Source of the DNA: a virus
Strand: one strand, 5' to 3'
DNA length: 51,710 nt
Virus record (IMG/VR): IMGVR_UViG_3300042352_001329
Span: 1-51,710 of that record
The notes under the pieces were generated by a model, which saw only the letters and a program-made list of their open reading frames with translations, was not told where the DNA came from and did no database searches. Both the position numbers and the translations under genes were made by a program. Positions 1 through 51,710 of this stretch are shown one piece after another. How positions within the stretch are numbered: the stretch's first letter is position 1; the number at the start of each line of letters is the position of its first letter.

Positions 1-213
1 GGACTATTACATACGATTCTACCCGATGGTTATGATCATACGGAATTAGGTCATATGTATAATCATAGCGAGAAACCCAACTGTTATAATAAAATGATTG
101 GCTCCCAGCGATTCTTGGTTACCCTCTTCCCAGTTAAGGCTGGCGAAGAACTGACTGGCGACTACCGACTCCAACCCGATTTAGAACAGCCCCAACCCGA
201 TTGGAGACCCTAA
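1..213 (+). CDS. SET-domain protein lysine methyltransferase, C-terminal end (5' truncated by window)
   Basis: An open frame runs from base 1 to a TAA at 211-213 and encodes 70 residues. It contains NHSEKPNC followed about 25 residues later by AGEELTGDY, which are the two C-terminal hallmarks of SET domains (NHSCxPNC pseudoknot and GEELTxDY). SET proteins transfer methyl groups from S-adenosylmethionine to lysine side chains; the asparagine-histidine of NHS binds the cofactor. The N-terminal half lies outside the window, so the start and any extra domains are unknown. The motif pair is specific enough for the family call; the substrate cannot be guessed. Base composition is more GC-rich than that of the genes that follow. 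Confidence 0.8.
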   Translation, partial: GLLHTILPDGYDHTELGHMYNHSEKPNCYNKMIGSQRFLVTLFPVKAGEELTGDYRLQPDLEQPQPDWRP

Positions 214-264
214 CGCTTTTGGCCTCAACCCCCTGGCGCGGGGCGCAACCGGCGATTTCGTGGA
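214..264 (+). terminator. GC-rich intergenic segment with possible weak hairpin
   Basis: The gap after the SET gene is unusually GC-rich for this window. CCCC and GGGG near 230-243 (around CTGGCGC) could pair as a short stem, but no clear T-run follows. It may be a terminator or a remnant of foreign DNA; evidence is weak. Confidence 0.25.
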
Positions 265-285
265 GAATAAATAACTGTAAAATAG
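265..285 (+). promoter_or_regulatory. Late-type promoter motif
   Basis: GAATAAATAACTGTAAAATAG matches the GATAAATAACTACAAATA pattern found before other head-targeted genes and resembles the T4 late promoter TATAAATA. AATAAATAAC ends 22 nt before the next ATG. Confidence 0.6.
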
Positions 286-297
286 AAGAAAATTAAA

Positions 298-885
298 ATG
301 AATACTATTAAAGGATTTTCGCAATGGATCAATGAACAAAACGCCCAAGCTGCGAAAGTGACTCCAGGTGCTGCTCCAGTAAAACCTGAAGGTTACACCC
401 TAAAATCAAATGGAATTGCCTATAAGTACCCATTTGCTGACGATTTGGCTTATGCAAAGTATGTCTATTTCAAAGCTGACCCTGCTAATATTACCGCAGG
501 TGGTGCTTCATTTGATGAAAAATCAGAAAAGGCCGCGCTTATCAGAATTCTACCTAGTCACCAGGACTGGTCAACTGCAACTGATGTTAAAACGGATCCA
601 ACTGGAAACGCAACCCTTGCAAAAGGCTTTGGTACTAAAGTTACAGATTCAGTTGAAAATGCACTTGAATTCCATGCACTAATGGGATTAAAGCAGCCTA
701 TTTCACTTGAAAAAATGGTACAGTCTGCAAAAACTCCAGAAGCTGGTTACCTAGTAGATGACTTTAAAGATTTCTATAATACGCTTGCTGCAATGGATAA
801 AGCTGCAATTGCAGAGTGGAATAAAAACTGGCCAATTATTTGGAAAGAACAGTGCAAACGCGCTGGATTACCATGGGCAGTCTAA
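298..885 (+). CDS. Head-targeted protein of unknown function (CTS-like N-terminus)
   Basis: A 195-residue protein that begins MNTIKGFSQWINE|Q, a leader like the T4 internal-protein capsid-targeting sequence with an I-N-E cut site at residue 13. The rest is soluble, with no membrane segment or family I recognise; the C-terminal half is rich in tryptophan and alanine. A late-type promoter lies just upstream and a strong hairpin follows, so it is a single-gene late unit. Function unknown; the inference is that it is packaged in the head and trimmed by the prohead protease. Confidence 0.8.
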   Translation: MNTIKGFSQWINEQNAQAAKVTPGAAPVKPEGYTLKSNGIAYKYPFADDLAYAKYVYFKADPANITAGGASFDEKSEKAALIRILPSHQDWSTATDVKTDPTGNATLAKGFGTKVTDSVENALEFHALMGLKQPISLEKMVQSAKTPEAGYLVDDFKDFYNTLAAMDKAAIAEWNKNWPIIWKEQCKRAGLPWAV

Positions 886-909
886 TCTAATTCTAACATT
901 CTTAACAAA

Positions 910-934
910 AAAAGGAGACTATAAGTCTCCTTTT
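910..934. terminator. Bidirectional terminator hairpin
   Basis: AAAAGGAGACT (910-920), loop ATA, AGTCTCCTTTT (924-934), flanked by A-runs and T-runs. It separates the plus gene ending at 885 from the converging minus gene ending at 954. Confidence 0.85.
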
Positions 935-953
935 GTATTTTATAGGGATTGGG

Positions 954-1397
954 TTATCGGCTTACTATCTTGGCACCTCTAGTAAAAGAACCATCTTTAA
1001 GTCCATCCACTAGGGTCACATTTTCGCTGGTTAAGAGGGTAGAGCCGTCTGGCAAGGTCTTGAACCTGTCAATCCACCCGACTTGGGTTTCATCTCCCAC
1101 AGCAAAGGTTAACTCTCCTCTAATTATTGCAGCACTCCGAATTTTATAAACCTTTTGGGTAGGACCTCCAATCCAGGTTGCAGTCATTTTAACCAAATCG
1201 TATTCCCAAACTACTTTATCAGTCCAAAAGTAGGGGTATTGCACCTCACCTTGAGAAACTGCCTGATCAATAGTCAGGGCTGGGTTCCAGTTAATATGTT
1301 GAATAGTATCAATTTCAACTTTGTAAAATCTTTTAATACCCTGAGCACTTACATTTAGGGCTAGCAAACTTAAGGCAATTACTAATATCTTTTTCAT
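954..1397 (-). CDS. Secreted protein of unknown function with Bacteroidota-type signal peptide
   Basis: 147 residues. The N-terminus MKKILVIALSLLALNVSAQG is a clear signal peptide with likely cleavage after SA, leaving Q as the first residue, the usual pattern in Bacteroidota. The mature part is beta-rich in appearance, with several W and Y residues and no cysteine pairs. The architecture and signal peptide resemble those of the gene at 4192-4566, though the mature parts are not obviously homologous. It has its own early-type promoter motif (AGTATATT, about 1420-1430). It may be exported to the host periplasm or surface; no specific role can be given. Confidence 0.75.
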   Translation of the reverse strand: MKKILVIALSLLALNVSAQGIKRFYKVEIDTIQHINWNPALTIDQAVSQGEVQYPYFWTDKVVWEYDLVKMTATWIGGPTQKVYKIRSAAIIRGELTFAVGDETQVGWIDRFKTLPDGSTLLTSENVTLVDGLKDGSFTRGAKIVSR

Positions 1398-1419
1398 ACC
1401 GTATATCTGTTGTTTAATT

Positions 1420-1430
1420 TAATATACTAC
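1420..1430 (-). promoter_or_regulatory. Early-type promoter motif
   Basis: On the minus strand this reads GTAGTATATTA, matching the TAGTATATTA motif found before several minus-strand genes. It lies about 24 nt before the ATG at 1397. Confidence 0.45.
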
Positions 1431-1458
1431 TCTAGTGTCAAAATTAGCACATAAAAAA

Positions 1459-1477
1459 AGGGATCCGCTGGATCCCT
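1459..1477 (-). terminator. Rho-independent terminator
   Basis: AGGGATCC, loop GCT, GGATCCCT, followed on the minus strand by a run of seven or more T. It sits just past the stop of the amidase gene. Confidence 0.85.
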
Positions 1478-1499
1478 CTATAAAAATTAACCCGATTGG

Positions 1500-2138
1500 T
1501 TAGGCAGTTGGCTCAGTAAGACCCAACTTTTTGGCTGCCCATTCAGGACTCTTGTCCGAGTGTTTTCTCCAAAATTCGGTAATGGTTGCACCCTCAGTAG
1601 ACTCTTTATTATAGGTTACTTCACCATGACCCCATACTTCATCTTTGCTATAGCCTAAATACTTTAAGATTTTAAATACCGAAAGGACTTGGATAGGCAA
1701 AACATCTTCGTCATTTTTTGCAATAACCTCTACACCCTGAGCAGTTGCATTTTGTAGATCGGTTGGCGCATCCTTTTGATCTTTATGACCAGCGTGCCAA
1801 GCAATTTTACCCTCTGGAAAAGTTCTAAATATTTTACCCTCACGATCAACTACCCACTGTACGCCAAGATCTCGGCTATTAAGTACTCCAACAACACCCT
1901 CAGCTGTACCATGGCCTGCAGTATGGTGAACCACAAAGTATTTGTCCTTTGTCATAGACTCCATTCCAGACTGCTTAGCTAGATCTGAAATATCCTCTAT
2001 TTCGGTTTCAAAATTTTTCTTGAATTCGGTATCAGATACCTCAGTTTCCTCTGGGGAAACCTCTCCAGTAAAGGCAGATTTTACGCTTGCCGCAATATCG
2101 CCCAACCAGCTTTCAAATAGTTTAACGTGAGTTGGCAT
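1500..2138 (-). CDS. N-acetylmuramoyl-L-alanine amidase (Amidase_2/PGRP-like)
   Basis: 212 residues. The catalytic domain spans about 65-195. FVVHHTAGHG (68-77) supplies the first zinc histidine, WHAGH (114-118) is the typical second motif, and GHGEV (170-174) gives the second zinc histidine, all as in the amidase-2 family that cuts the bond between N-acetylmuramic acid and L-alanine in peptidoglycan. Residues 1-60 form an acidic extension that starts MPTHVKLFE|S, a possible prohead-protease leader (L-F-E). A late-type motif lies upstream and a terminator follows, so it is transcribed alone and late. It is either the lysis endolysin or a packaged wall-degrading enzyme; the leader makes the second option worth testing. 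Confidence 0.88.
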   Translation of the reverse strand: MPTHVKLFESWLGDIAASVKSAFTGEVSPEETEVSDTEFKKNFETEIEDISDLAKQSGMESMTKDKYFVVHHTAGHGTAEGVVGVLNSRDLGVQWVVDREGKIFRTFPEGKIAWHAGHKDQKDAPTDLQNATAQGVEVIAKNDEDVLPIQVLSVFKILKYLGYSKDEVWGHGEVTYNKESTEGATITEFWRKHSDKSPEWAAKKLGLTEPTA

Positions 2139-2157
2139 TAGTTTTTAAATTTATTTA

Positions 2158-2169
2158 GGTTATTTATTT
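2158..2169 (-). promoter_or_regulatory. Late-type promoter motif
   Basis: Minus-strand AAATAAATAACC, ending 19 nt before the amidase ATG at 2138, the same spacing as at other late-type sites. Confidence 0.55.
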
Positions 2170-2173
2170 AGCA

Positions 2174-2449
2174 CTATTCAGTCTCATGGTCATAATACTG
2201 CGCATACTTAATAAATGCCTTTGGCTCAACCTCATTTAGATATTCAAGTGAAAGCTCAACTCTACCAATAATCGAGTTAGCAATAAATAGTTCGGCATGC
2301 AAAGAATCCACCAATTGATCCCTTTGTTCAATTAATTGCTTTTGTGCAGCTACCTGGATTTGCAATTCACGGTTTTGGGTTGTGGTGATTAGCGTAATTA
2401 TAAAGAGGGCACAACACCCAACTATCGCAGTACCTGATAAATTTTTCAT
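2174..2449 (-). CDS. Small single-pass membrane protein with coiled coil
   Basis: 91 residues. Residues 8-24 are a hydrophobic membrane segment and residues 27-60 look like a coiled coil rich in Q, E and L. The layout (N-terminal anchor, helical ectodomain) is that of an inner-membrane spanin or a minor membrane protein. It lies directly upstream of the amidase gene, which fits a lysis role, but its promoter (GTATAATAAA at 2471-2480) is the early type while the amidase has a late-type one. No family recognised. Confidence 0.6.
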   Translation of the reverse strand: MKNLSGTAIVGCCALFIITLITTTQNRELQIQVAAQKQLIEQRDQLVDSLHAELFIANSIIGRVELSLEYLNEVEPKAFIKYAQYYDHETE

Positions 2450-2470
2450 TTATTTAGATTTTTTGTTCAA

Positions 2471-2480
2471 TTTATTATAC
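2471..2480 (-). promoter_or_regulatory. Early-type promoter motif
   Basis: Minus-strand GTATAATAAA about 21 nt before the ATG at 2449, the same motif as at 6527, 7119, 28480 and 36083. Confidence 0.5.
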
Positions 2481-2512
2481 CTAAGTATAAGAAACAAGAT
2501 CTTCTTCGATCT

Positions 2513-2530
2513 GATAAATAACTACAAATA
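2513..2530 (+). promoter_or_regulatory. Late-type promoter motif
   Basis: GATAAATAACTACAAATA, identical over 18 bases to the site at 7155-7172. GATAAATAAC ends 20 nt before the ATG at 2543. Confidence 0.7.
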
Positions 2531-2542
2531 AACTAAAAATTA

Positions 2543-4135
2543 ATGGAAATTAAGAAATACCAAGACTGGTTATTTGAAACTACCAATTATGATCCAGAGT
2601 GTGGATGCACATCAGTTTCAATTATTGAGCAAAGTACGACTACGTCCACTCCCTCTACTGGTGGAGCGGCCTATACCAAATCGGATAAAACCCAAACTTC
2701 GGGTAAAATCCCATTAAATTATTCAGCTGGGTATTATTCAGTTAACCACACAAATAAGAGTGGCCAAGCCTTTGATAATGAAAGCAAAATTAAACCCGAA
2801 TTAGAAAAAGTTATTGAATTTTTAAAAGCTAACCCAGGTTCTTATATTGCAACTGCTAAACTTGTTGTTGGTGAGTCTCTACCTCCAAACTTTGATTCAG
2901 AAGGAGCCGCTGGTTCAACTGTTCCACGACTTAAAGCTAAACAGGGTACGTGGTTAGAAACCGGAGACCTTGCTGATCTTCGTGTTGCTAAATTGGAATC
3001 TTGGTTAAAGACTCAATTAGCACCGCTAAAGTCAGCCGGCATAATAAAACAGGATCCTTATGTAATAAAAGACTTTAGGGATGCTAAAAGCAAAATTGCG
3101 CCAAGTGGCGGTTGGGATGATTATAGAGCTTGGAAAAAGGGTACAGGCGAATGGAAAACCCCAATGGATAATACTACCGAAAAGGGTAAAGAATATACAA
3201 AACTAAAAACCGGATACGATAAAGATCAATTTGCTGAAGTGTATTTACAAATTAGAGCCTATTCTGATCCAAGCTGTCTGTTAGGTATGTGGATTGGTTT
3301 CCATTATGATGTAGCAAACGGTCATAGCTGTAATAATTCTAGATTTGAAATTAAAGCAAATGGCATAACATTAACTACAGTTACTCCGCCAACTAAGAAA
3401 CTTGAAACTAATGTAGATTCAAGTTGGGCCCTACCTGCAGGAATGAAATATGCAAGTTTAAATAATCAAGGTAAAGAAAATGATGAGTATGCGGTTGCAT
3501 ATAAAAGAGAAGATCGTTCAAACTTGGGAGGAAGCGCTTGGCGACTAAACTGGTTTAAAATTAGTGATAAAGCCCTTGCTGATAAAATTATTGCAGCGGC
3601 CGGTCCAGATAAAAATATTAAGATTACTGCAACTTGTATTAAACCTATTACCTACCCAGACGGAAAAATTGGATACGATGGAGTTGGTGGATGTCACACA
3701 ACTGCACCTCACGTCTATGTTTTAAGCAAAGATGAAGTTAAAACGTCAGGCTTCCCAACTTATCCAAATACAAATGATGGAATTATTGCAACAACTGACT
3801 TTTGCGGACGTAACTTAGGAGTTCAAATTACAACCCCTCCTAAAACAAAACCTGATGGTGCACAAGGCGGAGGTTTTCAATTACCAAAAGAAACTGGAAT
3901 TAAATTACTAATAGGTAGCCGAGGTACTCTTTCTGCAGAACAGCGTATTAATAATTTATTAACTGCAAAAACTCTCTATAAAAAACCTGATAGTACATAT
4001 ATTGTATTAAAGGCTTGGACCGAAAATGGTATTTCATATCAAGTCGGAGATGTTATTAATGGTACAATTAAACCTAATGTTAAATATACACCACCACCTA
4101 CTAGAGTTGATGCTGCAACTGCACCTAAAAACTAA
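2543..4135 (+). CDS. Large head-targeted protein of unknown function (CTS-like N-terminus)
   Basis: 530 residues beginning MEIKKYQDWLFE|T, a CTS-like leader with an L-F-E cut site at residue 12. The following 25 residues are a serine/threonine/glycine linker. The body contains no membrane segments and several short tryptophan-rich stretches (about 195-215, and the IGFHYD region near 255). Cysteines occur around 20-22, 250, 268, 365 and 385 but form no clear zinc motif. The C-terminus is proline/threonine-rich. I do not recognise the family. It is a single-gene late unit between a late-type promoter and a strong hairpin. Confidence 0.8.
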   Translation: MEIKKYQDWLFETTNYDPECGCTSVSIIEQSTTTSTPSTGGAAYTKSDKTQTSGKIPLNYSAGYYSVNHTNKSGQAFDNESKIKPELEKVIEFLKANPGSYIATAKLVVGESLPPNFDSEGAAGSTVPRLKAKQGTWLETGDLADLRVAKLESWLKTQLAPLKSAGIIKQDPYVIKDFRDAKSKIAPSGGWDDYRAWKKGTGEWKTPMDNTTEKGKEYTKLKTGYDKDQFAEVYLQIRAYSDPSCLLGMWIGFHYDVANGHSCNNSRFEIKANGITLTTVTPPTKKLETNVDSSWALPAGMKYASLNNQGKENDEYAVAYKREDRSNLGGSAWRLNWFKISDKALADKIIAAAGPDKNIKITATCIKPITYPDGKIGYDGVGGCHTTAPHVYVLSKDEVKTSGFPTYPNTNDGIIATTDFCGRNLGVQITTPPKTKPDGAQGGGFQLPKETGIKLLIGSRGTLSAEQRINNLLTAKTLYKKPDSTYIVLKAWTENGISYQVGDVINGTIKPNVKYTPPPTRVDAATAPKN

Positions 4136-4143
4136 ATACAACA

Positions 4144-4170
4144 AAAAACCCAGCATTAAGCTGGGTTTTT
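4144..4170. terminator. Bidirectional terminator hairpin
   Basis: AAAAACCCAGC, loop ATTAA, GCTGGGTTTTT. It lies between the plus gene ending at 4135 and the converging minus gene ending at 4192. Confidence 0.88.
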
Positions 4171-4191
4171 TATTATAAAACTAAAAGTATT

Positions 4192-4566
4192 TTATTTAAT
4201 TTGAGTAGACCTATATGAGGTAGACTTATCTAAATTACCTATTTCAACAGTTCTTTCCAAGTCGCCTTCACCATTAGTAATTGTAACTTCAACTAGAGCA
4301 TTAGTGGTTGGATCGATTGCTAAAAATTTAGGATCTGACCAGCTGCAAATTATTTTATAGGCAACCGTATCAGTTGCACTGCAAACTTTTACAAATTTGT
4401 CGTCAATTGAAATTTCCATTTTAACAAATTTACTATCATATTCCAAGTTACCATTTTGACGGTTTCTTGTAGCAGACTCTGTCATTTGTACATTAAACTT
4501 AAGAGTTGATTGTGCGCTTACATTTAAGCTTAAAAACAATCCAATAATTAGTGCAAACTTTTTCAT
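4192..4566 (-). CDS. Secreted protein of unknown function with Bacteroidota-type signal peptide
   Basis: 124 residues. MKKFALIIGLFLSLNVSAQS is a signal peptide with the same NVSAQ end as the protein at 954-1397. The mature part alternates short charged and hydrophobic stretches, suggesting a small beta domain; a single cysteine pair (CSATDTVAYKIIC) is present. An early-type motif AGTATATTA lies about 24 nt upstream, similar to the spacing at 1397, so the two secreted genes appear to share regulation. No function can be assigned. Confidence 0.75.
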   Translation of the reverse strand: MKKFALIIGLFLSLNVSAQSTLKFNVQMTESATRNRQNGNLEYDSKFVKMEISIDDKFVKVCSATDTVAYKIICSWSDPKFLAIDPTTNALVEVTITNGEGDLERTVEIGNLDKSTSYRSTQIK

Positions 4567-4588
4567 ATCGTTTTTTATTTGTTAAGTT

Positions 4589-4600
4589 TAATATACTAAC
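4589..4600 (-). promoter_or_regulatory. Early-type promoter motif
   Basis: Minus-strand GTTAGTATATTA, upstream of the secreted-protein gene at 4566. It directly abuts the stop of the next upstream gene at 4600. Confidence 0.5.
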
Positions 4601-4971
4601 TACTCTGCACTTTTAGCACGTTCGTATTGTTTTAAGAATTGCCATGTAGATTCATGTGAATAACAGATCGGGTTTCCTTCTTCATCATGAGCTCCCCAGC
4701 GATCTCCTTCTATCTTAACTAGTTTACCATCAACCTTTTTATAACTTGGAGTTTTGCTAAAATCTTTGGTTCCAAAGTCAGCTTCCCACATAAACCAGGT
4801 TAGCCAGTCAACACCCTCGGGAGTCCAGATTTCACCCAATAGATCATGAATAATTGTACTATATGGATCTGTAAAATTTACGAGATCGACCCCTAATCCA
4901 TGCAGCCCATCCAACTGACGACTTGCCTTTTGTAAACCTAGGGTTAGTTTTAAGAAATTTTCATATGTCAT
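4600..4971 (-). CDS. Conserved phage protein of unknown function
   Basis: 123 residues, soluble, acidic. The layout G-V-D-L near residue 27, WLTWFMWE near 57-64, then GAHDEEGNPICYSHESTW near 95-112 matches a widespread small phage protein pattern (W..W...E, then A.D..G.PI) whose function is not known. It overlaps the next upstream gene by 4 nt (ATGA-type junction at 4968-4971), so the two are translated together. Confidence 0.65.
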   Translation of the reverse strand: MTYENFLKLTLGLQKASRQLDGLHGLGVDLVNFTDPYSTIIHDLLGEIWTPEGVDWLTWFMWEADFGTKDFSKTPSYKKVDGKLVKIEGDRWGAHDEEGNPICYSHESTWQFLKQYERAKSAE

Positions 4972-5207
4972 GCTTTATTATAGATTTTTTCTTCTAAAAA
5001 TTTTAAGAGTTCCCGCTTTTGAGCAAAGGTTATATTTTCTGCAATGGCCAACTCAATTTCATCATCAGTTGCAATATCACATAGTAGATCCAATTCATCT
5101 TCACTAATTCTACATGTCTCTTTAATTAGGGAATCAAAGAGTCCAAATATTCCTCCGTTTCTGGCTTCACCAAGGTCTACACCCTTTCTTGATAGTCTAG
5201 TATTCAT
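4968..5207 (-). CDS. Small acidic protein of unknown function
   Basis: 79 residues, largely helical and acidic in the C-terminal two thirds, with no recognised motif. It overlaps its downstream neighbour by 4 nt, and its first base coincides with the last base of the upstream gene (5207), so it belongs to the 4600-6521 minus-strand operon. Confidence 0.6.
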   Translation of the reverse strand: MNTRLSRKGVDLGEARNGGIFGLFDSLIKETCRISEDELDLLCDIATDDEIELAIAENITFAQKRELLKFLEEKIYNKA

Positions 5208-5812
5208 TATGATATGTATAAAATTGTTGGGTTATCTTTATGAACATCTATTTCTGGATAGAGTTCCATAAATTTTTGCAAATTAAATGGTCGGCTTATA
5301 ATATGAACTCCACTACGAGTCCGGATAAAATCCATTCGAGGTTCTTTTCCAGTATCGATTTGTAGTTCAATAATTTTCTTTCTAAGCGTAATCATTTCAT
5401 CGGTATGATTAAATGAATCAATTGAAATATTGTCAATATCAATAATCCAATTTTTATCGGATTCGTTTGCATAGGCTCCACATACTGATTCATAAGCTTT
5501 ACGAACTGACTTGAAATCCTTGTTCATAATTTGATCAGTAATTTTCTTTAGCGTATGGAAAGCCATTCTTTCAAATGAACGACGATTTAAATTAATACAG
5601 GCTCGGGCTCCATGAAAATCACAAAGAGCAATAATTTCAGCCTCAACTTTAGTTAGGTGCTCATGTGACTTGATATAATAGGTTTTTATAACAAGCGAAT
5701 TTGACCCAATTTCTGGATGATCCTTTTTACGCTTAATAATTTGTAGATGATAAAAATCGTCCTCACTCCTAAACTTAAGGAGCTTTTGAATTTGTTGGAA
5801 ATTATTGGTCAC
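5207..5812 (-). CDS. Unknown protein; weak resemblance to primase-like (AEP) fold
   Basis: 201 residues, basic in the first half. WIIDIDN near residue 122 and TRSGVHIISRPF near 168-179 recall the DxD and sGxH motifs of archaeo-eukaryotic primase-type nucleotidyltransferases, in the right order. The third catalytic acidic motif is not obvious and the protein is short for an active primase. I regard the family link as a suggestion only. It abuts its neighbours end to end (5207 and 5812), in an operon of small genes that starts at 6521. Confidence 0.6.
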   Translation of the reverse strand: MTNNFQQIQKLLKFRSEDDFYHLQIIKRKKDHPEIGSNSLVIKTYYIKSHEHLTKVEAEIIALCDFHGARACINLNRRSFERMAFHTLKKITDQIMNKDFKSVRKAYESVCGAYANESDKNWIIDIDNISIDSFNHTDEMITLRKKIIELQIDTGKEPRMDFIRTRSGVHIISRPFNLQKFMELYPEIDVHKDNPTILYIS

Positions 5813-6123
5813 TAGTCGTCGATTTTAAAGGTTAGGACCCTCCAACTAAAGTTAAACCAAACTTTAATCCAGATTAGGTCAAAACCAATATACCAACTTG
5901 GTGATAGATTTGAACTGCTAAACATCGCTTTGCCCTTTTTACGGGTACCTACTGCCATATCCTTTTTAAACCAAATTCCCAATTGATAACGACGATGCCA
6001 TAGTGTAATGTCATCCATTAATCGGGTTGAATATTCAGAATTACGGTAACTTTCCCACTTGTGACGAATTACCATCGACACTCTAAGATGTCCTAATTTA
6101 AGGGATTTAACTATGCCAGCCAT
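5812..6123 (-). CDS. Basic, aromatic-rich small protein of unknown function
   Basis: 103 residues, strongly basic, with unusually many tryptophans. The C-terminal part alternates W, F and I like amphipathic strands. No clear membrane segment. It overlaps the membrane protein gene upstream by 13 nt and abuts the gene downstream, so it is one link in the 4600-6521 operon. Confidence 0.55.
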   Translation of the reverse strand: MAGIVKSLKLGHLRVSMVIRHKWESYRNSEYSTRLMDDITLWHRRYQLGIWFKKDMAVGTRKKGKAMFSSSNLSPSWYIGFDLIWIKVWFNFSWRVLTFKIDD

Positions 6124-6521
6124 TGATTGATTAATTGTATTAGTAGATAAGAAAGTTTATAACCAGTAAATGCGCCTAGCGCACTTGGAATTGGAAACAC
6201 TACAAGTTTACCAAGTTCAGTTACGTATTTAGGTCGATTTACAATTCGACCCATAAAGAAATAATAAGTAATATAACCAATTAAAACTGCAAAATCTGTT
6301 CGAGTTGCAATAAACACAACTAGGGTTGCACCAATAAATCCAAACAGGAAATTATCACGAACCCCTTCCCAAACTTCAGCTTGAGTAGCCTCTTGCCAAT
6401 CTCTGACAATTTGCTGTATTTTTGTTTTCTTTTTCATCTTAAATCGTGGATCGATTTCTGTTACGATCTTTGTATTTGCACCTCGAATCTTGTGCCACAG
6501 TTCCCAATTAATAATCGACAT
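6111..6521 (-). CDS. Membrane protein of unknown function
   Basis: 136 residues. A basic N-terminal third is followed by hydrophobic segments at about 55-72, 73-90 and 105-130, giving two or three membrane passes. First gene of its operon. The early-type promoter TATAAT lies only 5 nt before the ATG, which would produce a leaderless message. Confidence 0.65.
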   Translation of the reverse strand: MSIINWELWHKIRGANTKIVTEIDPRFKMKKKTKIQQIVRDWQEATQAEVWEGVRDNFLFGFIGATLVVFIATRTDFAVLIGYITYYFFMGRIVNRPKYVTELGKLVVFPIPSALGAFTGYKLSYLLIQLINQWLA

Positions 6522-6526
6522 ATTTT

Positions 6527-6533
6527 ATTATAC
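6527..6533 (-). promoter_or_regulatory. Early-type promoter motif, leaderless spacing
   Basis: Minus-strand GTATAAT; the TATAAT hexamer ends 5 nt before the ATG at 6521. If it is a -10 element, transcription would begin at or next to the start codon. Confidence 0.5.
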
Positions 6534-6554
6534 ATTCTAACCTGAACAAGTTTA

Positions 6555-6567
6555 GATAAATATCTTT
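6555..6567 (+). promoter_or_regulatory. Late-type promoter motif with short spacing
   Basis: GATAAATATCTTT sits directly before the ATG at 6568. GATAAATATC ends only 3 nt from the ATG, against 14-26 nt elsewhere, so any message from it would be leaderless. Confidence 0.45.
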
Positions 6568-6897
6568 ATGAAAGCACAAAACTTTAAACAGTTTGTTAAT
6601 GAAAATGAAGACGATTCAAGCCGAATTGAAGACCGTCTTCGTGATCTAGGCCTTGCTCCCAAAGCGGAATTTGATGAACGCTGGCAAGATATGATTGACG
6701 AATGGGGAAGTGATCCAGAAATTGATCAAGCTCTCCAAACCCTTAGAAGAAAAACTGGCGAAATTATCAATAAACATATTGATTTTGACGATCCAGAGGA
6801 TGAGCAAGAGTGGGATCAGCGTCGCGAATGGATATACGAACAAGGAGCCGACGATCTAGGCGAACTGGAATTAATGATTGTACAAGGTAATTACTAA
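6568..6897 (+). CDS. Small acidic head-targeted protein (CTS-like N-terminus)
   Basis: 109 residues starting MKAQNFKQFVNE|N, a CTS-like leader with a V-N-E cut site at residue 12. The remainder is very acidic and helical, rich in D, E, R and W, with no recognised domain. Small charged proteins with such leaders are typical of T4 internal proteins packaged in the head. It stands alone between minus-strand genes and overlaps the converging gene by 4 nt (6894-6897). Confidence 0.75.
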   Translation: MKAQNFKQFVNENEDDSSRIEDRLRDLGLAPKAEFDERWQDMIDEWGSDPEIDQALQTLRRKTGEIINKHIDFDDPEDEQEWDQRREWIYEQGADDLGELELMIVQGNY

Positions 6898-7112
6898 TTC
6901 TTTACTGGCACCTTGCGTGCAACCTGTGGTTTTTCTATCTGCATTCTGATAGTGTCTCCAGCCTGGTGTGGTGTTCTACAATACACAGTGCCTTCAATAC
7001 ATGTTTCTGCGTCATATACATTATATTGGTAGGTACCTTGAAAATCTGGCGTACCTGAACCAGATGTTACTACTAAAACCAAATATGTAACAATTTTTCC
7101 TAATTCTATCAT
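6894..7112 (-). CDS. Small membrane-anchored or secreted protein
   Basis: 72 residues with a short hydrophobic N-terminus (about residues 3-17), then a soluble part with two cysteines (CIEGTVYC). No lipobox. Function unknown. The TATAAT early-type motif is 6 nt before the ATG. Confidence 0.55.
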   Translation of the reverse strand: MIELGKIVTYLVLVVTSGSGTPDFQGTYQYNVYDAETCIEGTVYCRTPHQAGDTIRMQIEKPQVARKVPVKN

Positions 7113-7118
7113 AATTCT

Positions 7119-7125
7119 ATTATAC
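7119..7125 (-). promoter_or_regulatory. Early-type promoter motif, leaderless spacing
   Basis: Minus-strand GTATAAT; TATAAT then 6 nt then the ATG at 7112, the same geometry as at 28473 and 36076. Confidence 0.5.
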
Positions 7126-7154
7126 CTAATTCCAGACCAAGAGTATTAGATCTG

Positions 7155-7172
7155 GATAAATAACTACAAATA
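7155..7172 (+). promoter_or_regulatory. Late-type promoter motif
   Basis: GATAAATAACTACAAATA, identical to 2513-2530; GATAAATAAC ends 19 nt before the ATG at 7184. Drives the four-gene plus-strand operon 7184-11365. Confidence 0.7.
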
Positions 7173-7183
7173 GGATAAATTCA

Positions 7184-7813
7184 ATGTCATACTTCAAAAA
7201 ATTTGGCGCTTTTATTAATGAAGAAGAATCTTCAGAAGAGAAATTAGCCAAACTTGCTAGATTAAAGGAACTTGGTTTACTTGATACTGATCAATACCGA
7301 GATGATTCCAAACAAATACGAAGAGATGCAATGCTTGCTGCTAAAGACAGAGGAGACTATGCAGGAACAGCTCTTCCAGAAATTAGAGAAGTTCTAGATT
7401 CTCCAGAAGCTCAATTACTTAGAGACAAAGGTCTAGAAGTAGTTTCAAGTCCAACTCAACTCTTAAATGGTACCCTTGTTTGGGCAAAACCTGGTTATAG
7501 AAGATCAGATGGTTGGGGTTTAGGATTTTTTCCTGGCCCAAGTAAAATCCGCCGAATGACTCCAAAAGGAATTAATCTTGGAGTTTGGGGTCGTCGTACA
7601 GGTTCGATGGATGTTGAAATGAAAGCTATCCCAACATCAGCTTATTCAAACGAAACTGAGTTTTATAGAATTGCAATGAAATGGGCAGCTGAACATATTG
7701 ATTGGGACCAATTAGAAATGGCTGAAAAGAAGAGCCGTGAAGCTTGGAGATATTACGTAAAAGGAAAAACTAAACAAGGTTATTTTAACGATGAGAATAA
7801 TAGAATCATTTAA
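7184..7813 (+). CDS. Head-targeted protein of unknown function (CTS-like N-terminus)
   Basis: 209 residues starting MSYFKKFGAFINE|E, a CTS-like leader with an I-N-E cut site at residue 13. A charged helical region follows, then a glycine/tryptophan-rich centre (SDGWGLGFFPGPS near 107-120). No recognised family. It is the first gene of a late operon in which all four genes carry such leaders; its end overlaps the next gene by 23 nt. Confidence 0.78.
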   Translation: MSYFKKFGAFINEEESSEEKLAKLARLKELGLLDTDQYRDDSKQIRRDAMLAAKDRGDYAGTALPEIREVLDSPEAQLLRDKGLEVVSSPTQLLNGTLVWAKPGYRRSDGWGLGFFPGPSKIRRMTPKGINLGVWGRRTGSMDVEMKAIPTSAYSNETEFYRIAMKWAAEHIDWDQLEMAEKKSREAWRYYVKGKTKQGYFNDENNRII

Positions 7814-9422
7814 TAGCTGGAAACGTTCGAGCAGACTCTTAACTGAGAATGTTCAAGCAGCTAAACAATATATGTTAAAACGTTTTGCACAAGCAAAAGG
7901 AATTGAAGTTTCTGAAATTACACCAGAAGATCAAGCCAGAGTTTTTGCAAATGAAGATTATAAAAAAGTTCTTCAATTAATTCAGCCTCTTCCTGGTTAT
8001 GCTGCAACTTTTGTTAGATTCAGATTTGACCACCGAGTTTCATTTGAACAACTACAACAGCTACTTGATAAAATCAAAGCCAATTCCCAATTTCTTGGAG
8101 AATTATCAATTCCAATTATTGAATTTCCGAATCAAGAAAAGGTAAATGGCGTTCCTGCGTTTGAAGCCTTAATGGATGAGTTTAATCAAATTGAAACTCG
8201 TCGTAAAGCAAAATGGATTCTTAATGAATTACCAGGAAATTTACGTAGAGCTGCTAGAGAATTACCAAAAGAAAATTTACAGAGATTATTCAATGCTGCA
8301 ACTATCATGAATGATTTAGGAGATGAGGTTAAAGTTCGTCTCTTAAAGAAAGCCAAGGCATTTACTGATCCAATGGATTTTGTAGTTTATGCTGAAAATT
8401 ATGTTAAAGGTTACTTAAATTCTGATGTTCAAAGTAAGATTAATAAATTAGAAGAGTTAGAGCCAGAAGGTTCTGTAATCTATGCGGACGATCGTTACCT
8501 AATGTTAAGTGCGCGCACAGAAAAAGCGCAAAAGGAATTATGCTCAGTTGCAAACTGGTGTATTAATAGAGGAAGTTTTAATAATCGCCAATACGGTGGA
8601 GGTGCTGTACAAATTAATACATTTGATTTTGGTTTACCTCCAACCGATCCACATCACTTAATTGGAACTACTATTTCTTATGATGGTAAAGTTACATATA
8701 GTCACGATATTAATGACCATAGTGTTAAAACAACTGATGATATTACTAAACATCTTGAAAAGTTTGGCTATCCGGAAAAAATGATTAAGACTCTACTTAC
8801 AGTATTTCCAATTGAGGCAATGATTAAAAAGGTAATTACTGAATTAAATCTTGATAAAAAGTCTCCAATTCAAGTATTAGACTCTGTTATTAAAGCAAGC
8901 TATAAAGTAAATCCAGAAGACGATCAAGAATCTGCAAGAGTAATTCTTAATATCTTAATGGAAAGAATTGCACCAGCAGTTAAAGAAGAAGAGATTATTG
9001 CTCTTTATATGAAGTTTGGTGTAATGTCAATTTTTTCTGCTAAACTATTTAATATGTTACTTCCAAATATCGATCCTCAAACCCGAGCAGAGGTTATTCA
9101 AAATGCAAAAGCAATTTTAGATGAGATTAAAGGTTATGCAAGTACTGGACTATTTAAATATCCACAATTGCTAAATGCCGTTAAGTCTGAGCCTAAAATT
9201 ATAGAACTACTTGGTGAAAGTATTGTAAATGAGTTCTATGCAGCAGAACCTGCAATTAAAGAGCCTACTACTAAACCTAGAGTAACTCCAAGACCAGGTC
9301 CAATTCCAACTAAAAAACCTTCAGTTAAGCCTGAACCAAGCGCAACGGCTGAAGATGTTATTAAAAGATTTGAAATGGAATTAAAAAAATTAGGTACTAC
9401 ACCAAAGGAATTCCTTAAGTAA
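7791..9422 (+). CDS. Large head-targeted protein with WC motif (CTS-like N-terminus)
   Basis: 543 residues starting MRIIESFNSWKRSSRLLTE|N; the first seven residues equal those of the nucleotidyltransferase gene at 20498. Residues 60-240 are helical. ELCSVANWCINRGSF near 256-270, then IGTTISYDGKVTYSHD about 40 residues on, recalls a pattern seen in large phage proteins (WC, then F/Y, then iG..i..dGk), of unknown function. Residues 488-525 are a proline/lysine/threonine linker, followed by a short C-terminal helix. It starts inside the end of the preceding gene, so translation is coupled. No catalytic motif recognised. Confidence 0.78.
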   Translation: MRIIESFNSWKRSSRLLTENVQAAKQYMLKRFAQAKGIEVSEITPEDQARVFANEDYKKVLQLIQPLPGYAATFVRFRFDHRVSFEQLQQLLDKIKANSQFLGELSIPIIEFPNQEKVNGVPAFEALMDEFNQIETRRKAKWILNELPGNLRRAARELPKENLQRLFNAATIMNDLGDEVKVRLLKKAKAFTDPMDFVVYAENYVKGYLNSDVQSKINKLEELEPEGSVIYADDRYLMLSARTEKAQKELCSVANWCINRGSFNNRQYGGGAVQINTFDFGLPPTDPHHLIGTTISYDGKVTYSHDINDHSVKTTDDITKHLEKFGYPEKMIKTLLTVFPIEAMIKKVITELNLDKKSPIQVLDSVIKASYKVNPEDDQESARVILNILMERIAPAVKEEEIIALYMKFGVMSIFSAKLFNMLLPNIDPQTRAEVIQNAKAILDEIKGYASTGLFKYPQLLNAVKSEPKIIELLGESIVNEFYAAEPAIKEPTTKPRVTPRPGPIPTKKPSVKPEPSATAEDVIKRFEMELKKLGTTPKEFLK

Positions 9423-9423
9423 T

Positions 9424-10713
9424 ATGAAAACACTAAAACAATTTTTACAAGAGGCAAGTTTACAGGGAAATCCTGGAACTCCTGGCGAATATTTAAAGGG
9501 AGTTGAGCGTAGAGCAATGCAGGATGTTCAAGGTACAGAACAACGACTTGGCAGAGAAATGGGTCAATTTATGCAGTTTGTTGGACAGGTTCAGCAAATG
9601 CAAACTCCTCAAGTTAAAGCTCAATTAGAAAAACTTGCAGAAGATATTATTATGCAAGAATATGGTTCAATCTTAGGCCAAACTAAATTAATTATAAAAT
9701 TTCCACAACAGGGTCAAATTCAACAAATGATGGAACCAGTTGAAATGGAAACGCCAGAAGACCAAAAAGAAATTACCGATCCAGGTACAATTGCAGCAAT
9801 TAATAAACGTAAATTGGGAAATGCAATTATGCAAGGTGAAGCCAAAAACGCAAAGCGCATGTTAGCTTTACCTGAAACAATGGATGGAATGATTAAAATT
9901 TTTGGACCAGCCGATGCTGCAAAAATGGTAGAGCTTCTTAAGAAAATTACTGATATTGCATCCGCACTCGATTGGAGAATTCCACTTGAAGTTCAAAAAC
10001 AAATGTGGGAAAGAGATAAGAGCGGATTTAGCGGTTCGGTTGATGTTGATTGGAAACCGATTAAGAATGACGAGCAAACTGCTGATGAAATTCTTAAGTC
10101 ATTAGAGAGTGGAGATATTGAAACTCCAGAAATTGAAGATTCTCTTAATGAAATGGAACCTACTATTACTGCATTAGGTACAGACTTTGCAATGTTGTTA
10201 CACGAAACAATTAAAGGTATTTACAAATTAATTGGAGCAGCTGCAATTCCAGAAGACGAAGAAGAGGCTCAAAAAGTTATTGCAAATACTGGAACTCTTA
10301 GCGATGAATTAGAAGATTTAAGATACGGCCCTTATTTAGCAGCAGATCTTAGAGATTTTGTAAATCGTTTTACTGAAAGAGTTGAGATTGAAAATATTAG
10401 AGAACATGTATTTGGTAAACTAATGCAAATGGAGTCTACTCAATTTTTACAACTAATGAAAGAGATCTTTAGTGAAGATGCTGGAGCAACTGCTAAAATG
10501 AAAGAAATTATTTCAGAAATTGAACAAGAAATAAGCGATTGGGAAAGAAGTCAATTTGATGAAGAGGTTCCAGATTTTGGAATCGAGCCTTCACAAAGCG
10601 AACCTGCTGACCTATCACAATTAAGTAAAAAAGAAATCCAAACCCTAATTGATGCTGCACTAGATGCAGGTGATTATGCTGAGGTTGGAAAACTTGCAAA
10701 ATATTTAGATTAA
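9424..10713 (+). CDS. Head-targeted helical protein (near-perfect T4-like CTS)
   Basis: 429 residues. The start MKTLKQFLQE|A is very close to the T4 internal-protein leader (MKTYQEFIAE|A) with cleavage after L-Q-E at residue 10. The body is acidic, glutamine- and methionine-rich, and almost entirely helical, without membrane segments. LLHETIKGIYKLIG near 258-271 is a distinctive central helix. The C-terminal 40 residues form another helical hairpin. Its length and helicity would suit a prohead core or internal head protein. It begins 1 nt after the preceding stop codon and ends 1 nt before the next gene. Confidence 0.8.
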   Translation: MKTLKQFLQEASLQGNPGTPGEYLKGVERRAMQDVQGTEQRLGREMGQFMQFVGQVQQMQTPQVKAQLEKLAEDIIMQEYGSILGQTKLIIKFPQQGQIQQMMEPVEMETPEDQKEITDPGTIAAINKRKLGNAIMQGEAKNAKRMLALPETMDGMIKIFGPADAAKMVELLKKITDIASALDWRIPLEVQKQMWERDKSGFSGSVDVDWKPIKNDEQTADEILKSLESGDIETPEIEDSLNEMEPTITALGTDFAMLLHETIKGIYKLIGAAAIPEDEEEAQKVIANTGTLSDELEDLRYGPYLAADLRDFVNRFTERVEIENIREHVFGKLMQMESTQFLQLMKEIFSEDAGATAKMKEIISEIEQEISDWERSQFDEEVPDFGIEPSQSEPADLSQLSKKEIQTLIDAALDAGDYAEVGKLAKYLD

Positions 10714-10714
10714 T

Positions 10715-11365
10715 ATGAAAATTCAAAGATTTAACCAATTTATAAATGAAAGTGAAGGTTATTTAGATGAACCATCTAATGAATTAGCTAATGAACTTTT
10801 ACAAAAAATTGCAGAGGGTATGAATAACTCAAGTAGTTATATGGTACACTTAGACGAAAAAAACAGTACACTCCATATTGATCAAGATTGGAATGTTGAT
10901 GACCTAAACTTTCAAGGTGAAGAGCCTAGAGTTTATGCAAGCTATGCAGTTAGGCTTAAACTTGCTTTTGAAGATGATGAGTCTCAATTATCACCAGAAT
11001 TAGTTAGGCTTTGGAAATTAGGATTAGCGCCAATTACTGACTTAATTAAAGGGTTTGATCATTCATGGGCATTTAGTGTTGATTCAAAGGACGTTCCACA
11101 ATTGGAAATTATGGAAGGCGATTTAAGTTCATACGAATTTATATCAATTGAAGATCTTACTGGCGGCACTATGGATAATTTAGACGATATTGATGCTTTT
11201 TGTAATGAAATTGAAGAAACTCTTAATGGTTGGTTAGATGAACAAACTTACATGCTATATGATAGAGTTCAAGAAGAATTAGATATGATTGCTGGAGAAG
11301 ACGAGGATGATGAGGAAGAGGATGAAGAGTTTGATGATAATGGAGAATATTCCGATGAGGATTAA
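10715..11365 (+). CDS. Acidic head-targeted protein (CTS-like N-terminus)
   Basis: 216 residues starting MKIQRFNQFINE|S, a CTS-like leader with an I-N-E cut site at residue 12. The body is acidic, ending in a tail of about 30 residues that is almost all D and E. Such tails occur in scaffold/core proteins and DNA mimics. No family recognised. Last gene of the late operon that begins at 7184; two hairpins follow. Confidence 0.78.
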   Translation: MKIQRFNQFINESEGYLDEPSNELANELLQKIAEGMNNSSSYMVHLDEKNSTLHIDQDWNVDDLNFQGEEPRVYASYAVRLKLAFEDDESQLSPELVRLWKLGLAPITDLIKGFDHSWAFSVDSKDVPQLEIMEGDLSSYEFISIEDLTGGTMDNLDDIDAFCNEIEETLNGWLDEQTYMLYDRVQEELDMIAGEDEDDEEEDEEFDDNGEYSDED

Positions 11366-11372
11366 AGATAGT

Positions 11373-11390
11373 TGAGGTTTGAAGACCTCA
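11373..11390 (+). repeat. Short hairpin after late operon
   Basis: TGAGGT, loop TTGAAG, ACCTCA. It lacks a T-run and may stabilise the 3' end of the message ahead of the true terminator at 11418. Confidence 0.5.
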
Positions 11391-11417
11391 CTTAGGACCG
11401 GGACTAGTTCACGGATT

Positions 11418-11450
11418 GGGCAGGGAATTCGCTACTCTCTGCCCTTATTT
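11418..11450 (+). terminator. Rho-independent terminator
   Basis: GGGCAG (11418-11423) pairs with CTGCCC (11439-11444) and is followed by TTATTTTTTATT, ending the late operon. It overlaps the end of the converging gene. Confidence 0.65.
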
Positions 11451-11924
11451 TTTATTAGAGTTTCCAATATATTGGTTAAAGACATGTTGAACTAACCATT
11501 GCTCAACATTAGGAATCATTTGTAAAAATTCCAATTCCCATAAGTAACAATCAGCCTCTTCTAAAGTAGGGTCTTTAAATACAAGACCATTCCTGGAGAT
11601 CCATAGATGTCTGCTCTCGTGAACAATTACTGAGGCTATATTGTTTATTGACCCAAGTTTAAAATCATCCCTAGATATCACGATTGTTCCAGGTTCAGCT
11701 CCTTTACCAGGCTGAGTCGTTGATACTTTTCCATTCCACATTGAAATATGATTACAAGATTCTTCAACCATTTTCCAATGTTTAGGTGAAGTCTTTTTAA
11801 TAATGACTAGAGCTGAATCGACTTGAGTTGACCAGCCATCCCCACCTTTATCTACAACAATTTGAGCATTTGCCCAATTTGTTATAAAAAACAGGATAAT
11901 TACAATTATAAAATGTCTCAACAT
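11445..11924 (-). CDS. Secreted putative zinc metallopeptidase (HExxH)
   Basis: 159 residues. Residues 1-20 are a signal peptide ending WANA|Q. VIVHESRHLW (99-108) contains HESRH, a gluzincin/metzincin-type HExxH zinc motif, and LEEADC (121-126) places a possible third ligand or helix glutamate about 16-18 residues later, as in many small M-type peptidases. Family length is short, so it is minimal. It would act outside the phage-making cytoplasm, in the host periplasm or surface. No promoter motif is clear; the upstream gap carries the terminator of the next gene. Confidence 0.65.
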   Translation of the reverse strand: MLRHFIIVIILFFITNWANAQIVVDKGGDGWSTQVDSALVIIKKTSPKHWKMVEESCNHISMWNGKVSTTQPGKGAEPGTIVISRDDFKLGSINNIASVIVHESRHLWISRNGLVFKDPTLEEADCYLWELEFLQMIPNVEQWLVQHVFNQYIGNSNKK

Positions 11925-11934
11925 AGCTAAAAAA

Positions 11935-11956
11935 AGCCGAGGTTTTAAGCTCGGCT
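11935..11956 (-). terminator. Rho-independent terminator
   Basis: AGCCGAG, loop of about 8, CTCGGCT, followed on the minus strand by seven T. It ends the gene at 11968-12591 just before the secreted peptidase gene. Confidence 0.85.
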
Positions 11957-11967
11957 CTAAATTTTAA

Positions 11968-12591
11968 TTAAAGATCTTTTGGTTCTTTGCCGGTTGCCTT
12001 TCTTATAAAAGCAGCAGCTGCCGCTTCAGGGTCCTTTGCCCAACCAAAATATTTTTTAGATTTTTGTTTAAAATCTTTTGCACCTTTTTCCTGATCCTTA
12101 AGCATTTTTTTCATTTCTGCTTTTTTTAGATTTGGAAATTTTTTATCAGCATCTTTTAATACTTCAGCTCTTTTCTTTTCTAAAATAATAAAATCTGAGC
12201 ATCTCATTACTCTTTTACTTTCAAAACCATCATATGAAGGTTCATCGTCTAATACTGAGTCCATCCACGCTTGTTTCTTAAGGTGAGCTTTTTTAGCTTT
12301 CATTTCAGCGTGTTCTTTGCGTTTAAGATAGTCAGTATCTTCAGCTGATAATTTTTTATGTAAATCTAAGATTCTAATAGCCAGCTCTTTTTTCATTGGG
12401 TGGCCCTTAGGAAGCTCTCTAAGTTTAGCTTGTAGCTCTTTTAATTCAGCTTCATCGCCAGATCCGTGTACTGGCTCATCTTTTTCTACTGGTTCAAAAT
12501 CATCTTCAAAATCAAATTTTGAGGCTGGAGTAGCGTCGAAGTCGTCTGGATTGAACTCCATTTCGTCTTCTTCATGGAATCTAGGTTTCAT
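11968..12591 (-). CDS. Highly charged helical protein of unknown function
   Basis: 207 residues. The first 55 residues are very acidic, the rest is lysine-rich and helical (KKAHLKKQ, KKAEMKKML and similar). The C-terminus AAAAAFIRKATGKEP looks like a distinct helical tail. No membrane segments and no domain recognised. The acidic-then-basic layout suggests nucleic-acid or protein scaffolding, which is inference only. It is monocistronic, with its own terminator. Confidence 0.6.
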   Translation of the reverse strand: MKPRFHEEDEMEFNPDDFDATPASKFDFEDDFEPVEKDEPVHGSGDEAELKELQAKLRELPKGHPMKKELAIRILDLHKKLSAEDTDYLKRKEHAEMKAKKAHLKKQAWMDSVLDDEPSYDGFESKRVMRCSDFIILEKKRAEVLKDADKKFPNLKKAEMKKMLKDQEKGAKDFKQKSKKYFGWAKDPEAAAAAFIRKATGKEPKDL

Positions 12592-12631
12592 TGGAATAGA
12601 CTCGTTATTTTAGTTTATCTATCTTAGTGAC

Positions 12632-12641
12632 GATAAATAAT
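12632..12641 (+). promoter_or_regulatory. Late-type promoter motif
   Basis: GATAAATAAT, ending 26 nt before the ATG at 12668. Confidence 0.55.
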
Positions 12642-12667
12642 AATGTAGTACAAGATAATTAAATCAT

Positions 12668-13519
12668 ATGCAAAACATGCAAGTTAGACAATTTATAGAC
12701 TGGGTATCTGAAGCAATGGCTCCAGCCAAAACATATACAAAAAAGCTTTCTGAGTTAAATCCACAGCGTAAATACGTAGGTGATACTTATAATACTGATC
12801 TTTTTTTAAGATTTAAACATCTAGCTTCAATTCGTGATAAGCACGGAAAGAGGATTGGAGTTGAAAAATGGTTTGAGCTTGCTCAATTAGAAGATAAGGG
12901 CTTCTATTCAGCTGTGTTAGCTGATCAAATGGGACAACCTGATGTAAGGGAACTTTGGAGAGATATGATGGGTCGTAATGCAAGTAAAGTTAAAGGTCAA
13001 GTTAATTTTAAGGATCCATTTAAAGGAAGCGAAGATACTGAGGATGAAGTTAGAGATTTAAGTTTAAGCGAAAGTGTTGAAGAGCCTATCACTGCACCTT
13101 CTCAATTAGATTCGGCATGGACTCTAGTTATTACCTATCCAAACGATAAGTTATATGATACAGCTTCCCCATATTTTGAAAAACTTGGAATTGCTTTTGC
13201 AAATTTAGAAAATCAAACAATCTATTTCGATGGAGCCGAGGTTAGCGAAGCATATTTTACAAAGGACCATATGCTTGCAATTGAAGCACATGAAATTGGC
13301 CATTCTATTGCAAATCATAAAGGCGAACCATACTATTCAAAAAGACAAGAACAGGAAGCAGATTGGCTTGGAATTAATTTATTAATCCAATATAATAAAA
13401 CAAAGGCTGGAAATTTATTAGCTGAAAGATTTAGTCAACACTATGGCATGGCGTATACTGACTTACCTAATTCAGAGGAGCTTACCGAGCTCCTAGAAGA
13501 TTATCTGTCAGATAAATAA
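12668..13519 (+). CDS. Head-targeted HEIGH zinc metallopeptidase (CTS-like N-terminus)
   Basis: 283 residues. The leader MQNMQVRQFIDWVSE|A fits the CTS pattern with a V-S-E cut at residue 15; a second ATG at 12677 would give the tighter form MQVRQFIDWVSE. Residues 25-130 are a helical region. The catalytic domain near 150-260 has EAHEIGHSIANH with HEIGH at 208-212 and EQEAD at 228-232, giving the third zinc ligand in the way of M48-like and ImmA-like peptidases. It is probably packaged and may cut a host protein on entry, which is inference. Late-type promoter upstream; a small membrane protein gene follows. Confidence 0.8.
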   Translation: MQNMQVRQFIDWVSEAMAPAKTYTKKLSELNPQRKYVGDTYNTDLFLRFKHLASIRDKHGKRIGVEKWFELAQLEDKGFYSAVLADQMGQPDVRELWRDMMGRNASKVKGQVNFKDPFKGSEDTEDEVRDLSLSESVEEPITAPSQLDSAWTLVITYPNDKLYDTASPYFEKLGIAFANLENQTIYFDGAEVSEAYFTKDHMLAIEAHEIGHSIANHKGEPYYSKRQEQEADWLGINLLIQYNKTKAGNLLAERFSQHYGMAYTDLPNSEELTELLEDYLSDK

Positions 13520-13536
13520 TAAAAAATCTTTCAATC

Positions 13537-13821
13537 ATGGCTCTACCTAAAATCGGGGATATCAAGAAGTTTTCGTTTGGCGAAATGACTTCAAACGATA
13601 CAGGCAAAACTTCTTCTACTTCAACTGCTGGAGTTTATATTATTTTTATTGGAGGTCTTTGTTTCCTATTAGGTTGCATTGACAAAATGTTTTTAGATAA
13701 ATCTATTGACATTATTAACCAATCTGTAATGTTTACAACAATCGGAGCAGCTCTACTTGGAGTTAAGAATGTAGTAGGAAGCGGTAAGAAAACTGAAGCT
13801 CCTGCTGAAGAAACTAAATAG
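13537..13821 (+). CDS. Small two-pass membrane protein
   Basis: 94 residues. Hydrophobic segments at about 32-48 and 63-78 separated by a short charged loop; C-terminus rich in A, E and K. The size and two segments would suit a holin or minor membrane protein, but nothing is specific. It lies 17 nt after the metallopeptidase gene and shares its late transcript, then a strong terminator follows. Confidence 0.6.
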   Translation: MALPKIGDIKKFSFGEMTSNDTGKTSSTSTAGVYIIFIGGLCFLLGCIDKMFLDKSIDIINQSVMFTTIGAALLGVKNVVGSGKKTEAPAEETK

Positions 13822-13843
13822 TTTTATCTAACCTAGATAAACC

Positions 13844-13870
13844 AAAAGAGGAGACTTAGTCTCCTCTTTT
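13844..13870. terminator. Bidirectional terminator hairpin
   Basis: AAAAGAGGAGAC, loop TTA, GTCTCCTCTTTT followed by more T. It separates the plus operon from the converging minus gene at 13871. Confidence 0.88.
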
Positions 13871-14131
13871 TTATTTTAAAATACTTGTAAGATAGTGTCC
13901 AATAAAACAGTGAATCCTGGGTATTCCTAATTTTTTCCTAAAAGAATTTTCTAAATCTGTAAGTGGACTAGCTCCACCATTCCAAATAAAATTAATTAAC
14001 ATAAAGATTATTGGAAATGCAAACCATGCTGGTGAATGTAAGAGCAGATGTGGTAAAACTGCTGCCATTGCAAAAAGAAGGATTCCGTGTAGAGCAGAGG
14101 TTAAAATTAACCCGATTTTGTAGTGTGTCAT
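13871..14131 (-). CDS. DUF2784-like small membrane protein
   Basis: 86 residues. Two or three hydrophobic segments (about 8-30 and 36-50), then ASPLTDLENSFRKKLGIP and FIGHYL near the C-terminus. The pattern PLT.LEN..R...G and FI.HYL is that of the DUF2784 membrane family, of unknown function. It overlaps the upstream gene by 4 nt (ATGA), so it is in the operon that contains the deacetylase-like enzyme. Confidence 0.6.
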   Translation of the reverse strand: MTHYKIGLILTSALHGILLFAMAAVLPHLLLHSPAWFAFPIIFMLINFIWNGGASPLTDLENSFRKKLGIPRIHCFIGHYLTSILK

Positions 14132-14322
14132 TTAAGAGGATCGGTGTAGAACTTTTTATAATCATAAAGATCAGCACACTTTTCATATTCCTCTCTAGAT
14201 TCTAACCAATGAATTACTTCATCAATTCTTGACCAGTATTTGGAATTATATCCATACTTATCGAGGTCCTTAAAGACCTTTTCCATTTCCTCATCGGACG
14301 TATTCTGCTTTGCCATGCGCAT
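14128..14322 (-). CDS. Small protein with EEYEKC motif
   Basis: 64 residues, helical. Near the C-terminus VIHWLESREEYEKCADL resembles segments in the proteins at 25438-25656 (EMINYFEGQEEFEKCEEL) and 47933-48196 (KKHFEKIEDYEMCQTC), and the UVR helical hairpin. It overlaps the deacetylase gene by 32 nt. An in-frame second ATG six bases later (14316) is an equally good start. Function unknown. Confidence 0.55.
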   Translation of the reverse strand: MRMAKQNTSDEEMEKVFKDLDKYGYNSKYWSRIDEVIHWLESREEYEKCADLYDYKKFYTDPLK

Positions 14323-15268
14323 ATGAATATTTTGGCTGTACCTTTATAGTATATTTAACCTCAAGGTTAAGCAAATTATTCATGCACTCAACAAAGTCTG
14401 CTGTATGTAAACTTAATACGCTTTGGTAATCGTCTTTTCTATAACCTCCAAATAGAGCACAACTTACAGGAAGAGGTCTTCCAAGTTTCTGGTCCATCTC
14501 TTTAACCCAATTCCAAAAAATTGTAGAGCACTCTAACCATTGATCGGTTGAACACTGGAAGCCTAAATCATCCCACTCATGTGAATCTGCTCCATGACAC
14601 CATACAACATATCCGATTTGGCCAGTTAAAATAGCCTCTTCTAGATTTTGTAGGTTCCATTTAAGATTATTAACATAGGCCTTACCTCTGCCAGTTGGAT
14701 TAATATTAAATTCAGTTGGAACAGCTTTATCTAAATCTTTAACAAATTCTCTAGAGTCTTCAATTGAATTTCCAAAGTGCCCGTCTAGATCTAAAAAGGC
14801 TCCACTTAATCCAAACTCTTCCAAGATTTTAATTGCAGCAATAACCTGACCGCTAAATGTACAAAAGCCGCTTCCTCCATCTGGTCTAGCATGGTGAAAT
14901 CCGCTGGTTGGACTAAAATGAACTTGATCTGGCTCTACAATAGAGCCTCTTATTGCAGCGTGCAGTGATGCATTAGTATAACGAACAGACTCTGCAAATT
15001 GGGTTGACCAATCTAATCCATTTGAGTTGCATCCTTTTTGTCCACTAAAAAATGAATTTACATATCTTTTGGTATGGGCAATCTTGAAATCTTTATTTGT
15101 ATAAGGGGTAAAATCTTCAACTATTTCAAAATTTTCAATTAATCCCTCTGCTTCAAAATTTTCAAGTAACCTCTTTGGTTTTAGCGGAGATTTGCTAAAA
15201 TTACCACCAGAGTCCTTTGCTAGGACCTGTTTAGGTGTGTAGTGTACTTTAATTTTGTTTTTTCTCAT
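14291..15268 (-). CDS. Histone-deacetylase-family hydrolase
   Basis: 325 residues of the arginase/deacetylase fold. All catalytic positions can be read: GFHHARPD (HH 125-126), GFCTF (134-138), DLDGHFGN (D160, D162, H164, zinc and potassium ligands), HGADSH (D228, zinc ligand) and GGY (274-276, transition-state tyrosine). The family removes acetyl or other acyl groups from lysines, polyamines or small amides using zinc. The second histidine of the usual DxHHG is F here, a non-ligand position. A phage copy could act on acetylated host or phage proteins or on polyamines; the substrate is unknown. It overlaps genes on both sides. Confidence 0.85.
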   Translation of the reverse strand: MRKNKIKVHYTPKQVLAKDSGGNFSKSPLKPKRLLENFEAEGLIENFEIVEDFTPYTNKDFKIAHTKRYVNSFFSGQKGCNSNGLDWSTQFAESVRYTNASLHAAIRGSIVEPDQVHFSPTSGFHHARPDGGSGFCTFSGQVIAAIKILEEFGLSGAFLDLDGHFGNSIEDSREFVKDLDKAVPTEFNINPTGRGKAYVNNLKWNLQNLEEAILTGQIGYVVWCHGADSHEWDDLGFQCSTDQWLECSTIFWNWVKEMDQKLGRPLPVSCALFGGYRKDDYQSVLSLHTADFVECMNNLLNLEVKYTIKVQPKYSYAHGKAEYVR

Positions 15269-15471
15269 AATCCTTGTAATATTGTAATACCAGAAATGGC
15301 CGAGACCAGTTGATCTAGGCTTTCTATATCTAATAATACCAAAAGATCGGTAAAAATGGCACCTGGGTATTCGTATTCAATTAGACCCCCTAGCTGCTCC
15401 AGGGCTACCCTGGTGACTGCCAGGGACTCATTTGGAACCCTAATTAAGTAACTATTCGTCATCGTCGTCAT
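15265..15471 (-). CDS. Small protein of unknown function
   Basis: 68 residues, hydrophobic and acidic, with no recognised motif. It starts within the aspartate-rich 3' end of the upstream gene (20 nt overlap) and overlaps the deacetylase gene by 4 nt. A later in-frame ATG at 15462 may be the true start. Part of the 13871-16198 operon. Confidence 0.5.
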   Translation of the reverse strand: MTTMTNSYLIRVPNESLAVTRVALEQLGGLIEYEYPGAIFTDLLVLLDIESLDQLVSAISGITILQGL

Positions 15472-16198
15472 CGTCCAGGAGGTCTCCTGTTTTCTCGTTA
15501 TCGATTTCTTCTTTTAACTGTTCCATTTCATCAACAAATTCCATTAGTTCAGAAAAGGAAAGTTTAGATTCTTTGTTTAATTCATCAATCATGTGTTGCT
15601 TGTCTTCTGGTGAACCATATTTTGCAATTTCACCCAAAAATCCAGAAATAATATCAAATAGGGTCCATCTGCGTTCGGCCTCAACCACAATTTGATAAGT
15701 TCGATCATCTGGTATATCCAGTGCAGTTTGTTCACATATACTAAAATGACAAATATCTCGTAGTCTAACGAAATCTAATTCTGTAACTACATCAGAATCA
15801 CTGCCTTGAATTAAGCTAATTCCAAGAATATTTGGAACAATATCCAAAATTGTCATATCTGCCGCAGCAATCATTCTAACTTTCCAAGCAAGCTCAACAT
15901 AATCAATTACTGGAGACTTAACTGGTAGAATTTGAGTTTCTTGTAAAAAAAGATCAAAATCTACTCCATTAAGATATCCATCAAATACCAGGTTAATTTC
16001 ATCTGAAAAATCACCAAGTACTTCCAAAAAGGTTTTGATTGTAATATTTTCATCGAATTCAGCAAAATATCTAAAAAATGTGGAGAGTCTTCCAGCAATC
16101 ATGGTTTGAGTGGTTGGCTGGTTTGTTTCAAGATCCCAATCTACTAGATAGAATCCATCTTGCTTTATTAAAATACTTTTGTGTAGCACGACAATCAA
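15452..16198 (-). CDS. Acidic protein of unknown function
   Basis: 248 residues, strongly acidic, ending in a run of aspartates. Mostly helical in appearance after residue 50, with no membrane segment and no catalytic motif. The frame opens with TTG at 16198; a GTG at 16189 giving a start at LHKSILIKQDGFYLVDWD is equally possible. A TATA-like GAGTATAAA about 15 nt upstream could be the operon promoter. First gene of the cluster with the deacetylase. Confidence 0.6.
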   Translation of the reverse strand: MIVVLHKSILIKQDGFYLVDWDLETNQPTTQTMIAGRLSTFFRYFAEFDENITIKTFLEVLGDFSDEINLVFDGYLNGVDFDLFLQETQILPVKSPVIDYVELAWKVRMIAAADMTILDIVPNILGISLIQGSDSDVVTELDFVRLRDICHFSICEQTALDIPDDRTYQIVVEAERRWTLFDIISGFLGEIAKYGSPEDKQHMIDELNKESKLSFSELMEFVDEMEQLKEEIDNEKTGDLLDDDDDDE

Positions 16199-16237
16199 AA
16201 TTTTATTTTTTATACTCTAGAAAACGGGTTTGAACCC

Positions 16238-16250
16238 AAATAAATATCTA
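16238..16250 (+). promoter_or_regulatory. Late-type promoter motif
   Basis: AAATAAATATCTA; AATAAATATC ends 21 nt before the ATG at 16270. Confidence 0.6.
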
Positions 16251-16269
16251 TAGAAATATTTAATAACTT

Positions 16270-18087
16270 ATGCACAAATCATTCCTGGACCTAGTATTAG
16301 AGTCTAATCAGATTGAAGAAATGGCTCTACAGCCAGAACAATTTCCAGATACTTATCTAAAGAGAGCTAAGGATCGTCAAGCACTGGCTAGAAGCCTTTC
16401 TCCATTAGTTAAACAATTCCAAGAGGCTTTGGTTAATTTAAATTGGAGACAAATTACTTGGTCTACTAGAGGAAGTTCTTATTATCCAATTTTGCCAGAA
16501 GAGATTTTAGCATTTTACAAAGAGGCAAAAGACAAGGTTCAGCAAGCAGGTGGATCAGATTCTTTTATTAGTAATTTTATGAATAACAATTTTGGTAAAT
16601 GGGCAGATGCCAATAATCAAAGCGATTGTATTCATATGGAAGTAGACTCAAGCGGTCGTTCACACTTTCCAGGTGGAGGTATTCCAAGCGCGCTTAGAGG
16701 TGCTCGTCTTGGTTATAAATTGTATAGAGCCTTACTTGAACAAAAGAAATGGTTAAAATCAAATACAGCAGGAACTCTAGAAAAAGATAATGCATGGGCT
16801 TCTCTAATTTCTCCAAAATTGAATGCTGATGGATCTCTTAGCGATGATGATGTACACGCAATTCTTGGACCAGACTGTGTATTTGCAATGATTAAAACAA
16901 TTTCTGATGATCAGAAAATTAGATTTGCAACAAATTTCCTAGATAACAATATTAGCTATAGCAGCGTAACTCCAAGAAATTTTGGAATTGATGATGAGCT
17001 TAAAGCAATTTTACCAGCTGATGTAATGGCTAGATTTGACCCAGCTGAAAGAGAAAGATTGGAAAGAGAACGAAGAGAAAGAGAAAACCGAGAAGCTGCT
17101 GAACGTGCAAGAGCGTATGGCGTTGAAAGAGGAATTATTTGGGATGATCAACCAGAAATTGGAGATCTTGTTTATGTTAGACAATATGCAAACAGTAGAG
17201 ATACTTCAATTCCAGTTAGAGTATTAGCCGGAGTTTATCGTGATCACGCGATTGCAATTTCTGTTCCAAATTATATTGATTGGGTGGAAAGAGGCAGCGA
17301 CATAAATCAACTTACTTCGTTTGACACCAGAAATTGTAATAATACCCCTGAGGCAATTAAAGCTCAATTTGTTAAAGTTGATCCTGTCCAAATCCCAGGA
17401 ATCGAAGATGATTCTACTGTAATTAGAAGCAGATATAGTTCAACCGATTGGCGAGTAGTTAAAGATTTTATTATGAGTCTAATTGATCCAGACGTTGCAG
17501 CGAGAATGAGAGCTGAGCGCGAGGAAAGAGAGCGTACTGAAAGAGAAGAACGTGAAAGATTAGAAGCTGAACGCCAAGCTCAACGTGCACAAAATGAAGA
17601 AAGATTTGGCCCAAGCTATGAAGCATTTAGGGATGCTGAATATAAAGATGCATTGGAATCTCGTGTTCCAGGAGGAACCTATATTACTAAAATCTTTAAA
17701 CGCGGTCAAATTACAGATATTGCACTTTCACCAGATCAAGTAGAAAGATTTAATAGAAGAAAATCTACACCAGTATTTTTACCAGCTAGGGATGCATATT
17801 TTAATTCAATGAATGGATTTAAAATAGATGAACCTATTGAAGGTTTAGGTCTTACTAGATACCGATTAGAAAGATTTGATAGTAAAAGAGCAACTACTCC
17901 AAATGAAATGCTCTATATTGCATCACACAATACTTATTATGGATTAGTTGCGCCAGTTGACTATTTTGTATTTAATACTACAAGAAATGAAGAGTATATC
18001 TACTTAAGAGTTTATGACAACACTAGTGGCCGTGCTCGTAAGATTGCAATTAAGGTTGCAGCACTAAGAAAAATTGTTGCTTATTAA
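16270..18087 (+). CDS. Large head-targeted protein with charged helices (CTS-like N-terminus)
   Basis: 605 residues starting MHKSFLDLVLE|S, a CTS-like leader with a V-L-E cut at residue 11. Two long E/R-rich single helices (about 258-283 and 414-450, ERERLERERRERE-like) separate three globular parts. The third part (about 470-605) includes a YIASHNTYYGL stretch. The charged helices would act as rigid spacers. No enzyme motif recognised. Monocistronic late unit; its end overlaps the converging nuclease gene by 4 nt. Confidence 0.78.
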   Translation: MHKSFLDLVLESNQIEEMALQPEQFPDTYLKRAKDRQALARSLSPLVKQFQEALVNLNWRQITWSTRGSSYYPILPEEILAFYKEAKDKVQQAGGSDSFISNFMNNNFGKWADANNQSDCIHMEVDSSGRSHFPGGGIPSALRGARLGYKLYRALLEQKKWLKSNTAGTLEKDNAWASLISPKLNADGSLSDDDVHAILGPDCVFAMIKTISDDQKIRFATNFLDNNISYSSVTPRNFGIDDELKAILPADVMARFDPAERERLERERRERENREAAERARAYGVERGIIWDDQPEIGDLVYVRQYANSRDTSIPVRVLAGVYRDHAIAISVPNYIDWVERGSDINQLTSFDTRNCNNTPEAIKAQFVKVDPVQIPGIEDDSTVIRSRYSSTDWRVVKDFIMSLIDPDVAARMRAEREERERTEREERERLEAERQAQRAQNEERFGPSYEAFRDAEYKDALESRVPGGTYITKIFKRGQITDIALSPDQVERFNRRKSTPVFLPARDAYFNSMNGFKIDEPIEGLGLTRYRLERFDSKRATTPNEMLYIASHNTYYGLVAPVDYFVFNTTRNEEYIYLRVYDNTSGRARKIAIKVAALRKIVAY

Positions 18088-18839
18088 TTAATAGGGAACA
18101 TTTCGTAGAATTTCTCAAGTCTCTCTAAGAATTTATTATAATACAATTTAAGATCCTCAGTATTCATTTCGAAATATTGAGGATCCATTGTTTGTTCATT
18201 AGAGATCCAAATTTGAGCTTGTGAAATCTTAATTTTATGTCGATCCCAAACTGCAACTGCATATGCTGCAACTTGGTGTTTGTAGTCCTCAATCCACTCT
18301 TCCTTTTTAGGTTTGCGTGCAGTTTTAAAATCAATTACTGCATAGGTTCCATCAACTAATTCAGAAACATTATCCACTGTTCCAGCATAACCACCATTAC
18401 GATGAGTCCACAAAAACTCTTCTTGCATTACAGTTCGCTTAATTCGGTCAAACGAACCTGATCTAATATAATTATAAAACATCATGCCGCCAACAATTTT
18501 GGCACGATTATCTTGCTTATCGATTTCTTCGTCTAATCGTGTAAGGGCTAGAGTTTCTTCCAATCTATTTTGAGTAGTCATTGATCCTGGAAGATTAAGA
18601 TAAATTTCACAAAGTCTGTGCATAATATTACCTCTATCTAGAGCATTTTGACTAATACGATTAGCCTCTGCTTCGCCAACCCTTTCTTTCCATTTATCAA
18701 TACCAGTGGTATCGGCGGTTGATCCCAAAACGGTAGTTACACTTGGAAATGGTCCTAAATGACCATGCTCTTCAGAATTTACTTGATAATATCGTTTATT
18801 GTTAAGCGTTACTCGCTTGATTGTGTCTCTAGTTTGCAT
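18084..18839 (-). CDS. MGME1/Cas4-like PD-(D/E)XK exonuclease
   Basis: 251 residues. The N-terminus has FPSVTTVLG, typical of the mitochondrial genome maintenance exonuclease family. RGNIMHRLCEIYL near 69-82 gives the conserved histidine. YAGTVDNV near 150, VIDFKTA near 168-174 and HQVAAYAVAV near 187-196 supply the acid, D-x-K and Q-xxx-Y motifs of the RecB-type nuclease core. It would digest single-stranded DNA ends during replication or recombination. It overlaps the phosphoesterase gene by 31 nt and belongs to the 18084-20498 minus block. Confidence 0.82.
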   Translation of the reverse strand: MQTRDTIKRVTLNNKRYYQVNSEEHGHLGPFPSVTTVLGSTADTTGIDKWKERVGEAEANRISQNALDRGNIMHRLCEIYLNLPGSMTTQNRLEETLALTRLDEEIDKQDNRAKIVGGMMFYNYIRSGSFDRIKRTVMQEEFLWTHRNGGYAGTVDNVSELVDGTYAVIDFKTARKPKKEEWIEDYKHQVAAYAVAVWDRHKIKISQAQIWISNEQTMDPQYFEMNTEDLKLYYNKFLERLEKFYEMFPIN

Positions 18840-19438
18840 TTTAATTCTTCTATCTTGTCAATCATCCAATCGGCATTGACTGGTTTATAACCTGTTATAC
18901 ACGCACAAGCTGACATAGTTCCCGCTAAAGGGTGAACGTGAGCATGTGAATGTCCATATAAGTGGTAAGCTCCGCGATATTTGCCATTCCACTCATAAAG
19001 TGGATAGTGGAATAATACAAAGCGCTTAAGACCCCATTCACTATCATCAGCAACCATAATTTCTTTGTAGTTTGTAAATTCTACAATATCCATTACCTCG
19101 CTTAAATTATGGAGCCACGTTTGATCAATGTGAAGATCGTGGTTACCAATAATCCAGTGAACTTTTCCAGGAAGTTTTCCAAATTTTCCTAAGTTTTCAC
19201 GAATGTGCTTAAATTTAGTTCGCTCCATTGCAAGATCCCCTAAGAAAAAAACATGATCGTTTTCTCCAACGGTCTCATGCCAATTTTTGGCAATCGCATG
19301 ATCGTGCTCTTTAATATCTGTAAAATTGTGTAAGCCTTCTTCAAAACGTAAGACATTTCCGTGTCCTATGTGTAAATCGCTAATGAACCAAGTGGTGGCT
19401 CTGTCAAATGTGTTTTCTGCACTAAATATTTGTTCCAT
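18809..19438 (-). CDS. Calcineurin-like metallophosphoesterase
   Basis: 209 residues. The five motifs of the family are in order: SDLHIGH (D21, H23), FLGDLA (GD 67-68), GNHD (98-101), HYPLYEW and YGHSHAH toward the C-terminus. These bind two metal ions and hydrolyse phosphoesters or phosphodiesters. The short length and the DLHIGH form recall small bacterial and phage MPEs. It overlaps both neighbours, between a nuclease and a nucleotidyltransferase. The substrate is not predictable. Confidence 0.88.
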   Translation of the reverse strand: MEQIFSAENTFDRATTWFISDLHIGHGNVLRFEEGLHNFTDIKEHDHAIAKNWHETVGENDHVFFLGDLAMERTKFKHIRENLGKFGKLPGKVHWIIGNHDLHIDQTWLHNLSEVMDIVEFTNYKEIMVADDSEWGLKRFVLFHYPLYEWNGKYRGAYHLYGHSHAHVHPLAGTMSACACITGYKPVNADWMIDKIEELKCKLETQSSE

Positions 19439-20498
19439 CTAATAGTTTATTACTAACATACTCGAATGCAGTTTCAGCATCATGCATTACTTTATCTTTC
19501 TGTTGGTTAGCTAAATCAGTTAAGGCTTTATCGTATTTAGATGAAGTTCTGTGTTTATGTAATTTTTGTGCATAAATCTTAACCACTTCTTCTAAAAATT
19601 CCTTTGAACTATTATACTTAAAATTTGGTAAATCGTATGTACCAGTTTTTTCAAGAGTTCTGGCAAACCCTAAGATCCCATTACAAATTTGTTCCAATGA
19701 AAGTTCAGAAACATCTATTCCAGGATGCTCATTTAAATATTCATCAATAACAATTTCTCGTTTTGTTCCAGCAAATTCATCAACGAATTCGGCAAGATGC
19801 AGGATAAATTTAGAAAAATCTCTTGTAATAATTTTTTCCTCAACGTCTTTGCGCATATTAGGTCCAACTAATTCTCCATTTTTAATTTTAGCAACTACTC
19901 CACGATCAGTAACTGATACATCTAGTGCATTGCCAAATGATTGATATAGAAATCCTACAACAAAACCTTTTAGTCCTCTAATTGGAGTATATCGAGCTTT
20001 TGCCCATTGCGCTGAATAAGTAAAGGTTGGAATAATATCAACTTGAACAGGTCCATCTTTTAAATTAATTACTAATTTAAGACTACCGTCAGAAATTGCA
20101 TCGCTCTCTTCTGCATCAATTTCAGGCTGTGGATTTTCTTGAATCCATTTTAACATAAGCTGATTGTACTCTTTCATAGTATCAATTTCAACTCTTCTGG
20201 ATTGAGGCTCAGTTAGTGGATATTCAACTAAAATATCAACATCACCATATGCTTTTTCTGGATTTTCAGCAAGGTCCTGTTTATAATAAACGCCAGATCC
20301 GCCTGGACCAAGAACTTTTAATGGAGCCATTTCTAAAGACTCTGCATATTGATTAAATTTAGAAAAAATATTTTCTAAGACTGACACTGACTCTTCCAAT
20401 ACGGCCGGTGTAATTTTAGTCCCCTGAGTTTTAGTGGTTGCCCAACCTCCCATTTCCTGTATTTTTAAAAATCCCTGAAAAGATTCAATAATTCTCAC
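19422..20498 (-). CDS. Head-targeted nucleotidyltransferase-fold protein (CTS-like N-terminus)
   Basis: 358 residues. The start codon is GTG (20496-20498), chosen because it gives the leader MRIIESFQGFLKIQE|M with an I-Q-E cut at residue 15. The catalytic core has VLGPGGSGVY (62-71), YGDVDILVEY (84-93) and VQVDIIPTF (about 150-158), the GS...DxD...D pattern of the polymerase-beta nucleotidyltransferase superfamily. The C-terminal half is helical. Such enzymes transfer NMP to proteins, RNA or small molecules. The leader suggests packaging; the late motif lies inside the downstream end of the HAD gene. It heads an operon with the phosphoesterase and nuclease. Confidence 0.8.
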   Translation of the reverse strand: MRIIESFQGFLKIQEMGGWATTKTQGTKITPAVLEESVSVLENIFSKFNQYAESLEMAPLKVLGPGGSGVYYKQDLAENPEKAYGDVDILVEYPLTEPQSRRVEIDTMKEYNQLMLKWIQENPQPEIDAEESDAISDGSLKLVINLKDGPVQVDIIPTFTYSAQWAKARYTPIRGLKGFVVGFLYQSFGNALDVSVTDRGVVAKIKNGELVGPNMRKDVEEKIITRDFSKFILHLAEFVDEFAGTKREIVIDEYLNEHPGIDVSELSLEQICNGILGFARTLEKTGTYDLPNFKYNSSKEFLEEVVKIYAQKLHKHRTSSKYDKALTDLANQQKDKVMHDAETAFEYVSNKLLDGTNI

Positions 20499-20514
20499 AA
20501 TAAATTGATGATTT

Positions 20515-20526
20515 TAGTTATTTATC
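20515..20526 (-). promoter_or_regulatory. Late-type promoter motif
   Basis: Minus-strand GATAAATAACTA, 12 of 12 bases of the consensus; GATAAATAAC ends 18 nt before the GTG start at 20498. It overlaps the stop region of the HAD gene. Confidence 0.7.
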
Positions 20527-21075
20527 GAAACCTAGTTTCTTTAGCTCTGCAATTGTTTCCTTGGCACTAGTGTGTAAAATACCAGTCCCTCCAGCTGCAA
20601 CCCAGGCATCCAATTTTTTTGGAGTATCATCAATTAAGATATCACCAGGCCCAGTTGCAAATTCAAATTTATTACCATAAAAAATTGTTCTTTCTTTACC
20701 AGTCCAATCTTCCCTTTTTGTAATATAGGGAAAGTCCCAATTTAAATTTTTCTTTAGCCATTTAGCTTTACCTGTAATTGACTTTGGATCAAGAGATGGT
20801 GATGATAAAATAGTAGGACTGTATTTTTGGATAAAACTCCAAAGATCAATTCCATCTGGCATCCATTCCATATTTGCCCAAAATGCCTCACCAGCTTTTC
20901 CAACAAGTTTCCAACTTGCGTTTTTTGAATTTTCCTTTTGGAATTGTTCAATAGGCATTCCCGCCTCTCTTTCAAACTGTGAATCCCAATCCGAAAGTAC
21001 TCCATCCATATCGCAAAAAATTCGCATAGGCTGAACACTCTCAGTAAATAGTGTGTATGGTTTAATGTGCTGCAT
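20518..21075 (-). CDS. HAD-family 5'(3')-deoxyribonucleotidase with CTS-like leader
   Basis: 185 residues from the chosen start at 21075. The start 48 nt upstream is rejected because it overlaps the glycosylase gene and spoils the leader; from 21075 the protein begins MQHIKPYTLFTE|S. MRIFCDMDGVLSDW (17-30) holds the DxDGV nucleophile, SSPS is motif II, a conserved lysine follows, and LIDDTPKKL is motif IV. This matches the NT5C-type nucleotidases that dephosphorylate (deoxy)nucleotides. The leader implies packaging, but there is no well-spaced late promoter; an ATAAATA is only 4 nt upstream. Confidence 0.82.
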   Translation of the reverse strand: MQHIKPYTLFTESVQPMRIFCDMDGVLSDWDSQFEREAGMPIEQFQKENSKNASWKLVGKAGEAFWANMEWMPDGIDLWSFIQKYSPTILSSPSLDPKSITGKAKWLKKNLNWDFPYITKREDWTGKERTIFYGNKFEFATGPGDILIDDTPKKLDAWVAAGGTGILHTSAKETIAELKKLGFDK

Positions 21076-21082
21076 ATAATAT

Positions 21083-21883
21083 TTATTGTTGTAGACTTGG
21101 AACCCAATGTGTAGTTCTGCCATCTGCGGTTTTTTCTCTAATTACAGTATTTCCATGAGGGTCTTCCTTCTTTCCGTATACCTCAAATTCAAAAACAAAA
21201 TCACCAGTTTCTCCAGTTACTTGTTGATAATTTCTAATACTTGCTCCACCTTGTAGATAAGATGACCTGCTTATTAATTTAGAATAGTCCCATAGTGATT
21301 GAATTTCATTATCTGTAAGATCCTTAACTAATCTGTGCGGAGAAATCTTTGTTCGGTATAGCATTTCACATTTGATATAGTTTCCAATTCCAGCAAATAA
21401 TCGCTGATCCATTAGTGCCTCTACAATAGTTTTATTTGGAACCCTTTCAAATGATCTTAACGTATTAAATACAGTTGCTGTTTGGTCATTTAATGCGTCA
21501 ACTCCTAAGGTTTTTAATTTTGCATCCAATTCAACTTTAGTTGCAAATTTAAGTGTTCCAAATCTCCTCTGATCAATGAAAAATAGCTCTAATCCATCAT
21601 CAAATACTAATTTAATATGAGCATGTGGTTTTTGATATATTGACCAAAACCCGCTCATACCCAGGGTAATCCAGATTGACATGCCTGCCTCTAATTCTAA
21701 CCAGATGAATTTGCCTTTAACTCCGCCTCCAACTACCTCCAGGGGCAGTTCTAGGGCCTCCAGGCCACTTGGTGGAGTCTTTAGGAAGCGCCCTCCAAGT
21801 ATTTCAACATTAGTTAATTTCTTATTTATGCAATAATTCCGCAAACCTTCATATACTCGTCTGCACTCTGGTCCTTCTGGCAT
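21083..21883 (-). CDS. Fpg/Nei-family DNA glycosylase, zinc-less
   Basis: About 266 residues from the chosen start at 21883, which puts the catalytic MPEGPE at the N-terminus (P2 nucleophile, E3), as in Fpg/Nei enzymes. GKFIWLEL gives the conserved lysine, and DQRLFAGIGNYIKCEML is the H2TH helix signature. The C-terminal finger VYGKKEDPHGN...THWVPSLQQ keeps the VYG and the spacing of the zinc finger, but all four cysteines are replaced, giving a zinc-less finger like NEIL1. It removes oxidised bases from DNA. Early-type promoter 16 nt upstream. Confidence 0.85.
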   Translation of the reverse strand: MPEGPECRRVYEGLRNYCINKKLTNVEILGGRFLKTPPSGLEALELPLEVVGGGVKGKFIWLELEAGMSIWITLGMSGFWSIYQKPHAHIKLVFDDGLELFFIDQRRFGTLKFATKVELDAKLKTLGVDALNDQTATVFNTLRSFERVPNKTIVEALMDQRLFAGIGNYIKCEMLYRTKISPHRLVKDLTDNEIQSLWDYSKLISRSSYLQGGASIRNYQQVTGETGDFVFEFEVYGKKEDPHGNTVIREKTADGRTTHWVPSLQQ

Positions 21884-21899
21884 ATCTTTCTTTTTTGAT

Positions 21900-21906
21900 A
21901 TTATAC
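21900..21906 (-). promoter_or_regulatory. Early-type promoter motif
   Basis: Minus-strand GTATAAT (in GGGTATAATATC); 16 nt before the ATG at 21883. It is back to back with the late-type motif at 21918. Confidence 0.5.
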
Positions 21907-21917
21907 CCAATCCGCGC

Positions 21918-21938
21918 AAATAAATAACTACAAAATAG
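21918..21938 (+). promoter_or_regulatory. Late-type promoter motif
   Basis: AAATAAATAACTA followed by CAAAATAG; close to the full consensus. AATAAATAAC ends 21 nt before the ATG at 21950. Confidence 0.65.
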
Positions 21939-21949
21939 ATCTATTTAAA

Positions 21950-22378
21950 ATGATTTACAATTTCAAAGATTTCGTTACTAAGGTTGACGAAAACGTAAAC
22001 TCAGCAGAGTTTTTAAACAAATTTGGCTTGACTGAAGAAGAAGATGCTGCGGCTGCTGATGCTCCAGTTGAAGACGATATGCCTAAAGAAGATGAGGCTC
22101 CATCTGAAGATGAAGCATTAGAAGCTTTCAAAAAAGAACACCTTGATGTAATGTTCAATGAACTTTCATCTGATGATTTCGATTCATTTTACTCTAGCGA
22201 ATTTAAAGAGTGGAAAGAAATGGAAGATGGTGAAGAAAAAGAAGCTAAGAAAGAAGAAATCCTTAACAAAATCAAGGATATGTTCCAATTAAGCACTGAA
22301 GAAAAAGAAGAGGCTCCAGCTGAAGACGAAGATGCACCAGCTGACGAACCTGCTGCTGAAGAAGCTCCAGAAGCATAA
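21950..22378 (+). CDS. Highly acidic head-targeted protein (CTS-like N-terminus)
   Basis: 142 residues starting MIYNFKDFVTKVDE|N, with a V-D-E cut site at residue 14. Most of the rest is D, E, A and P, in two low-complexity acidic blocks around a helical segment (about 60-110). It could be a prohead core component, an internal DNA-mimic protein or a space-filler for the head. Acidic composition and late promoter agree with this; nothing enzymatic is seen. It opens a three-gene late operon with the two membrane proteins after it. Confidence 0.78.
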   Translation: MIYNFKDFVTKVDENVNSAEFLNKFGLTEEEDAAAADAPVEDDMPKEDEAPSEDEALEAFKKEHLDVMFNELSSDDFDSFYSSEFKEWKEMEDGEEKEAKKEEILNKIKDMFQLSTEEKEEAPAEDEDAPADEPAAEEAPEA

Positions 22379-22391
22379 TTAAATTTTTCCT

Positions 22392-22799
22392 ATGAAATCT
22401 CAACAAAAAGCAAAGCTTAAAGAAGAGGGTACTAAAATAGTTGAATTTGCAAAAGCAAATAAAAGCAAGTGGCGCTATATTCTATATGTAATAGGTGGAC
22501 TATTTGTTCTTTATGGATTAATTTATGTTTTTACTCCAAAGCCTCAAATGCCAGTAGAGTATAAAGCAATAATTGATTCGTTAACTGTTGCAAATAAAGA
22601 GTTAGAAGCAAAACAACTTAAAATTGATAGTTCTATTCAGGTTTATGAAACTGAAGTAAAGGCAATTGATTTTCAAGTTGACCATATTAAAGAAAAGACT
22701 ACAATTATTCGTGAATTTTATCATGAACAAAGTGCAGCTGCTTCTGGTTATACTCCAACTCAAGTAGATTCATTTTTTAAAGCTAGATACAATTATTAA
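22392..22799 (+). CDS. Single-pass membrane protein with coiled-coil ectodomain (i-spanin-like)
   Basis: 135 residues. A basic N-terminus, one membrane segment at about 28-48, then a helical, coiled-coil region (about 55-110) and a short tail. This is the layout of an inner-membrane spanin. The gene after it, 1 nt away, encodes a signal-peptide protein with a coiled coil. Spanin pairs are usually adjacent like this, but the second protein lacks a lipobox, so the assignment is tentative. Confidence 0.6.
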   Translation: MKSQQKAKLKEEGTKIVEFAKANKSKWRYILYVIGGLFVLYGLIYVFTPKPQMPVEYKAIIDSLTVANKELEAKQLKIDSSIQVYETEVKAIDFQVDHIKEKTTIIREFYHEQSAAASGYTPTQVDSFFKARYNY

Positions 22800-22800
22800 T

Positions 22801-23202
22801 ATGAAGAAGCTAATTTTTATACTTGCGTTATTTCCAGTTTTTGCATTTGCTCAAACTGCTCCACAAGATACAGTTAAAATTCCAGCTCCTGTTGCAAAAC
22901 AGATTGTTAAGGATTTAATTGGTGGTGATAGCGCAAAGGCAGAACTTAAACTTGCAAATGAACAACTTGTTTTACTTAATCAAAAAATAGTATTAAAGGA
23001 TAGTATCATTTCAGGACATGTTCAAAAAGGTGTTATGTATGAAGAGCGTATTAAAAATGAGCAATTGAAGTTTGAAACTCAAGGTTTATGGGTTAAAGAT
23101 CTTCAAAAGCAAAATAAGAAACTTAAAACTAAATTAACATTCACTAAAATTATTGGTGGAGTTCTAGTTGGTAGTTTAGGATATCTCTATATTATGAAAT
23201 AA
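22801..23202 (+). CDS. Secreted coiled-coil protein with C-terminal membrane anchor
   Basis: 133 residues. MKKLIFILALFPVFAFA|Q is a Bacteroidota-style signal peptide. The centre is a long coiled coil (about 45-108), and residues 112-130 are hydrophobic, an apparent C-terminal membrane anchor. An N-signal plus coiled coil plus C-terminal anchor is the layout of a unimolecular spanin or of a periplasm-spanning scaffold. A lysis role is inferred from layout and neighbours only. Confidence 0.6.
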   Translation: MKKLIFILALFPVFAFAQTAPQDTVKIPAPVAKQIVKDLIGGDSAKAELKLANEQLVLLNQKIVLKDSIISGHVQKGVMYEERIKNEQLKFETQGLWVKDLQKQNKKLKTKLTFTKIIGGVLVGSLGYLYIMK

Positions 23203-23223
23203 TTCAAACCTTACTAAATTAAA

Positions 23224-23252
23224 AAAGGGACAGCTTTTCAGTTGTCCCTTTC
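23224..23252. terminator. Terminator hairpin
   Basis: AAAGGGACA, loop of about 10, TGTCCCTTT followed by a T-rich run. It ends the 21950-23202 operon. Confidence 0.8.
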
Positions 23253-23273
23253 TTTTTTACATGGCATGCAAGA

Positions 23274-23471
23274 TTATTCGATAATTCCAAGGATTTTGGA
23301 TTCTTGAACTGATTCAACAGTCATTGCTGAAATTCCATCTCCAAATCTAGCTCGGATTTTTGCTTCTGCATCAGATACAGAGTTAGCACTTACAACATAC
23401 AATTCTTTAATGAATTTACGTTTACCACTTTCGGTTTCGGTCTCAAATTTGATTCTTACTAAATAATACAT
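23274..23471 (-). CDS. DUF4494-like small protein
   Basis: 65 residues. The pattern MYYLVRIKFE..., then FIKELYVVSANSVSDAEAKI, fits the start of the Bacteroidota DUF4494 family, which is also found in phages and whose function is unknown; the usual C-terminal half is missing. It ends the minus block that runs from 23927. Confidence 0.55.
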   Translation of the reverse strand: MYYLVRIKFETETESGKRKFIKELYVVSANSVSDAEAKIRARFGDGISAMTVESVQESKILGIIE

Positions 23472-23493
23472 AGCTTTTAATTTATAGGTTATT

Positions 23494-23709
23494 CTACTTT
23501 AACATTGATTTAAGTTCTACCAAAACTTCTTCGTTTGTATGACCAGCTCTGACCATTTCATACATTTTATCAAGCATATCGACTGAAAGACTATCGCCCA
23601 TTACTGCATCAATTTTTTTAATTGCTACAAATTCACGAGGGCCTGTAAATTTTTCAAGTCGCTCAATAAAATCTTTTGGATCTGGAATAAAATATTTGTT
23701 AAATCCCAT
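23494..23709 (-). CDS. Small helical protein of unknown function
   Basis: 71 residues, helical, mixed charge. No motif recognised. It begins 3 nt below the stop codon of the KTSC gene and is followed by the DUF4494-like gene. Probably early, from the promoter before 23927. Confidence 0.55.
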   Translation of the reverse strand: MGFNKYFIPDPKDFIERLEKFTGPREFVAIKKIDAVMGDSLSVDMLDKMYEMVRAGHTNEEVLVELKSMLK

Positions 23710-23711
23710 GC

Positions 23712-23927
23712 TTATGATTTAAGGTAATCGTATGTGCCTTTAATATTGGCATTTAAAAATTTACCAAAGGACTCAGCTTCACACAATTCAGCGTAAACTG
23801 ATTCTGAAACTCCAACATAGGTATAGGTTGAACCGCTTTTAAATTGAACATATAGTTCGTTTAGGGCAGGGTCGTAGCCAAATGCATCAATTGTTGATGA
23901 CGTTACAGAAGTTAATTCTACATTCAT
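23712..23927 (-). CDS. KTSC-domain protein
   Basis: 71 residues matching the KTSC domain along its length: AFGYDPALNELYVQFKSG, TYTYVGV, YAELCEAESFGKFLNANIKG and a final tyrosine. KTSC domains occur alone in many bacteria and phages or attached to lysyl-tRNA synthetases and are thought to bind nucleic acid; the precise role is unknown. Here it stands alone. A strong early-type TAGTATATTA lies about 20 nt upstream. Confidence 0.82.
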   Translation of the reverse strand: MNVELTSVTSSTIDAFGYDPALNELYVQFKSGSTYTYVGVSESVYAELCEAESFGKFLNANIKGTYDYLKS

Positions 23928-23946
23928 AGCGATAAGTTTATAGAGA

Positions 23947-23956
23947 TAATATACTA
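23947..23956 (-). promoter_or_regulatory. Early-type promoter motif
   Basis: Minus-strand TAGTATATTA, identical to the site at 25431-25440. It overlaps the end of the upstream membrane gene. Confidence 0.5.
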
Positions 23957-24178
23957 AGAACTCTTAGGTTTTTCTCTAAAAAATAAAAAATAAAGTCCAA
24001 AAAAGAATGCCGATAGGCAATAGAAAATAGCGTCCGTAATCCAATAAGAACCTGTCCATTTCATTACTAGAGCAAAGAGGGCATCGAATCCAAGAGGGTT
24101 GAAGAATGTCGCCAGGATCAGGATCCATGTCCCCGTTAGCCTCTTCCGATTGTGTTTTAATTTGGCGAATACTGTCAC
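23954..24178 (-). CDS. Small two-pass membrane protein
   Basis: 74 residues. Basic N-terminus, then hydrophobic segments at about 17-40 and 48-68, basic C-terminus. No family recognised. Chosen over an overlapping alternative frame because of its clean membrane layout and better fit to the minus-strand operon. Confidence 0.5.
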   Translation of the reverse strand: MTVFAKLKHNRKRLTGTWILILATFFNPLGFDALFALVMKWTGSYWITDAIFYCLSAFFFGLYFLFFREKPKSS

Positions 24179-24260
24179 TTTCCATGGTGTTAGGTATTTT
24201 CTCAGTAGAGAAAAGGATTAATTGAATAAACTGAGGATTTGTAAAAATCTTAATTATTTA
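24179..24260. other. Short intergenic stretch
   Basis: No gene. Minus-strand GGTAATAAATAATT near 24246-24260 resembles the late motif, but it lies far (about 65 nt) from the next ATG. Confidence 0.3.
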
Positions 24261-24494
24261 TTACCACTTAGGTTCTTCTAATGGACAAGACTCCCCTTTA
24301 GTTGCAGTCTTTGCAAAAATATAGCAGCCGCATTCTCCGCACTGTCCACTGGCTCCAAGAAATTTATCACACTCATAACAAATAGAAAGTCGTTCATTAC
24401 GAATATCATCTCCAACAAATAGCTCGTCAAAGATTCCCTTAATTTGGGTCCTAACTTCTTTAGATTTACAGTTCTTGCAATCGCTCATGTTCAA
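24261..24494 (-). CDS. Zinc-ribbon protein (DUF6171-like)
   Basis: 77 residues with cysteine pairs CKNC, CYEC and CGECGC and a final CPLEEPKW. This is the usual layout of small phage zinc-ribbon proteins of the DUF6171 type, probably binding two zinc ions. A second in-frame ATG at 24488 gives MSDCKNCKS, a likely alternative start. It overlaps the UV-endonuclease gene by 29 nt. Function unknown; may bind DNA, RNA or protein. Confidence 0.7.
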   Translation of the reverse strand: MNMSDCKNCKSKEVRTQIKGIFDELFVGDDIRNERLSICYECDKFLGASGQCGECGCYIFAKTATKGESCPLEEPKW

Positions 24495-25425
24495 GTTGAA
24501 TATAATTTTCTAATAGAGTATTATACTGCTCACGATACTTTAGAACAGCCAAGTCTTTGGCTTTTGCCTCAACCTCAATATCTAGAGTCAATCCATATGG
24601 ATTAATTTTTTCATAGATATAATCAGCATGGGATCTAGCAATAACTGACGAATCTTCAAATGTTTTCTTTGAACTAGAATAGTGAGTTAGTGGAGTACAA
24701 GACCAAGTAGATGCAGCAAGTTTTAGTGCAGCTTCTTCGGTTAGTCCACTTGTATTAAATCGATGATGATGGAAATCAAATGTAATTGGAGTTCCAATAC
24801 GAGCAGTAACTAAGTCAAATAGATCTTGAACTGAATATTGAGTAGCCTTATCATCATTTTCGACAACAAGGCGGCTTTGCGCAGAGCTGCTAAGTAGACT
24901 AAAATTTTGGCAAAAGCGGTCGGCCGCTGCTTCCTTGTCACCATAGGTTCCACCTACATGGATATTGATTGGAAATTGATGAGTAATTGGTAAACCCATA
25001 AGATCCATAATTTCTGCATGCTGATTTAAATCTTTGACAGTTTTTGTAACAACGCTTGGATTTGGCGAAGGTAAAACGTCGAATTGACCAGGGTGCATCG
25101 ATAACCTGATATTATTAGCTAGTACAAAAGCACCGATTGCTTGCATATCTGGTAAAATTTCCTTGAAATTTGGAAGTTCTTGAATTTTGTATTCTGACAT
25201 CCATGGAAAAACGTCGCTTGACATACGATAAACATATATGTCATTTGCTAAGTTCCATTCTAAGATAGTTAGAATATCCTTGATATTTTGATGGGCCAAC
25301 TCGCCACAATATTGCACACCCTTTTGCTGAAAGGTTTTTTTAATCATTCCACGATTTGCAGTAACTTTTCTATCTAGTGATAGGTTAATGCAGCAATATC
25401 CAAGGCGAGTTGTTTCATTTATCAT
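24466..25425 (-). CDS. uvsE: UV damage endonuclease (UvsE/UVDE)
   Basis: 319 residues of TIM-barrel type. LGYCCINL near the start, YRMSSDVFPW, LSMHPGQFDVL, NIHVGGTYGDK, LVVENDDK, FDFHHHRFN and LDIEVEAKAKDLAVL occur in family order and provide the metal-binding H, E, D residues and the modified-lysine position. The enzyme nicks DNA on the 5' side of UV photoproducts and other lesions. It is nearly full length for the family. The TAGTATATTA promoter is 6 nt from the ATG, so its message should be leaderless. Confidence 0.95.
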   Translation of the reverse strand: MINETTRLGYCCINLSLDRKVTANRGMIKKTFQQKGVQYCGELAHQNIKDILTILEWNLANDIYVYRMSSDVFPWMSEYKIQELPNFKEILPDMQAIGAFVLANNIRLSMHPGQFDVLPSPNPSVVTKTVKDLNQHAEIMDLMGLPITHQFPINIHVGGTYGDKEAAADRFCQNFSLLSSSAQSRLVVENDDKATQYSVQDLFDLVTARIGTPITFDFHHHRFNTSGLTEEAALKLAASTWSCTPLTHYSSSKKTFEDSSVIARSHADYIYEKINPYGLTLDIEVEAKAKDLAVLKYREQYNTLLENYIQLEHERLQEL

Positions 25426-25430
25426 ATAAC

Positions 25431-25440
25431 TAATATACTA
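25431..25440 (-). promoter_or_regulatory. Early-type promoter motif, leaderless spacing
   Basis: Minus-strand TAGTATATTA; TATATT, 6 nt, then the ATG at 25425. It overlaps the 3' end of the upstream small gene. Confidence 0.5.
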
Positions 25441-25656
25441 AAGATTCTTCATTTTTGTGAGCTCTTCACACTTTTCAAATTCTTCTTGACCCTCAAAGTA
25501 GTTTATCATTTCTACTATAAGATCAGCCTTTTCCTTTTCATCAAATGGAATATCATCTGGCCAAGTAAAATTATTAGATAGAAGGTGTTTATACATTTCT
25601 TCTATCATATCAATATACATGCTTTCTAGAGCAGCTTTATAATCAATTACTCGCAT
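25438..25656 (-). CDS. Small acidic protein with EEFEKC motif
   Basis: 72 residues from the chosen start at 25656 (MRVIDYKAALESMY); the longer frame to 25692 only reads further into the exonuclease gene. EMINYFEGQEEFEKCEEL near the C-terminus is related to the proteins at 14128 and 47933. It overlaps the exonuclease gene by 14 nt. Function unknown. Confidence 0.55.
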   Translation of the reverse strand: MRVIDYKAALESMYIDMIEEMYKHLLSNNFTWPDDIPFDEKEKADLIVEMINYFEGQEEFEKCEELTKMKNL

Positions 25657-26266
25657 TCTGATAATTATTTGTAGCTTTACGAATAACTTCAATTACATCA
25701 ATTGCGTCATCTACTCCATCATGAGTTACATGATTTTCAAGGCCAATTCGCTCTTTACATTTTCCAAGACCAGGTAAAGACTCATCATTTTTCCAATCGG
25801 TAACTAATACAGCTGGATCAATAATACGATTACGAATCTTGATTTTAGTATTCCAAGTTGGAATTAGGGTTTCCAACCAAACTTTATCGAATGATGCGAA
25901 GTTTTTACCTGCTGCATTAATAACAACTCGGTCTCCATCGACTTCACAACCATGAAACTGCAACCAATTCGCAAATGCAGTTGCAACCATTTGTGGAGTT
26001 AAAATATTATGTTTCTTACGATAATCTCCGCGATCTTCTTTTCGAATCTTATCCATATCGGCAATAATCTTAATAAGATTCATATTCATATTAATAGCAA
26101 AGGCCGAACCTGTATATTGAGGATGTTCAATTACACAATTAAATTTAGGCAATTCGGAAATTGGCTTAACATCATTTGTGTCCTCAATTACTGCACCAAT
26201 CTGTAGGATCTGACATGTTTGTGGATCCAGTCCAGTGGTTTCTAAATCAATTGATACGTATTTCAT
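25643..26266 (-). CDS. DnaQ-like DEDDh 3'-5' exonuclease
   Basis: 207 residues. SIDLETTGLD (5-14) is Exo I, NFASFDKVWL near 120-130 is Exo II, and HDGVDDAIDVIEV near 183-195 gives the catalytic H and D of Exo III. This is the DEDDh fold of oligoribonuclease, RNase T and T4 DexA. It may degrade host DNA or short nucleic acids. Standalone, no polymerase domain. It carries an early-type motif 13-27 nt upstream. Confidence 0.88.
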   Translation of the reverse strand: MKYVSIDLETTGLDPQTCQILQIGAVIEDTNDVKPISELPKFNCVIEHPQYTGSAFAINMNMNLIKIIADMDKIRKEDRGDYRKKHNILTPQMVATAFANWLQFHGCEVDGDRVVINAAGKNFASFDKVWLETLIPTWNTKIKIRNRIIDPAVLVTDWKNDESLPGLGKCKERIGLENHVTHDGVDDAIDVIEVIRKATNNYQNASN

Positions 26267-26278
26267 TTCTTAAATTTT

Positions 26279-26293
26279 ATTATAATATACTAA
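26279..26293 (-). promoter_or_regulatory. Early-type promoter motif
   Basis: Minus-strand TTAGTATATTATAAT, upstream of the exonuclease ATG at 26266 and overlapping the end of the SSB-like gene. Confidence 0.45.
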
Positions 26294-26700
26294 TCTAATA
26301 TGTCCCATGGTAAGTCATCGTCTGCAATTGGGGCGGACTTTTTAGGTGTACTTGGAGCATCACCGAACAGATCGTTCATAATTTCATCATCAGTCATGTC
26401 CTGTTCATCCAAAATACCATTTGATTTTGTAACATGAATTTGAGTTGCTTCAATCGTATTGAAGTATTTGATTTGACCGTTTGGACTTTCCCATTTACGA
26501 CCAGCTAATTTATAACCAACTTGAATTTGATCTCCAGTGTTTGCAAAATCTAACATTTCACATTTTTCTTGAATTGCAACAAACGTTACGTACTGTGGGT
26601 ACTTATCATTAGTTCCAACTACAAATTCTCTTTTCTTAAATTTTGCTGATACAAATTGGGTTTCGTCTACCTTAATTAAGGTTCCACTAAATGTTGACAT
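26290..26700 (-). CDS. DUF3127 OB-fold protein, putative SSB
   Basis: 136 residues. VSAKFKKREFVV, KYPQYVTFVA, GDQIQVGYKLAGRKW and NGQIKYFNTIEA are the DUF3127 signature, a Bacteroidota OB-fold family regarded as a single-stranded-DNA-binding-like domain. The tail is acidic and ends DDDLPWDILD, resembling the acidic protein-interaction tip of SSB. I infer that it is the phage SSB or an SSB-like replication factor. It is in the ligase/kinase operon and is preceded 1 nt by the kinase gene. Confidence 0.82.
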   Translation of the reverse strand: MSTFSGTLIKVDETQFVSAKFKKREFVVGTNDKYPQYVTFVAIQEKCEMLDFANTGDQIQVGYKLAGRKWESPNGQIKYFNTIEATQIHVTKSNGILDEQDMTDDEIMNDLFGDAPSTPKKSAPIADDDLPWDILD

Positions 26701-26701
26701 A

Positions 26702-27178
26702 TTAAAAGTTTGGGTTTGTTATTTTTAAATCATAATTATTAAATCCAGCAAAGAGCTCTCTATCTGCTTCTAGTCTAGCATCAACTGTATGACCTGGCAT
26801 TACTCTTTCTCCAAGTCTTTCTCGACGAATCTCTTCATCAATATCAAAAAATATTACAAAGGATTTTGCACGATCTTCTGGTGAAAGGTGAGATAGACCA
26901 CTTGGTGTCATAATAAAAACATCATCTCTATAGAATTGTTTTAGGGTTGTTCCATATGTCCATCCATTAAAATCAATTACCTCGTAAAACTCATCTTCAT
27001 CTTTCATTGCTTTACACTGATCTTGACTTAAAAAGAAATAATCTTTTCCATCGACTTCTCCAGGTCTAGGAGGTCTTGTTGTATAACTTACTGCGTAAGT
27101 CATGCCTCTTTCTTCAAGGCGTTTGCGCATAAAATCTTTACCTGATGCGCCAGGTCCTACTAAAATAATTCTTGGCAT
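26702..27178 (-). CDS. gmk: Guanylate kinase-like nucleotide kinase
   Basis: 158 residues. GPGASGKDF (8-16) is a P-loop, SYTTRPPRPGEVDGKDYFF (31-49) is the guanylate-binding signature, and the YGT near 75 adds a base contact. It phosphorylates GMP or dGMP to the diphosphate, feeding DNA synthesis. The length is short for the family (usually about 190-200), so the C-terminal helix is trimmed. Its first base coincides with the last base of the ligase gene (27178). Confidence 0.88.
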   Translation of the reverse strand: MPRIILVGPGASGKDFMRKRLEERGMTYAVSYTTRPPRPGEVDGKDYFFLSQDQCKAMKDEDEFYEVIDFNGWTYGTTLKQFYRDDVFIMTPSGLSHLSPEDRAKSFVIFFDIDEEIRRERLGERVMPGHTVDARLEADRELFAGFNNYDLKITNPNF

Positions 27179-28473
27179 TATATTGTTCTTGTTTTTTCGT
27201 AAATTGCTTTAATAACTGGAAATCTTAAAGAATTTTGACCATGCTGATCTGTAGTTTCTTCAAAATATTGAACTGTAATTGTTTTACCTACAATTTGATC
27301 AGGGTTTTTATAAAATTGACGACGTTGTTCTATTGAAAAGCCTGATCCAACTCTAACTTGATTTCCTTTATGTGTAATAAAAACGTTACCTAACATTTCT
27401 TCTTCAACTTCGCGGCCATCTTCAATAACTCTGTGCGTTGAATTTTCAACTCCCTCTACAATGTATTCAGCATCATAGAATTTTTTAACTTTAAGAATCT
27501 CATCGCTACGTTTTCCAATATATGGAGTATCTTTTCTTAGCATTAGTCCTTCCCAACCTTGAGCAGTTGAATTAGTAATTTCAGTTTGAAGTTGCTCTTC
27601 AGATTCAATTAAGGTTTGCTTTAAGATAGTCGTATTGATTAAGTCAATTCCACTAAATAATAGAGCAGCTATTGTAATACGGTCCCTAAATTTTCGATCA
27701 GTTGATGAAGTTTGACTATTAAATTCTTCTAGAGTTAGGCAGTCAAATACTAAATATTTTGGATTTTTAATTGTATGATTTTTTCTACCAATCTCTTTGA
27801 TAATTCCCTGAAAATCTTCTTGACCAGAGTCATTCATCATACAAACTTCACCATCAAGAACCGTATCAATTAGGTTTAGTCTCTTAATGTCGGCTTTTAG
27901 TGTATCTAGAGTTAAGAATTCATTACCACCTCTTGAAAAGAATTTAACATCTCCCTTATCATCAATTATAGTAATACAACGAACTCCATCTAATTTACGA
28001 CTCATATACCAATGATCTTCTAATTTGACCTTCTTTTTTGTCTTATCATCATATGGTAAAGCTAGAGCAACATCAAAGGTTGGAATAGTTCCAGGCAATA
28101 CTGAATTAATTAGAGTAGTAGTTGCACGAGTTTTTAAGTTGCGATCTAAGATACTATAGATCACTTCTGAGAACTCCAAATTTTCTGCTATAAATCCATT
28201 CACATAGGCAATTGCAGTGTTGCCAGTGATACGCCTGTCATTCAGGTCATCTAGAAGAGAGAATATATCAGTATAGCTTGGAGTTGATAACTCTGAATGC
28301 TTTTTTAGATTAGCTGGCGTAACATAATACTGTTTAAATGGAGAATAGGTATACTCCAAAATCTTTTTAAGATATGGGCTGCTAAATTGCAGAAGGACTG
28401 CTTTTTTATCGTTGGTCGATGAAGTTATGTTCATTGCCTCGATAAAGTCCTGGATTGATTTAAGATTATTCAT
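27178..28473 (-). CDS. ATP-dependent DNA ligase
   Basis: 431 residues from the start at 28473 (MNNLKSIQDF). The longer frame is rejected because its first 33 residues come from the terminator and promoter sequences. SRKLDGVRC (158-166) is motif I with catalytic K160; LDGEV, KYLVFDCL, EGLMLRK and EILKVKKF are motifs III to V. A C-terminal OB-fold follows. It seals DNA nicks with ATP. Its promoter TATAAT is 6 nt before the ATG, predicting a leaderless message. Confidence 0.92.
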   Translation of the reverse strand: MNNLKSIQDFIEAMNITSSTNDKKAVLLQFSSPYLKKILEYTYSPFKQYYVTPANLKKHSELSTPSYTDIFSLLDDLNDRRITGNTAIAYVNGFIAENLEFSEVIYSILDRNLKTRATTTLINSVLPGTIPTFDVALALPYDDKTKKKVKLEDHWYMSRKLDGVRCITIIDDKGDVKFFSRGGNEFLTLDTLKADIKRLNLIDTVLDGEVCMMNDSGQEDFQGIIKEIGRKNHTIKNPKYLVFDCLTLEEFNSQTSSTDRKFRDRITIAALLFSGIDLINTTILKQTLIESEEQLQTEITNSTAQGWEGLMLRKDTPYIGKRSDEILKVKKFYDAEYIVEGVENSTHRVIEDGREVEEEMLGNVFITHKGNQVRVGSGFSIEQRRQFYKNPDQIVGKTITVQYFEETTDQHGQNSLRFPVIKAIYEKTRTI

Positions 28474-28479
28474 ATACTT

Positions 28480-28486
28480 ATTATAC
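28480..28486 (-). promoter_or_regulatory. Early-type promoter motif, leaderless spacing
   Basis: Minus-strand GTATAAT; TATAAT, 6 nt, ATG at 28473. It follows the terminator of the upstream gene almost directly, so terminator and promoter share the T-rich stretch. Confidence 0.5.
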
Positions 28487-28489
28487 AAA

Positions 28490-28514
28490 AAAGGAGACCA
28501 AAAAGGTCTCCTTT
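28490..28514 (-). terminator. Rho-independent terminator
   Basis: AAAGGAGACC, loop AAAAA, GGTCTCCTTT; followed on the minus strand by a run of T. It ends the gene at 28538-29059. Confidence 0.88.
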
Positions 28515-28537
28515 GACATATAAAAGACGCCAGTAAA

Positions 28538-29059
28538 TTAGGCGGGAGTTTCTTCGGTTTGCGGTACCGCATTCTCAGCTGGAGTTTCCAAAGTCTTAAT
28601 TGCTTTGTCTAACTCATGAACTTTAGCATATGCGCTATTTAATTGAAAAGAAACTTTGAATAGTGCTTGTGCATTGTGTAAACCTGTGAATTTTGCACGG
28701 TTTAGGAAATACAAACAAGATTCAATACATGCAGCTGGCAATCTAACTGGGCTAACCTCAGAGTTTTTACCTTCGCCTTTATGGTTTTCAATTTCTCCCA
28801 ATAACATGTTGTGATTTTGTAGAATAACGAAAGCTTCGTTAGGTCCAGTAAATTCAACACTATTTTTTAGGAAATTTCTCAACCACTTAAGATCGTCTTG
28901 AGTCATTGATGGAACATCAAAATGACCACGTCTTTGTGCTTTAAGTTTTTCGATTTCAGATAATTCTTGTTGAGGCTCTTCTACCTCTGGAGTTGCATCA
29001 GTAATTTGATCAACTTGTTCTAAAATTTGCTCGTCTTGAGTTACAGTTTCGTTTGACAT
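28538..29059 (-). CDS. Protein of unknown function with acidic ends
   Basis: 173 residues from the start at 29059 (MSNETVTQ); the longer frame runs into the Nudix gene. Residues 1-45 and 158-173 are acidic, proline-rich and disordered; the centre (50-155) is helical, with LPAACIESCLYFLNRAKF. No family recognised. Monocistronic, with an early-type promoter at 29084 and its own terminator. The strong dedicated terminator suggests a separately regulated, perhaps abundant product. Confidence 0.7.
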   Translation of the reverse strand: MSNETVTQDEQILEQVDQITDATPEVEEPQQELSEIEKLKAQRRGHFDVPSMTQDDLKWLRNFLKNSVEFTGPNEAFVILQNHNMLLGEIENHKGEGKNSEVSPVRLPAACIESCLYFLNRAKFTGLHNAQALFKVSFQLNSAYAKVHELDKAIKTLETPAENAVPQTEETPA

Positions 29060-29083
29060 AAATATCTTTGTTTTTGTTAAGAT

Positions 29084-29090
29084 ATTATAC
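29084..29090 (-). promoter_or_regulatory. Early-type promoter motif
   Basis: Minus-strand GTATAAT; 24 nt before the ATG at 29059. Preceded by TTTG, overlapping the stop of the Nudix gene. Confidence 0.5.
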
Positions 29091-29096
29091 CAAACT

Positions 29097-29579
29097 CTAT
29101 TCGATAGTTTCAATCAAACGCTGAGCAATTATCTGTTGAGAACGGGATAATTTATCAATAGCTTCTTGAATTGGAATAAATCCAGCCCAATCTACCTCTT
29201 CGGCTTGTAGTTGTTCTTTAGGTACTTTCGGCGAAGCAAGGCCAATTTGTTCAAGACTCTCAATGTATACCTCAAAATAAGCGCAGCGAGAGTGAGGAAT
29301 ACCGCGACGGTAAAATACAAAATATTTCTCATTTTTATCAATTAGTTCTGGATTTACCGTAACCCCGGTCTCTTCTCTAGTTTCACGAATTGCACAAGTT
29401 AGAAGATCTTCGCCTGGTTCAATTCCGCCTTTGGGAATTCCAAACGGTTGATTCTTCCAACTTGCGTTCGATGGATGAATTAATAAAAGTTTTCCTTCCC
29501 AGATAATAGCTAGGCCGGCCGCTCTAATTTCAAGCTGCTTTTCGCTTTCTGCTAAATAATCTGTGAATGTAAAAATCAT
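29097..29579 (-). CDS. Head-targeted Nudix hydrolase (CTS-like N-terminus)
   Basis: 160 residues. The leader MIFTFTDYLAE|S has an L-A-E cut site at residue 11. The Nudix box runs from G51 to V73 (GGIEPGE at 51-57, RETREETGV at 65-73), complete for metal binding and catalysis. The family cuts diphosphates linked to nucleosides or sugars (NDP-X, capped RNA, ApnA and others). It overlaps the bS21 gene by 4 nt and is the last gene of the late operon that starts at 34970. Packaging is inferred from the leader and the operon. Confidence 0.85.
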   Translation of the reverse strand: MIFTFTDYLAESEKQLEIRAAGLAIIWEGKLLLIHPSNASWKNQPFGIPKGGIEPGEDLLTCAIRETREETGVTVNPELIDKNEKYFVFYRRGIPHSRCAYFEVYIESLEQIGLASPKVPKEQLQAEEVDWAGFIPIQEAIDKLSRSQQIIAQRLIETIE

Positions 29580-29770
29580 TTGTTTAATTCATCTTTCTTT
29601 TTTTGAATATACTTTGCTTTATTAATTTCGCTACGACGCTTCACGCTAGGCTTTTCAAATTCTTTACGATCTCTTAAAAGTTGCAATTGCTTAGTATCAG
29701 CAACCTTTCTTTTTAATTGTTTAAGAGCTCTTTCTAAAGACTCTGAATTTCGTATATCGATTATTAGCAT
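29576..29770 (-). CDS. rpsU: Phage-encoded ribosomal protein bS21
   Basis: 64 residues. The pattern I-x-IR-x-SESLERALKQLKRK, then LRDRKEFEKPSVKRR and a basic tail KAKYIQKKKDELNK matches bacterial bS21 throughout, most like Bacteroidota forms. bS21 sits at the 30S platform near the 3' end of 16S rRNA. In Flavobacterium it is reported to help occlude the anti-Shine-Dalgarno. Phage copies exchange for the host protein and may bias initiation. It is translationally coupled to the Nudix gene (ATGA) and begins 1 nt below the stop codon of the late gene before it; no Shine-Dalgarno is present. Confidence 0.9.
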   Translation of the reverse strand: MLIIDIRNSESLERALKQLKRKVADTKQLQLLRDRKEFEKPSVKRRSEINKAKYIQKKKDELNK

Positions 29771-29771
29771 A

Positions 29772-31016
29772 TTATGATAATTCTAACATTTTCTTAGCGC
29801 CATCTGAAATAGTTCCTCTTAGTGCAGCGCTAAATAATTGTACAATTTTTCCTGCTTCTGGGGAATCTACTTCATCTGCAATCGCAGCATCTACTCCAAG
29901 CTTTGTATCAATAATACCAAGCGTTTGTAAGTCTTTCCAAGCAGTTTCAACATTTAATAATCCCTTTGGAGTTAATACCATAACTGCCATAATTGCATTA
30001 ACTTCTTCATCAGCAGAAACCCAACTATCATCAATTATTGACCAAATTGTTTCTGCCCATTTTTTAGCATCATCTCCAACTGGTTCATATGAAACCAATG
30101 AATTTGCAGAAGGGACTTTGCTTTTTAAATATTGTGTGTCCTCATCACCTTCCGACGCCCAATCTGGATTCCAATTCAAGATTCTATCCATTACTCGACC
30201 GGCAGGTTTTCCACCAATGAATGGAGCATATCCAAAATCTCCCCAAGTCCATGCATCCATTTCCGCGTATGTACTAGCTGCATCTTGTGTAAACATATCC
30301 CAATAGTCATCTTTACCAAATGCTGCGACTAAGAATTTTTTTGCAGCGTCTGCATTTAGATTATTCTGAATAATCCAGTATATTGCAGCTTCGGTTGCAT
30401 TATGCACAACATCTTCATTTGAGTTTGACCAATAGTTAGCATTTGCTCTAATTGCAGCCGAAACTGTTTGAGCAACACTTTTTTCCTTATCGGCCGCACT
30501 TGTACTCGATGGCAAGTTTGATTTTGGCTGTTTAGTAGTCGGATCGATTGCAAATTTTCCAGATGCAATATCAATAACTTCAGATATTTTACCATCTGTA
30601 CTTTTTGTCGTAATCTCTTTATCAGTTATTGAATAAGTTCCAGAATAGGCGACCTTTCCGCTTCCATCATTAATATAAACGACTACCGTTAGAGGTTTTG
30701 ATCTAAAATTATATGAGCGACCTGCTGATAAAATATCAATGCTTACGCCATTTTCCTTTTCAGGTTTTTCTTCAGTAGCATTGTATACACTAGCTAGCCT
30801 AGTGTTAGGCATCTTTAGAAGTTTATCCATGATTGCTTGATCTAGCGCAGTCGTAGCAACAGCAGGCGGTGGAGTTTCCGTTGTAGGGTCTTCTTTAATT
30901 GTAGTAAGCTTAGGATTAGTATTAGTAGCAGGAGGGGTCTTTGTTGCATTAACACCACGTCCGCCTGAACCATCTTGTTCATTAATAAAATCCTTAAATG
31001 TTTTAATAACTCGCAT
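29772..31016 (-). CDS. Head-targeted protein of unknown function (CTS-like N-terminus)
   Basis: 414 residues starting MRVIKTFKDFINE|Q, with an I-N-E cut at residue 13. A disordered T/P-rich linker runs to about residue 60. A small beta domain (about 85-150) is followed by a second S/T/K-rich linker and a helical C-terminal domain rich in tryptophan (about 190-414). No family or active site recognised. It lies in the operon 34970-29097 and has an additional late-type motif upstream. Confidence 0.78.
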   Translation of the reverse strand: MRVIKTFKDFINEQDGSGGRGVNATKTPPATNTNPKLTTIKEDPTTETPPPAVATTALDQAIMDKLLKMPNTRLASVYNATEEKPEKENGVSIDILSAGRSYNFRSKPLTVVVYINDGSGKVAYSGTYSITDKEITTKSTDGKISEVIDIASGKFAIDPTTKQPKSNLPSSTSAADKEKSVAQTVSAAIRANANYWSNSNEDVVHNATEAAIYWIIQNNLNADAAKKFLVAAFGKDDYWDMFTQDAASTYAEMDAWTWGDFGYAPFIGGKPAGRVMDRILNWNPDWASEGDEDTQYLKSKVPSANSLVSYEPVGDDAKKWAETIWSIIDDSWVSADEEVNAIMAVMVLTPKGLLNVETAWKDLQTLGIIDTKLGVDAAIADEVDSPEAGKIVQLFSAALRGTISDGAKKMLELS

Positions 31017-31032
31017 TGTTTTTGATATTTTT

Positions 31033-31042
31033 AATATTTATT
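31033..31042 (-). promoter_or_regulatory. Late-type promoter motif
   Basis: Minus-strand AATAAATATT, ending 16 nt before the ATG at 31016; an internal promoter of the operon. Confidence 0.45.
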
Positions 31043-32387
31043 AAATTGTTGCTTTTTGTAGAGATTGTTCAATTTCAGTTTTAACTGCATCATTAAAACT
31101 TCCACCATTTTTTATACCAAATAGGTATGAACAAATATCCTTAAATCCTTGTGAATTGTAGGATTTTCCATGTTCAAATGGACCTTTTTTGGAAATAGCA
31201 TCAAGACAATTTTGATAGACGTTGCCACCCATAATAGATTTTAACATATCTCTAACGCCAGAATCTGTAGCTAAATCAAATTTATTACCGGGATTTGGGA
31301 AATCTGCTGGAAATCTAGCTATAACACCAGATGCAATTTTTAATAGATCTGCTTCATTTTTAATTGATGTATCAGAGGTTGTAGTTTGATTAACTGGATT
31401 AACTACAGGAGCAACTGTTCCACCAGCTTCAGCTAATGCTACCTTTAACGGCTTTTCAACTAAAGTTGGAACAACTTCATTTTCAATATTAGATTGAACT
31501 ATACGTTTGGCATTTAGACAAATAATAATCCACGCTTCAACCATAGTTTTAAATAATCCACTAGAAAGTTCTGACGTATTGGGCGCTGCATAATTACTAT
31601 CATACTTTCCAGCCATGCTAATAAGCTTAGCAATCATTGAGCTCAAATCAGTTGTATATTGAGTTGGATTACCTGGAACACCAAGCGAAAAATCTGCAGG
31701 TGGCAAACTTACCATAAAGCTCCAAAAAATTGGAGAAATTTTTCCAGTTTGATTAACCAATTGAGTTTGTCCACCAATTGATTGTAGTATAGGTTTAATA
31801 TAAACCTGGTGAACAAACTGGCGATACCAATCAGATGCCGTTCCATCTATATCCAAGAAATATGAAGCAGTTATTGCAGCAGATTGATTCGATCCAGCAG
31901 TTGAGCTTGTAGTTTGTGTAGATGGTGTAGATTTTGCATAATACTGTGATGCATCTTCTGATGACATTGCAAAAGCAAAATGATCTTCGATCTTTGGTAA
32001 GTGCTTATCTTTTGGGATAAGTGCTATATCAATCTTTCCAGGTTTAAATAGAAAAATACTACCTGAGGTTTCAGCTAAATCTTTACCAAACATTCTATTG
32101 TTTTGAGTATTACCGGGTTTTTGGAATATTCCAAGTACTGTATCTTTTCCACTCTCATCAAGCGTATCTAGTAGAGAATCTGTGGTTTTATGTTCTAGTG
32201 ACTTTATTGCATTTGCAAAATTTTCAACATTACCTAAAAGCTGATTATCTTGTGGCCAACTGTATTGATATGTCCATTTAACTAAAATTTCGTCAGTTGG
32301 TGAAGATTGCGAACCAGTTATTTTAATCTTAGTTTTAGAAAAGTCAAATTTCTCAAACAGATTTGATAGTTTATAAAGTTTTTTCAT
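31041..32387 (-). CDS. Head-targeted protein of unknown function (CTS-like N-terminus)
   Basis: 448 residues starting MKKLYKLSNLFE|K, with an L-F-E cut at residue 12. The protein is mostly helical, with two low-complexity S/T-rich linkers (about 155-170 and 335-350). FLDIDGTASDWYRQF near 178-192 superficially recalls a HAD motif I but lacks the rest. The C-terminus has a KKGPFEHGKSYNSQGF stretch. No family recognised. It follows the giant 858-residue protein by 6 nt and must share its transcript. Confidence 0.75.
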   Translation of the reverse strand: MKKLYKLSNLFEKFDFSKTKIKITGSQSSPTDEILVKWTYQYSWPQDNQLLGNVENFANAIKSLEHKTTDSLLDTLDESGKDTVLGIFQKPGNTQNNRMFGKDLAETSGSIFLFKPGKIDIALIPKDKHLPKIEDHFAFAMSSEDASQYYAKSTPSTQTTSSTAGSNQSAAITASYFLDIDGTASDWYRQFVHQVYIKPILQSIGGQTQLVNQTGKISPIFWSFMVSLPPADFSLGVPGNPTQYTTDLSSMIAKLISMAGKYDSNYAAPNTSELSSGLFKTMVEAWIIICLNAKRIVQSNIENEVVPTLVEKPLKVALAEAGGTVAPVVNPVNQTTTSDTSIKNEADLLKIASGVIARFPADFPNPGNKFDLATDSGVRDMLKSIMGGNVYQNCLDAISKKGPFEHGKSYNSQGFKDICSYLFGIKNGGSFNDAVKTEIEQSLQKATI

Positions 32388-32393
32388 ATAATA

Positions 32394-34970
32394 TTAGTAC
32401 ATCATTTTCAATAAATCTTCCTTAGTAACTCCCATACCAAAGAAATCTGGAGTATAGGTTGGATTTTTATCCAATTTAGCAAGTTCGCGTTTAATTCGAT
32501 CTGCTTCGTATGGAGATGGATAAAAACTAATTGCACCAGTTGTTATAGTATTACCAACCGTACGTTTATAATTAGTTTCATAGCTAGATAAAGATTTTTT
32601 AACATCGCTCTTTACATCTGCATATGAAACATCATTTACTGTAATTGCACCAAGTAGATACCATAAACCTCCATAGGTAATATCTTCTTCTATTCTAGCC
32701 TCTGCAACTTCAATTGGAGTTGCATCAGCCGGTAATTTTACCAACATACCAGCAGATGAAATAACTGGAGAAATTCCAACTGCAGCTAAAGTACCGTCTA
32801 CTTCTTCTTGATTTCTGATCGAAGCTTCGCTAGAAGCACCAGCTGCTGCAAATGTTTCCCTTGGTCCAGCTTTAGCCAATGCGCTATCTGAAGGTGGAAA
32901 TGATGCAGTTAATGCAAGATCATCTGCTATTTTATTAATGTGACTTTTACATACATCAACATAGCTTAAAGGTCCAAGCACCGCATTTCTTTTTCCAGTA
33001 GGTTTAGCCTTTAGGTCATTAAGCTGTTGGTCTAATTCAGAAGATACTGAATTTTCTTTAGCGTCAATAGGTTCAGCTGCGTCTTGTTCCATTAAAAACT
33101 TTGGTCTAGATAAAATAAATTTGTAAGATTCATTTTTTGGAAGAGCCCCTGGTGAAAACTTCATAAGTAAAGCTTCAAGACCTCCAACATTACCTTGACC
33201 AAGATCTGCAATCGGGCAACGCATAGGTGCGCCGATTAAGTTTTTTAATATAATAAGTTTATTTCTAAATACTCTAGCTGCTCTAATAGATTGTGACCAC
33301 TTTCCTCCAATTTTTGCAATATCATCAAAGTGTTTAATTGCAGCTTGACCGGATTTGGCAATATCTACATATACTTCTGGATTTTTTGCAAGTAGTCTAT
33401 ACATGCCAACTACACCTGGACCAGCTTCTTCTAATTTAGCAAGGGTTTTAGGATTTGCTAAAATACCATTAAAGAACTTACTTAATTTTGCTGGATCGTC
33501 TGAAATTTCAGTAATTAATCTAGCACTAAAGTGTGCGCCCTTTGTTGTTGCAATTTCAGCAGCATTTCCAGTTAATCTAACTAAGTCTTCTGCTGGAATA
33601 TCATCAAGTTTTTTTACTCCAGCAAATAGCATTTCTGCTTTACGGCCTTCTATCCAAAGAGGCTTCATTTCCTTTAATTTAACAATATCTTCTGCTGTAA
33701 CTGGTACACCTTTAACCTGTTTAACTTCAGTCCAAGCTTTAACATAATCATCATAGCCAGCACTCAATGCCTTTTCAATTGTTTTTGCATCTTTCTTAAG
33801 AAGGTCATCTGCAATTTTAACATTTGCATCTAGCACATCAATTAAGCGGCCATTCTTTACAAATTGACCTGCTCCAGGCAATCCCTTTTCAATTCTAGTT
33901 TGAAGAATTCCTTCTAATCTTGTTACTTCAGCAGTATTTCCTGCAGCTTTGGCTGCAGTCAATTCATCTCCTAATTTAGTAATTAAACCTGCATTCGCAT
34001 CTACTACCTTTGATGCATCGCCAGCTTTGATTGCAGCGGTAATATCATCTGATCCTTTTGATATTAAATTAATATCATCAATTGCTGAATCTAAGTTTTT
34101 AGTGATTGGTGTAATTGCACTATCTAACCAAGCACCTAATTTCTTTCCAAGACCGCCAAATACAATACTAACTGGCCAAGTTCTAAGAATTGCTTCAAAG
34201 AAACGTCCAACTGCTTTTGCAATTGCAACAAACATAGATGCAACTGGCTTAGCAACTTTCATAATCTCCATAAATTTAGATAAGGTATCTGGGGATTCTT
34301 TTGCTAAAGCTTTTACTAAACCTTTATCAGCCTTTCCAGTCTTAAATGCAACCTCAGCAATTTTATTAATTTTGCTAAAGCCCTTTCCTAATTTTATCGT
34401 TTTTGCAAGATCTCCAATTCCAGGAATAACTGCAGCGATTGTACTAATTAAAGCTGAGCCGTATTGTCCTTCGAACAAATACATTATTGCGTTAAGTCCA
34501 TCAAATACCATACCGGCAGTTAATGGTGGAACGATTGGTATATCAAATAATCCAAGTATATCTAAAAGTAAATGGATAATTCCAGAAGGGGAACCATCTT
34601 CAGTTAGAGCATTCCAAATAGAACGTAGACTATCAAAAAAGTCTTCATTAACTGAATAATATTGATCAAGTACTGACTCAATTTTAAAATTTGATTCGGT
34701 GAATAGCGTTACCCCGCTTGTTCCCATTGCATATAAAATATGCTCTAATTTAGATTCTTCGGTAAAGCCAGCTGACTCTAACTCAGAAGAGTATTTTTGG
34801 GAGTTTTCAATAAACTCATCAGAAACTGATTCTGGCAAAACCGGTTGGATTTTGTCCAGCATTTCCATTAGGTCTGCACCAATTTCATTTAGAAATTCAA
34901 GTGCTGGATTTGCAAAAGTTGATTCATTAATTAGAAACTGATCTCTGCTTAAAATATATTTTGATGCCAT
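32394..34970 (-). CDS. Giant head-targeted protein with internal second leader and pre-toxin-like region
   Basis: 858 residues. The leader SKYILSRDQFLINE|S ends at E16. Residues about 130-195 (IPIVPPLTAGMVFDGLNA then YLFEGQYGSALISTI and IPGIGDLAK) resemble the hydrophobic pre-toxin region of polymorphic toxins. The middle (200-600) is an alanine/lysine-rich helical region. Around 615-628, SYKFILSRPKFLME|Q nearly repeats the N-terminal leader, and a different C-terminal region (629-858) follows. The protein may be cut into two pieces or be a fusion of two cargo genes. A late-type promoter is 21 nt upstream. Exact function unknown. Confidence 0.8.
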   Translation of the reverse strand: MASKYILSRDQFLINESTFANPALEFLNEIGADLMEMLDKIQPVLPESVSDEFIENSQKYSSELESAGFTEESKLEHILYAMGTSGVTLFTESNFKIESVLDQYYSVNEDFFDSLRSIWNALTEDGSPSGIIHLLLDILGLFDIPIVPPLTAGMVFDGLNAIMYLFEGQYGSALISTIAAVIPGIGDLAKTIKLGKGFSKINKIAEVAFKTGKADKGLVKALAKESPDTLSKFMEIMKVAKPVASMFVAIAKAVGRFFEAILRTWPVSIVFGGLGKKLGAWLDSAITPITKNLDSAIDDINLISKGSDDITAAIKAGDASKVVDANAGLITKLGDELTAAKAAGNTAEVTRLEGILQTRIEKGLPGAGQFVKNGRLIDVLDANVKIADDLLKKDAKTIEKALSAGYDDYVKAWTEVKQVKGVPVTAEDIVKLKEMKPLWIEGRKAEMLFAGVKKLDDIPAEDLVRLTGNAAEIATTKGAHFSARLITEISDDPAKLSKFFNGILANPKTLAKLEEAGPGVVGMYRLLAKNPEVYVDIAKSGQAAIKHFDDIAKIGGKWSQSIRAARVFRNKLIILKNLIGAPMRCPIADLGQGNVGGLEALLMKFSPGALPKNESYKFILSRPKFLMEQDAAEPIDAKENSVSSELDQQLNDLKAKPTGKRNAVLGPLSYVDVCKSHINKIADDLALTASFPPSDSALAKAGPRETFAAAGASSEASIRNQEEVDGTLAAVGISPVISSAGMLVKLPADATPIEVAEARIEEDITYGGLWYLLGAITVNDVSYADVKSDVKKSLSSYETNYKRTVGNTITTGAISFYPSPYEADRIKRELAKLDKNPTYTPDFFGMGVTKEDLLKMMY

Positions 34971-34991
34971 TTAATAGTAAGGCCATTTTTC

Positions 34992-35001
34992 TTTATTTAT
35001 C
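34992..35001 (-). promoter_or_regulatory. Late-type promoter motif
   Basis: Minus-strand GATAAATAAA, ending 21 nt before the ATG at 34970; overlaps the stop of the glycosyltransferase gene. Confidence 0.6.
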
Positions 35002-36076
35002 TAAATGGAAACAAGTTTGAAATACATTTAGAGTAGATGGAAGCTCGGTCAGAAGGGCTCGAATCTTTAAAAAATGCTAAGATTTCCTCAAGTTTACGTA
35101 AATCTGTGAATCCTAGAGCTTCATGAATACGATTATCCATATAGGAAACAGGAATTGCTCCAAATATAAGACTTTCGTATACTCGAGCAGGATAAAATCC
35201 TCGCTCTACATATAAGTCCTTTGAAATATTTAGACTAATAGTTGAACTTGCATATTCATTCCAAATATCAGTACGATCTGTCCTTTTTATTAGTTTAATA
35301 TTTTTTTCATGAAAAGCCTCAGCTAAGGTTGGGTCAAGCTTTCCAGCAATAGATACATCATACTTCTTACCAGTAAACGACTTAAAATCAGCTGACCCCT
35401 TTATTGCATCTACTACAATTGGGTTTTTTGCATGACCTGCTTTATAGTTACCAAATGAAATATTACCATAATAGAAAACTTTATCATTTCTTTCAAATCT
35501 GTCAGTTTCTTCTAACCAAACCTTTTCGCAGGCTTTAATAAAGTCCTTAGACACATTTGGATAATCAATTGATGGAATTTCAAATGTTATTCCATGGGAC
35601 TTACAAAAATCAACAAACTCTGGATCAAGTGAAAGATCTGTATCTAATATTACAACTTTATGGGCTTGGCCAGTTTGGATTGCTGCACTAATTAATAGTT
35701 CAAACTGTTTTGCATCAGTTAACTGCTTAGTTAAGGTTGAAAGATTTCGGAATCTTGCCTTTAGGAAGATCTTATCATATCGACCCTTTTCAATATTTTC
35801 TGCAACTTTACCAAACCCTAAATTATATGATCTGATTCGCTCTTTAGTAAATCGTTCAAAAACTGGAGTTACTGGGCTTTTAGGCCAAACCGGAGATTTA
35901 TGCATTTCACCAACTTGATCATGTGATAAGTAGGAATAAAAATCGACCTTATCAATATGGTGATGATTACATAACTGATCAATCAAACCGATTTGATAAA
36001 AAGTATGGCCTGGAATATCAGTTGAAAAATCTCCAAGATATCCAAAATATGCATAAAGTGCAGATGGGGTATTCAT
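34997..36076 (-). CDS. GT-B-type glycosyltransferase
   Basis: 359 residues from the start at 36076 (MNTPSALYAYFGYLG), preferred because the TATAAT motif sits 6 nt upstream. Two Rossmann-like halves are visible; KKYDVSIAGKL near 237 starts the second, and SLNISKDLYVERGFYPARVYE then IFGAIPVSY (about 292-325) holds the sugar-nucleotide-binding E and the family GAIPV end. The overall plan recalls T4 DNA beta-glucosyltransferase and other GT-B enzymes. It may glycosylate phage DNA, surface glycans or proteins; the acceptor is not predictable. Neighbour of an FkbM methyltransferase. Confidence 0.72.
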   Translation of the reverse strand: MNTPSALYAYFGYLGDFSTDIPGHTFYQIGLIDQLCNHHHIDKVDFYSYLSHDQVGEMHKSPVWPKSPVTPVFERFTKERIRSYNLGFGKVAENIEKGRYDKIFLKARFRNLSTLTKQLTDAKQFELLISAAIQTGQAHKVVILDTDLSLDPEFVDFCKSHGITFEIPSIDYPNVSKDFIKACEKVWLEETDRFERNDKVFYYGNISFGNYKAGHAKNPIVVDAIKGSADFKSFTGKKYDVSIAGKLDPTLAEAFHEKNIKLIKRTDRTDIWNEYASSTISLNISKDLYVERGFYPARVYESLIFGAIPVSYMDNRIHEALGFTDLRKLEEILAFFKDSSPSDRASIYSKCISNLFPFR

Positions 36077-36082
36077 ATTTTT

Positions 36083-36089
36083 ATTATAC
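36083..36089 (-). promoter_or_regulatory. Early-type promoter motif, leaderless spacing
   Basis: Minus-strand GTATAAT; TATAAT, 6 nt, ATG at 36076. Preceded by a TTTTTTG stretch about 17-19 nt upstream that could be a -35-like element. Confidence 0.5.
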
Positions 36090-36117
36090 AATAATTTCAT
36101 CATAGGATTACAAAAAA

Positions 36118-36135
36118 GGCCGAGTTTCCTCGGCC
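36118..36135 (-). terminator. Rho-independent terminator
   Basis: GGCCGAG, loop TTTC, CTCGGCC, followed on the minus strand by TTTTTT. It ends the methyltransferase gene. Confidence 0.88.
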
Positions 36136-36158
36136 ATTGGGTCTAGATCAAACTTAGA

Positions 36159-36977
36159 TTAGCCTCGCTTTACTGCTGCAAAGTGGGTAATCCAAGTTTT
36201 AGTATTTTCAACATTAGGGCAAACATAGATATCGTCAAAATTTGCTTTAAAGATATCCAAGATTTCATTGAATTTTTCAACGCGGCCCTTTGATAAGTTA
36301 CGATAGTGGAAGTGATATTCAACAATTGCAATTCTGATATTTGACCAGTCTTCTACAGATTTGATCAAATCATATTCTGCACCTTCAACATCCATTTTTA
36401 AACAAGTTGCCTCTTTAAGAGCTTCGCTAAAGTTTTTAGCGGGTACTGTTACTTGAGTACGGCCTCTAACTGGAAGTAATGAGTGTTTACCTGAATCCCA
36501 TGCCAAAAAGAAGTCTACATTTTTTGTATCATCATTTGGTACAAGAGCAGCCTCAATCATTTCGCATCGATCGGCAACTCCATTTTCTCCAAGATTTAAT
36601 TCGGCAAACTCAATATTATTACGGAATGGTTCATATGACAAAACCTTCTTGATACGAGGAAACTGTGTTAAGAGTCTGGTTGCAAAAACTCCAATATGAC
36701 CTCCAGCATCTAGCCATACATCCTCTTGATTTAAGTTTTCTAACTCAAATTGATGACCATTAGTATTCCAATCGGTTCTAAATAATGGGCTAAAGTATTC
36801 GCCGCCTGTAGCAGTTTTACTGATGTTTTGATTAATATTGTATTTAACTTCATCTTCTGAACGTACAAATAAACTGTAATTAAAATACGGTGTGTCTTTT
36901 TTAGTATGGATTAGGAGCCCGCGCTCTCTAGCTTCTTCTAGACTAATCAATACATCTGCTGTTTTCTGTTTTGCCAT
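36159..36977 (-). CDS. FkbM-family methyltransferase
   Basis: 272 residues. WLDAGGHIGVFATRLL near 87-102 is the SAM-binding motif, SYEPFRNNIEFAELNL near 114-129 is the acidic and adenine-contact segment, and KMDVEGAEYDLI near 194-205 is the FkbM signature. The family methylates hydroxyls of glycans and small molecules. Together with the neighbouring glycosyltransferase it could form a glycan or DNA modification pair. Own promoter and own terminator, so separately regulated. Confidence 0.88.
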   Translation of the reverse strand: MAKQKTADVLISLEEARERGLLIHTKKDTPYFNYSLFVRSEDEVKYNINQNISKTATGGEYFSPLFRTDWNTNGHQFELENLNQEDVWLDAGGHIGVFATRLLTQFPRIKKVLSYEPFRNNIEFAELNLGENGVADRCEMIEAALVPNDDTKNVDFFLAWDSGKHSLLPVRGRTQVTVPAKNFSEALKEATCLKMDVEGAEYDLIKSVEDWSNIRIAIVEYHFHYRNLSKGRVEKFNEILDIFKANFDDIYVCPNVENTKTWITHFAAVKRG

Positions 36978-37003
36978 GTAGTTACTTTAAGTATGTTTAG
37001 ATT

Positions 37004-37010
37004 ATTATAC
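37004..37010 (-). promoter_or_regulatory. Early-type promoter motif
   Basis: Minus-strand GTATAAT (in TTAGTATAATAAT); 26 nt before the ATG at 36977, just past the terminator of the upstream structural gene. Confidence 0.5.
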
Positions 37011-37020
37011 TAATAAAAAA

Positions 37021-37038
37021 GCCCGAGTTACCTCGGGC
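37021..37038 (-). terminator. Rho-independent terminator
   Basis: GCCCGAG, loop TTAC, CTCGGGC, followed on the minus strand by TTTTTT. It ends the structural gene at 37067. Confidence 0.88.
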
Positions 37039-37066
37039 TCATAAAAATATTTAAATATTCTAAAGA

Positions 37067-38731
37067 TTACATAGTTTCAACTTCTGGCATAATCTCGTCT
37101 TCTTTAACGGTTTCGCCATTACTTAATTGGTATAAACCTTGTGCAGTAACTCCGCTAATGTTAACCGGTTCGCCATTGTGCATTACACTTTGACCTACTG
37201 TGTATTTAGTACCATTTGCACCTAACATAGGATCAGTCTCTAAACTATCATCTAATGAAAGATATTCATCTTTAAGACCTACGATGCTTGAATTAATTGT
37301 ATGCTTAAGAGTTTCAAGTTGATCTTGAGTTTCTTCATCTGCATCAGCAATTACTGACTCTAATTGAGAAATTGACTCTTCTAATTTAGCAATATCAGAT
37401 TTAATTACAGCTTTTCTTTCGTTAACGCTCTTAATAAATTCTTGTCTTTCAGAAAGTTGGATTGCAAAAAGATCGCTTACATCATATTTAAAGGTTTCAG
37501 CAACATATTTGTGGAATCCTAAAGTATCATATTTCTTAAGACCTTGTCTGTCTAAAACAAAAATACCAGATTTTTCAGTATTGATTGCATAGCTTTGAGC
37601 TCCTTCAGTAACAAATCTTTGAACAAATTCAAATTGAGCAATCATATTTGCATTTTCTAAAATCTTTGCAATATTTTGCTTAAATGAAATTGTTTCAACT
37701 ACTAAAGTTTTATAGATTTCTGAACTGTTTAAGTCTTCTGCAACCTTACCATTGATTTCAAATGAAACTTCACCGTCTGGAGAAACTTTAAATGCAATCG
37801 TGTTTGCTTTACCTTTAGCTTCAACACCGTGCTCGGTTGGTTTAAAACCTAAATCAGTATAAGCCTTTGCAGTTTTAGTAAATTCATCTTCTTGTGGAAG
37901 AGCTGAGAAAGGAACCACTTCTGCTTCTTCTTCATCATTCATATCGATAATATGATTCTCAATTAAAACTCTAACACCCTTATCAGTTCTAGTATAAACT
38001 CCAACTACTGGATTAATTTTAGTAGAACCATTTCCTGAACCTAAATTAAAACCTCCGTTTTGAGAAGATTCAAATTGAGAAAGTCTATTTAATAAGTTTT
38101 TAATAACTGGTTGCGTAGTAGCTTCAGCAAGGATCATAGTTAAAGCATCAACTGAAGTTCTACCTTCAAGAATTGCTCCTTCTAATTTTTCACAAACTTG
38201 AGAGTAATATGCATTTGGAGCTTTCTTTAACTCGGCAATCGTATTAAAGATTGCAAGTGTAGCTCTATTTTCTGCAACGTATTTAGTTAAATCTGCAACT
38301 ACTGATTTAACAGTAGCGTCAAATGAGAATGGAGAAAGTTTAGCAATAACTGATTCAATAATAATTGGCTCAGGGTTTACTGAAGCATATCTTTCAAGTC
38401 CAGTTACAACAGTTTTAAGAATTGGATCTGCATATGCAGCCGATTCTTTAATTTGTGCAATCTTAGGAAGAATTGCAGCACCGCTTTCAATCATTTTTAA
38501 CTTTTTTGCAGGTGTGTTTGATAATTCATTAAATTTCTTAACGATTGTATCAAGCTCAGTATTTTGCAATTTTTCACTAACTTCAGCTAGATCGGCTAGC
38601 GCCTGCTCGATGTTGCCAGAAGCATTAACGTTGGCTTCAAGGCCAGCGACGAACATCTGTAGCATTCTGCTCTCAGATACAGCTTTAGCTGTTTTTAATT
38701 CTTGGATTAAGTTTTTTGTTAAGTCGTTCAT
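37067..38731 (-). CDS. Virion-associated structural protein of unknown type
   Basis: 554 residues, acidic and helical with a beta segment near 240-330. The N-terminal 100 residues and residues 425-485 are predicted coiled coils. The leader MNDLTKNLIQE|L could also be read as a CTS (I-Q-E), but lacks the aromatic core, so I do not count it. The strongest late-type promoter on the minus strand (GATAAATAAC plus A-rich tail) lies 19 nt upstream and a strong terminator follows, suggesting an abundant virion or prohead component. No homolog recognised. Confidence 0.7.
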   Translation of the reverse strand: MNDLTKNLIQELKTAKAVSESRMLQMFVAGLEANVNASGNIEQALADLAEVSEKLQNTELDTIVKKFNELSNTPAKKLKMIESGAAILPKIAQIKESAAYADPILKTVVTGLERYASVNPEPIIIESVIAKLSPFSFDATVKSVVADLTKYVAENRATLAIFNTIAELKKAPNAYYSQVCEKLEGAILEGRTSVDALTMILAEATTQPVIKNLLNRLSQFESSQNGGFNLGSGNGSTKINPVVGVYTRTDKGVRVLIENHIIDMNDEEEAEVVPFSALPQEDEFTKTAKAYTDLGFKPTEHGVEAKGKANTIAFKVSPDGEVSFEINGKVAEDLNSSEIYKTLVVETISFKQNIAKILENANMIAQFEFVQRFVTEGAQSYAINTEKSGIFVLDRQGLKKYDTLGFHKYVAETFKYDVSDLFAIQLSERQEFIKSVNERKAVIKSDIAKLEESISQLESVIADADEETQDQLETLKHTINSSIVGLKDEYLSLDDSLETDPMLGANGTKYTVGQSVMHNGEPVNISGVTAQGLYQLSNGETVKEDEIMPEVETM

Positions 38732-38741
38732 TATAGACGAT

Positions 38742-38760
38742 CTATTTTTTGTTATTTATC
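38742..38760 (-). promoter_or_regulatory. Late-type promoter motif
   Basis: Minus-strand GATAAATAACAAAAAATAG, near the full consensus. GATAAATAAC ends 19 nt before the ATG at 38731. Confidence 0.68.
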
Positions 38761-38787
38761 TGTGCCTTTTAATAAGAATACATTAAA

Positions 38788-41238
38788 TTATTCCATAGTT
38801 AAGCTATTTGCCATCTTATTATGGGAGATTGCTCTTTCTACAACATATGTATGGGCATCTTCTACTTCAATTTTTATTACTTCGGCCTCTCCAATTGATT
38901 CGATTGATGAAATTTCAACCAAGCCATCCAAAGTTTCAATTAGGTCTCCTACTGCAAGATCAGAAATTCTAACGTATTCCTCATCTACTGTTAAGAATTT
39001 ATGACTTTCTGATACATCAACTGAGTGCTCTCCAAATTTAACTCTAACAACTGGCTGAATAATAGGTTCAGCTGATTCAATCGCATAGTAACCCCATTCT
39101 CCAGTATGTTCGTGAATTGTATAGATTTGAGTACCTTTTACCAATTCGCCAGCTTTGATCCAAGAGTCTTCTCCAGTTAAAATTAGCATGCTTGGAACTG
39201 GGCAACCTCCACCATAACCTCCACCTGAACCGCCATATGCACCAGTTGAACCATATCCACTGCTGTATACTGGGCGAGTAAGTTTAACTGGATTGTCAGT
39301 TGCAGCAACATCTCTAATTGAATTAGCTGATGCCGAAACTGTTGCTTGAACAGTTGATGCTTTTAAGTTTGTATTTTCAGCTTCAAGTTGAGATATTCTT
39401 TCCTTAAGTGATGTGATTGTATCTGCTAAATCTACCTGTTTTTTAGCATCAAGTAACTCAGCTGAATTATCATCGGCAGCTTTTGTAATATCATCAGATT
39501 TATACCATTTTCCAGTATAAAGCGCTGAACGGCTTCCATCCTTTCCTACCGTAACTATATAGAATTTAGGATCATCTAAGCTTTGAATTTTAGCAGTAGT
39601 TGTTGCATCAACTTTAAAAAGTATTTCACCAAGATCTGAATTAACTTGATCTTGACTTGTAATATTGCTTATGCTTATCTTAGATGCAGCTGAGCCAAAT
39701 ACTAATTCAAACCCACTAAATTGAGTTAGATCCATGTTATTTAGCTTAGTTGTTCCTTGATTAGTAGTAGATTCAGTTTTTACCTGAAACTTAAATGTAT
39801 TATCAAATGGAGTTACCGCAATTGATAACTTACCTTGACCAAATGCAAGATCTAGCTTTTTACCAGATCTAACTAAGTGATTGACTTGAGAAACTGCAAT
39901 TGTATTTTGTGTGTAAAAAACTGGAACGTATTGAGTAACGGTATTAGTTATTACAGTTGGCTCAACGGTTGGCGTAGTTATTGCAGTCGCAGTTGATGCA
40001 GCAGGTCTAACCATTGAAGGATCACTAAATACCTGAACAGAATCAGTTAATTTCTTTACTATTATATTAGAAATTTTATATGAATTTGGTTTATCTGCAA
40101 GATCCAATTTAAGTAAAGATTTACCATACTTATTTGGATTAACTATTGTAAGAGATGCAGTTCTAATAATTTGTTCGTTTGTTACTCTATTTACAAGTCT
40201 AACTGAATAGTCGACTACCATTGTAACAGCTTCATTTGCATTTTTAAGAATAGGTCTAAAAACTATAGGTTCATCGAAATTAGTTTCTTGAAAGAATGTT
40301 GCATCTCCACTTTTAACAAAGGTTGATCCAATTTGTTCAAATATTGAAAGTTGGTGAAAAATTATCCAACTTTGACCACTTCTTTTTTCTAAAATTCCAA
40401 TAAATTCTTCTGGAAAACCCTGATTCCATGTTGCAAAAAATTCAAGATAATCTCCATCGACTGCTTCTCTAATTTTTGCTCCAACTAAATCAAAATCATT
40501 AGTTTGTGCAATTTGAGCATTGTAGGTACGGGTAATATCTAATGTTGTGTATAATTCGTCTTCAGTTTTTATATCTGGTCCGAATGTACACTCAAATAAA
40601 TTTATAGTAATAGGATTGTTTTTAACTAACCCTACTCCACCTGTTAATTGATATTCAAATGTATTTGCTTGATTTGGAGAAGTATAAAATGCCTCATCCA
40701 TATTTTTTATTGATGGAATAATTATGTCAATATATCGGTCATACATCGTATTTCCAATAATAAATGGACGAGTTGTATAGAGTAAAATATCACCAATTGT
40801 TGTTGCATTTAACAAAATATTTGCTAGAATTAGTGTATTACCATCGTTCATATCTTGTCTAACTGACAGTGCCATATTGGTAAAATCTGTAAACTGGAAT
40901 CCTGATGCAATATAGAATCTTGCACGGTCTCCAATGATAGATCCTCCAGGTACAACTGTTTCAGTAAGAGTAGTATCATACTCAGTATAGTTAGGACTAT
41001 TTTCTGAGTCTAAATAAACAAACCTACCTCCATTGGTAGACAATGGGATAATAGTTAGGTCCTTGATATTACCGGTTTCATATAGTGCAGAATCTGGATT
41101 ATACACAAATATTTCATTATCGCCAGTTTTTAATGTATAAAATGGCGAAGTTATTAGAATCGGACTTGATGGCGAAAGAGACTCATACTGATACTCTAAT
41201 AGGCAATATTCCGTTAACTTAACAAATCTAGATTGCAT
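38788..41238 (-). CDS. Structural (neck/fibre-like) protein with C-terminal Hint domain
   Basis: 816 residues. Residues 1-590 are beta-rich, like a fibre or neck structural protein; residues about 610-640 are a coiled coil. A glycine/tyrosine linker (about 655-678) leads to C679, which begins a Hint (hedgehog/intein) domain: PSMLILTGEDSWIKAGELV, ESHKFLTVDEEYV, then DAHTYVVERAISHN ending at N807. Only nine residues (KMANSLTME) follow. The +1 residue is lysine, not C, S or T, so true splicing is unlikely; N-terminal thioester-driven cleavage or a modified C-terminus is more likely. A TAGTATAGA motif is 6 nt before the ATG. Confidence 0.82.
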   Translation of the reverse strand: MQSRFVKLTEYCLLEYQYESLSPSSPILITSPFYTLKTGDNEIFVYNPDSALYETGNIKDLTIIPLSTNGGRFVYLDSENSPNYTEYDTTLTETVVPGGSIIGDRARFYIASGFQFTDFTNMALSVRQDMNDGNTLILANILLNATTIGDILLYTTRPFIIGNTMYDRYIDIIIPSIKNMDEAFYTSPNQANTFEYQLTGGVGLVKNNPITINLFECTFGPDIKTEDELYTTLDITRTYNAQIAQTNDFDLVGAKIREAVDGDYLEFFATWNQGFPEEFIGILEKRSGQSWIIFHQLSIFEQIGSTFVKSGDATFFQETNFDEPIVFRPILKNANEAVTMVVDYSVRLVNRVTNEQIIRTASLTIVNPNKYGKSLLKLDLADKPNSYKISNIIVKKLTDSVQVFSDPSMVRPAASTATAITTPTVEPTVITNTVTQYVPVFYTQNTIAVSQVNHLVRSGKKLDLAFGQGKLSIAVTPFDNTFKFQVKTESTTNQGTTKLNNMDLTQFSGFELVFGSAASKISISNITSQDQVNSDLGEILFKVDATTTAKIQSLDDPKFYIVTVGKDGSRSALYTGKWYKSDDITKAADDNSAELLDAKKQVDLADTITSLKERISQLEAENTNLKASTVQATVSASANSIRDVAATDNPVKLTRPVYSSGYGSTGAYGGSGGGYGGGCPVPSMLILTGEDSWIKAGELVKGTQIYTIHEHTGEWGYYAIESAEPIIQPVVRVKFGEHSVDVSESHKFLTVDEEYVRISDLAVGDLIETLDGLVEISSIESIGEAEVIKIEVEDAHTYVVERAISHNKMANSLTME

Positions 41239-41264
41239 TCGTGCTCTATACTAATTTTTTTGGT

Positions 41265-41489
41265 TTATGATAACAAATCATTTATCGTGATCTTATTATC
41301 GACTTCTCCTATATTATCTATTAGCAAGCGTTCGCGATCTCTCAACGACTCTAGCCTGCTTAATAATATGTCTTTTTGTAATTCCAAACTAGAAGCTAGC
41401 ATTTCAAGTTTTTCTAATTCTTCAAATATTTGAGAATATTCTGAGATGATTCCCTTAGCTTCTAATTTAATTGTAGATGGTATTTCCAT
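41265..41489 (-). CDS. Small coiled-coil protein
   Basis: 74 residues, almost one continuous coiled coil (about 15-60) rich in E, L and R. No motif. It begins 1 nt below the stop codon of the gene at 41491 and precedes the Hint-domain gene, in the virion structural operon. It could be a chaperone or minor structural part. Confidence 0.55.
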   Translation of the reverse strand: MEIPSTIKLEAKGIISEYSQIFEELEKLEMLASSLELQKDILLSRLESLRDRERLLIDNIGEVDNKITINDLLS

Positions 41490-41490
41490 A

Positions 41491-42558
41491 TTATTGTATT
41501 TTAACTTTAAGTTGACCGGATTTTATGAAATTTAGCATTTGCATTAGATACACAGAAGAGTTATCATTACCTCCGCCGCCTCCAATCATAATTGGACCAT
41601 TTGGCGACATTTCATCTTGATACATATTTGAGCTATTCATTTGAGGTTGGCTTGGGTTAACTAAATTAGTCGTGTTATTAACTTGTGGAGCTAGATTAGT
41701 TGGGCTTGGGCTAGAAATTGCACTAACTCCACCTACCAGTTCACGTAGTGCGTTAAATGAAGATGCGCCATAGTCAGGTTTAGGTGCTTCATTTACCATT
41801 GGTAGAGTACCCTTTTTTGGTTCAGCTAAGTTTTGGGTAACTTGATTAATATTTGATTCACTTGATGTGTTAATTACATTAATTACCTCAGTTGCAAAAT
41901 TTGAAATAGTATCATTTAATCTAGAAATACTCTCAGATGTTGTATTAATATTTGATTGTTGTTGCTGAACAAGTTCTTTGGTTTTTTGATCTGATAATAT
42001 TACCATACCAGGCCCTTCTGGATTTTTACCTCCACTCGTTAAACTATCAACCAATCCATCAATTGCTTTATTAATAGAACTATTTGAAGTAGTTTTTTCA
42101 ATAGGTTCAGTTTGTTTTAAAACTTTAGACGTAATTGACTGAATATCAGTAAGTCTAGTATCAGATAGCCCTTGAATTAATTCTCGAATTTCATCTTTAT
42201 TACTGGTTATGGTTTCAATTTTAGTAAACCTATTTTCCAAATAGGCTGCAAGTGGATCCAATGCAGTATTTGAATTTTGCTGAGCTGCTAAAAATGTTTG
42301 AATATCGTCTTTAATTGAAGAGGATTGTTGGGCCTCTGCTATTTTGGCAAATTCTGCCTGGATTTGACCAAAGTACTCAGCTGGATTAAAATTTGGAAGA
42401 GTTAGTTCAGATTCAGTTCTTAACTGGTTTTGGGTAAGACCTGGGGTAGGATCAGGTTCCTTGAAGTCAACCAATCCAGATAGATTTAAATCTATTCCTG
42501 GAAGGGTAGGTCCGGCCTGTCCTTCTGCAATCTTAGCAAGATCTATAAAAATTTCCAT
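41491..42558 (-). CDS. Virion structural protein, low-complexity
   Basis: 355 residues, rich in N, S, T, Q and P, with a helical region (about 60-130 and 190-235) and a glycine patch IMIGGGGGNDN near 330. The start MEIFIDLAKIAE|G resembles a CTS (I-A-E) but lacks the basic/aromatic pattern, so I do not count it. A late-type motif lies 14 nt upstream. No family recognised; probably tail, neck or baseplate. Confidence 0.6.
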   Translation of the reverse strand: MEIFIDLAKIAEGQAGPTLPGIDLNLSGLVDFKEPDPTPGLTQNQLRTESELTLPNFNPAEYFGQIQAEFAKIAEAQQSSSIKDDIQTFLAAQQNSNTALDPLAAYLENRFTKIETITSNKDEIRELIQGLSDTRLTDIQSITSKVLKQTEPIEKTTSNSSINKAIDGLVDSLTSGGKNPEGPGMVILSDQKTKELVQQQQSNINTTSESISRLNDTISNFATEVINVINTSSESNINQVTQNLAEPKKGTLPMVNEAPKPDYGASSFNALRELVGGVSAISSPSPTNLAPQVNNTTNLVNPSQPQMNSSNMYQDEMSPNGPIMIGGGGGNDNSSVYLMQMLNFIKSGQLKVKIQ

Positions 42559-42572
42559 CTGAGTTTCTTTTT

Positions 42573-42582
42573 GTTATTTATT
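42573..42582 (-). promoter_or_regulatory. Late-type promoter motif
   Basis: Minus-strand AATAAATAAC, ending 14 nt before the ATG at 42558. Confidence 0.55.
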
Positions 42583-42602
42583 GAAAATTTCTAGAAAATT
42601 GG

Positions 42603-42794
42603 CTACTGCAATCTTCCCGGTAAATTTGGTGGACCCTGATCAAGTTCAGCCTCTATCTTAGCATTATTATCAGAAATTTGCTTATTTGTGATAGTAAGAT
42701 AGATTGAATATTCATAAAATGGAAGACTGTACAGTGTATCTAGTGACTGATTCAGCTTCACCGCCAAGAACTTGTTAGTTTCAAACAAGTTCAC
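42603..42794 (-). CDS. Small baseplate/tail-assembly-like protein
   Basis: 63 residues. The start is GTG (42792-42794), inside the end of the gp26-like gene. LDTLYSLPFYEYSIYL near 19-34 is like the conserved LPFYE segment of small phage assembly proteins. It overlaps the gp26-like frame by 14 nt in the +1 frame. It may be a separate coupled gene or, less likely, the product of a frameshift. Confidence 0.5.
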   Translation of the reverse strand: MNLFETNKFLAVKLNQSLDTLYSLPFYEYSIYLTITNKQISDNNAKIEAELDQGPPNLPGRLQ

Positions 42795-43725
42795 TAAATC
42801 CAGTTGAAATAAGGAAAAGATCTTTGACAGTGAAGCTGGAGTCCAAAAAAATTCGTGAGTCTATTTTAGAACCACATTTTGGACAATCCGCTTTAAGAAT
42901 TTGTTTTTTAGACTTTTGTATTTCATCTGCAAATCTTGAAATAAAGGTAAACTTTAGTATATTCCAAGTTAACGAATCTTGATTTAGTATAGAATATGTA
43001 GCAGGGGTTAGTGATTCCCAATCTCCAACCAAATACGGAACAATTTTAATAAATGATTTATCGATTGGAGCTCCCTTTGTGGTCAATTCAATTATAATTT
43101 CCCTTAATCTCTCCATTGTACCAAGAGTAGGCAAGTATAAATTAAACTCCGCATCCATTTTTTCAGATTTAACTGAATATGATTTAGATTCAGTTGAGTA
43201 GAATTGTTCAAGCTCTTCTGGAAAATCAAATACTCTAAGCATGGAACTTTCAATAGGTAACTTTTCAGAATATTTGGGTTCAGCACAAGAACATTCAAAC
43301 CTATGCGGTAATTGATTTTCTCCATTTGGAAATGTTAATTCCTGAATTTTGAAAATAATAAAGAATCTATCAATTTCTAAGATTTCTCTCCATGAAACAA
43401 TTTCATCTTCAATTCTAACTTCAGCACATCTTTCTAAGATATAGTTTAGCTGATCATCGATTGATAGCATATCAGTTTCATCAATAGTAGACCAATGTCT
43501 AACTTCTGCAACTGAGGCAGATTTAATTGCTAGGCTGAAATTATCTACGTAAAATTTTCCTTTACTTGGAAGAGTTTCCAATGGAATATTTTTCCAACCT
43601 AATTCGTTAGGTTGAGATATTTCTTTCTTTTTAGATTTAGGTGACTTGACCGGAGTATTTACGCCTGACTTTTTGTCAATGCCTTCTAGATATTCCTGGG
43701 CCTTAAGTGGATCAATTTCTTGCAT
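42781..43725 (-). CDS. gp26-like baseplate hub assembly protein with zinc ribbon
   Basis: 314 residues. LPSKGKFYVDNFSLAIKSAS near 52-71, then SIDDQLNYILERCAEV near 87-102, match the T4 gp26-like baseplate chaperone pattern (lPS.G.fY...i.....a.e...L.ddal..il..C). A central FECSCAEP and a C-terminal CPKCGSKID near 278-290 form a likely zinc ribbon. It is larger than T4 gp26. In T4, gp26 assists assembly of the baseplate hub. Its position close to other tail genes agrees. Confidence 0.6.
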   Translation of the reverse strand: MQEIDPLKAQEYLEGIDKKSGVNTPVKSPKSKKKEISQPNELGWKNIPLETLPSKGKFYVDNFSLAIKSASVAEVRHWSTIDETDMLSIDDQLNYILERCAEVRIEDEIVSWREILEIDRFFIIFKIQELTFPNGENQLPHRFECSCAEPKYSEKLPIESSMLRVFDFPEELEQFYSTESKSYSVKSEKMDAEFNLYLPTLGTMERLREIIIELTTKGAPIDKSFIKIVPYLVGDWESLTPATYSILNQDSLTWNILKFTFISRFADEIQKSKKQILKADCPKCGSKIDSRIFLDSSFTVKDLFLISTGFSELV

Positions 43726-43745
43726 TATATTAATACAGACCTTTT

Positions 43746-44201
43746 CTAGTCTTGTATTAAGAACTGCATAAAAGTTTTTGTGTGGCCAGCCGATTCATTA
43801 ACTGTCATTAGAGAAGCAGGATAAACCTCAACTCTTTTATTAGAAACTGAATCTCTAATAAAAGCCCTAATTACTTGATGTTTTCTGTCTAATTCAAATC
43901 CAATAAATCTACCAAAGATTTTATTAGATCCGCCTTTTTGATGTTGAGTGTTTACTTCAACGCCGCTAAGTCTTTTTCCAGCTCTAAACTGATCGTTTAG
44001 GTCATTTACTAATTGATCAAATTCTGACATTTCAACTTCTTGTGGAAGAGAAAGATCCGCTAGCGGTAACATTTTAATTGTAATACCTGGAGTAAATGTG
44101 GATTGTGATGCAACAAATCCAAAATCGCCTCTTCCTTGAAATGGAATACTACTTACAAAACTACTCTTTTGTCCATATGACATTACTGGTCTCATTAGCA
44201 A
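43746..44201 (-). CDS. Virion structural protein of unknown type
   Basis: 151 residues, beta-rich with a basic core (KIFGRFIGFELDRKHQ). No family recognised. A second ATG at 44195 is an equally good start; the upstream gene ends at 44195, so an overlap of 7 nt or 1 nt results. Probably head-tail connector or tail component by context. Confidence 0.5.
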   Translation of the reverse strand: MLMRPVMSYGQKSSFVSSIPFQGRGDFGFVASQSTFTPGITIKMLPLADLSLPQEVEMSEFDQLVNDLNDQFRAGKRLSGVEVNTQHQKGGSNKIFGRFIGFELDRKHQVIRAFIRDSVSNKRVEVYPASLMTVNESAGHTKTFMQFLIQD

Positions 44202-44983
44202 TCACAATTATTTGGATCAACATCAGTTTTAGTCTTAATTAATAAGACACTAACTTTAACGCTGAATTTTGAGCTTGGATTTAATAGGGTTAGGGTGTTT
44301 ATAATCTTAGTAGGATCAGTTGTTGCCTCTGGTGCAAAATACATATAAACCGGTCCGATTGTAAAGTTTGATGAGCTGTTTCCTCCATTTGTAAAAATCG
44401 ATGAAATTGAACCAGTCAACATATATTCAGATGGATTAATTTCTGCGCCATCCTCATCTAGCGTTGGATAGTTTGCATAAATAATAACGCCCTTTATGTA
44501 AGCTTTATTTGGATTTAATACTTCAACAAAAGTTAAAACTGCAGCAGCATTGGCAGCAGTTGCAGGAAGAGATAGGGTTACAGCTGTTCCATTGACTGCA
44601 GTAACAGTTGTTCCAGTTTGAATACCTGAACCAGATACCGTGCTACCTACTCTAATTAAATTATTAACAGTTGCAGTAGTTACAGCAGTGCTATTTAAAA
44701 CAGTAGCCGCTGTTGCGGTTGTTCCACCTACTAAATTATTTGAAAAAACTATTGCATTTTCGCCTTGACAAATTTCTAACTCTTGTTTAACATAAGAGTC
44801 TGCTGGATATGCAAGTTTACCGAAATCGCAAAGATCTGCTTGGCTAACATTTTTATCTACTATAGAAAAGCAGTTGTCAATAAGTCTAAGTGACTTTTTG
44901 GCAGCCACTGGATCGCATAGTTTAGCCATAGCCGAGTTAACTCTTTTATAGCTTGGATCACCTTTAAATTTAATGTAGGACAT
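44195..44983 (-). CDS. Structural protein with Ig-like T/A-rich insert
   Basis: 262 residues. The first 80 residues are helical, with CDP and ICQGE stretches. Residues about 88-152 are T, A, V and G-rich (VSGSGIQTGTTVTAVNGT inside), a typical short beta repeat of decorated or fibre-like phage proteins, absent from the rest. The C-terminal part is beta-rich and ends DPNNCDC. A late-like GGTAAATAAT is 17 nt upstream. It is likely an exposed tail or capsid component. Confidence 0.6.
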   Translation of the reverse strand: MSYIKFKGDPSYKRVNSAMAKLCDPVAAKKSLRLIDNCFSIVDKNVSQADLCDFGKLAYPADSYVKQELEICQGENAIVFSNNLVGGTTATAATVLNSTAVTTATVNNLIRVGSTVSGSGIQTGTTVTAVNGTAVTLSLPATAANAAAVLTFVEVLNPNKAYIKGVIIYANYPTLDEDGAEINPSEYMLTGSISSIFTNGGNSSSNFTIGPVYMYFAPEATTDPTKIINTLTLLNPSSKFSVKVSVLLIKTKTDVDPNNCDC

Positions 44984-45000
44984 TAGCCGAAGTTCTTTTT

Positions 45001-45010
45001 ATTATTTACC
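45001..45010 (-). promoter_or_regulatory. Late-like promoter motif
   Basis: Minus-strand GGTAAATAAT, a variant of the late motif ending 17 nt before the ATG at 44983. Confidence 0.4.
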
Positions 45011-45016
45011 TCCGAT

Positions 45017-45745
45017 TTAGGATTTAATTCCTCTAGCAATCATTTCATCTGGGGAAAGTCTCCTAGTTGCTCGGTCTGGCATGTCAAATAATTCAATCCT
45101 CTTAGGCTTATCCATTTCAGCCGAAACCGTTTGGGTTAAATCAACTTCAATTGCCCCAGTAGATTTTAGTGGAGTCTTTTTTTTAACACGTGGAGACTTA
45201 GTTGAAACTGGCGCCTCTACAATTGGCTCCTCCATTATAGTTTCAACTACACTAATAGCTGGCTCAACCTTTTCTGGTGCGTCTGGTAATTGAACTGGCT
45301 CGACTAAATTTTCCTCTGGCTTAATATAATCAACCAGTGACTTAATAAAACCTAGTGCAACAATTGGTAAAACTGCTCCTGAAATAATAGCAAGCATACG
45401 TTTTTGATAAATTAAGTCTTCTTCTTGAAGACCAAATAATTCAATCCAACCTGTAAAATTTTCTAAGTGAGAAAAGGCATAATAAGTATTTCCCATAGCC
45501 TGCATTGCAGTTAAGAGTATAAAAAGTCCCCAAACAATACTCTTATTCATTTTATCTAAAACAATAAGAGATGCAAGCGAAGCGGCTGCACCGACTTCAA
45601 ATCCAATTGCGAGGGAAACTGCAAGCCACATAGGATTAGACAATTTAAAAAAGTCTACTACGTGGATAGTTGAAATAATTGATACTAAGAGATATAGAGT
45701 AACAAAGGAACCAATTATAAAGTAATGGGTTGCTCTAGATTTCAT
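45017..45745 (-). CDS. Four-pass membrane protein with charged tail
   Basis: 242 residues. Hydrophobic segments at about 8-28, 40-62, 69-88 and 117-137; then an acidic, proline-rich cytoplasmic-type tail to the C-terminus with KSPRVKKKTPLK in its middle. The T/P/V-rich linker is disordered. No family recognised. It abuts the membrane coiled-coil gene upstream (45745). A membrane platform for assembly is possible but unproven. Confidence 0.6.
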   Translation of the reverse strand: MKSRATHYFIIGSFVTLYLLVSIISTIHVVDFFKLSNPMWLAVSLAIGFEVGAAASLASLIVLDKMNKSIVWGLFILLTAMQAMGNTYYAFSHLENFTGWIELFGLQEEDLIYQKRMLAIISGAVLPIVALGFIKSLVDYIKPEENLVEPVQLPDAPEKVEPAISVVETIMEEPIVEAPVSTKSPRVKKKTPLKSTGAIEVDLTQTVSAEMDKPKRIELFDMPDRATRRLSPDEMIARGIKS

Positions 45746-46020
45746 TATTTTGCTCCAAGTTTTTTCAATTCAGCATCAATATCAGATTGACGTTGAACGT
45801 CTAACATTTTGCGGTCAGTCGCTTGAATCATGCGTTTTTCGGCCTTAAGACCTTCAATTTCAAGATCCTTTTTTGTTGCTAACGAGTCTAGGGCAATTAA
45901 TTGCTTTTTAACTTTAGTAACTTCACGATCTACTCCGCAAGATTTCATATAGGTTAAAACTAATAAAAAGATTACTACTTTTAAACCGTGCTTTTGTAAA
46001 AATTGTTCTACTTTGTTCAT
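45745..46020 (-). CDS. Small membrane-anchored coiled-coil protein
   Basis: 91 residues. One membrane segment at about 13-26 and a coiled coil (about 34-70). Cysteine 28 after the segment is not in a lipobox. Late-like motif 21 nt upstream. Its first base is the last of the four-pass gene; the two likely work together. Function unknown. Confidence 0.55.
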   Translation of the reverse strand: MNKVEQFLQKHGLKVVIFLLVLTYMKSCGVDREVTKVKKQLIALDSLATKKDLEIEGLKAEKRMIQATDRKMLDVQRQSDIDAELKKLGAK

Positions 46021-46041
46021 AATTTAAGATTATTTGATACT

Positions 46042-46051
46042 ATTATTTATT
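46042..46051 (-). promoter_or_regulatory. Late-type promoter motif
   Basis: Minus-strand AATAAATAAT, ending 21 nt before the ATG at 46020. It overlaps the stop of the membrane gene at 46047. Confidence 0.5.
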
Positions 46052-46544
46052 TGCTATTTACAGTTTGCCATACGTGGGACCAATCTACTTGACCCAGGGC
46101 AGGTACTACAAATACAGCAAATATTAAAAATAGGATAATTGGATAGATTATTACATATAGGATTCTCTCTAGGGAAACCTGCTTAAAATCAAAATCCATC
46201 CATACTAAATATGCATATACCTCTGGAGTTTTAATTCTTCTAAAACCAGTTTTAAGAAAATCAATTATTCCAAGTCTGGTGATTGGATCGTTATAATCAG
46301 CAAGGGATTCTTTAACCTGCATTATTTCAAATCCCTTAAGGTCATCGGTATTTAGTAAAACCTCAGGCTGAAGATTTTTAACATAGTATAATCTGCCAAG
46401 TCGGGTTCTTCTTAGATTTAGCTTTTCAAGTTCACCGCTTTTCTCTAATTCGGAGACTATCGATATGTACTTTCTAAATAAGACCAATTCCTTAATTAAA
46501 GAAATTAGCTTAGTAATAAAAACAATAGGGTTTAGATATTTCAT
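46047..46544 (-). CDS. Membrane protein of unknown function
   Basis: 165 residues. A hydrophobic, basic N-terminus (about 5-28), a soluble middle and one C-terminal membrane segment (about 127-150). No family recognised. Its first base coincides with the last of the sigma-factor gene (46544), so it is co-transcribed with it. It might be an anti-sigma-like partner by position, but it lacks any anti-sigma motif. Confidence 0.5.
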   Translation of the reverse strand: MKYLNPIVFITKLISLIKELVLFRKYISIVSELEKSGELEKLNLRRTRLGRLYYVKNLQPEVLLNTDDLKGFEIMQVKESLADYNDPITRLGIIDFLKTGFRRIKTPEVYAYLVWMDFDFKQVSLERILYVIIYPIILFLIFAVFVVPALGQVDWSHVWQTVNSK

Positions 46545-47188
46545 TAGAAAAGGTCTTTTATTTTTTCAACCAGTTCTGGGTTACTTTCCAAAACTGAGTC
46601 TTTTAATATTTTACGTGCTTTTCGTATTTTAGTTTTAACAGTATTAAGATTCATCTCGTACTTATCTGCAATATCAGCGCCTTTCATTTTATTTAGCTCC
46701 TTATCGATTAGGATAGATTTTTCCAAAGATTCTGGCATTTCTTCAATTGCCAGCATGGTTGCAGTATAGAGATTTTCTAAAGAGTATTCCTTTTCTAGAT
46801 TATCTCGACTATCATCTACTAAAAATAGAGAATTTCCTATTTTATCAATATCAGTAGTCATTTGCTGTTTTAATTTATGCAAATGTAGTAGAGATTCATT
46901 TCTTGCTATTGTGTAGATCCAAGTGGTAAATCTGTATTTTGGATTATAACTGTCAAGCGACTTAAAAATCTTAAAGAAAGTATTATGCAAGACCTCTTCG
47001 GTTTCATCTGTATCGTTAAAGAATTTCCAAATGAAGTATTTAAGTTTTGGTTCCATTATACGAACTAACCTGTTTCTGTCTCTTTCTGTGAATTTTTTAG
47101 CAACGATAGCTTCGGCTAATTGCTGCATTTCATCATTAAGTCTGCGGTTTAAATCTTCGTAGCCGGTTACCTTTTTGTTTACTGCCAT
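46544..47188 (-). CDS. ECF-type sigma-70 factor (candidate late sigma)
   Basis: 214 residues. Region 2 (about 47-110) has the typical helix set with YNPKYRFTTWIYTIARNE, the promoter-melting 2.3-2.4 part. Region 4 (about 160-205) has SILIDKELNKMKGADIADKY followed by NLNTVKTKIRKARKIL, a helix-turn-helix. It fits ECF size and lacks regions 1 and 3. It is placed upstream of structural genes and downstream of PhoH. I infer that it reads the late GATAAATAAC promoters, like T4 gp55, although it is not a gp55 homolog by eye. Confidence 0.88.
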   Translation of the reverse strand: MAVNKKVTGYEDLNRRLNDEMQQLAEAIVAKKFTERDRNRLVRIMEPKLKYFIWKFFNDTDETEEVLHNTFFKIFKSLDSYNPKYRFTTWIYTIARNESLLHLHKLKQQMTTDIDKIGNSLFLVDDSRDNLEKEYSLENLYTATMLAIEEMPESLEKSILIDKELNKMKGADIADKYEMNLNTVKTKIRKARKILKDSVLESNPELVEKIKDLF

Positions 47189-47227
47189 AAAAATATTTTT
47201 CTAGTAGAGTTATTGTACTTAATTAAT

Positions 47228-47929
47228 TTACCAATTAACCTTATTATTTGCCTTCCACGTATCGTATCTTTCAGTAATTTCAATTAATATCTTATTACGA
47301 ACAATATCCGAGTCTCCAAAGGTATGAATTCCCATTCCTTTGATTCCATCCATCATTTCAATAAATTTAGGAAGTGCCACTTTGTCTCTAGATATGTCAT
47401 ATTGACTTACGTCTCCACAAATAAGGACTTTTGAATTTTTACCCATTCTAGTAATAAACAGCATTAGCTGACGAAAATCTGCATTTTGTGCTTCGTCTAA
47501 TACCATTAAACAATTATCAAAGGTTGCTCCACGCATATAGGCAAGGGGTCTAAATTCAATAAGGCCGTCCCCTTCTAATTTTATTAAATTATCCCAACCA
47601 ACAATTTTTTCAAGGTTGGTTCTATAACTTTCCATAAATGGATCAATTTTCTCTTTAATATCCCCTGGTAAAAATCCAAGTTTCTCACCAGACTCCTGAA
47701 TAGGCTTCGACAAAATTATTCTTTGAATTTTATCTTCTGTATGTAGCTTCATTGATGCGTAACATGCAACAAATGTTTTACTTGTTCCAGCTGGACCATG
47801 ACATAGTGTAATGTCATTATTCATAATTTTATCAAAGTATTCCTTTTGTGAAGGTTTAAGCGAAACCTGTTTTAATAAATCTGGAATGGATTGTGCAGCA
47901 GCACCTCTTCTTTTTGCGGATTTTTGCAT
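47228..47929 (-). CDS. phoH: PhoH-like ATPase
   Basis: 233 residues. GPAGTSKT (45-52) is Walker A, LMVLDEAQN (141-149) is Walker B with the DEAQN of the family, SKPIQESGEKLGFLPGDIKEK appears after A, and ICGDVSQYD (about 172-180) is the conserved sensor. PhoH proteins are P-loop RNA-associated ATPases common in phages. Function in infection is unclear; phosphate stress and RNA turnover roles are proposed. Between the terminase and sigma genes. Confidence 0.92.
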   Translation of the reverse strand: MQKSAKRRGAAAQSIPDLLKQVSLKPSQKEYFDKIMNNDITLCHGPAGTSKTFVACYASMKLHTEDKIQRIILSKPIQESGEKLGFLPGDIKEKIDPFMESYRTNLEKIVGWDNLIKLEGDGLIEFRPLAYMRGATFDNCLMVLDEAQNADFRQLMLFITRMGKNSKVLICGDVSQYDISRDKVALPKFIEMMDGIKGMGIHTFGDSDIVRNKILIEITERYDTWKANNKVNW

Positions 47930-47932
47930 TAG

Positions 47933-48196
47933 TTAATTTGATTTTTTAATTTCTTCAATTAATGAAACGCATGTTTGACACATTTCATAGTCTTCAATTT
48001 TTTCAAAGTGCTTTTTAGCCTTTTCGATTGCATCTTCCCAACCATCTCGTAAGACGAATGCATCAATTTCAGATTCAGCAACTTTAACATTAGGCAATTC
48101 AGCAACATCAATATCATTTTCGATTGCCTTTTGAATTGCAGCGATAGTTCGTCTAAAAATAACGTCTCTATCTCGGGTTAAGTCAAAATTAATCAT
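47933..48196 (-). CDS. Small protein with EDYEMC motif
   Basis: 87 residues. The C-terminal helix AKKHFEKIEDYEMCQTC resembles those of the proteins at 14128 and 25438. GAGGA lies 2 nt before the ATG, a rare Shine-Dalgarno-like site in this window. It lies between the PhoH gene and the terminase gene. Unknown function. Confidence 0.55.
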   Translation of the reverse strand: MINFDLTRDRDVIFRRTIAAIQKAIENDIDVAELPNVKVAESEIDAFVLRDGWEDAIEKAKKHFEKIEDYEMCQTCVSLIEEIKKSN

Positions 48197-48205
48197 TCCT
48201 CTATA

Positions 48206-50164
48206 TTAATTTTTTTGATCTCCATAAAATCCAGATAATACCTGTTTATATGAATCTAAATAAGTTTCATCAAATACTTGTCTTTGTCCAGGTTTCTTCA
48301 TTTGTGGAGTATCGTTTAGATAACCTACTAAATCTGAGGTAATCTTGGACGAGCCTTCGCCCTGGGTTGAATTTAGAATAGTCTCCATTACAATCTTTTT
48401 GTATTCTTCACTAGTCCTGTCCCAAACATCAGTTCCCAACTCTAAAAAACTTGGGGAATCGAAAAATGCAGCAGTGTTAACGCAAGTCATTGCCAAGTCA
48501 TCATTACCACTTTGACTTCGATATGTACCATTAGTTGATCGACCAAAGGATCCTAGTTCCATTACTGTTTTACTTTCATTTGGTAGAATCTTGTTTACAT
48601 TAACGTGATACTTAAATCTTTCGCAAAATTTAATTTTATTAGTAACGCTTAATTTAAGTCCAGGTTTAAGTAATTTAGTTGCTTCCGTATGTTTAGAATG
48701 TATTAATTGTCCTGGCCAATATTGATCATTATTTGAAATCTTATCTAAAATAAAGTCGCCTTTGTGGTTTAACTCAATTAAGACCTTAAGATTTTCAAAA
48801 TTAAAAAGTCTATAGACTAAATATTCTAGAACTTGAGCATATTCATTAATAGTTTGTTTATTACTTCTCCAAGTTGCAACTTGTACAAGTGAAATACAAT
48901 CTAATTCAGATTTAATTAAGTTTTTAATTGGCTCAAGAGTTTTTATTGGAAGAGCTACTGCTTTAAAGATATTAATAACCGAAAAGTCTTTACCTGTTCC
49001 ATCCGCAGTATCTACTGAAAATACATATTGATCTGGGGAATTTCTAAAATCTTGCTCATCCCAATCCTTTAAATTAGGGTGAACTGTAAAGTTTCCTTCC
49101 ATTAGAGCAAGTACCTCTGGGTCCCAGTTAATATTAAGAGGTTCTTCGTATTTTGTTGCAATGCTAAAGATTTTCTTAAGATCCTTTGATGATAATAAAA
49201 GGCGATCTGATGAAAAGAACTGTAATCCATATTCCTGATTAAAATCTTCTTCAGATCCCATATTAGCAATAGTTTCAGCTTTCCACTTGTCATCTCTACC
49301 TGGAACCTGCCACCAATCTACTCTTAATGGAGTATAGGTATTTAGTCCATTTAAGGCATCCATATAGATTTCATAGAATCGGTTCATTCCATTTGGAGTT
49401 GAGGTAATAATAATCTTAGAAGTCGTGGATGCTGAAATAGTAGGATAGATTGCTCGATAAAAGAAATCTAGATATGCTGGTGAAATGTGAGCAAACTCAT
49501 CAATGTATAGCAGGTGAATAGTAAAACCAATACCTGTATTTTTGGTTGTAGTACGACCAATTAATCTGCAGCCATTATCGAACTTCATCGACATTACGTT
49601 ATTGGAAATACAGCCAGGTTTTAGGAAAAACGGTAGATTTTCAAAAATAGATTTAATTTTGTCCACAACCTCTTTGGTAGTAGATGCAATATTGGCAACA
49701 GCTAGAACATTTTTATCAGTATGGAAAATAAGATACCATGCAACAAAAACACCGGACATTACAGTTTTACCAATTTGACGACTTGCCATTAAGATATTAA
49801 AACGATTTGCACCAAATGCTCGGATAATTTCCTCTTGATAATCTCTTAAGATAATTTGTTCAACTCCATATTCAGTTAAAACCTGTGCATACTTATTTGC
49901 AAAATAACCAACATCAGATTTGCACCTCTTAATTTCTTCAAGTTCTTCTGGAGTATATTCAAATACTAAATTTGGTTTTTTCCAAGCTGGATCATTATCC
50001 TTAAATGGTGAATTTTTGATAGTTTTAATATCAATTAATCCATTTTCAAAATCAGCAAGTAATTGGTCGATCTTTTTGGTAGTCCAAACTGCACTATTTT
50101 CAGTATCATCCATTTTGGATATCTGTACGCTGGTCCTACCGCCTTTTGATAGAAAGTCTTTCAT
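48206..50164 (-). CDS. terL: Terminase large subunit (gp17-like)
   Basis: 652 residues. LMASRQIGKT (125-134) is Walker A, LLYIDEFAH (218-226) is Walker B with the catalytic E, and ITSTPNG (253-259) is the coupling motif. The C-terminal RNase H-type nuclease begins with FSVDTADGTGKDFSVI. It is the packaging motor: ATP-driven DNA translocation and headful cutting. Length fits T4 gp17-like enzymes. The gene follows the putative small subunit by 2 nt. Confidence 0.95.
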   Translation of the reverse strand: MKDFLSKGGRTSVQISKMDDTENSAVWTTKKIDQLLADFENGLIDIKTIKNSPFKDNDPAWKKPNLVFEYTPEELEEIKRCKSDVGYFANKYAQVLTEYGVEQIILRDYQEEIIRAFGANRFNILMASRQIGKTVMSGVFVAWYLIFHTDKNVLAVANIASTTKEVVDKIKSIFENLPFFLKPGCISNNVMSMKFDNGCRLIGRTTTKNTGIGFTIHLLYIDEFAHISPAYLDFFYRAIYPTISASTTSKIIITSTPNGMNRFYEIYMDALNGLNTYTPLRVDWWQVPGRDDKWKAETIANMGSEEDFNQEYGLQFFSSDRLLLSSKDLKKIFSIATKYEEPLNINWDPEVLALMEGNFTVHPNLKDWDEQDFRNSPDQYVFSVDTADGTGKDFSVINIFKAVALPIKTLEPIKNLIKSELDCISLVQVATWRSNKQTINEYAQVLEYLVYRLFNFENLKVLIELNHKGDFILDKISNNDQYWPGQLIHSKHTEATKLLKPGLKLSVTNKIKFCERFKYHVNVNKILPNESKTVMELGSFGRSTNGTYRSQSGNDDLAMTCVNTAAFFDSPSFLELGTDVWDRTSEEYKKIVMETILNSTQGEGSSKITSDLVGYLNDTPQMKKPGQRQVFDETYLDSYKQVLSGFYGDQKN

Positions 50165-50166
50165 AA

Positions 50167-50892
50167 TTAGATTATTTCAAAAATGGTTGAGTTTAGATCT
50201 TCATCATCTTCATCCTTTTGAATCAAATGTTCTAATCCTCTCTCAGTCATTAGTGAATTTTTTTCGTTTGGATTAGTCAACCTATTATCGAAATCTTGAT
50301 CAAGCTTTTCTCCTTCAATTTCTTTCATAATATTCTTAGTACCGGCTGTAACATAATATTCTCCAGATTGAAGTGCATTTACAGAAGAGGCAGGGAGCCC
50401 TGCTTGGTCTCCCCTTGAATCAACTTCACTACGCATTTTCTTGTACGTATCCTCCAGGAAAAGCATATAATTTGCTTGAGTTTTGGTAACTGTAGTAAGA
50501 CGGTCCTGTAATTGAGACATTACTTCAAATAAACGAGGATGAGCTGCACCCTGATTAATTTCTTCCATAATTCTTTCAATTGCCATCTTAATGGTTTTAT
50601 GCTGAAAGAACATGGTCTCGATATTCATATTATCGAGTTCTTTCTTCTGTTTTAGGTAATCGTGTTGAGTAATTAGACCTAAATCTACATAAAACTTAAA
50701 TAGGGAATCTGTGATCTCAAGAGCTTTCTTCTTGAAACCTGAACTCATTTCATCAAAATCAATAGGTGGATTTTGTTCAAGTTCATTAAAACGATCATCG
50801 ACAATATCATTTTCTGAAGTATCTCCAGAATAGGTACTTAAAAAACTTTCAAGTTCGTTTTTTATTTGGGTTTTCTTTTCTTTGCTGATCAC
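50167..50892 (-). CDS. Probable terminase small subunit
   Basis: 241 residues, helical and acidic, with a long central coiled coil (about 85-150). It lies directly upstream of the large subunit, where small subunits usually are, and the length suits T4 gp16-like proteins. No sequence motif is diagnostic. Small subunits form rings that bind DNA and regulate the motor. Assigned mostly by context. Confidence 0.6.
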   Translation of the reverse strand: MISKEKKTQIKNELESFLSTYSGDTSENDIVDDRFNELEQNPPIDFDEMSSGFKKKALEITDSLFKFYVDLGLITQHDYLKQKKELDNMNIETMFFQHKTIKMAIERIMEEINQGAAHPRLFEVMSQLQDRLTTVTKTQANYMLFLEDTYKKMRSEVDSRGDQAGLPASSVNALQSGEYYVTAGTKNIMKEIEGEKLDQDFDNRLTNPNEKNSLMTERGLEHLIQKDEDDEDLNSTIFEII

Positions 50893-50897
50893 TAGAC

Positions 50898-51143
50898 TTA
50901 GTTTAATTTTGTCTCGTTCTTATCCAGGGCTGGGTTAGCAAATATTTTAATTTTTTTGACCGCTTCAATATTGTTAAATACAATTGCATCCAATTTTAAT
51001 AAGAATTTATCCATAAAGGCCGAAATTCCCAAAAGGTGTGGAGAAACTGATTTTTCTATAATCTTATTTCTGTAATTAAATCCTACGTAAAGACGAGCCT
51101 CTTTACGGTCTATATGTTTTCTAAAAATTGAATCTCTATGCAT
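50898..51143 (-). CDS. Small basic protein of unknown function
   Basis: 81 residues, basic. RKHIDRKEARLYVGFNYRNK then a helical C-terminus. No family recognised. It lies between the wedge gene (4 nt from its stop) and the small terminase gene. Possibly a baseplate or head completion protein, unproven. Confidence 0.5.
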   Translation of the reverse strand: MHRDSIFRKHIDRKEARLYVGFNYRNKIIEKSVSPHLLGISAFMDKFLLKLDAIVFNNIEAVKKIKIFANPALDKNETKLN

Positions 51144-51147
51144 AAAA

Positions 51148-51710
51148 TTAAAGTGTTGTTTGATCCCTGAAGAATACGTTTATTGCACATAATTTATCAT
51201 CAGAAAGACCTGATTCGTAAGTGTTACCAGTTCTATCCTTAAATCCTCCTCTAATAATTGCAAACTCACTAGGCTGAATTATAATATCGTTAAATTCATC
51301 TAATCCAACCAATGGAGGATTAGTTTTAGTCGAATTTGCAATTGCTGAAAGTTCATTTGCTTCTCCAATAATTTGAATACTAACTGAATCTACTCCATCG
51401 ATTCCTTCAATTAATTTAATTAAATCACTCTTAGGAATACGATCTTTACGCGTGTTATTAATAAAGTATGATCCAACTTTATCTGTTATTTGACTTTTAA
51501 TTGCATCTCTATCGAAATCTGAAAATGTAACTAGACTAACATTTAGTGCATACTTTTTAGGAGTAGGGTCCAATAGTCTAACGGTAGTTGATACTAATTC
51601 AGTTCCAGACTTTTTAATATATTTTAATAATTCATTCTTTTGGAATTCCGTTAATTTAAAACGGTCTTCAATTAAATTAAAATAGTCAACTCCTCTTGCA
51701 AAAATCTTTG
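51148..51710 (-). CDS. Baseplate wedge protein gp6-like, C-terminal part (truncated by window)
   Basis: The frame stays open to the right window edge, with residues such as FARGVDYFNLIEDRFKLTEF in that extension; the apparent start at 51573 is TTG and internal. The end has YALNVSLVTFSDFDRDAIK, then SYFINNTRKDRIPKSDLI and GVDSVSIQI, the pattern of T4 gp6/baseplate J-type wedge C-terminal domains. It joins baseplate wedges around the hub. The N-terminus is outside the window. Confidence 0.65.
   Translation of the reverse strand, partial: KIFARGVDYFNLIEDRFKLTEFQKNELLKYIKKSGTELVSTTVRLLDPTPKKYALNVSLVTFSDFDRDAIKSQITDKVGSYFINNTRKDRIPKSDLIKLIEGIDGVDSVSIQIIGEANELSAIANSTKTNPPLVGLDEFNDIIIQPSEFAIIRGGFKDRTGNTYESGLSDDKLCAINVFFRDQTTL

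Follow-up and report, generated by a model that had tools for sequence, protein, structure and literature searches.

Putative T4-type capsid-targeting leaders on about sixteen unrelated proteins of a large-phage genome fragment

The virus DNA fragment analysed here (51,710 nucleotides; the whole stretch is called the window, and G000 among the genomes compared) raises the question why numerous proteins with otherwise unrelated sequences begin with one and the same type of short leader. Apart from these genes the fragment carries genes for terminase subunits, PhoH, a sigma factor, and ribosomal protein S21 (bS21). The initial annotation listed 17 leader genes and compared them with the T4 internal head proteins. 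All 17 starts exist, their translations are as written there, and together the genes cover about 34% of the window length; about 16 of them (10 canonical leaders and 6 variants backed by an orthologue or a promoter) could be upheld, while the gene at 32387 is doubtful. Judging from sequence, these approximately 16 unrelated proteins are very probably packed alongside the DNA in the virus head by means of the leader.

A terminase search provided the genomes for comparison, namely close relatives of up to 217 kb (G001, whose terminase is 96% identical) and more distant relatives of 253–271 kb with 68–69% identity (G004, G005, and G006). The capsid protein of G001 is nearest to those of uncultured huge phages and Prevotella Lak phages, followed by other Bacteroidota and Sphingomonas phages. 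The putative host is a freshwater member of Bacteroidota, with which the bS21 gene and the lake-phage literature, as far as the excerpts of PMC9723584 extend, are in accord.

The leader genes of the window and their orthologues

The genes are named below by their start coordinate; the residue following the leader is given in brackets.

298..885, plus strand: canonical leader MNTIKGFSQWINE (then Q) on a 195-residue cargo without known function; late-type box
1500..2138, minus strand: amidase with the variant leader HVKLFESWLGD, in which D replaces E
2543..4135, plus strand: canonical leader MEIKKYQDWLFE (then T) on a 530-residue cargo without known function; late-type box
6568..6897, plus strand: canonical leader MKAQNFKQFVNE (then N) on a small acidic cargo; late-type box
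7184..7813, plus strand: canonical leader MSYFKKFGAFINE (then E) on a cargo without known function; late-type box; first gene of the run 7184–11365
7791..9422, plus strand: variant leader FNSWKRSSRLLTE on a 543-residue cargo without known function; orthologue support
9424..10713, plus strand: canonical leader MKTLKQFLQE (then A) on a 429-residue cargo conserved across the clade
10715..11365, plus strand: canonical leader MKIQRFNQFINE (then S) on an acidic cargo
12668..13519, plus strand: canonical leader MQVRQFIDWVSE (then A) on a putative zinc metallopeptidase with an HEIGH motif; late-type box
16270..18087, plus strand: canonical leader MHKSFLDLVLE (then S) on a 605-residue cargo without known function; late-type box
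19422..20498, minus strand: GTG-started variant leader VRIIESFQGFLKIQE; GATAAATAACT box
20518..21075, minus strand: variant leader MQHIKPYTLFTE (YTLFTE, then S) on a 5'-deoxyribonucleotidase
21950..22378, plus strand: variant leader MIYNFKDFVTKVDE (FKDFVTKVDE) on an acidic cargo; late-type box; conserved in G001
29097..29579, minus strand: canonical leader MIFTFTDYLAE (then S) on a NUDIX hydrolase
29772..31016, minus strand: canonical leader MRVIKTFKDFINE (then Q) on a cargo without known function; late-type box
31041..32387, minus strand: doubtful leader MKKLYKLSNLFEKF without the canonical motif; G001 orthologue MKTIKNITALFEQ
32394..34970, minus strand: variant leader KYILSRDQFLINE (SRDQFLINE, then S) on an 858-residue protein; late-type box; conserved in G001
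33087..33119, minus strand: internal leader-like copy FILSRPKFLME in the 34970 protein (residues 618–628)

The strict pattern [FYW]xx[FWYL][ILV]xE within residues 2–22 was present in 9 of the 74 called window ORFs, where 0.4 matches on average are expected from shuffled N-termini and 0.3 from internal segments (maximum 3 over 200 rounds), an N-terminal excess with a Poisson probability of about 5e-10. A leader profile trained solely on nine window leaders retrieved 13 to 20 genes in G001, G005, and G006 at a score of at least 10 bits (0.4 to 0.8 expected), and 18, 23, and 27 genes, respectively, at a score of at least 7 bits. A leader-like N-terminus was also noticed on the DNA ligase (27178 in the window, 217832 in G006); since the surrounding sequence is conserved in both phages with no break past the E, it was rejected as a likely false match that is part of the ligase itself.

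Grouping of the cargo by its mature part gave 59 unrelated families from six phages. The E of the leader lies mostly at residues 10–16, and in relation to it F/Y stands at -6 in 55 of the 59 families, F/W/Y at -3 in 49, I/L/V at -2 in 56, E at 0 in 58, and S/A at +1 in 33, with information at these five positions and almost none from +2 onward, the strength of columns -7 to +1 being partly circular because they served for family selection. Outside the selected columns K at -8, I/L/V at -9, and the absent signal from +2 on were recorded; as the selection used the same columns, the independent support is the N-terminal enrichment against shuffled and internal segments. In an alignment of 89 leader proteins only M1 and E13 were near invariant, with a mean column identity of 5%.

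The family data bear on the explanation that the leader is a relic of one duplicated gene family with no present function. Some neighbours indeed stand in tandem (e.g., 7184–11365), but the 59 mature families are unrelated, and the leader is retained in most orthologues at identities of 27–47%, including the 298 cargo, which is missing from the near relative G001 and was found in G006 at 47% identity together with its leader. This explanation, already disfavoured by sequence data, is thus extremely improbable.

Similar retention was observed for the orthologues of 2543 (just 37% identity in G001), 9424 (40% in G006), 10715 (30% in G006), and 16270 (29–30% in G005 and G006), and for the metallopeptidase at 12668 (phrog_87 metallo-protease match, 3e-4) in G005 and G006. 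The 6568 leader is intact in the G001 and G006 orthologues and degenerate in that of G005, and the NUDIX orthologue in G006 has lost its leader. Several variants are canonical elsewhere: the G005 orthologue of 7791 starts with MKHIQLYESWIFE (LYESWIFE), and the 21075 nucleotidase (phrog_2643 match, 9e-30, beginning at residue 15) has canonical leaders in G005 and G006, while its homologues in Atu_ph07 and XacN1 are leaderless and start directly at the catalytic motif. In the NUDIX hydrolase the leader is outside the homologous domain (NUDIX 2e-15, residues 20–143). For 20498 the frame of the leader, behind an upstream stop, stays open in G001 (GTG) and in G006 (TTG, followed by SFTDFLQINE) too, with a promoter box at both the window and the G006 gene; the cargo gave no family match of its own and, to judge by its sequence, is possibly a nucleotidyltransferase. 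At the 31016 position G001 and G002 encode shorter proteins that align over about 65 N-terminal residues only, which is consistent with a cargo swapped behind a retained leader (compare the review of T4 internal proteins). Leader cargos did not diverge significantly faster than the remaining genes (p = 0.09).

Correspondence with the T4 internal proteins

In experiments with T4 IPIII targeting was attributed mainly to residues 4 and 7 and processing to residues 8 and 10, and D at position 10 stopped processing with targeting unaffected (PMC9026906). In MKTYQEFIAE these four positions are Y, F, I, and E, and they coincide with the fixed columns of the leader. Since the 2138 leader ends in D, its cargo, an N-acetylmuramoyl-L-alanine amidase (Amidase_2 7e-10, residues 66–175), is predicted by analogy with the T4 data to be targeted and left uncut; the LFESWLGD sequence is retained in G001.

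When the window-trained profile was applied to 265 T4 ORFs, IpII and IpIII occupied ranks 2 and 3; a mechanical ORF where nrdD is split came first, and gp61.1 (MKTFKEFIKED) fourth. The top site for this profile inside T4 gp23 was E65, which agrees with the known 65-residue propeptide.

The box ATAAATA, a sequence proxy for a late-type promoter, lies no more than 60 nt upstream of 9 of the 12 profile-called window leader genes versus 5 of the 62 others (p = 3e-6), and the trend was repeated in G001, G005, and G006 (p = 8e-6, 2e-4, and 5e-5, respectively). The three profile-called leader genes without the box follow closely behind other genes on the same strand. An ATAAATA box stands upstream of the variant leaders 2138 and 20498 as well, and two of three protease genes and the tail-tube-like genes have one too. 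In sequence it resembles TATAAATA, the core of T4 late promoters.

In leader length, the four key positions, the (I/L)-x-E cut rule, and the late-type box the system is like that of T4 IPI, IPII, IPIII, and Alt, which bear a capsid-targeting sequence (CTS) cut by gp21, and the relatives of the window possess an S77 protease and a gp23-type capsid protein as well. Unlike T4, which has a handful of leaders, about 16 are present here in 51.7 kb and about 18–27 per long relative; the cargos include enzymes (NUDIX, nucleotidase, lysins, and metallopeptidase), and the scaffold in the relatives is fused to the protease and built of 14-residue repeats bearing the motif. The T4 interpretation of the initial annotation has thus gained support from the IPIII mutant positions, the recovery of IpII and IpIII, the late-type box, and the protease and capsid genes of the relatives. 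With high probability the leader represents a T4-type capsid-targeting propeptide in an expanded system of this type, whose proteins would be made late, bound to the scaffold, enclosed, cut by the S77 protease, and delivered with the DNA.

One may object that (I/L)-x-E by itself is the T4 gp21 cut rule and that several cargos of lysin type, with PHROG matches to tail lysozymes, might belong to the tail, so that the leader would be a generic prohead-protease cut site on proteins entering the virion by other means, e.g., as components of tail or baseplate. The aromatic positions, which in T4 matter for targeting and not for cutting, are, however, about as conserved as the I, if less than the E, and the leader is N-terminal and also borne by soluble enzymes (NUDIX and nucleotidase, for example), which makes a generic cut site improbable.

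Protease, capsid, and scaffold repeats

The 51.7 kb window fragment contains no gp21-like protease. Each of the four longest relatives (G001, G004, G005, and G006; 217–271 kb) encodes a gp21-type S77 protease, and in G001, G005, and G006 its gene adjoins that of a gp23-type capsid protein (PF07068, up to 3e-49), which is also off the window fragment; the Pfam values for the G001 pair are 3e-12 (Peptidase_S77) and 9e-48 (Gp23). The gene order in these three genomes is DnaJ-like protein, protease, capsid, and then a small basic leader protein with 22–28 K+R versus 9–14 D+E. No strong leader-type site stands out in the three capsid proteins, only (I/L)NE at about residue 53. An S77 protease alone does not imply the leader system, since PTm1 possesses one and shows no clear leader excess.

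The protease protein of the relatives extends for about 450 residues further, and in this tail a 14-residue unit of the type IxYSEYLAENLxK recurs in tandem about nine times, every copy containing Y-x-x-Y/H-(I/L/V)-(A/G)-E or a sequence close to it. The repeats are still there in a homologue of 34% identity (L205) and partly in LR756500. In a low-confidence structure model of the scaffold (pLDDT 44, too weak for a fold search, as was that of the 7791 protein with pLDDT 57) the repeats are predicted to be helical. As Y is almost always used in the repeats, a naive frequency profile was too narrow and was replaced by one with BLOSUM pseudocounts. This repeat-only profile placed T4 IpII and IpIII at ranks 1 and 2 and retrieved 7–8 genes per relative, mostly leaders, against 1–3 expected, which is a moderate recovery; in the window just two leaders passed the same cut-off, the top match being that of the 29579 NUDIX hydrolase.

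These results also bear on the reading of the leader as an amphipathic N-terminal helix, or as a regulatory tag, with another purpose (at the membrane, on the host RNA polymerase, or in a phage compartment) and a chance likeness to the T4 CTS. Short hydrophobic N-terminal helices are common, but the leader motif recurs in tandem in the protease-scaffold fusion, the T4 internal proteins were recovered by profiles built without them, the late-type promoter is common to leader genes and virion-type genes, and the small basic protein encoded next to the capsid gene bears the leader; a tag of this kind is accordingly very improbable.

For the capsid-targeting propeptide the following course of events may be proposed. 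The leader proteins would be late products that attach via the two aromatic residues to the core of the prohead scaffold, and they would be enclosed as the shell forms; the S77 prohead protease would cut past (I/L/V)-x-E and free the cargo, which may stay with the DNA and be delivered to the next host cell. Since the scaffold repeats share the Y-x-x-Y-(I/L/V)-x-E motif, the leader probably mimics one repeat, and the cargo would join the core thereby. For a broader proposal the chances are about even: the leader of a cargo would copy a single scaffold repeat, about nine such units would make up the rod-like fusion, and any late protein bearing a unit would join the core and be cut by the same enzyme; lineage flavours (MKYIxxYEEFLLE in LR756500, MKTLTQLYEA in PAU) would then belong to a head-loading code that is open and swappable and serves 20 or more proteins in large phages. 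LR756500 gives a hint that leader and scaffold flavours go together within a lineage. What is new here is the scale, the enzyme cargo, the protease-fused scaffold of leader-like repeats, and the ATAAATA box on the leader genes.

Cargo functions and other phages

Family matches among the 89 leader proteins included NUDIX, deoxyribonucleotidase, phage lysozyme, amidase, VanY, CHAP, polynucleotide 3'-phosphatase, HNH endonuclease, metallopeptidase, and leucine-rich repeats. Most cargos had no family in Pfam and PHROGs, and PADLOC gave weak matches only. If the targeting interpretation is true, the set of head-carried proteins of a large phage could be listed from sequence, genome by genome, with genes of unknown function included; T4-type targeting would obtain a concrete model, in which the cargo imitates a scaffold repeat, and the stock of parts with which phage heads can be loaded would become larger.

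The lack of a leader suggests in turn that a protein is not loaded by this route. An example is bS21, whose gene (29576–29770) lies within the run of leader genes and whose product is without a leader. The bS21-encoding freshwater Bacteroidetes phages have this gene in common with the window, and bS21 was reported there with terminase, capsid, and protease genes; the excerpts of that study describe no N-terminal leader and contain the suggestion that the head might enclose bS21 (PMC9723584), an idea which, given the leaderless bS21, the window does not back.

In other known systems the correspondence is partial. An N-terminal signal of P1 DarB suffices to put a foreign protein into the head, and, unlike the leader here, the N-termini of the P1 Dar head proteins have no common consensus (PMC9024508). 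Neither strict nor loose leader matches were found in lambda, T7, and the half of the P1 genome searched. In SPN3US and phiKZ several head or ejection proteins are cut after x-E by a T4-related protease, which is similar to (I/L/V)-x-E here; they differ in propeptides of mostly more than 100 residues, in A-x-E (SPN3US), and in most head proteins being uncut (PMC5694885, PMC10052503).

In the literature searched no virion proteome of a leader-bearing phage was found, PAU and immuto included. LR756500 contains 20 leader matches (3.9 expected), mostly of its MKYIxxYEEFLLE type, and the Sphingomonas phage PAU has no leader of the strict type and 18 genes starting with MKTLTQLYEA or similar. In the Chryseobacterium phage MA9V-2 six matches were found (1.4 expected), and its capsid protein itself starts with the leader-type site RWSEFINE (then A).

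The second leader-like copy within the 34970 protein, FILSRPKFLME, was overlooked in the initial annotation; the G001 orthologue has FILSRSQFLLE instead, and the copy is possibly an internal processing site.

Leader-like starts in other phage genomes

In Sphingomonas phage PAU (L141 and L156-L166) 18 genes begin with MKTLTQLYEA or a similar sequence, many of them adjoining the PAU head genes, and this start is a second flavour of the leader. In phage PTm1 the prohead protease-scaffold fusion carries scaffold repeats of a different kind, SEGIEKWILES-like, from those in the window's relatives, and no leaders matching these repeats were seen in the PTm1 genome. When T4 open reading frames were ranked with the profile trained on the window leaders, gp61.1, annotated as hypothetical, ranked directly after the internal head proteins IpII and IpIII; it is possibly a head protein of T4 that has not been recognised as such.

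L143 4231-5925: PTm1 protease-scaffold
L137 (AF158101) 18966-19130: T4 gp61.1, begins MKTFKEFIKED

Ribosomal protein bS21 among the leader genes

29576-29770, minus strand: bS21 (PF01165, 7e-15)

Leader genes lie on both sides of this window gene. The bS21 protein itself lacks a leader, and this argues against the leader route as a way for it to enter the head.

A second promoter-like box and two protein segments

Many non-leader window genes are preceded by a second promoter-like element, TAGTATATTA or GGTATAATA, possibly the marker of an early gene class; its exclusion from leader genes was not significant.

Upstream of 1397, 2449, 4566, 6521, 7112, 21883, 23927, 25425, 26266, 29059, 36977: box TAGTATATTA or GGTATAATA
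38788-41238, minus strand: 816-aa probable virion protein, intein/Hint-like match in a C-terminal stretch (PF14890, 0.0016, weak, below the cut-off)
11968-12207, minus strand: 79-aa basic segment

The last segment starts at an internal methionine of a 207-aa protein with the leader-like sequence MRCSDFIILEKKRAE.

What the first reader, a model, noticed from the sequence alone, without database searches (positions are those of the whole stretch)
38788..39204. C-terminal Hint domain on a structural protein with non-splicing junction
A Hint domain from C679 to N807 ends the protein except for nine residues. The +1 residue is lysine, so protein splicing is not expected; autocleavage at C679 could free the structural part or attach it to another molecule by ester or amide exchange, as in bacterial intein-like domains.
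Basis: partly seen in the sequence, partly recalled or inferred. Interest (0 to 1): 0.66.

Follow-up and report, generated by a model that had tools for sequence, protein, structure and literature searches.

The report
Self-cutting phage domain with junction lysine
A phage structural protein ends in an intein-like, probably self-removing domain, and this domain belongs to a large, apparently undescribed phage family in which a lysine right after the cut site is almost never missing, which suggests that the lysine itself takes part in joining or modifying the protein.

Summary
An 816-aa ORF (41238..38788, minus strand) ends in a Hint domain, C679-N807, followed by KMANSLTME. AlphaFold2 gives a confident Hint/intein fold (pLDDT 89.7). 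The nearest solved structures by sequence profile are type A bacterial intein-like (BIL) domains: CthBIL4 and Tetrahymena BUBL BIL2. The body is unclassified, so 'structural' rests on context.

The lysine is the real finding. Among 84 non-redundant full-length relatives, almost all from uncultivated phages, 82 have Lys at +1 or +2 and the other two at +3. Arg never replaces it, even in Arg-rich Hints. Position shifts between +1 and +2 at least nine times on the tree. Canonical inteins and 21 of 22 myxobacterial pretoxin Hints lack it. BUBL BIL2 is reported to make an isopeptide bond to a lysine in its C-flank.

Best explanation: the domain excises itself, and the junction lysine is the conserved acyl acceptor (inferred). 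The domain is also a mobile module: near-identical in two phages whose flanking genes are diverged, and absent from a 97-99% identical sister gene. Relatives sit on tail proteins. No activity has been measured.

The parts
38788..41238 (-). 816-aa gene; body (residues 1-~600) of unknown family plus C-terminal Hint module
   Evidence: no Pfam, NCBIfam or PHROG match for the body; homologues in phages of or likely of Bacteroidota
39331..39441 (-). predicted coiled-coil stretch, residues ~600-636, between body and linker
   Evidence: weak TSC22/ZapB-type matches at 603-636; sequence
39205..39282 (-). Gly-rich linker, residues 653-678 (LTRPVYSSGYGSTGAYGGSGGGYGGG); the exchanged DNA block begins in it at TRPVYSSG (~39279)
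38818..39204 (-). Hint domain C679-N807: Cys1, block B His (SESH), AHTY, His-Asn
38815..38817 (-). Lys808, the +1 residue; Lys at +1 or +2 in 82 of 84 relatives
38791..38814 (-). short variable tail MANSLTME, outside the exchanged block

Best explanation
The C-terminal domain is a type-A-BIL-like autoprocessing domain on a phage virion (probably tail or baseplate) protein. Cys679 takes over the Gly678 acyl group as a thioester. Asn807 cyclises and frees the Hint domain. The acyl group of the Gly-rich end of the body is passed to the amine of the junction lysine (K808 here; +1 or +2 in relatives), giving a body whose C-terminal glycine is joined, probably through the lysine side chain, to the short tail or to a neighbouring subunit. 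Shown here: fold, catalytic residues, the conserved amine-specific and position-tolerant lysine, and module mobility. Inferred: that the reaction occurs, that the lysine is the acceptor, and that the bond is an isopeptide. Separate estimates: self-removal of the domain 0.85; lysine as acyl acceptor 0.5.
For: Cys1, block B His and His-Asn are invariant in 80 aligned relatives (His-Asn partly by construction, since one search pattern contained it). AF2/Foldseek and profile search place it with CthBIL4 and BUBL BIL2. Lys frequency by C-flank position: 0.45, 0.49, 0.04, 0.04, 0.0. 82 of 84 full-length members have Lys at +1/+2, two at +3; Arg never substitutes, and 26 of 27 Arg-rich Hints have Lys, which argues for an amine and not just a charge. 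At least 9 changes between +1 and +2 on the Hint tree with no loss argue for reach and not a fixed backbone position. The seven bacterial-genome members with a readable junction also have it. Controls without it: canonical inteins (+1 C/S/T) in the same search and 21 of 22 distinct myxobacterial PT-HINT junctions. Precedents: type A BIL ligation by aminolysis (PMC4031507); BUBL BIL2 isopeptide with a C-flank lysine (PMC8616854). The exchanged DNA block ends at HNK, so the lysine travels with the domain while the tail does not. The Hint is under purifying selection (dN 0.024, dS 0.168).
Against: No activity has been measured. In proteins with tails of 4-12 residues it is not obvious why the tail should be joined back. 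In BUBL BIL2 the residues just after the Hint are Met-Gln, so the reported acceptor lysine lies further in. Orthologues without the Hint exist (L004-L007), so processing is dispensable to the protein's basic role. The AF2 model is unsure of the tail (pLDDT ~54), so no lysine geometry could be read.
Confidence: 0.5

Rival explanations
1. Ordinary type A BIL: the domain cuts itself out, and the body ends free at Gly678 or is ligated through the alpha-amine of the tail. The lysine is conserved for another reason, for instance to speed Asn cyclisation or to hold the tail near the active site.
For: This is the documented BIL mechanism (PMC4031507). The body's C-terminal region is variable, as around BILs.
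Against: It does not explain why the residue must be Lys and never Arg, nor why it may sit at +1 or +2. Other Hints with the same His-Asn end do not need it.
Confidence: 0.28
2. Release-type assembly domain: the C-terminal Hint helps or times folding or assembly of a fibre-like protein and then cuts itself off, in the manner of the S74 chaperone domain. The chemistry after cleavage does not matter.
For: Carriers include tail fibre, central fibre J and tail assembly proteins and a collagen-like protein. S74 auto-cleavage in jumbo phages is known (PMC7824862).
Against: Orthologues exist without it. Hints are compact single-chain units with no known chaperone role. Many members have 60-1000 aa after the Hint.
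Confidence: 0.12
3. The thioester is kept until the virion meets another molecule, and the body end is then passed to an outside amine or hydroxyl (Hedgehog-like), possibly on the host surface.
For: Intact Cys1 and carriers that are exposed tail proteins in relatives.
Against: His-Asn is retained, unlike in Hedgehog, and a built-in lysine is present. No extra acceptor-binding region follows the Hint.
Confidence: 0.06
4. Remnant or selfish intein with no use to the phage.
For: Patchy presence and recent transfer between related phages.
Against: No endonuclease; catalytic residues and junction lysine kept by selection across very diverse carriers; it sits at a non-conserved, linker-flanked site.
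Confidence: 0.04

Closest known systems
Type A bacterial intein-like (BIL) domain, e.g. CthBIL4 (PDB 2LWY)
   Same: Fold; Cys1, block B His and C-terminal His-Asn; no +1 Cys/Ser/Thr; location next to variable linkers
   Different: Conserved Lys at +1/+2; found on phage tail/structural proteins; nothing after it but a few residues in about half of members
Tetrahymena BUBL1 BIL2 (PDB 6Y75, 6TMM)
   Same: Second-best profile match; reported isopeptide bond to a lysine in the C-flank (PMC8616854); a glycine-ended acyl donor (RGG motif, PMC9200820)
   Different: Eukaryotic, between ubiquitin-like domains; +1/+2 are Met-Gln, the acceptor lysine lies further in
Pretoxin Hint (PT-HINT, PF07591)
   Same: Hint domain used for self-processing; some relatives (not the window's) pass the Pfam cut-off
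   Different: PT-HINT precedes a toxin domain; here no toxin follows; PT-HINT junctions lack the lysine
Phage S74 C-terminal autoproteolytic chaperone
   Same: C-terminal self-cleaving domain on fibre-like virion proteins
   Different: Different catalytic residues (Ser-Lys) and, from general knowledge, an unrelated fold

Membership tests
Hint superfamily | Hint fold | tested here: met
   AF2 pLDDT 89.7; Foldseek to inteins and BILs, TM 0.7-0.8
Hint superfamily | N-terminal Cys and block B His | tested here: met
   invariant in 80 relatives
Type A BIL | C-terminal His-Asn | tested here: met
Type A BIL | no Cys/Ser/Thr at +1 | tested here: met
   +1 is K, I, V, A, L, Y, R, M or F in Lys-bearing members
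Type A BIL | closest sequences are A-type BILs | tested here: met
   2LWY 1.9e-13, BUBL BIL2 1.1e-12 ahead of inteins in a PDB profile search; no tree with bacterial BILs was made
Type A BIL | autocleavage and low-level ligation | not testable with these tools
   needs expression
Class 1 intein | +1 Cys/Ser/Thr and insertion at a conserved site | tested here: not met
   +1 Lys; C-terminal, linker-flanked, variable site
Hedgehog (Hog) Hint | no C-terminal His-Asn, sterol-binding region after Hint | tested here: not met
   His-Asn present, nine residues follow
PT-HINT pretoxin | toxin domain C-terminal to Hint | tested here: not met
   nine residues follow
PT-HINT pretoxin | Pfam PF07591 above cut-off | tested here: not met
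   not hit by the window protein; two relatives pass

The most novel reading that the evidence does not exclude
A widespread phage class of intein-like domains in which a lysine at +1/+2 replaces the Cys/Ser/Thr nucleophile, so that excision leaves a side-chain (isopeptide) linked tail protein: isopeptide splicing or cross-linking of virion proteins.
Probability: 0.4. Interest if true: 0.88.

Novelty: new variant of a known kind. Interest (0 to 1): 0.72.

Why it matters
If true, phages use a self-contained, energy-free domain to cut, and covalently reconnect through lysine, the ends of tail proteins. That would extend the odd isopeptide chemistry reported for one ciliate BIL to a large viral family, give a role to Hint domains that annotation pipelines mostly miss, and supply new protein-ligation tools. 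The conserved lysine makes the question testable with one point mutation and one mass spectrum.

Tried and rejected
AF2 of the body (nine sequences) was too poor to search. PHROG, Pfam and NCBIfam gave nothing for the body. Synteny with MaF61 was limited to this protein and a guanylate kinase. A diverse alignment could not be used as a scan query. In annotated phage records the relatives found were canonical inteins or intein-like inserts in terminase, portal or other genes, apart from one uncultured faecal phage. PF14890 did not detect the domain in the window. Paper searches found no description of a phage Hint family with a junction lysine; the library lacks many subscription papers. A toxin-release role was rejected because nothing follows the Hint.

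Full report
Observation. The ORF at 41238..38788 (-) encodes 816 aa. Cys679 follows a Gly-rich linker (GGSGGGYGGG), Asn807 is preceded by Ser-His, and KMANSLTME ends the protein. The window is an IMG/VR virus record with a T4-type terminase, PhoH and sigma factor genes. Body and neighbour homologues occur in phages of Flavobacterium, Chryseobacterium and Prevotella, so a Bacteroidota host is likely (inference).

What the domain is. Pfam models match below their cut-offs. With relatives added, the profile matches CthBIL4 (1.9e-13) and BUBL BIL2 (1e-12) before any mini-intein. The AF2 model (pLDDT 89.7) matches DnaB mini-inteins, BIL2 and CthBIL4. Cys1, the block B His, most of AHTY and His-Asn are invariant in 80 aligned members. 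Caveat: DAHTY and His-Asn were part of the DNA pattern for many members, but not for those found through CPxPxM/HExTGxW; Cys1 and the block B His were in no part of the pattern.

A family in phages. A tighter form of the pattern gave 8 hits in 257 Gb of bacterial genomes, seven of them with a readable junction, several in tail-like genes (prophage origin inferred). Annotated phage records hold almost none. Carriers include tail fibre proteins, central fibre J and lambda I-type tail assembly protein, a collagen-like protein and a cysteine-rich repeat protein. About half end within 20 residues of the Asn; the rest continue for up to ~1000 residues. The window's phage group has a second Hint gene of ~440 aa in four contigs.

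The junction lysine. An HMM built from the Hint alone, without flanks, gave 94 representatives below 80% identity. Lys frequencies at +1 to +5 are 0.45, 0.49, 0.04, 0.04 and 0. Six representatives had no lysine at +1 to +3: five have the canonical +1 Cys, Ser or Thr of true inteins and one is a divergent Hint in L024. Of 84 full-length members, 82 have Lys at +1 or +2 and two at +3; none has Arg instead, and 26 of 27 Arg-rich Hints keep Lys. On the Hint tree the lysine changes register at least nine times (short alignment, many weak forks, so the number is approximate). Of 22 distinct myxobacterial PT-HINT junctions, one has Lys (scored from Asn-ending motifs, with L225, L232, L235 and an off-frame match set aside). 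The simple binomial P (3e-76) ignores relatedness and should not be taken at face value.

A mobile module. The window and L001 share the Hint block at 94-97% DNA identity, dS 0.17, against 62-88% in the rest of the gene, dS 1.15 over the first 400 codons. L005 is 97-99% identical to L001 in most of the flanks but lacks the Hint. The shared block starts in the linker (TRPVYSSG) and ends at HNK. The lysine therefore moves with the domain and the tail does not. Further orthologues (L004, L007, L196, L198-L200, L203) lack the domain; L197 runs off its contig in a similar Gly-rich linker.

Mechanism. Type A BILs form the Cys1 thioester, cleave by Asn cyclisation, and can ligate by attack of the freed alpha-amine (PMC4031507). 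A later review says A-type BILs cleave but cannot ligate (PMC7765530), so ligation efficiency is debated. BUBL BIL2 is stated to form an isopeptide bond with a lysine of its C-flank (PMC8616854). A residue that must be an amine, may be at +1 or +2, and travels with the Hint is most simply an acyl acceptor. Shown: the pattern and its controls. Inferred: the reaction, the bond and its biological use. Another role for the lysine in ordinary BIL cleavage is the main rival.

The anatomy is right. The statement that lysine at +1 rules out splicing is not safe, and the lysine is the informative part.

Noticed in passing
L016-L019, L034 (contigs of the same phage group): A second, ~440-aa cysteine-rich repeat protein with its own C-terminal Hint (45-48% identical to the window's), tails RK or VK.
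   Followed up: partly
L116 (2008-aa ORF); L067 and L081: Two Hint domains of the same kind in one polypeptide (L116), or two Hints in one locus (L067, L081).
   Followed up: no
L024 (near its left end): A divergent Hint ending HN-VYATLQCEI, without the junction lysine, next to a lysine-bearing member.
   Followed up: no
36159-36977 and 34997-36103 (-): FkbM-type methyltransferase (PF05050) and an unassigned 368-aa protein lying downstream of the gene, in the presumed structural region; possible virion glycan modification.
   Followed up: partly
24466-25425 (-): UV-endonuclease UvdE (PF03851, E 4e-58) encoded by the phage.
   Followed up: no
L197 (right end): A 66% relative of the body runs off its contig in a Gly-rich linker (GYGSSGGYSGSGGSY) like the one before the window's Hint; it may be another Hint carrier.
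   Followed up: no
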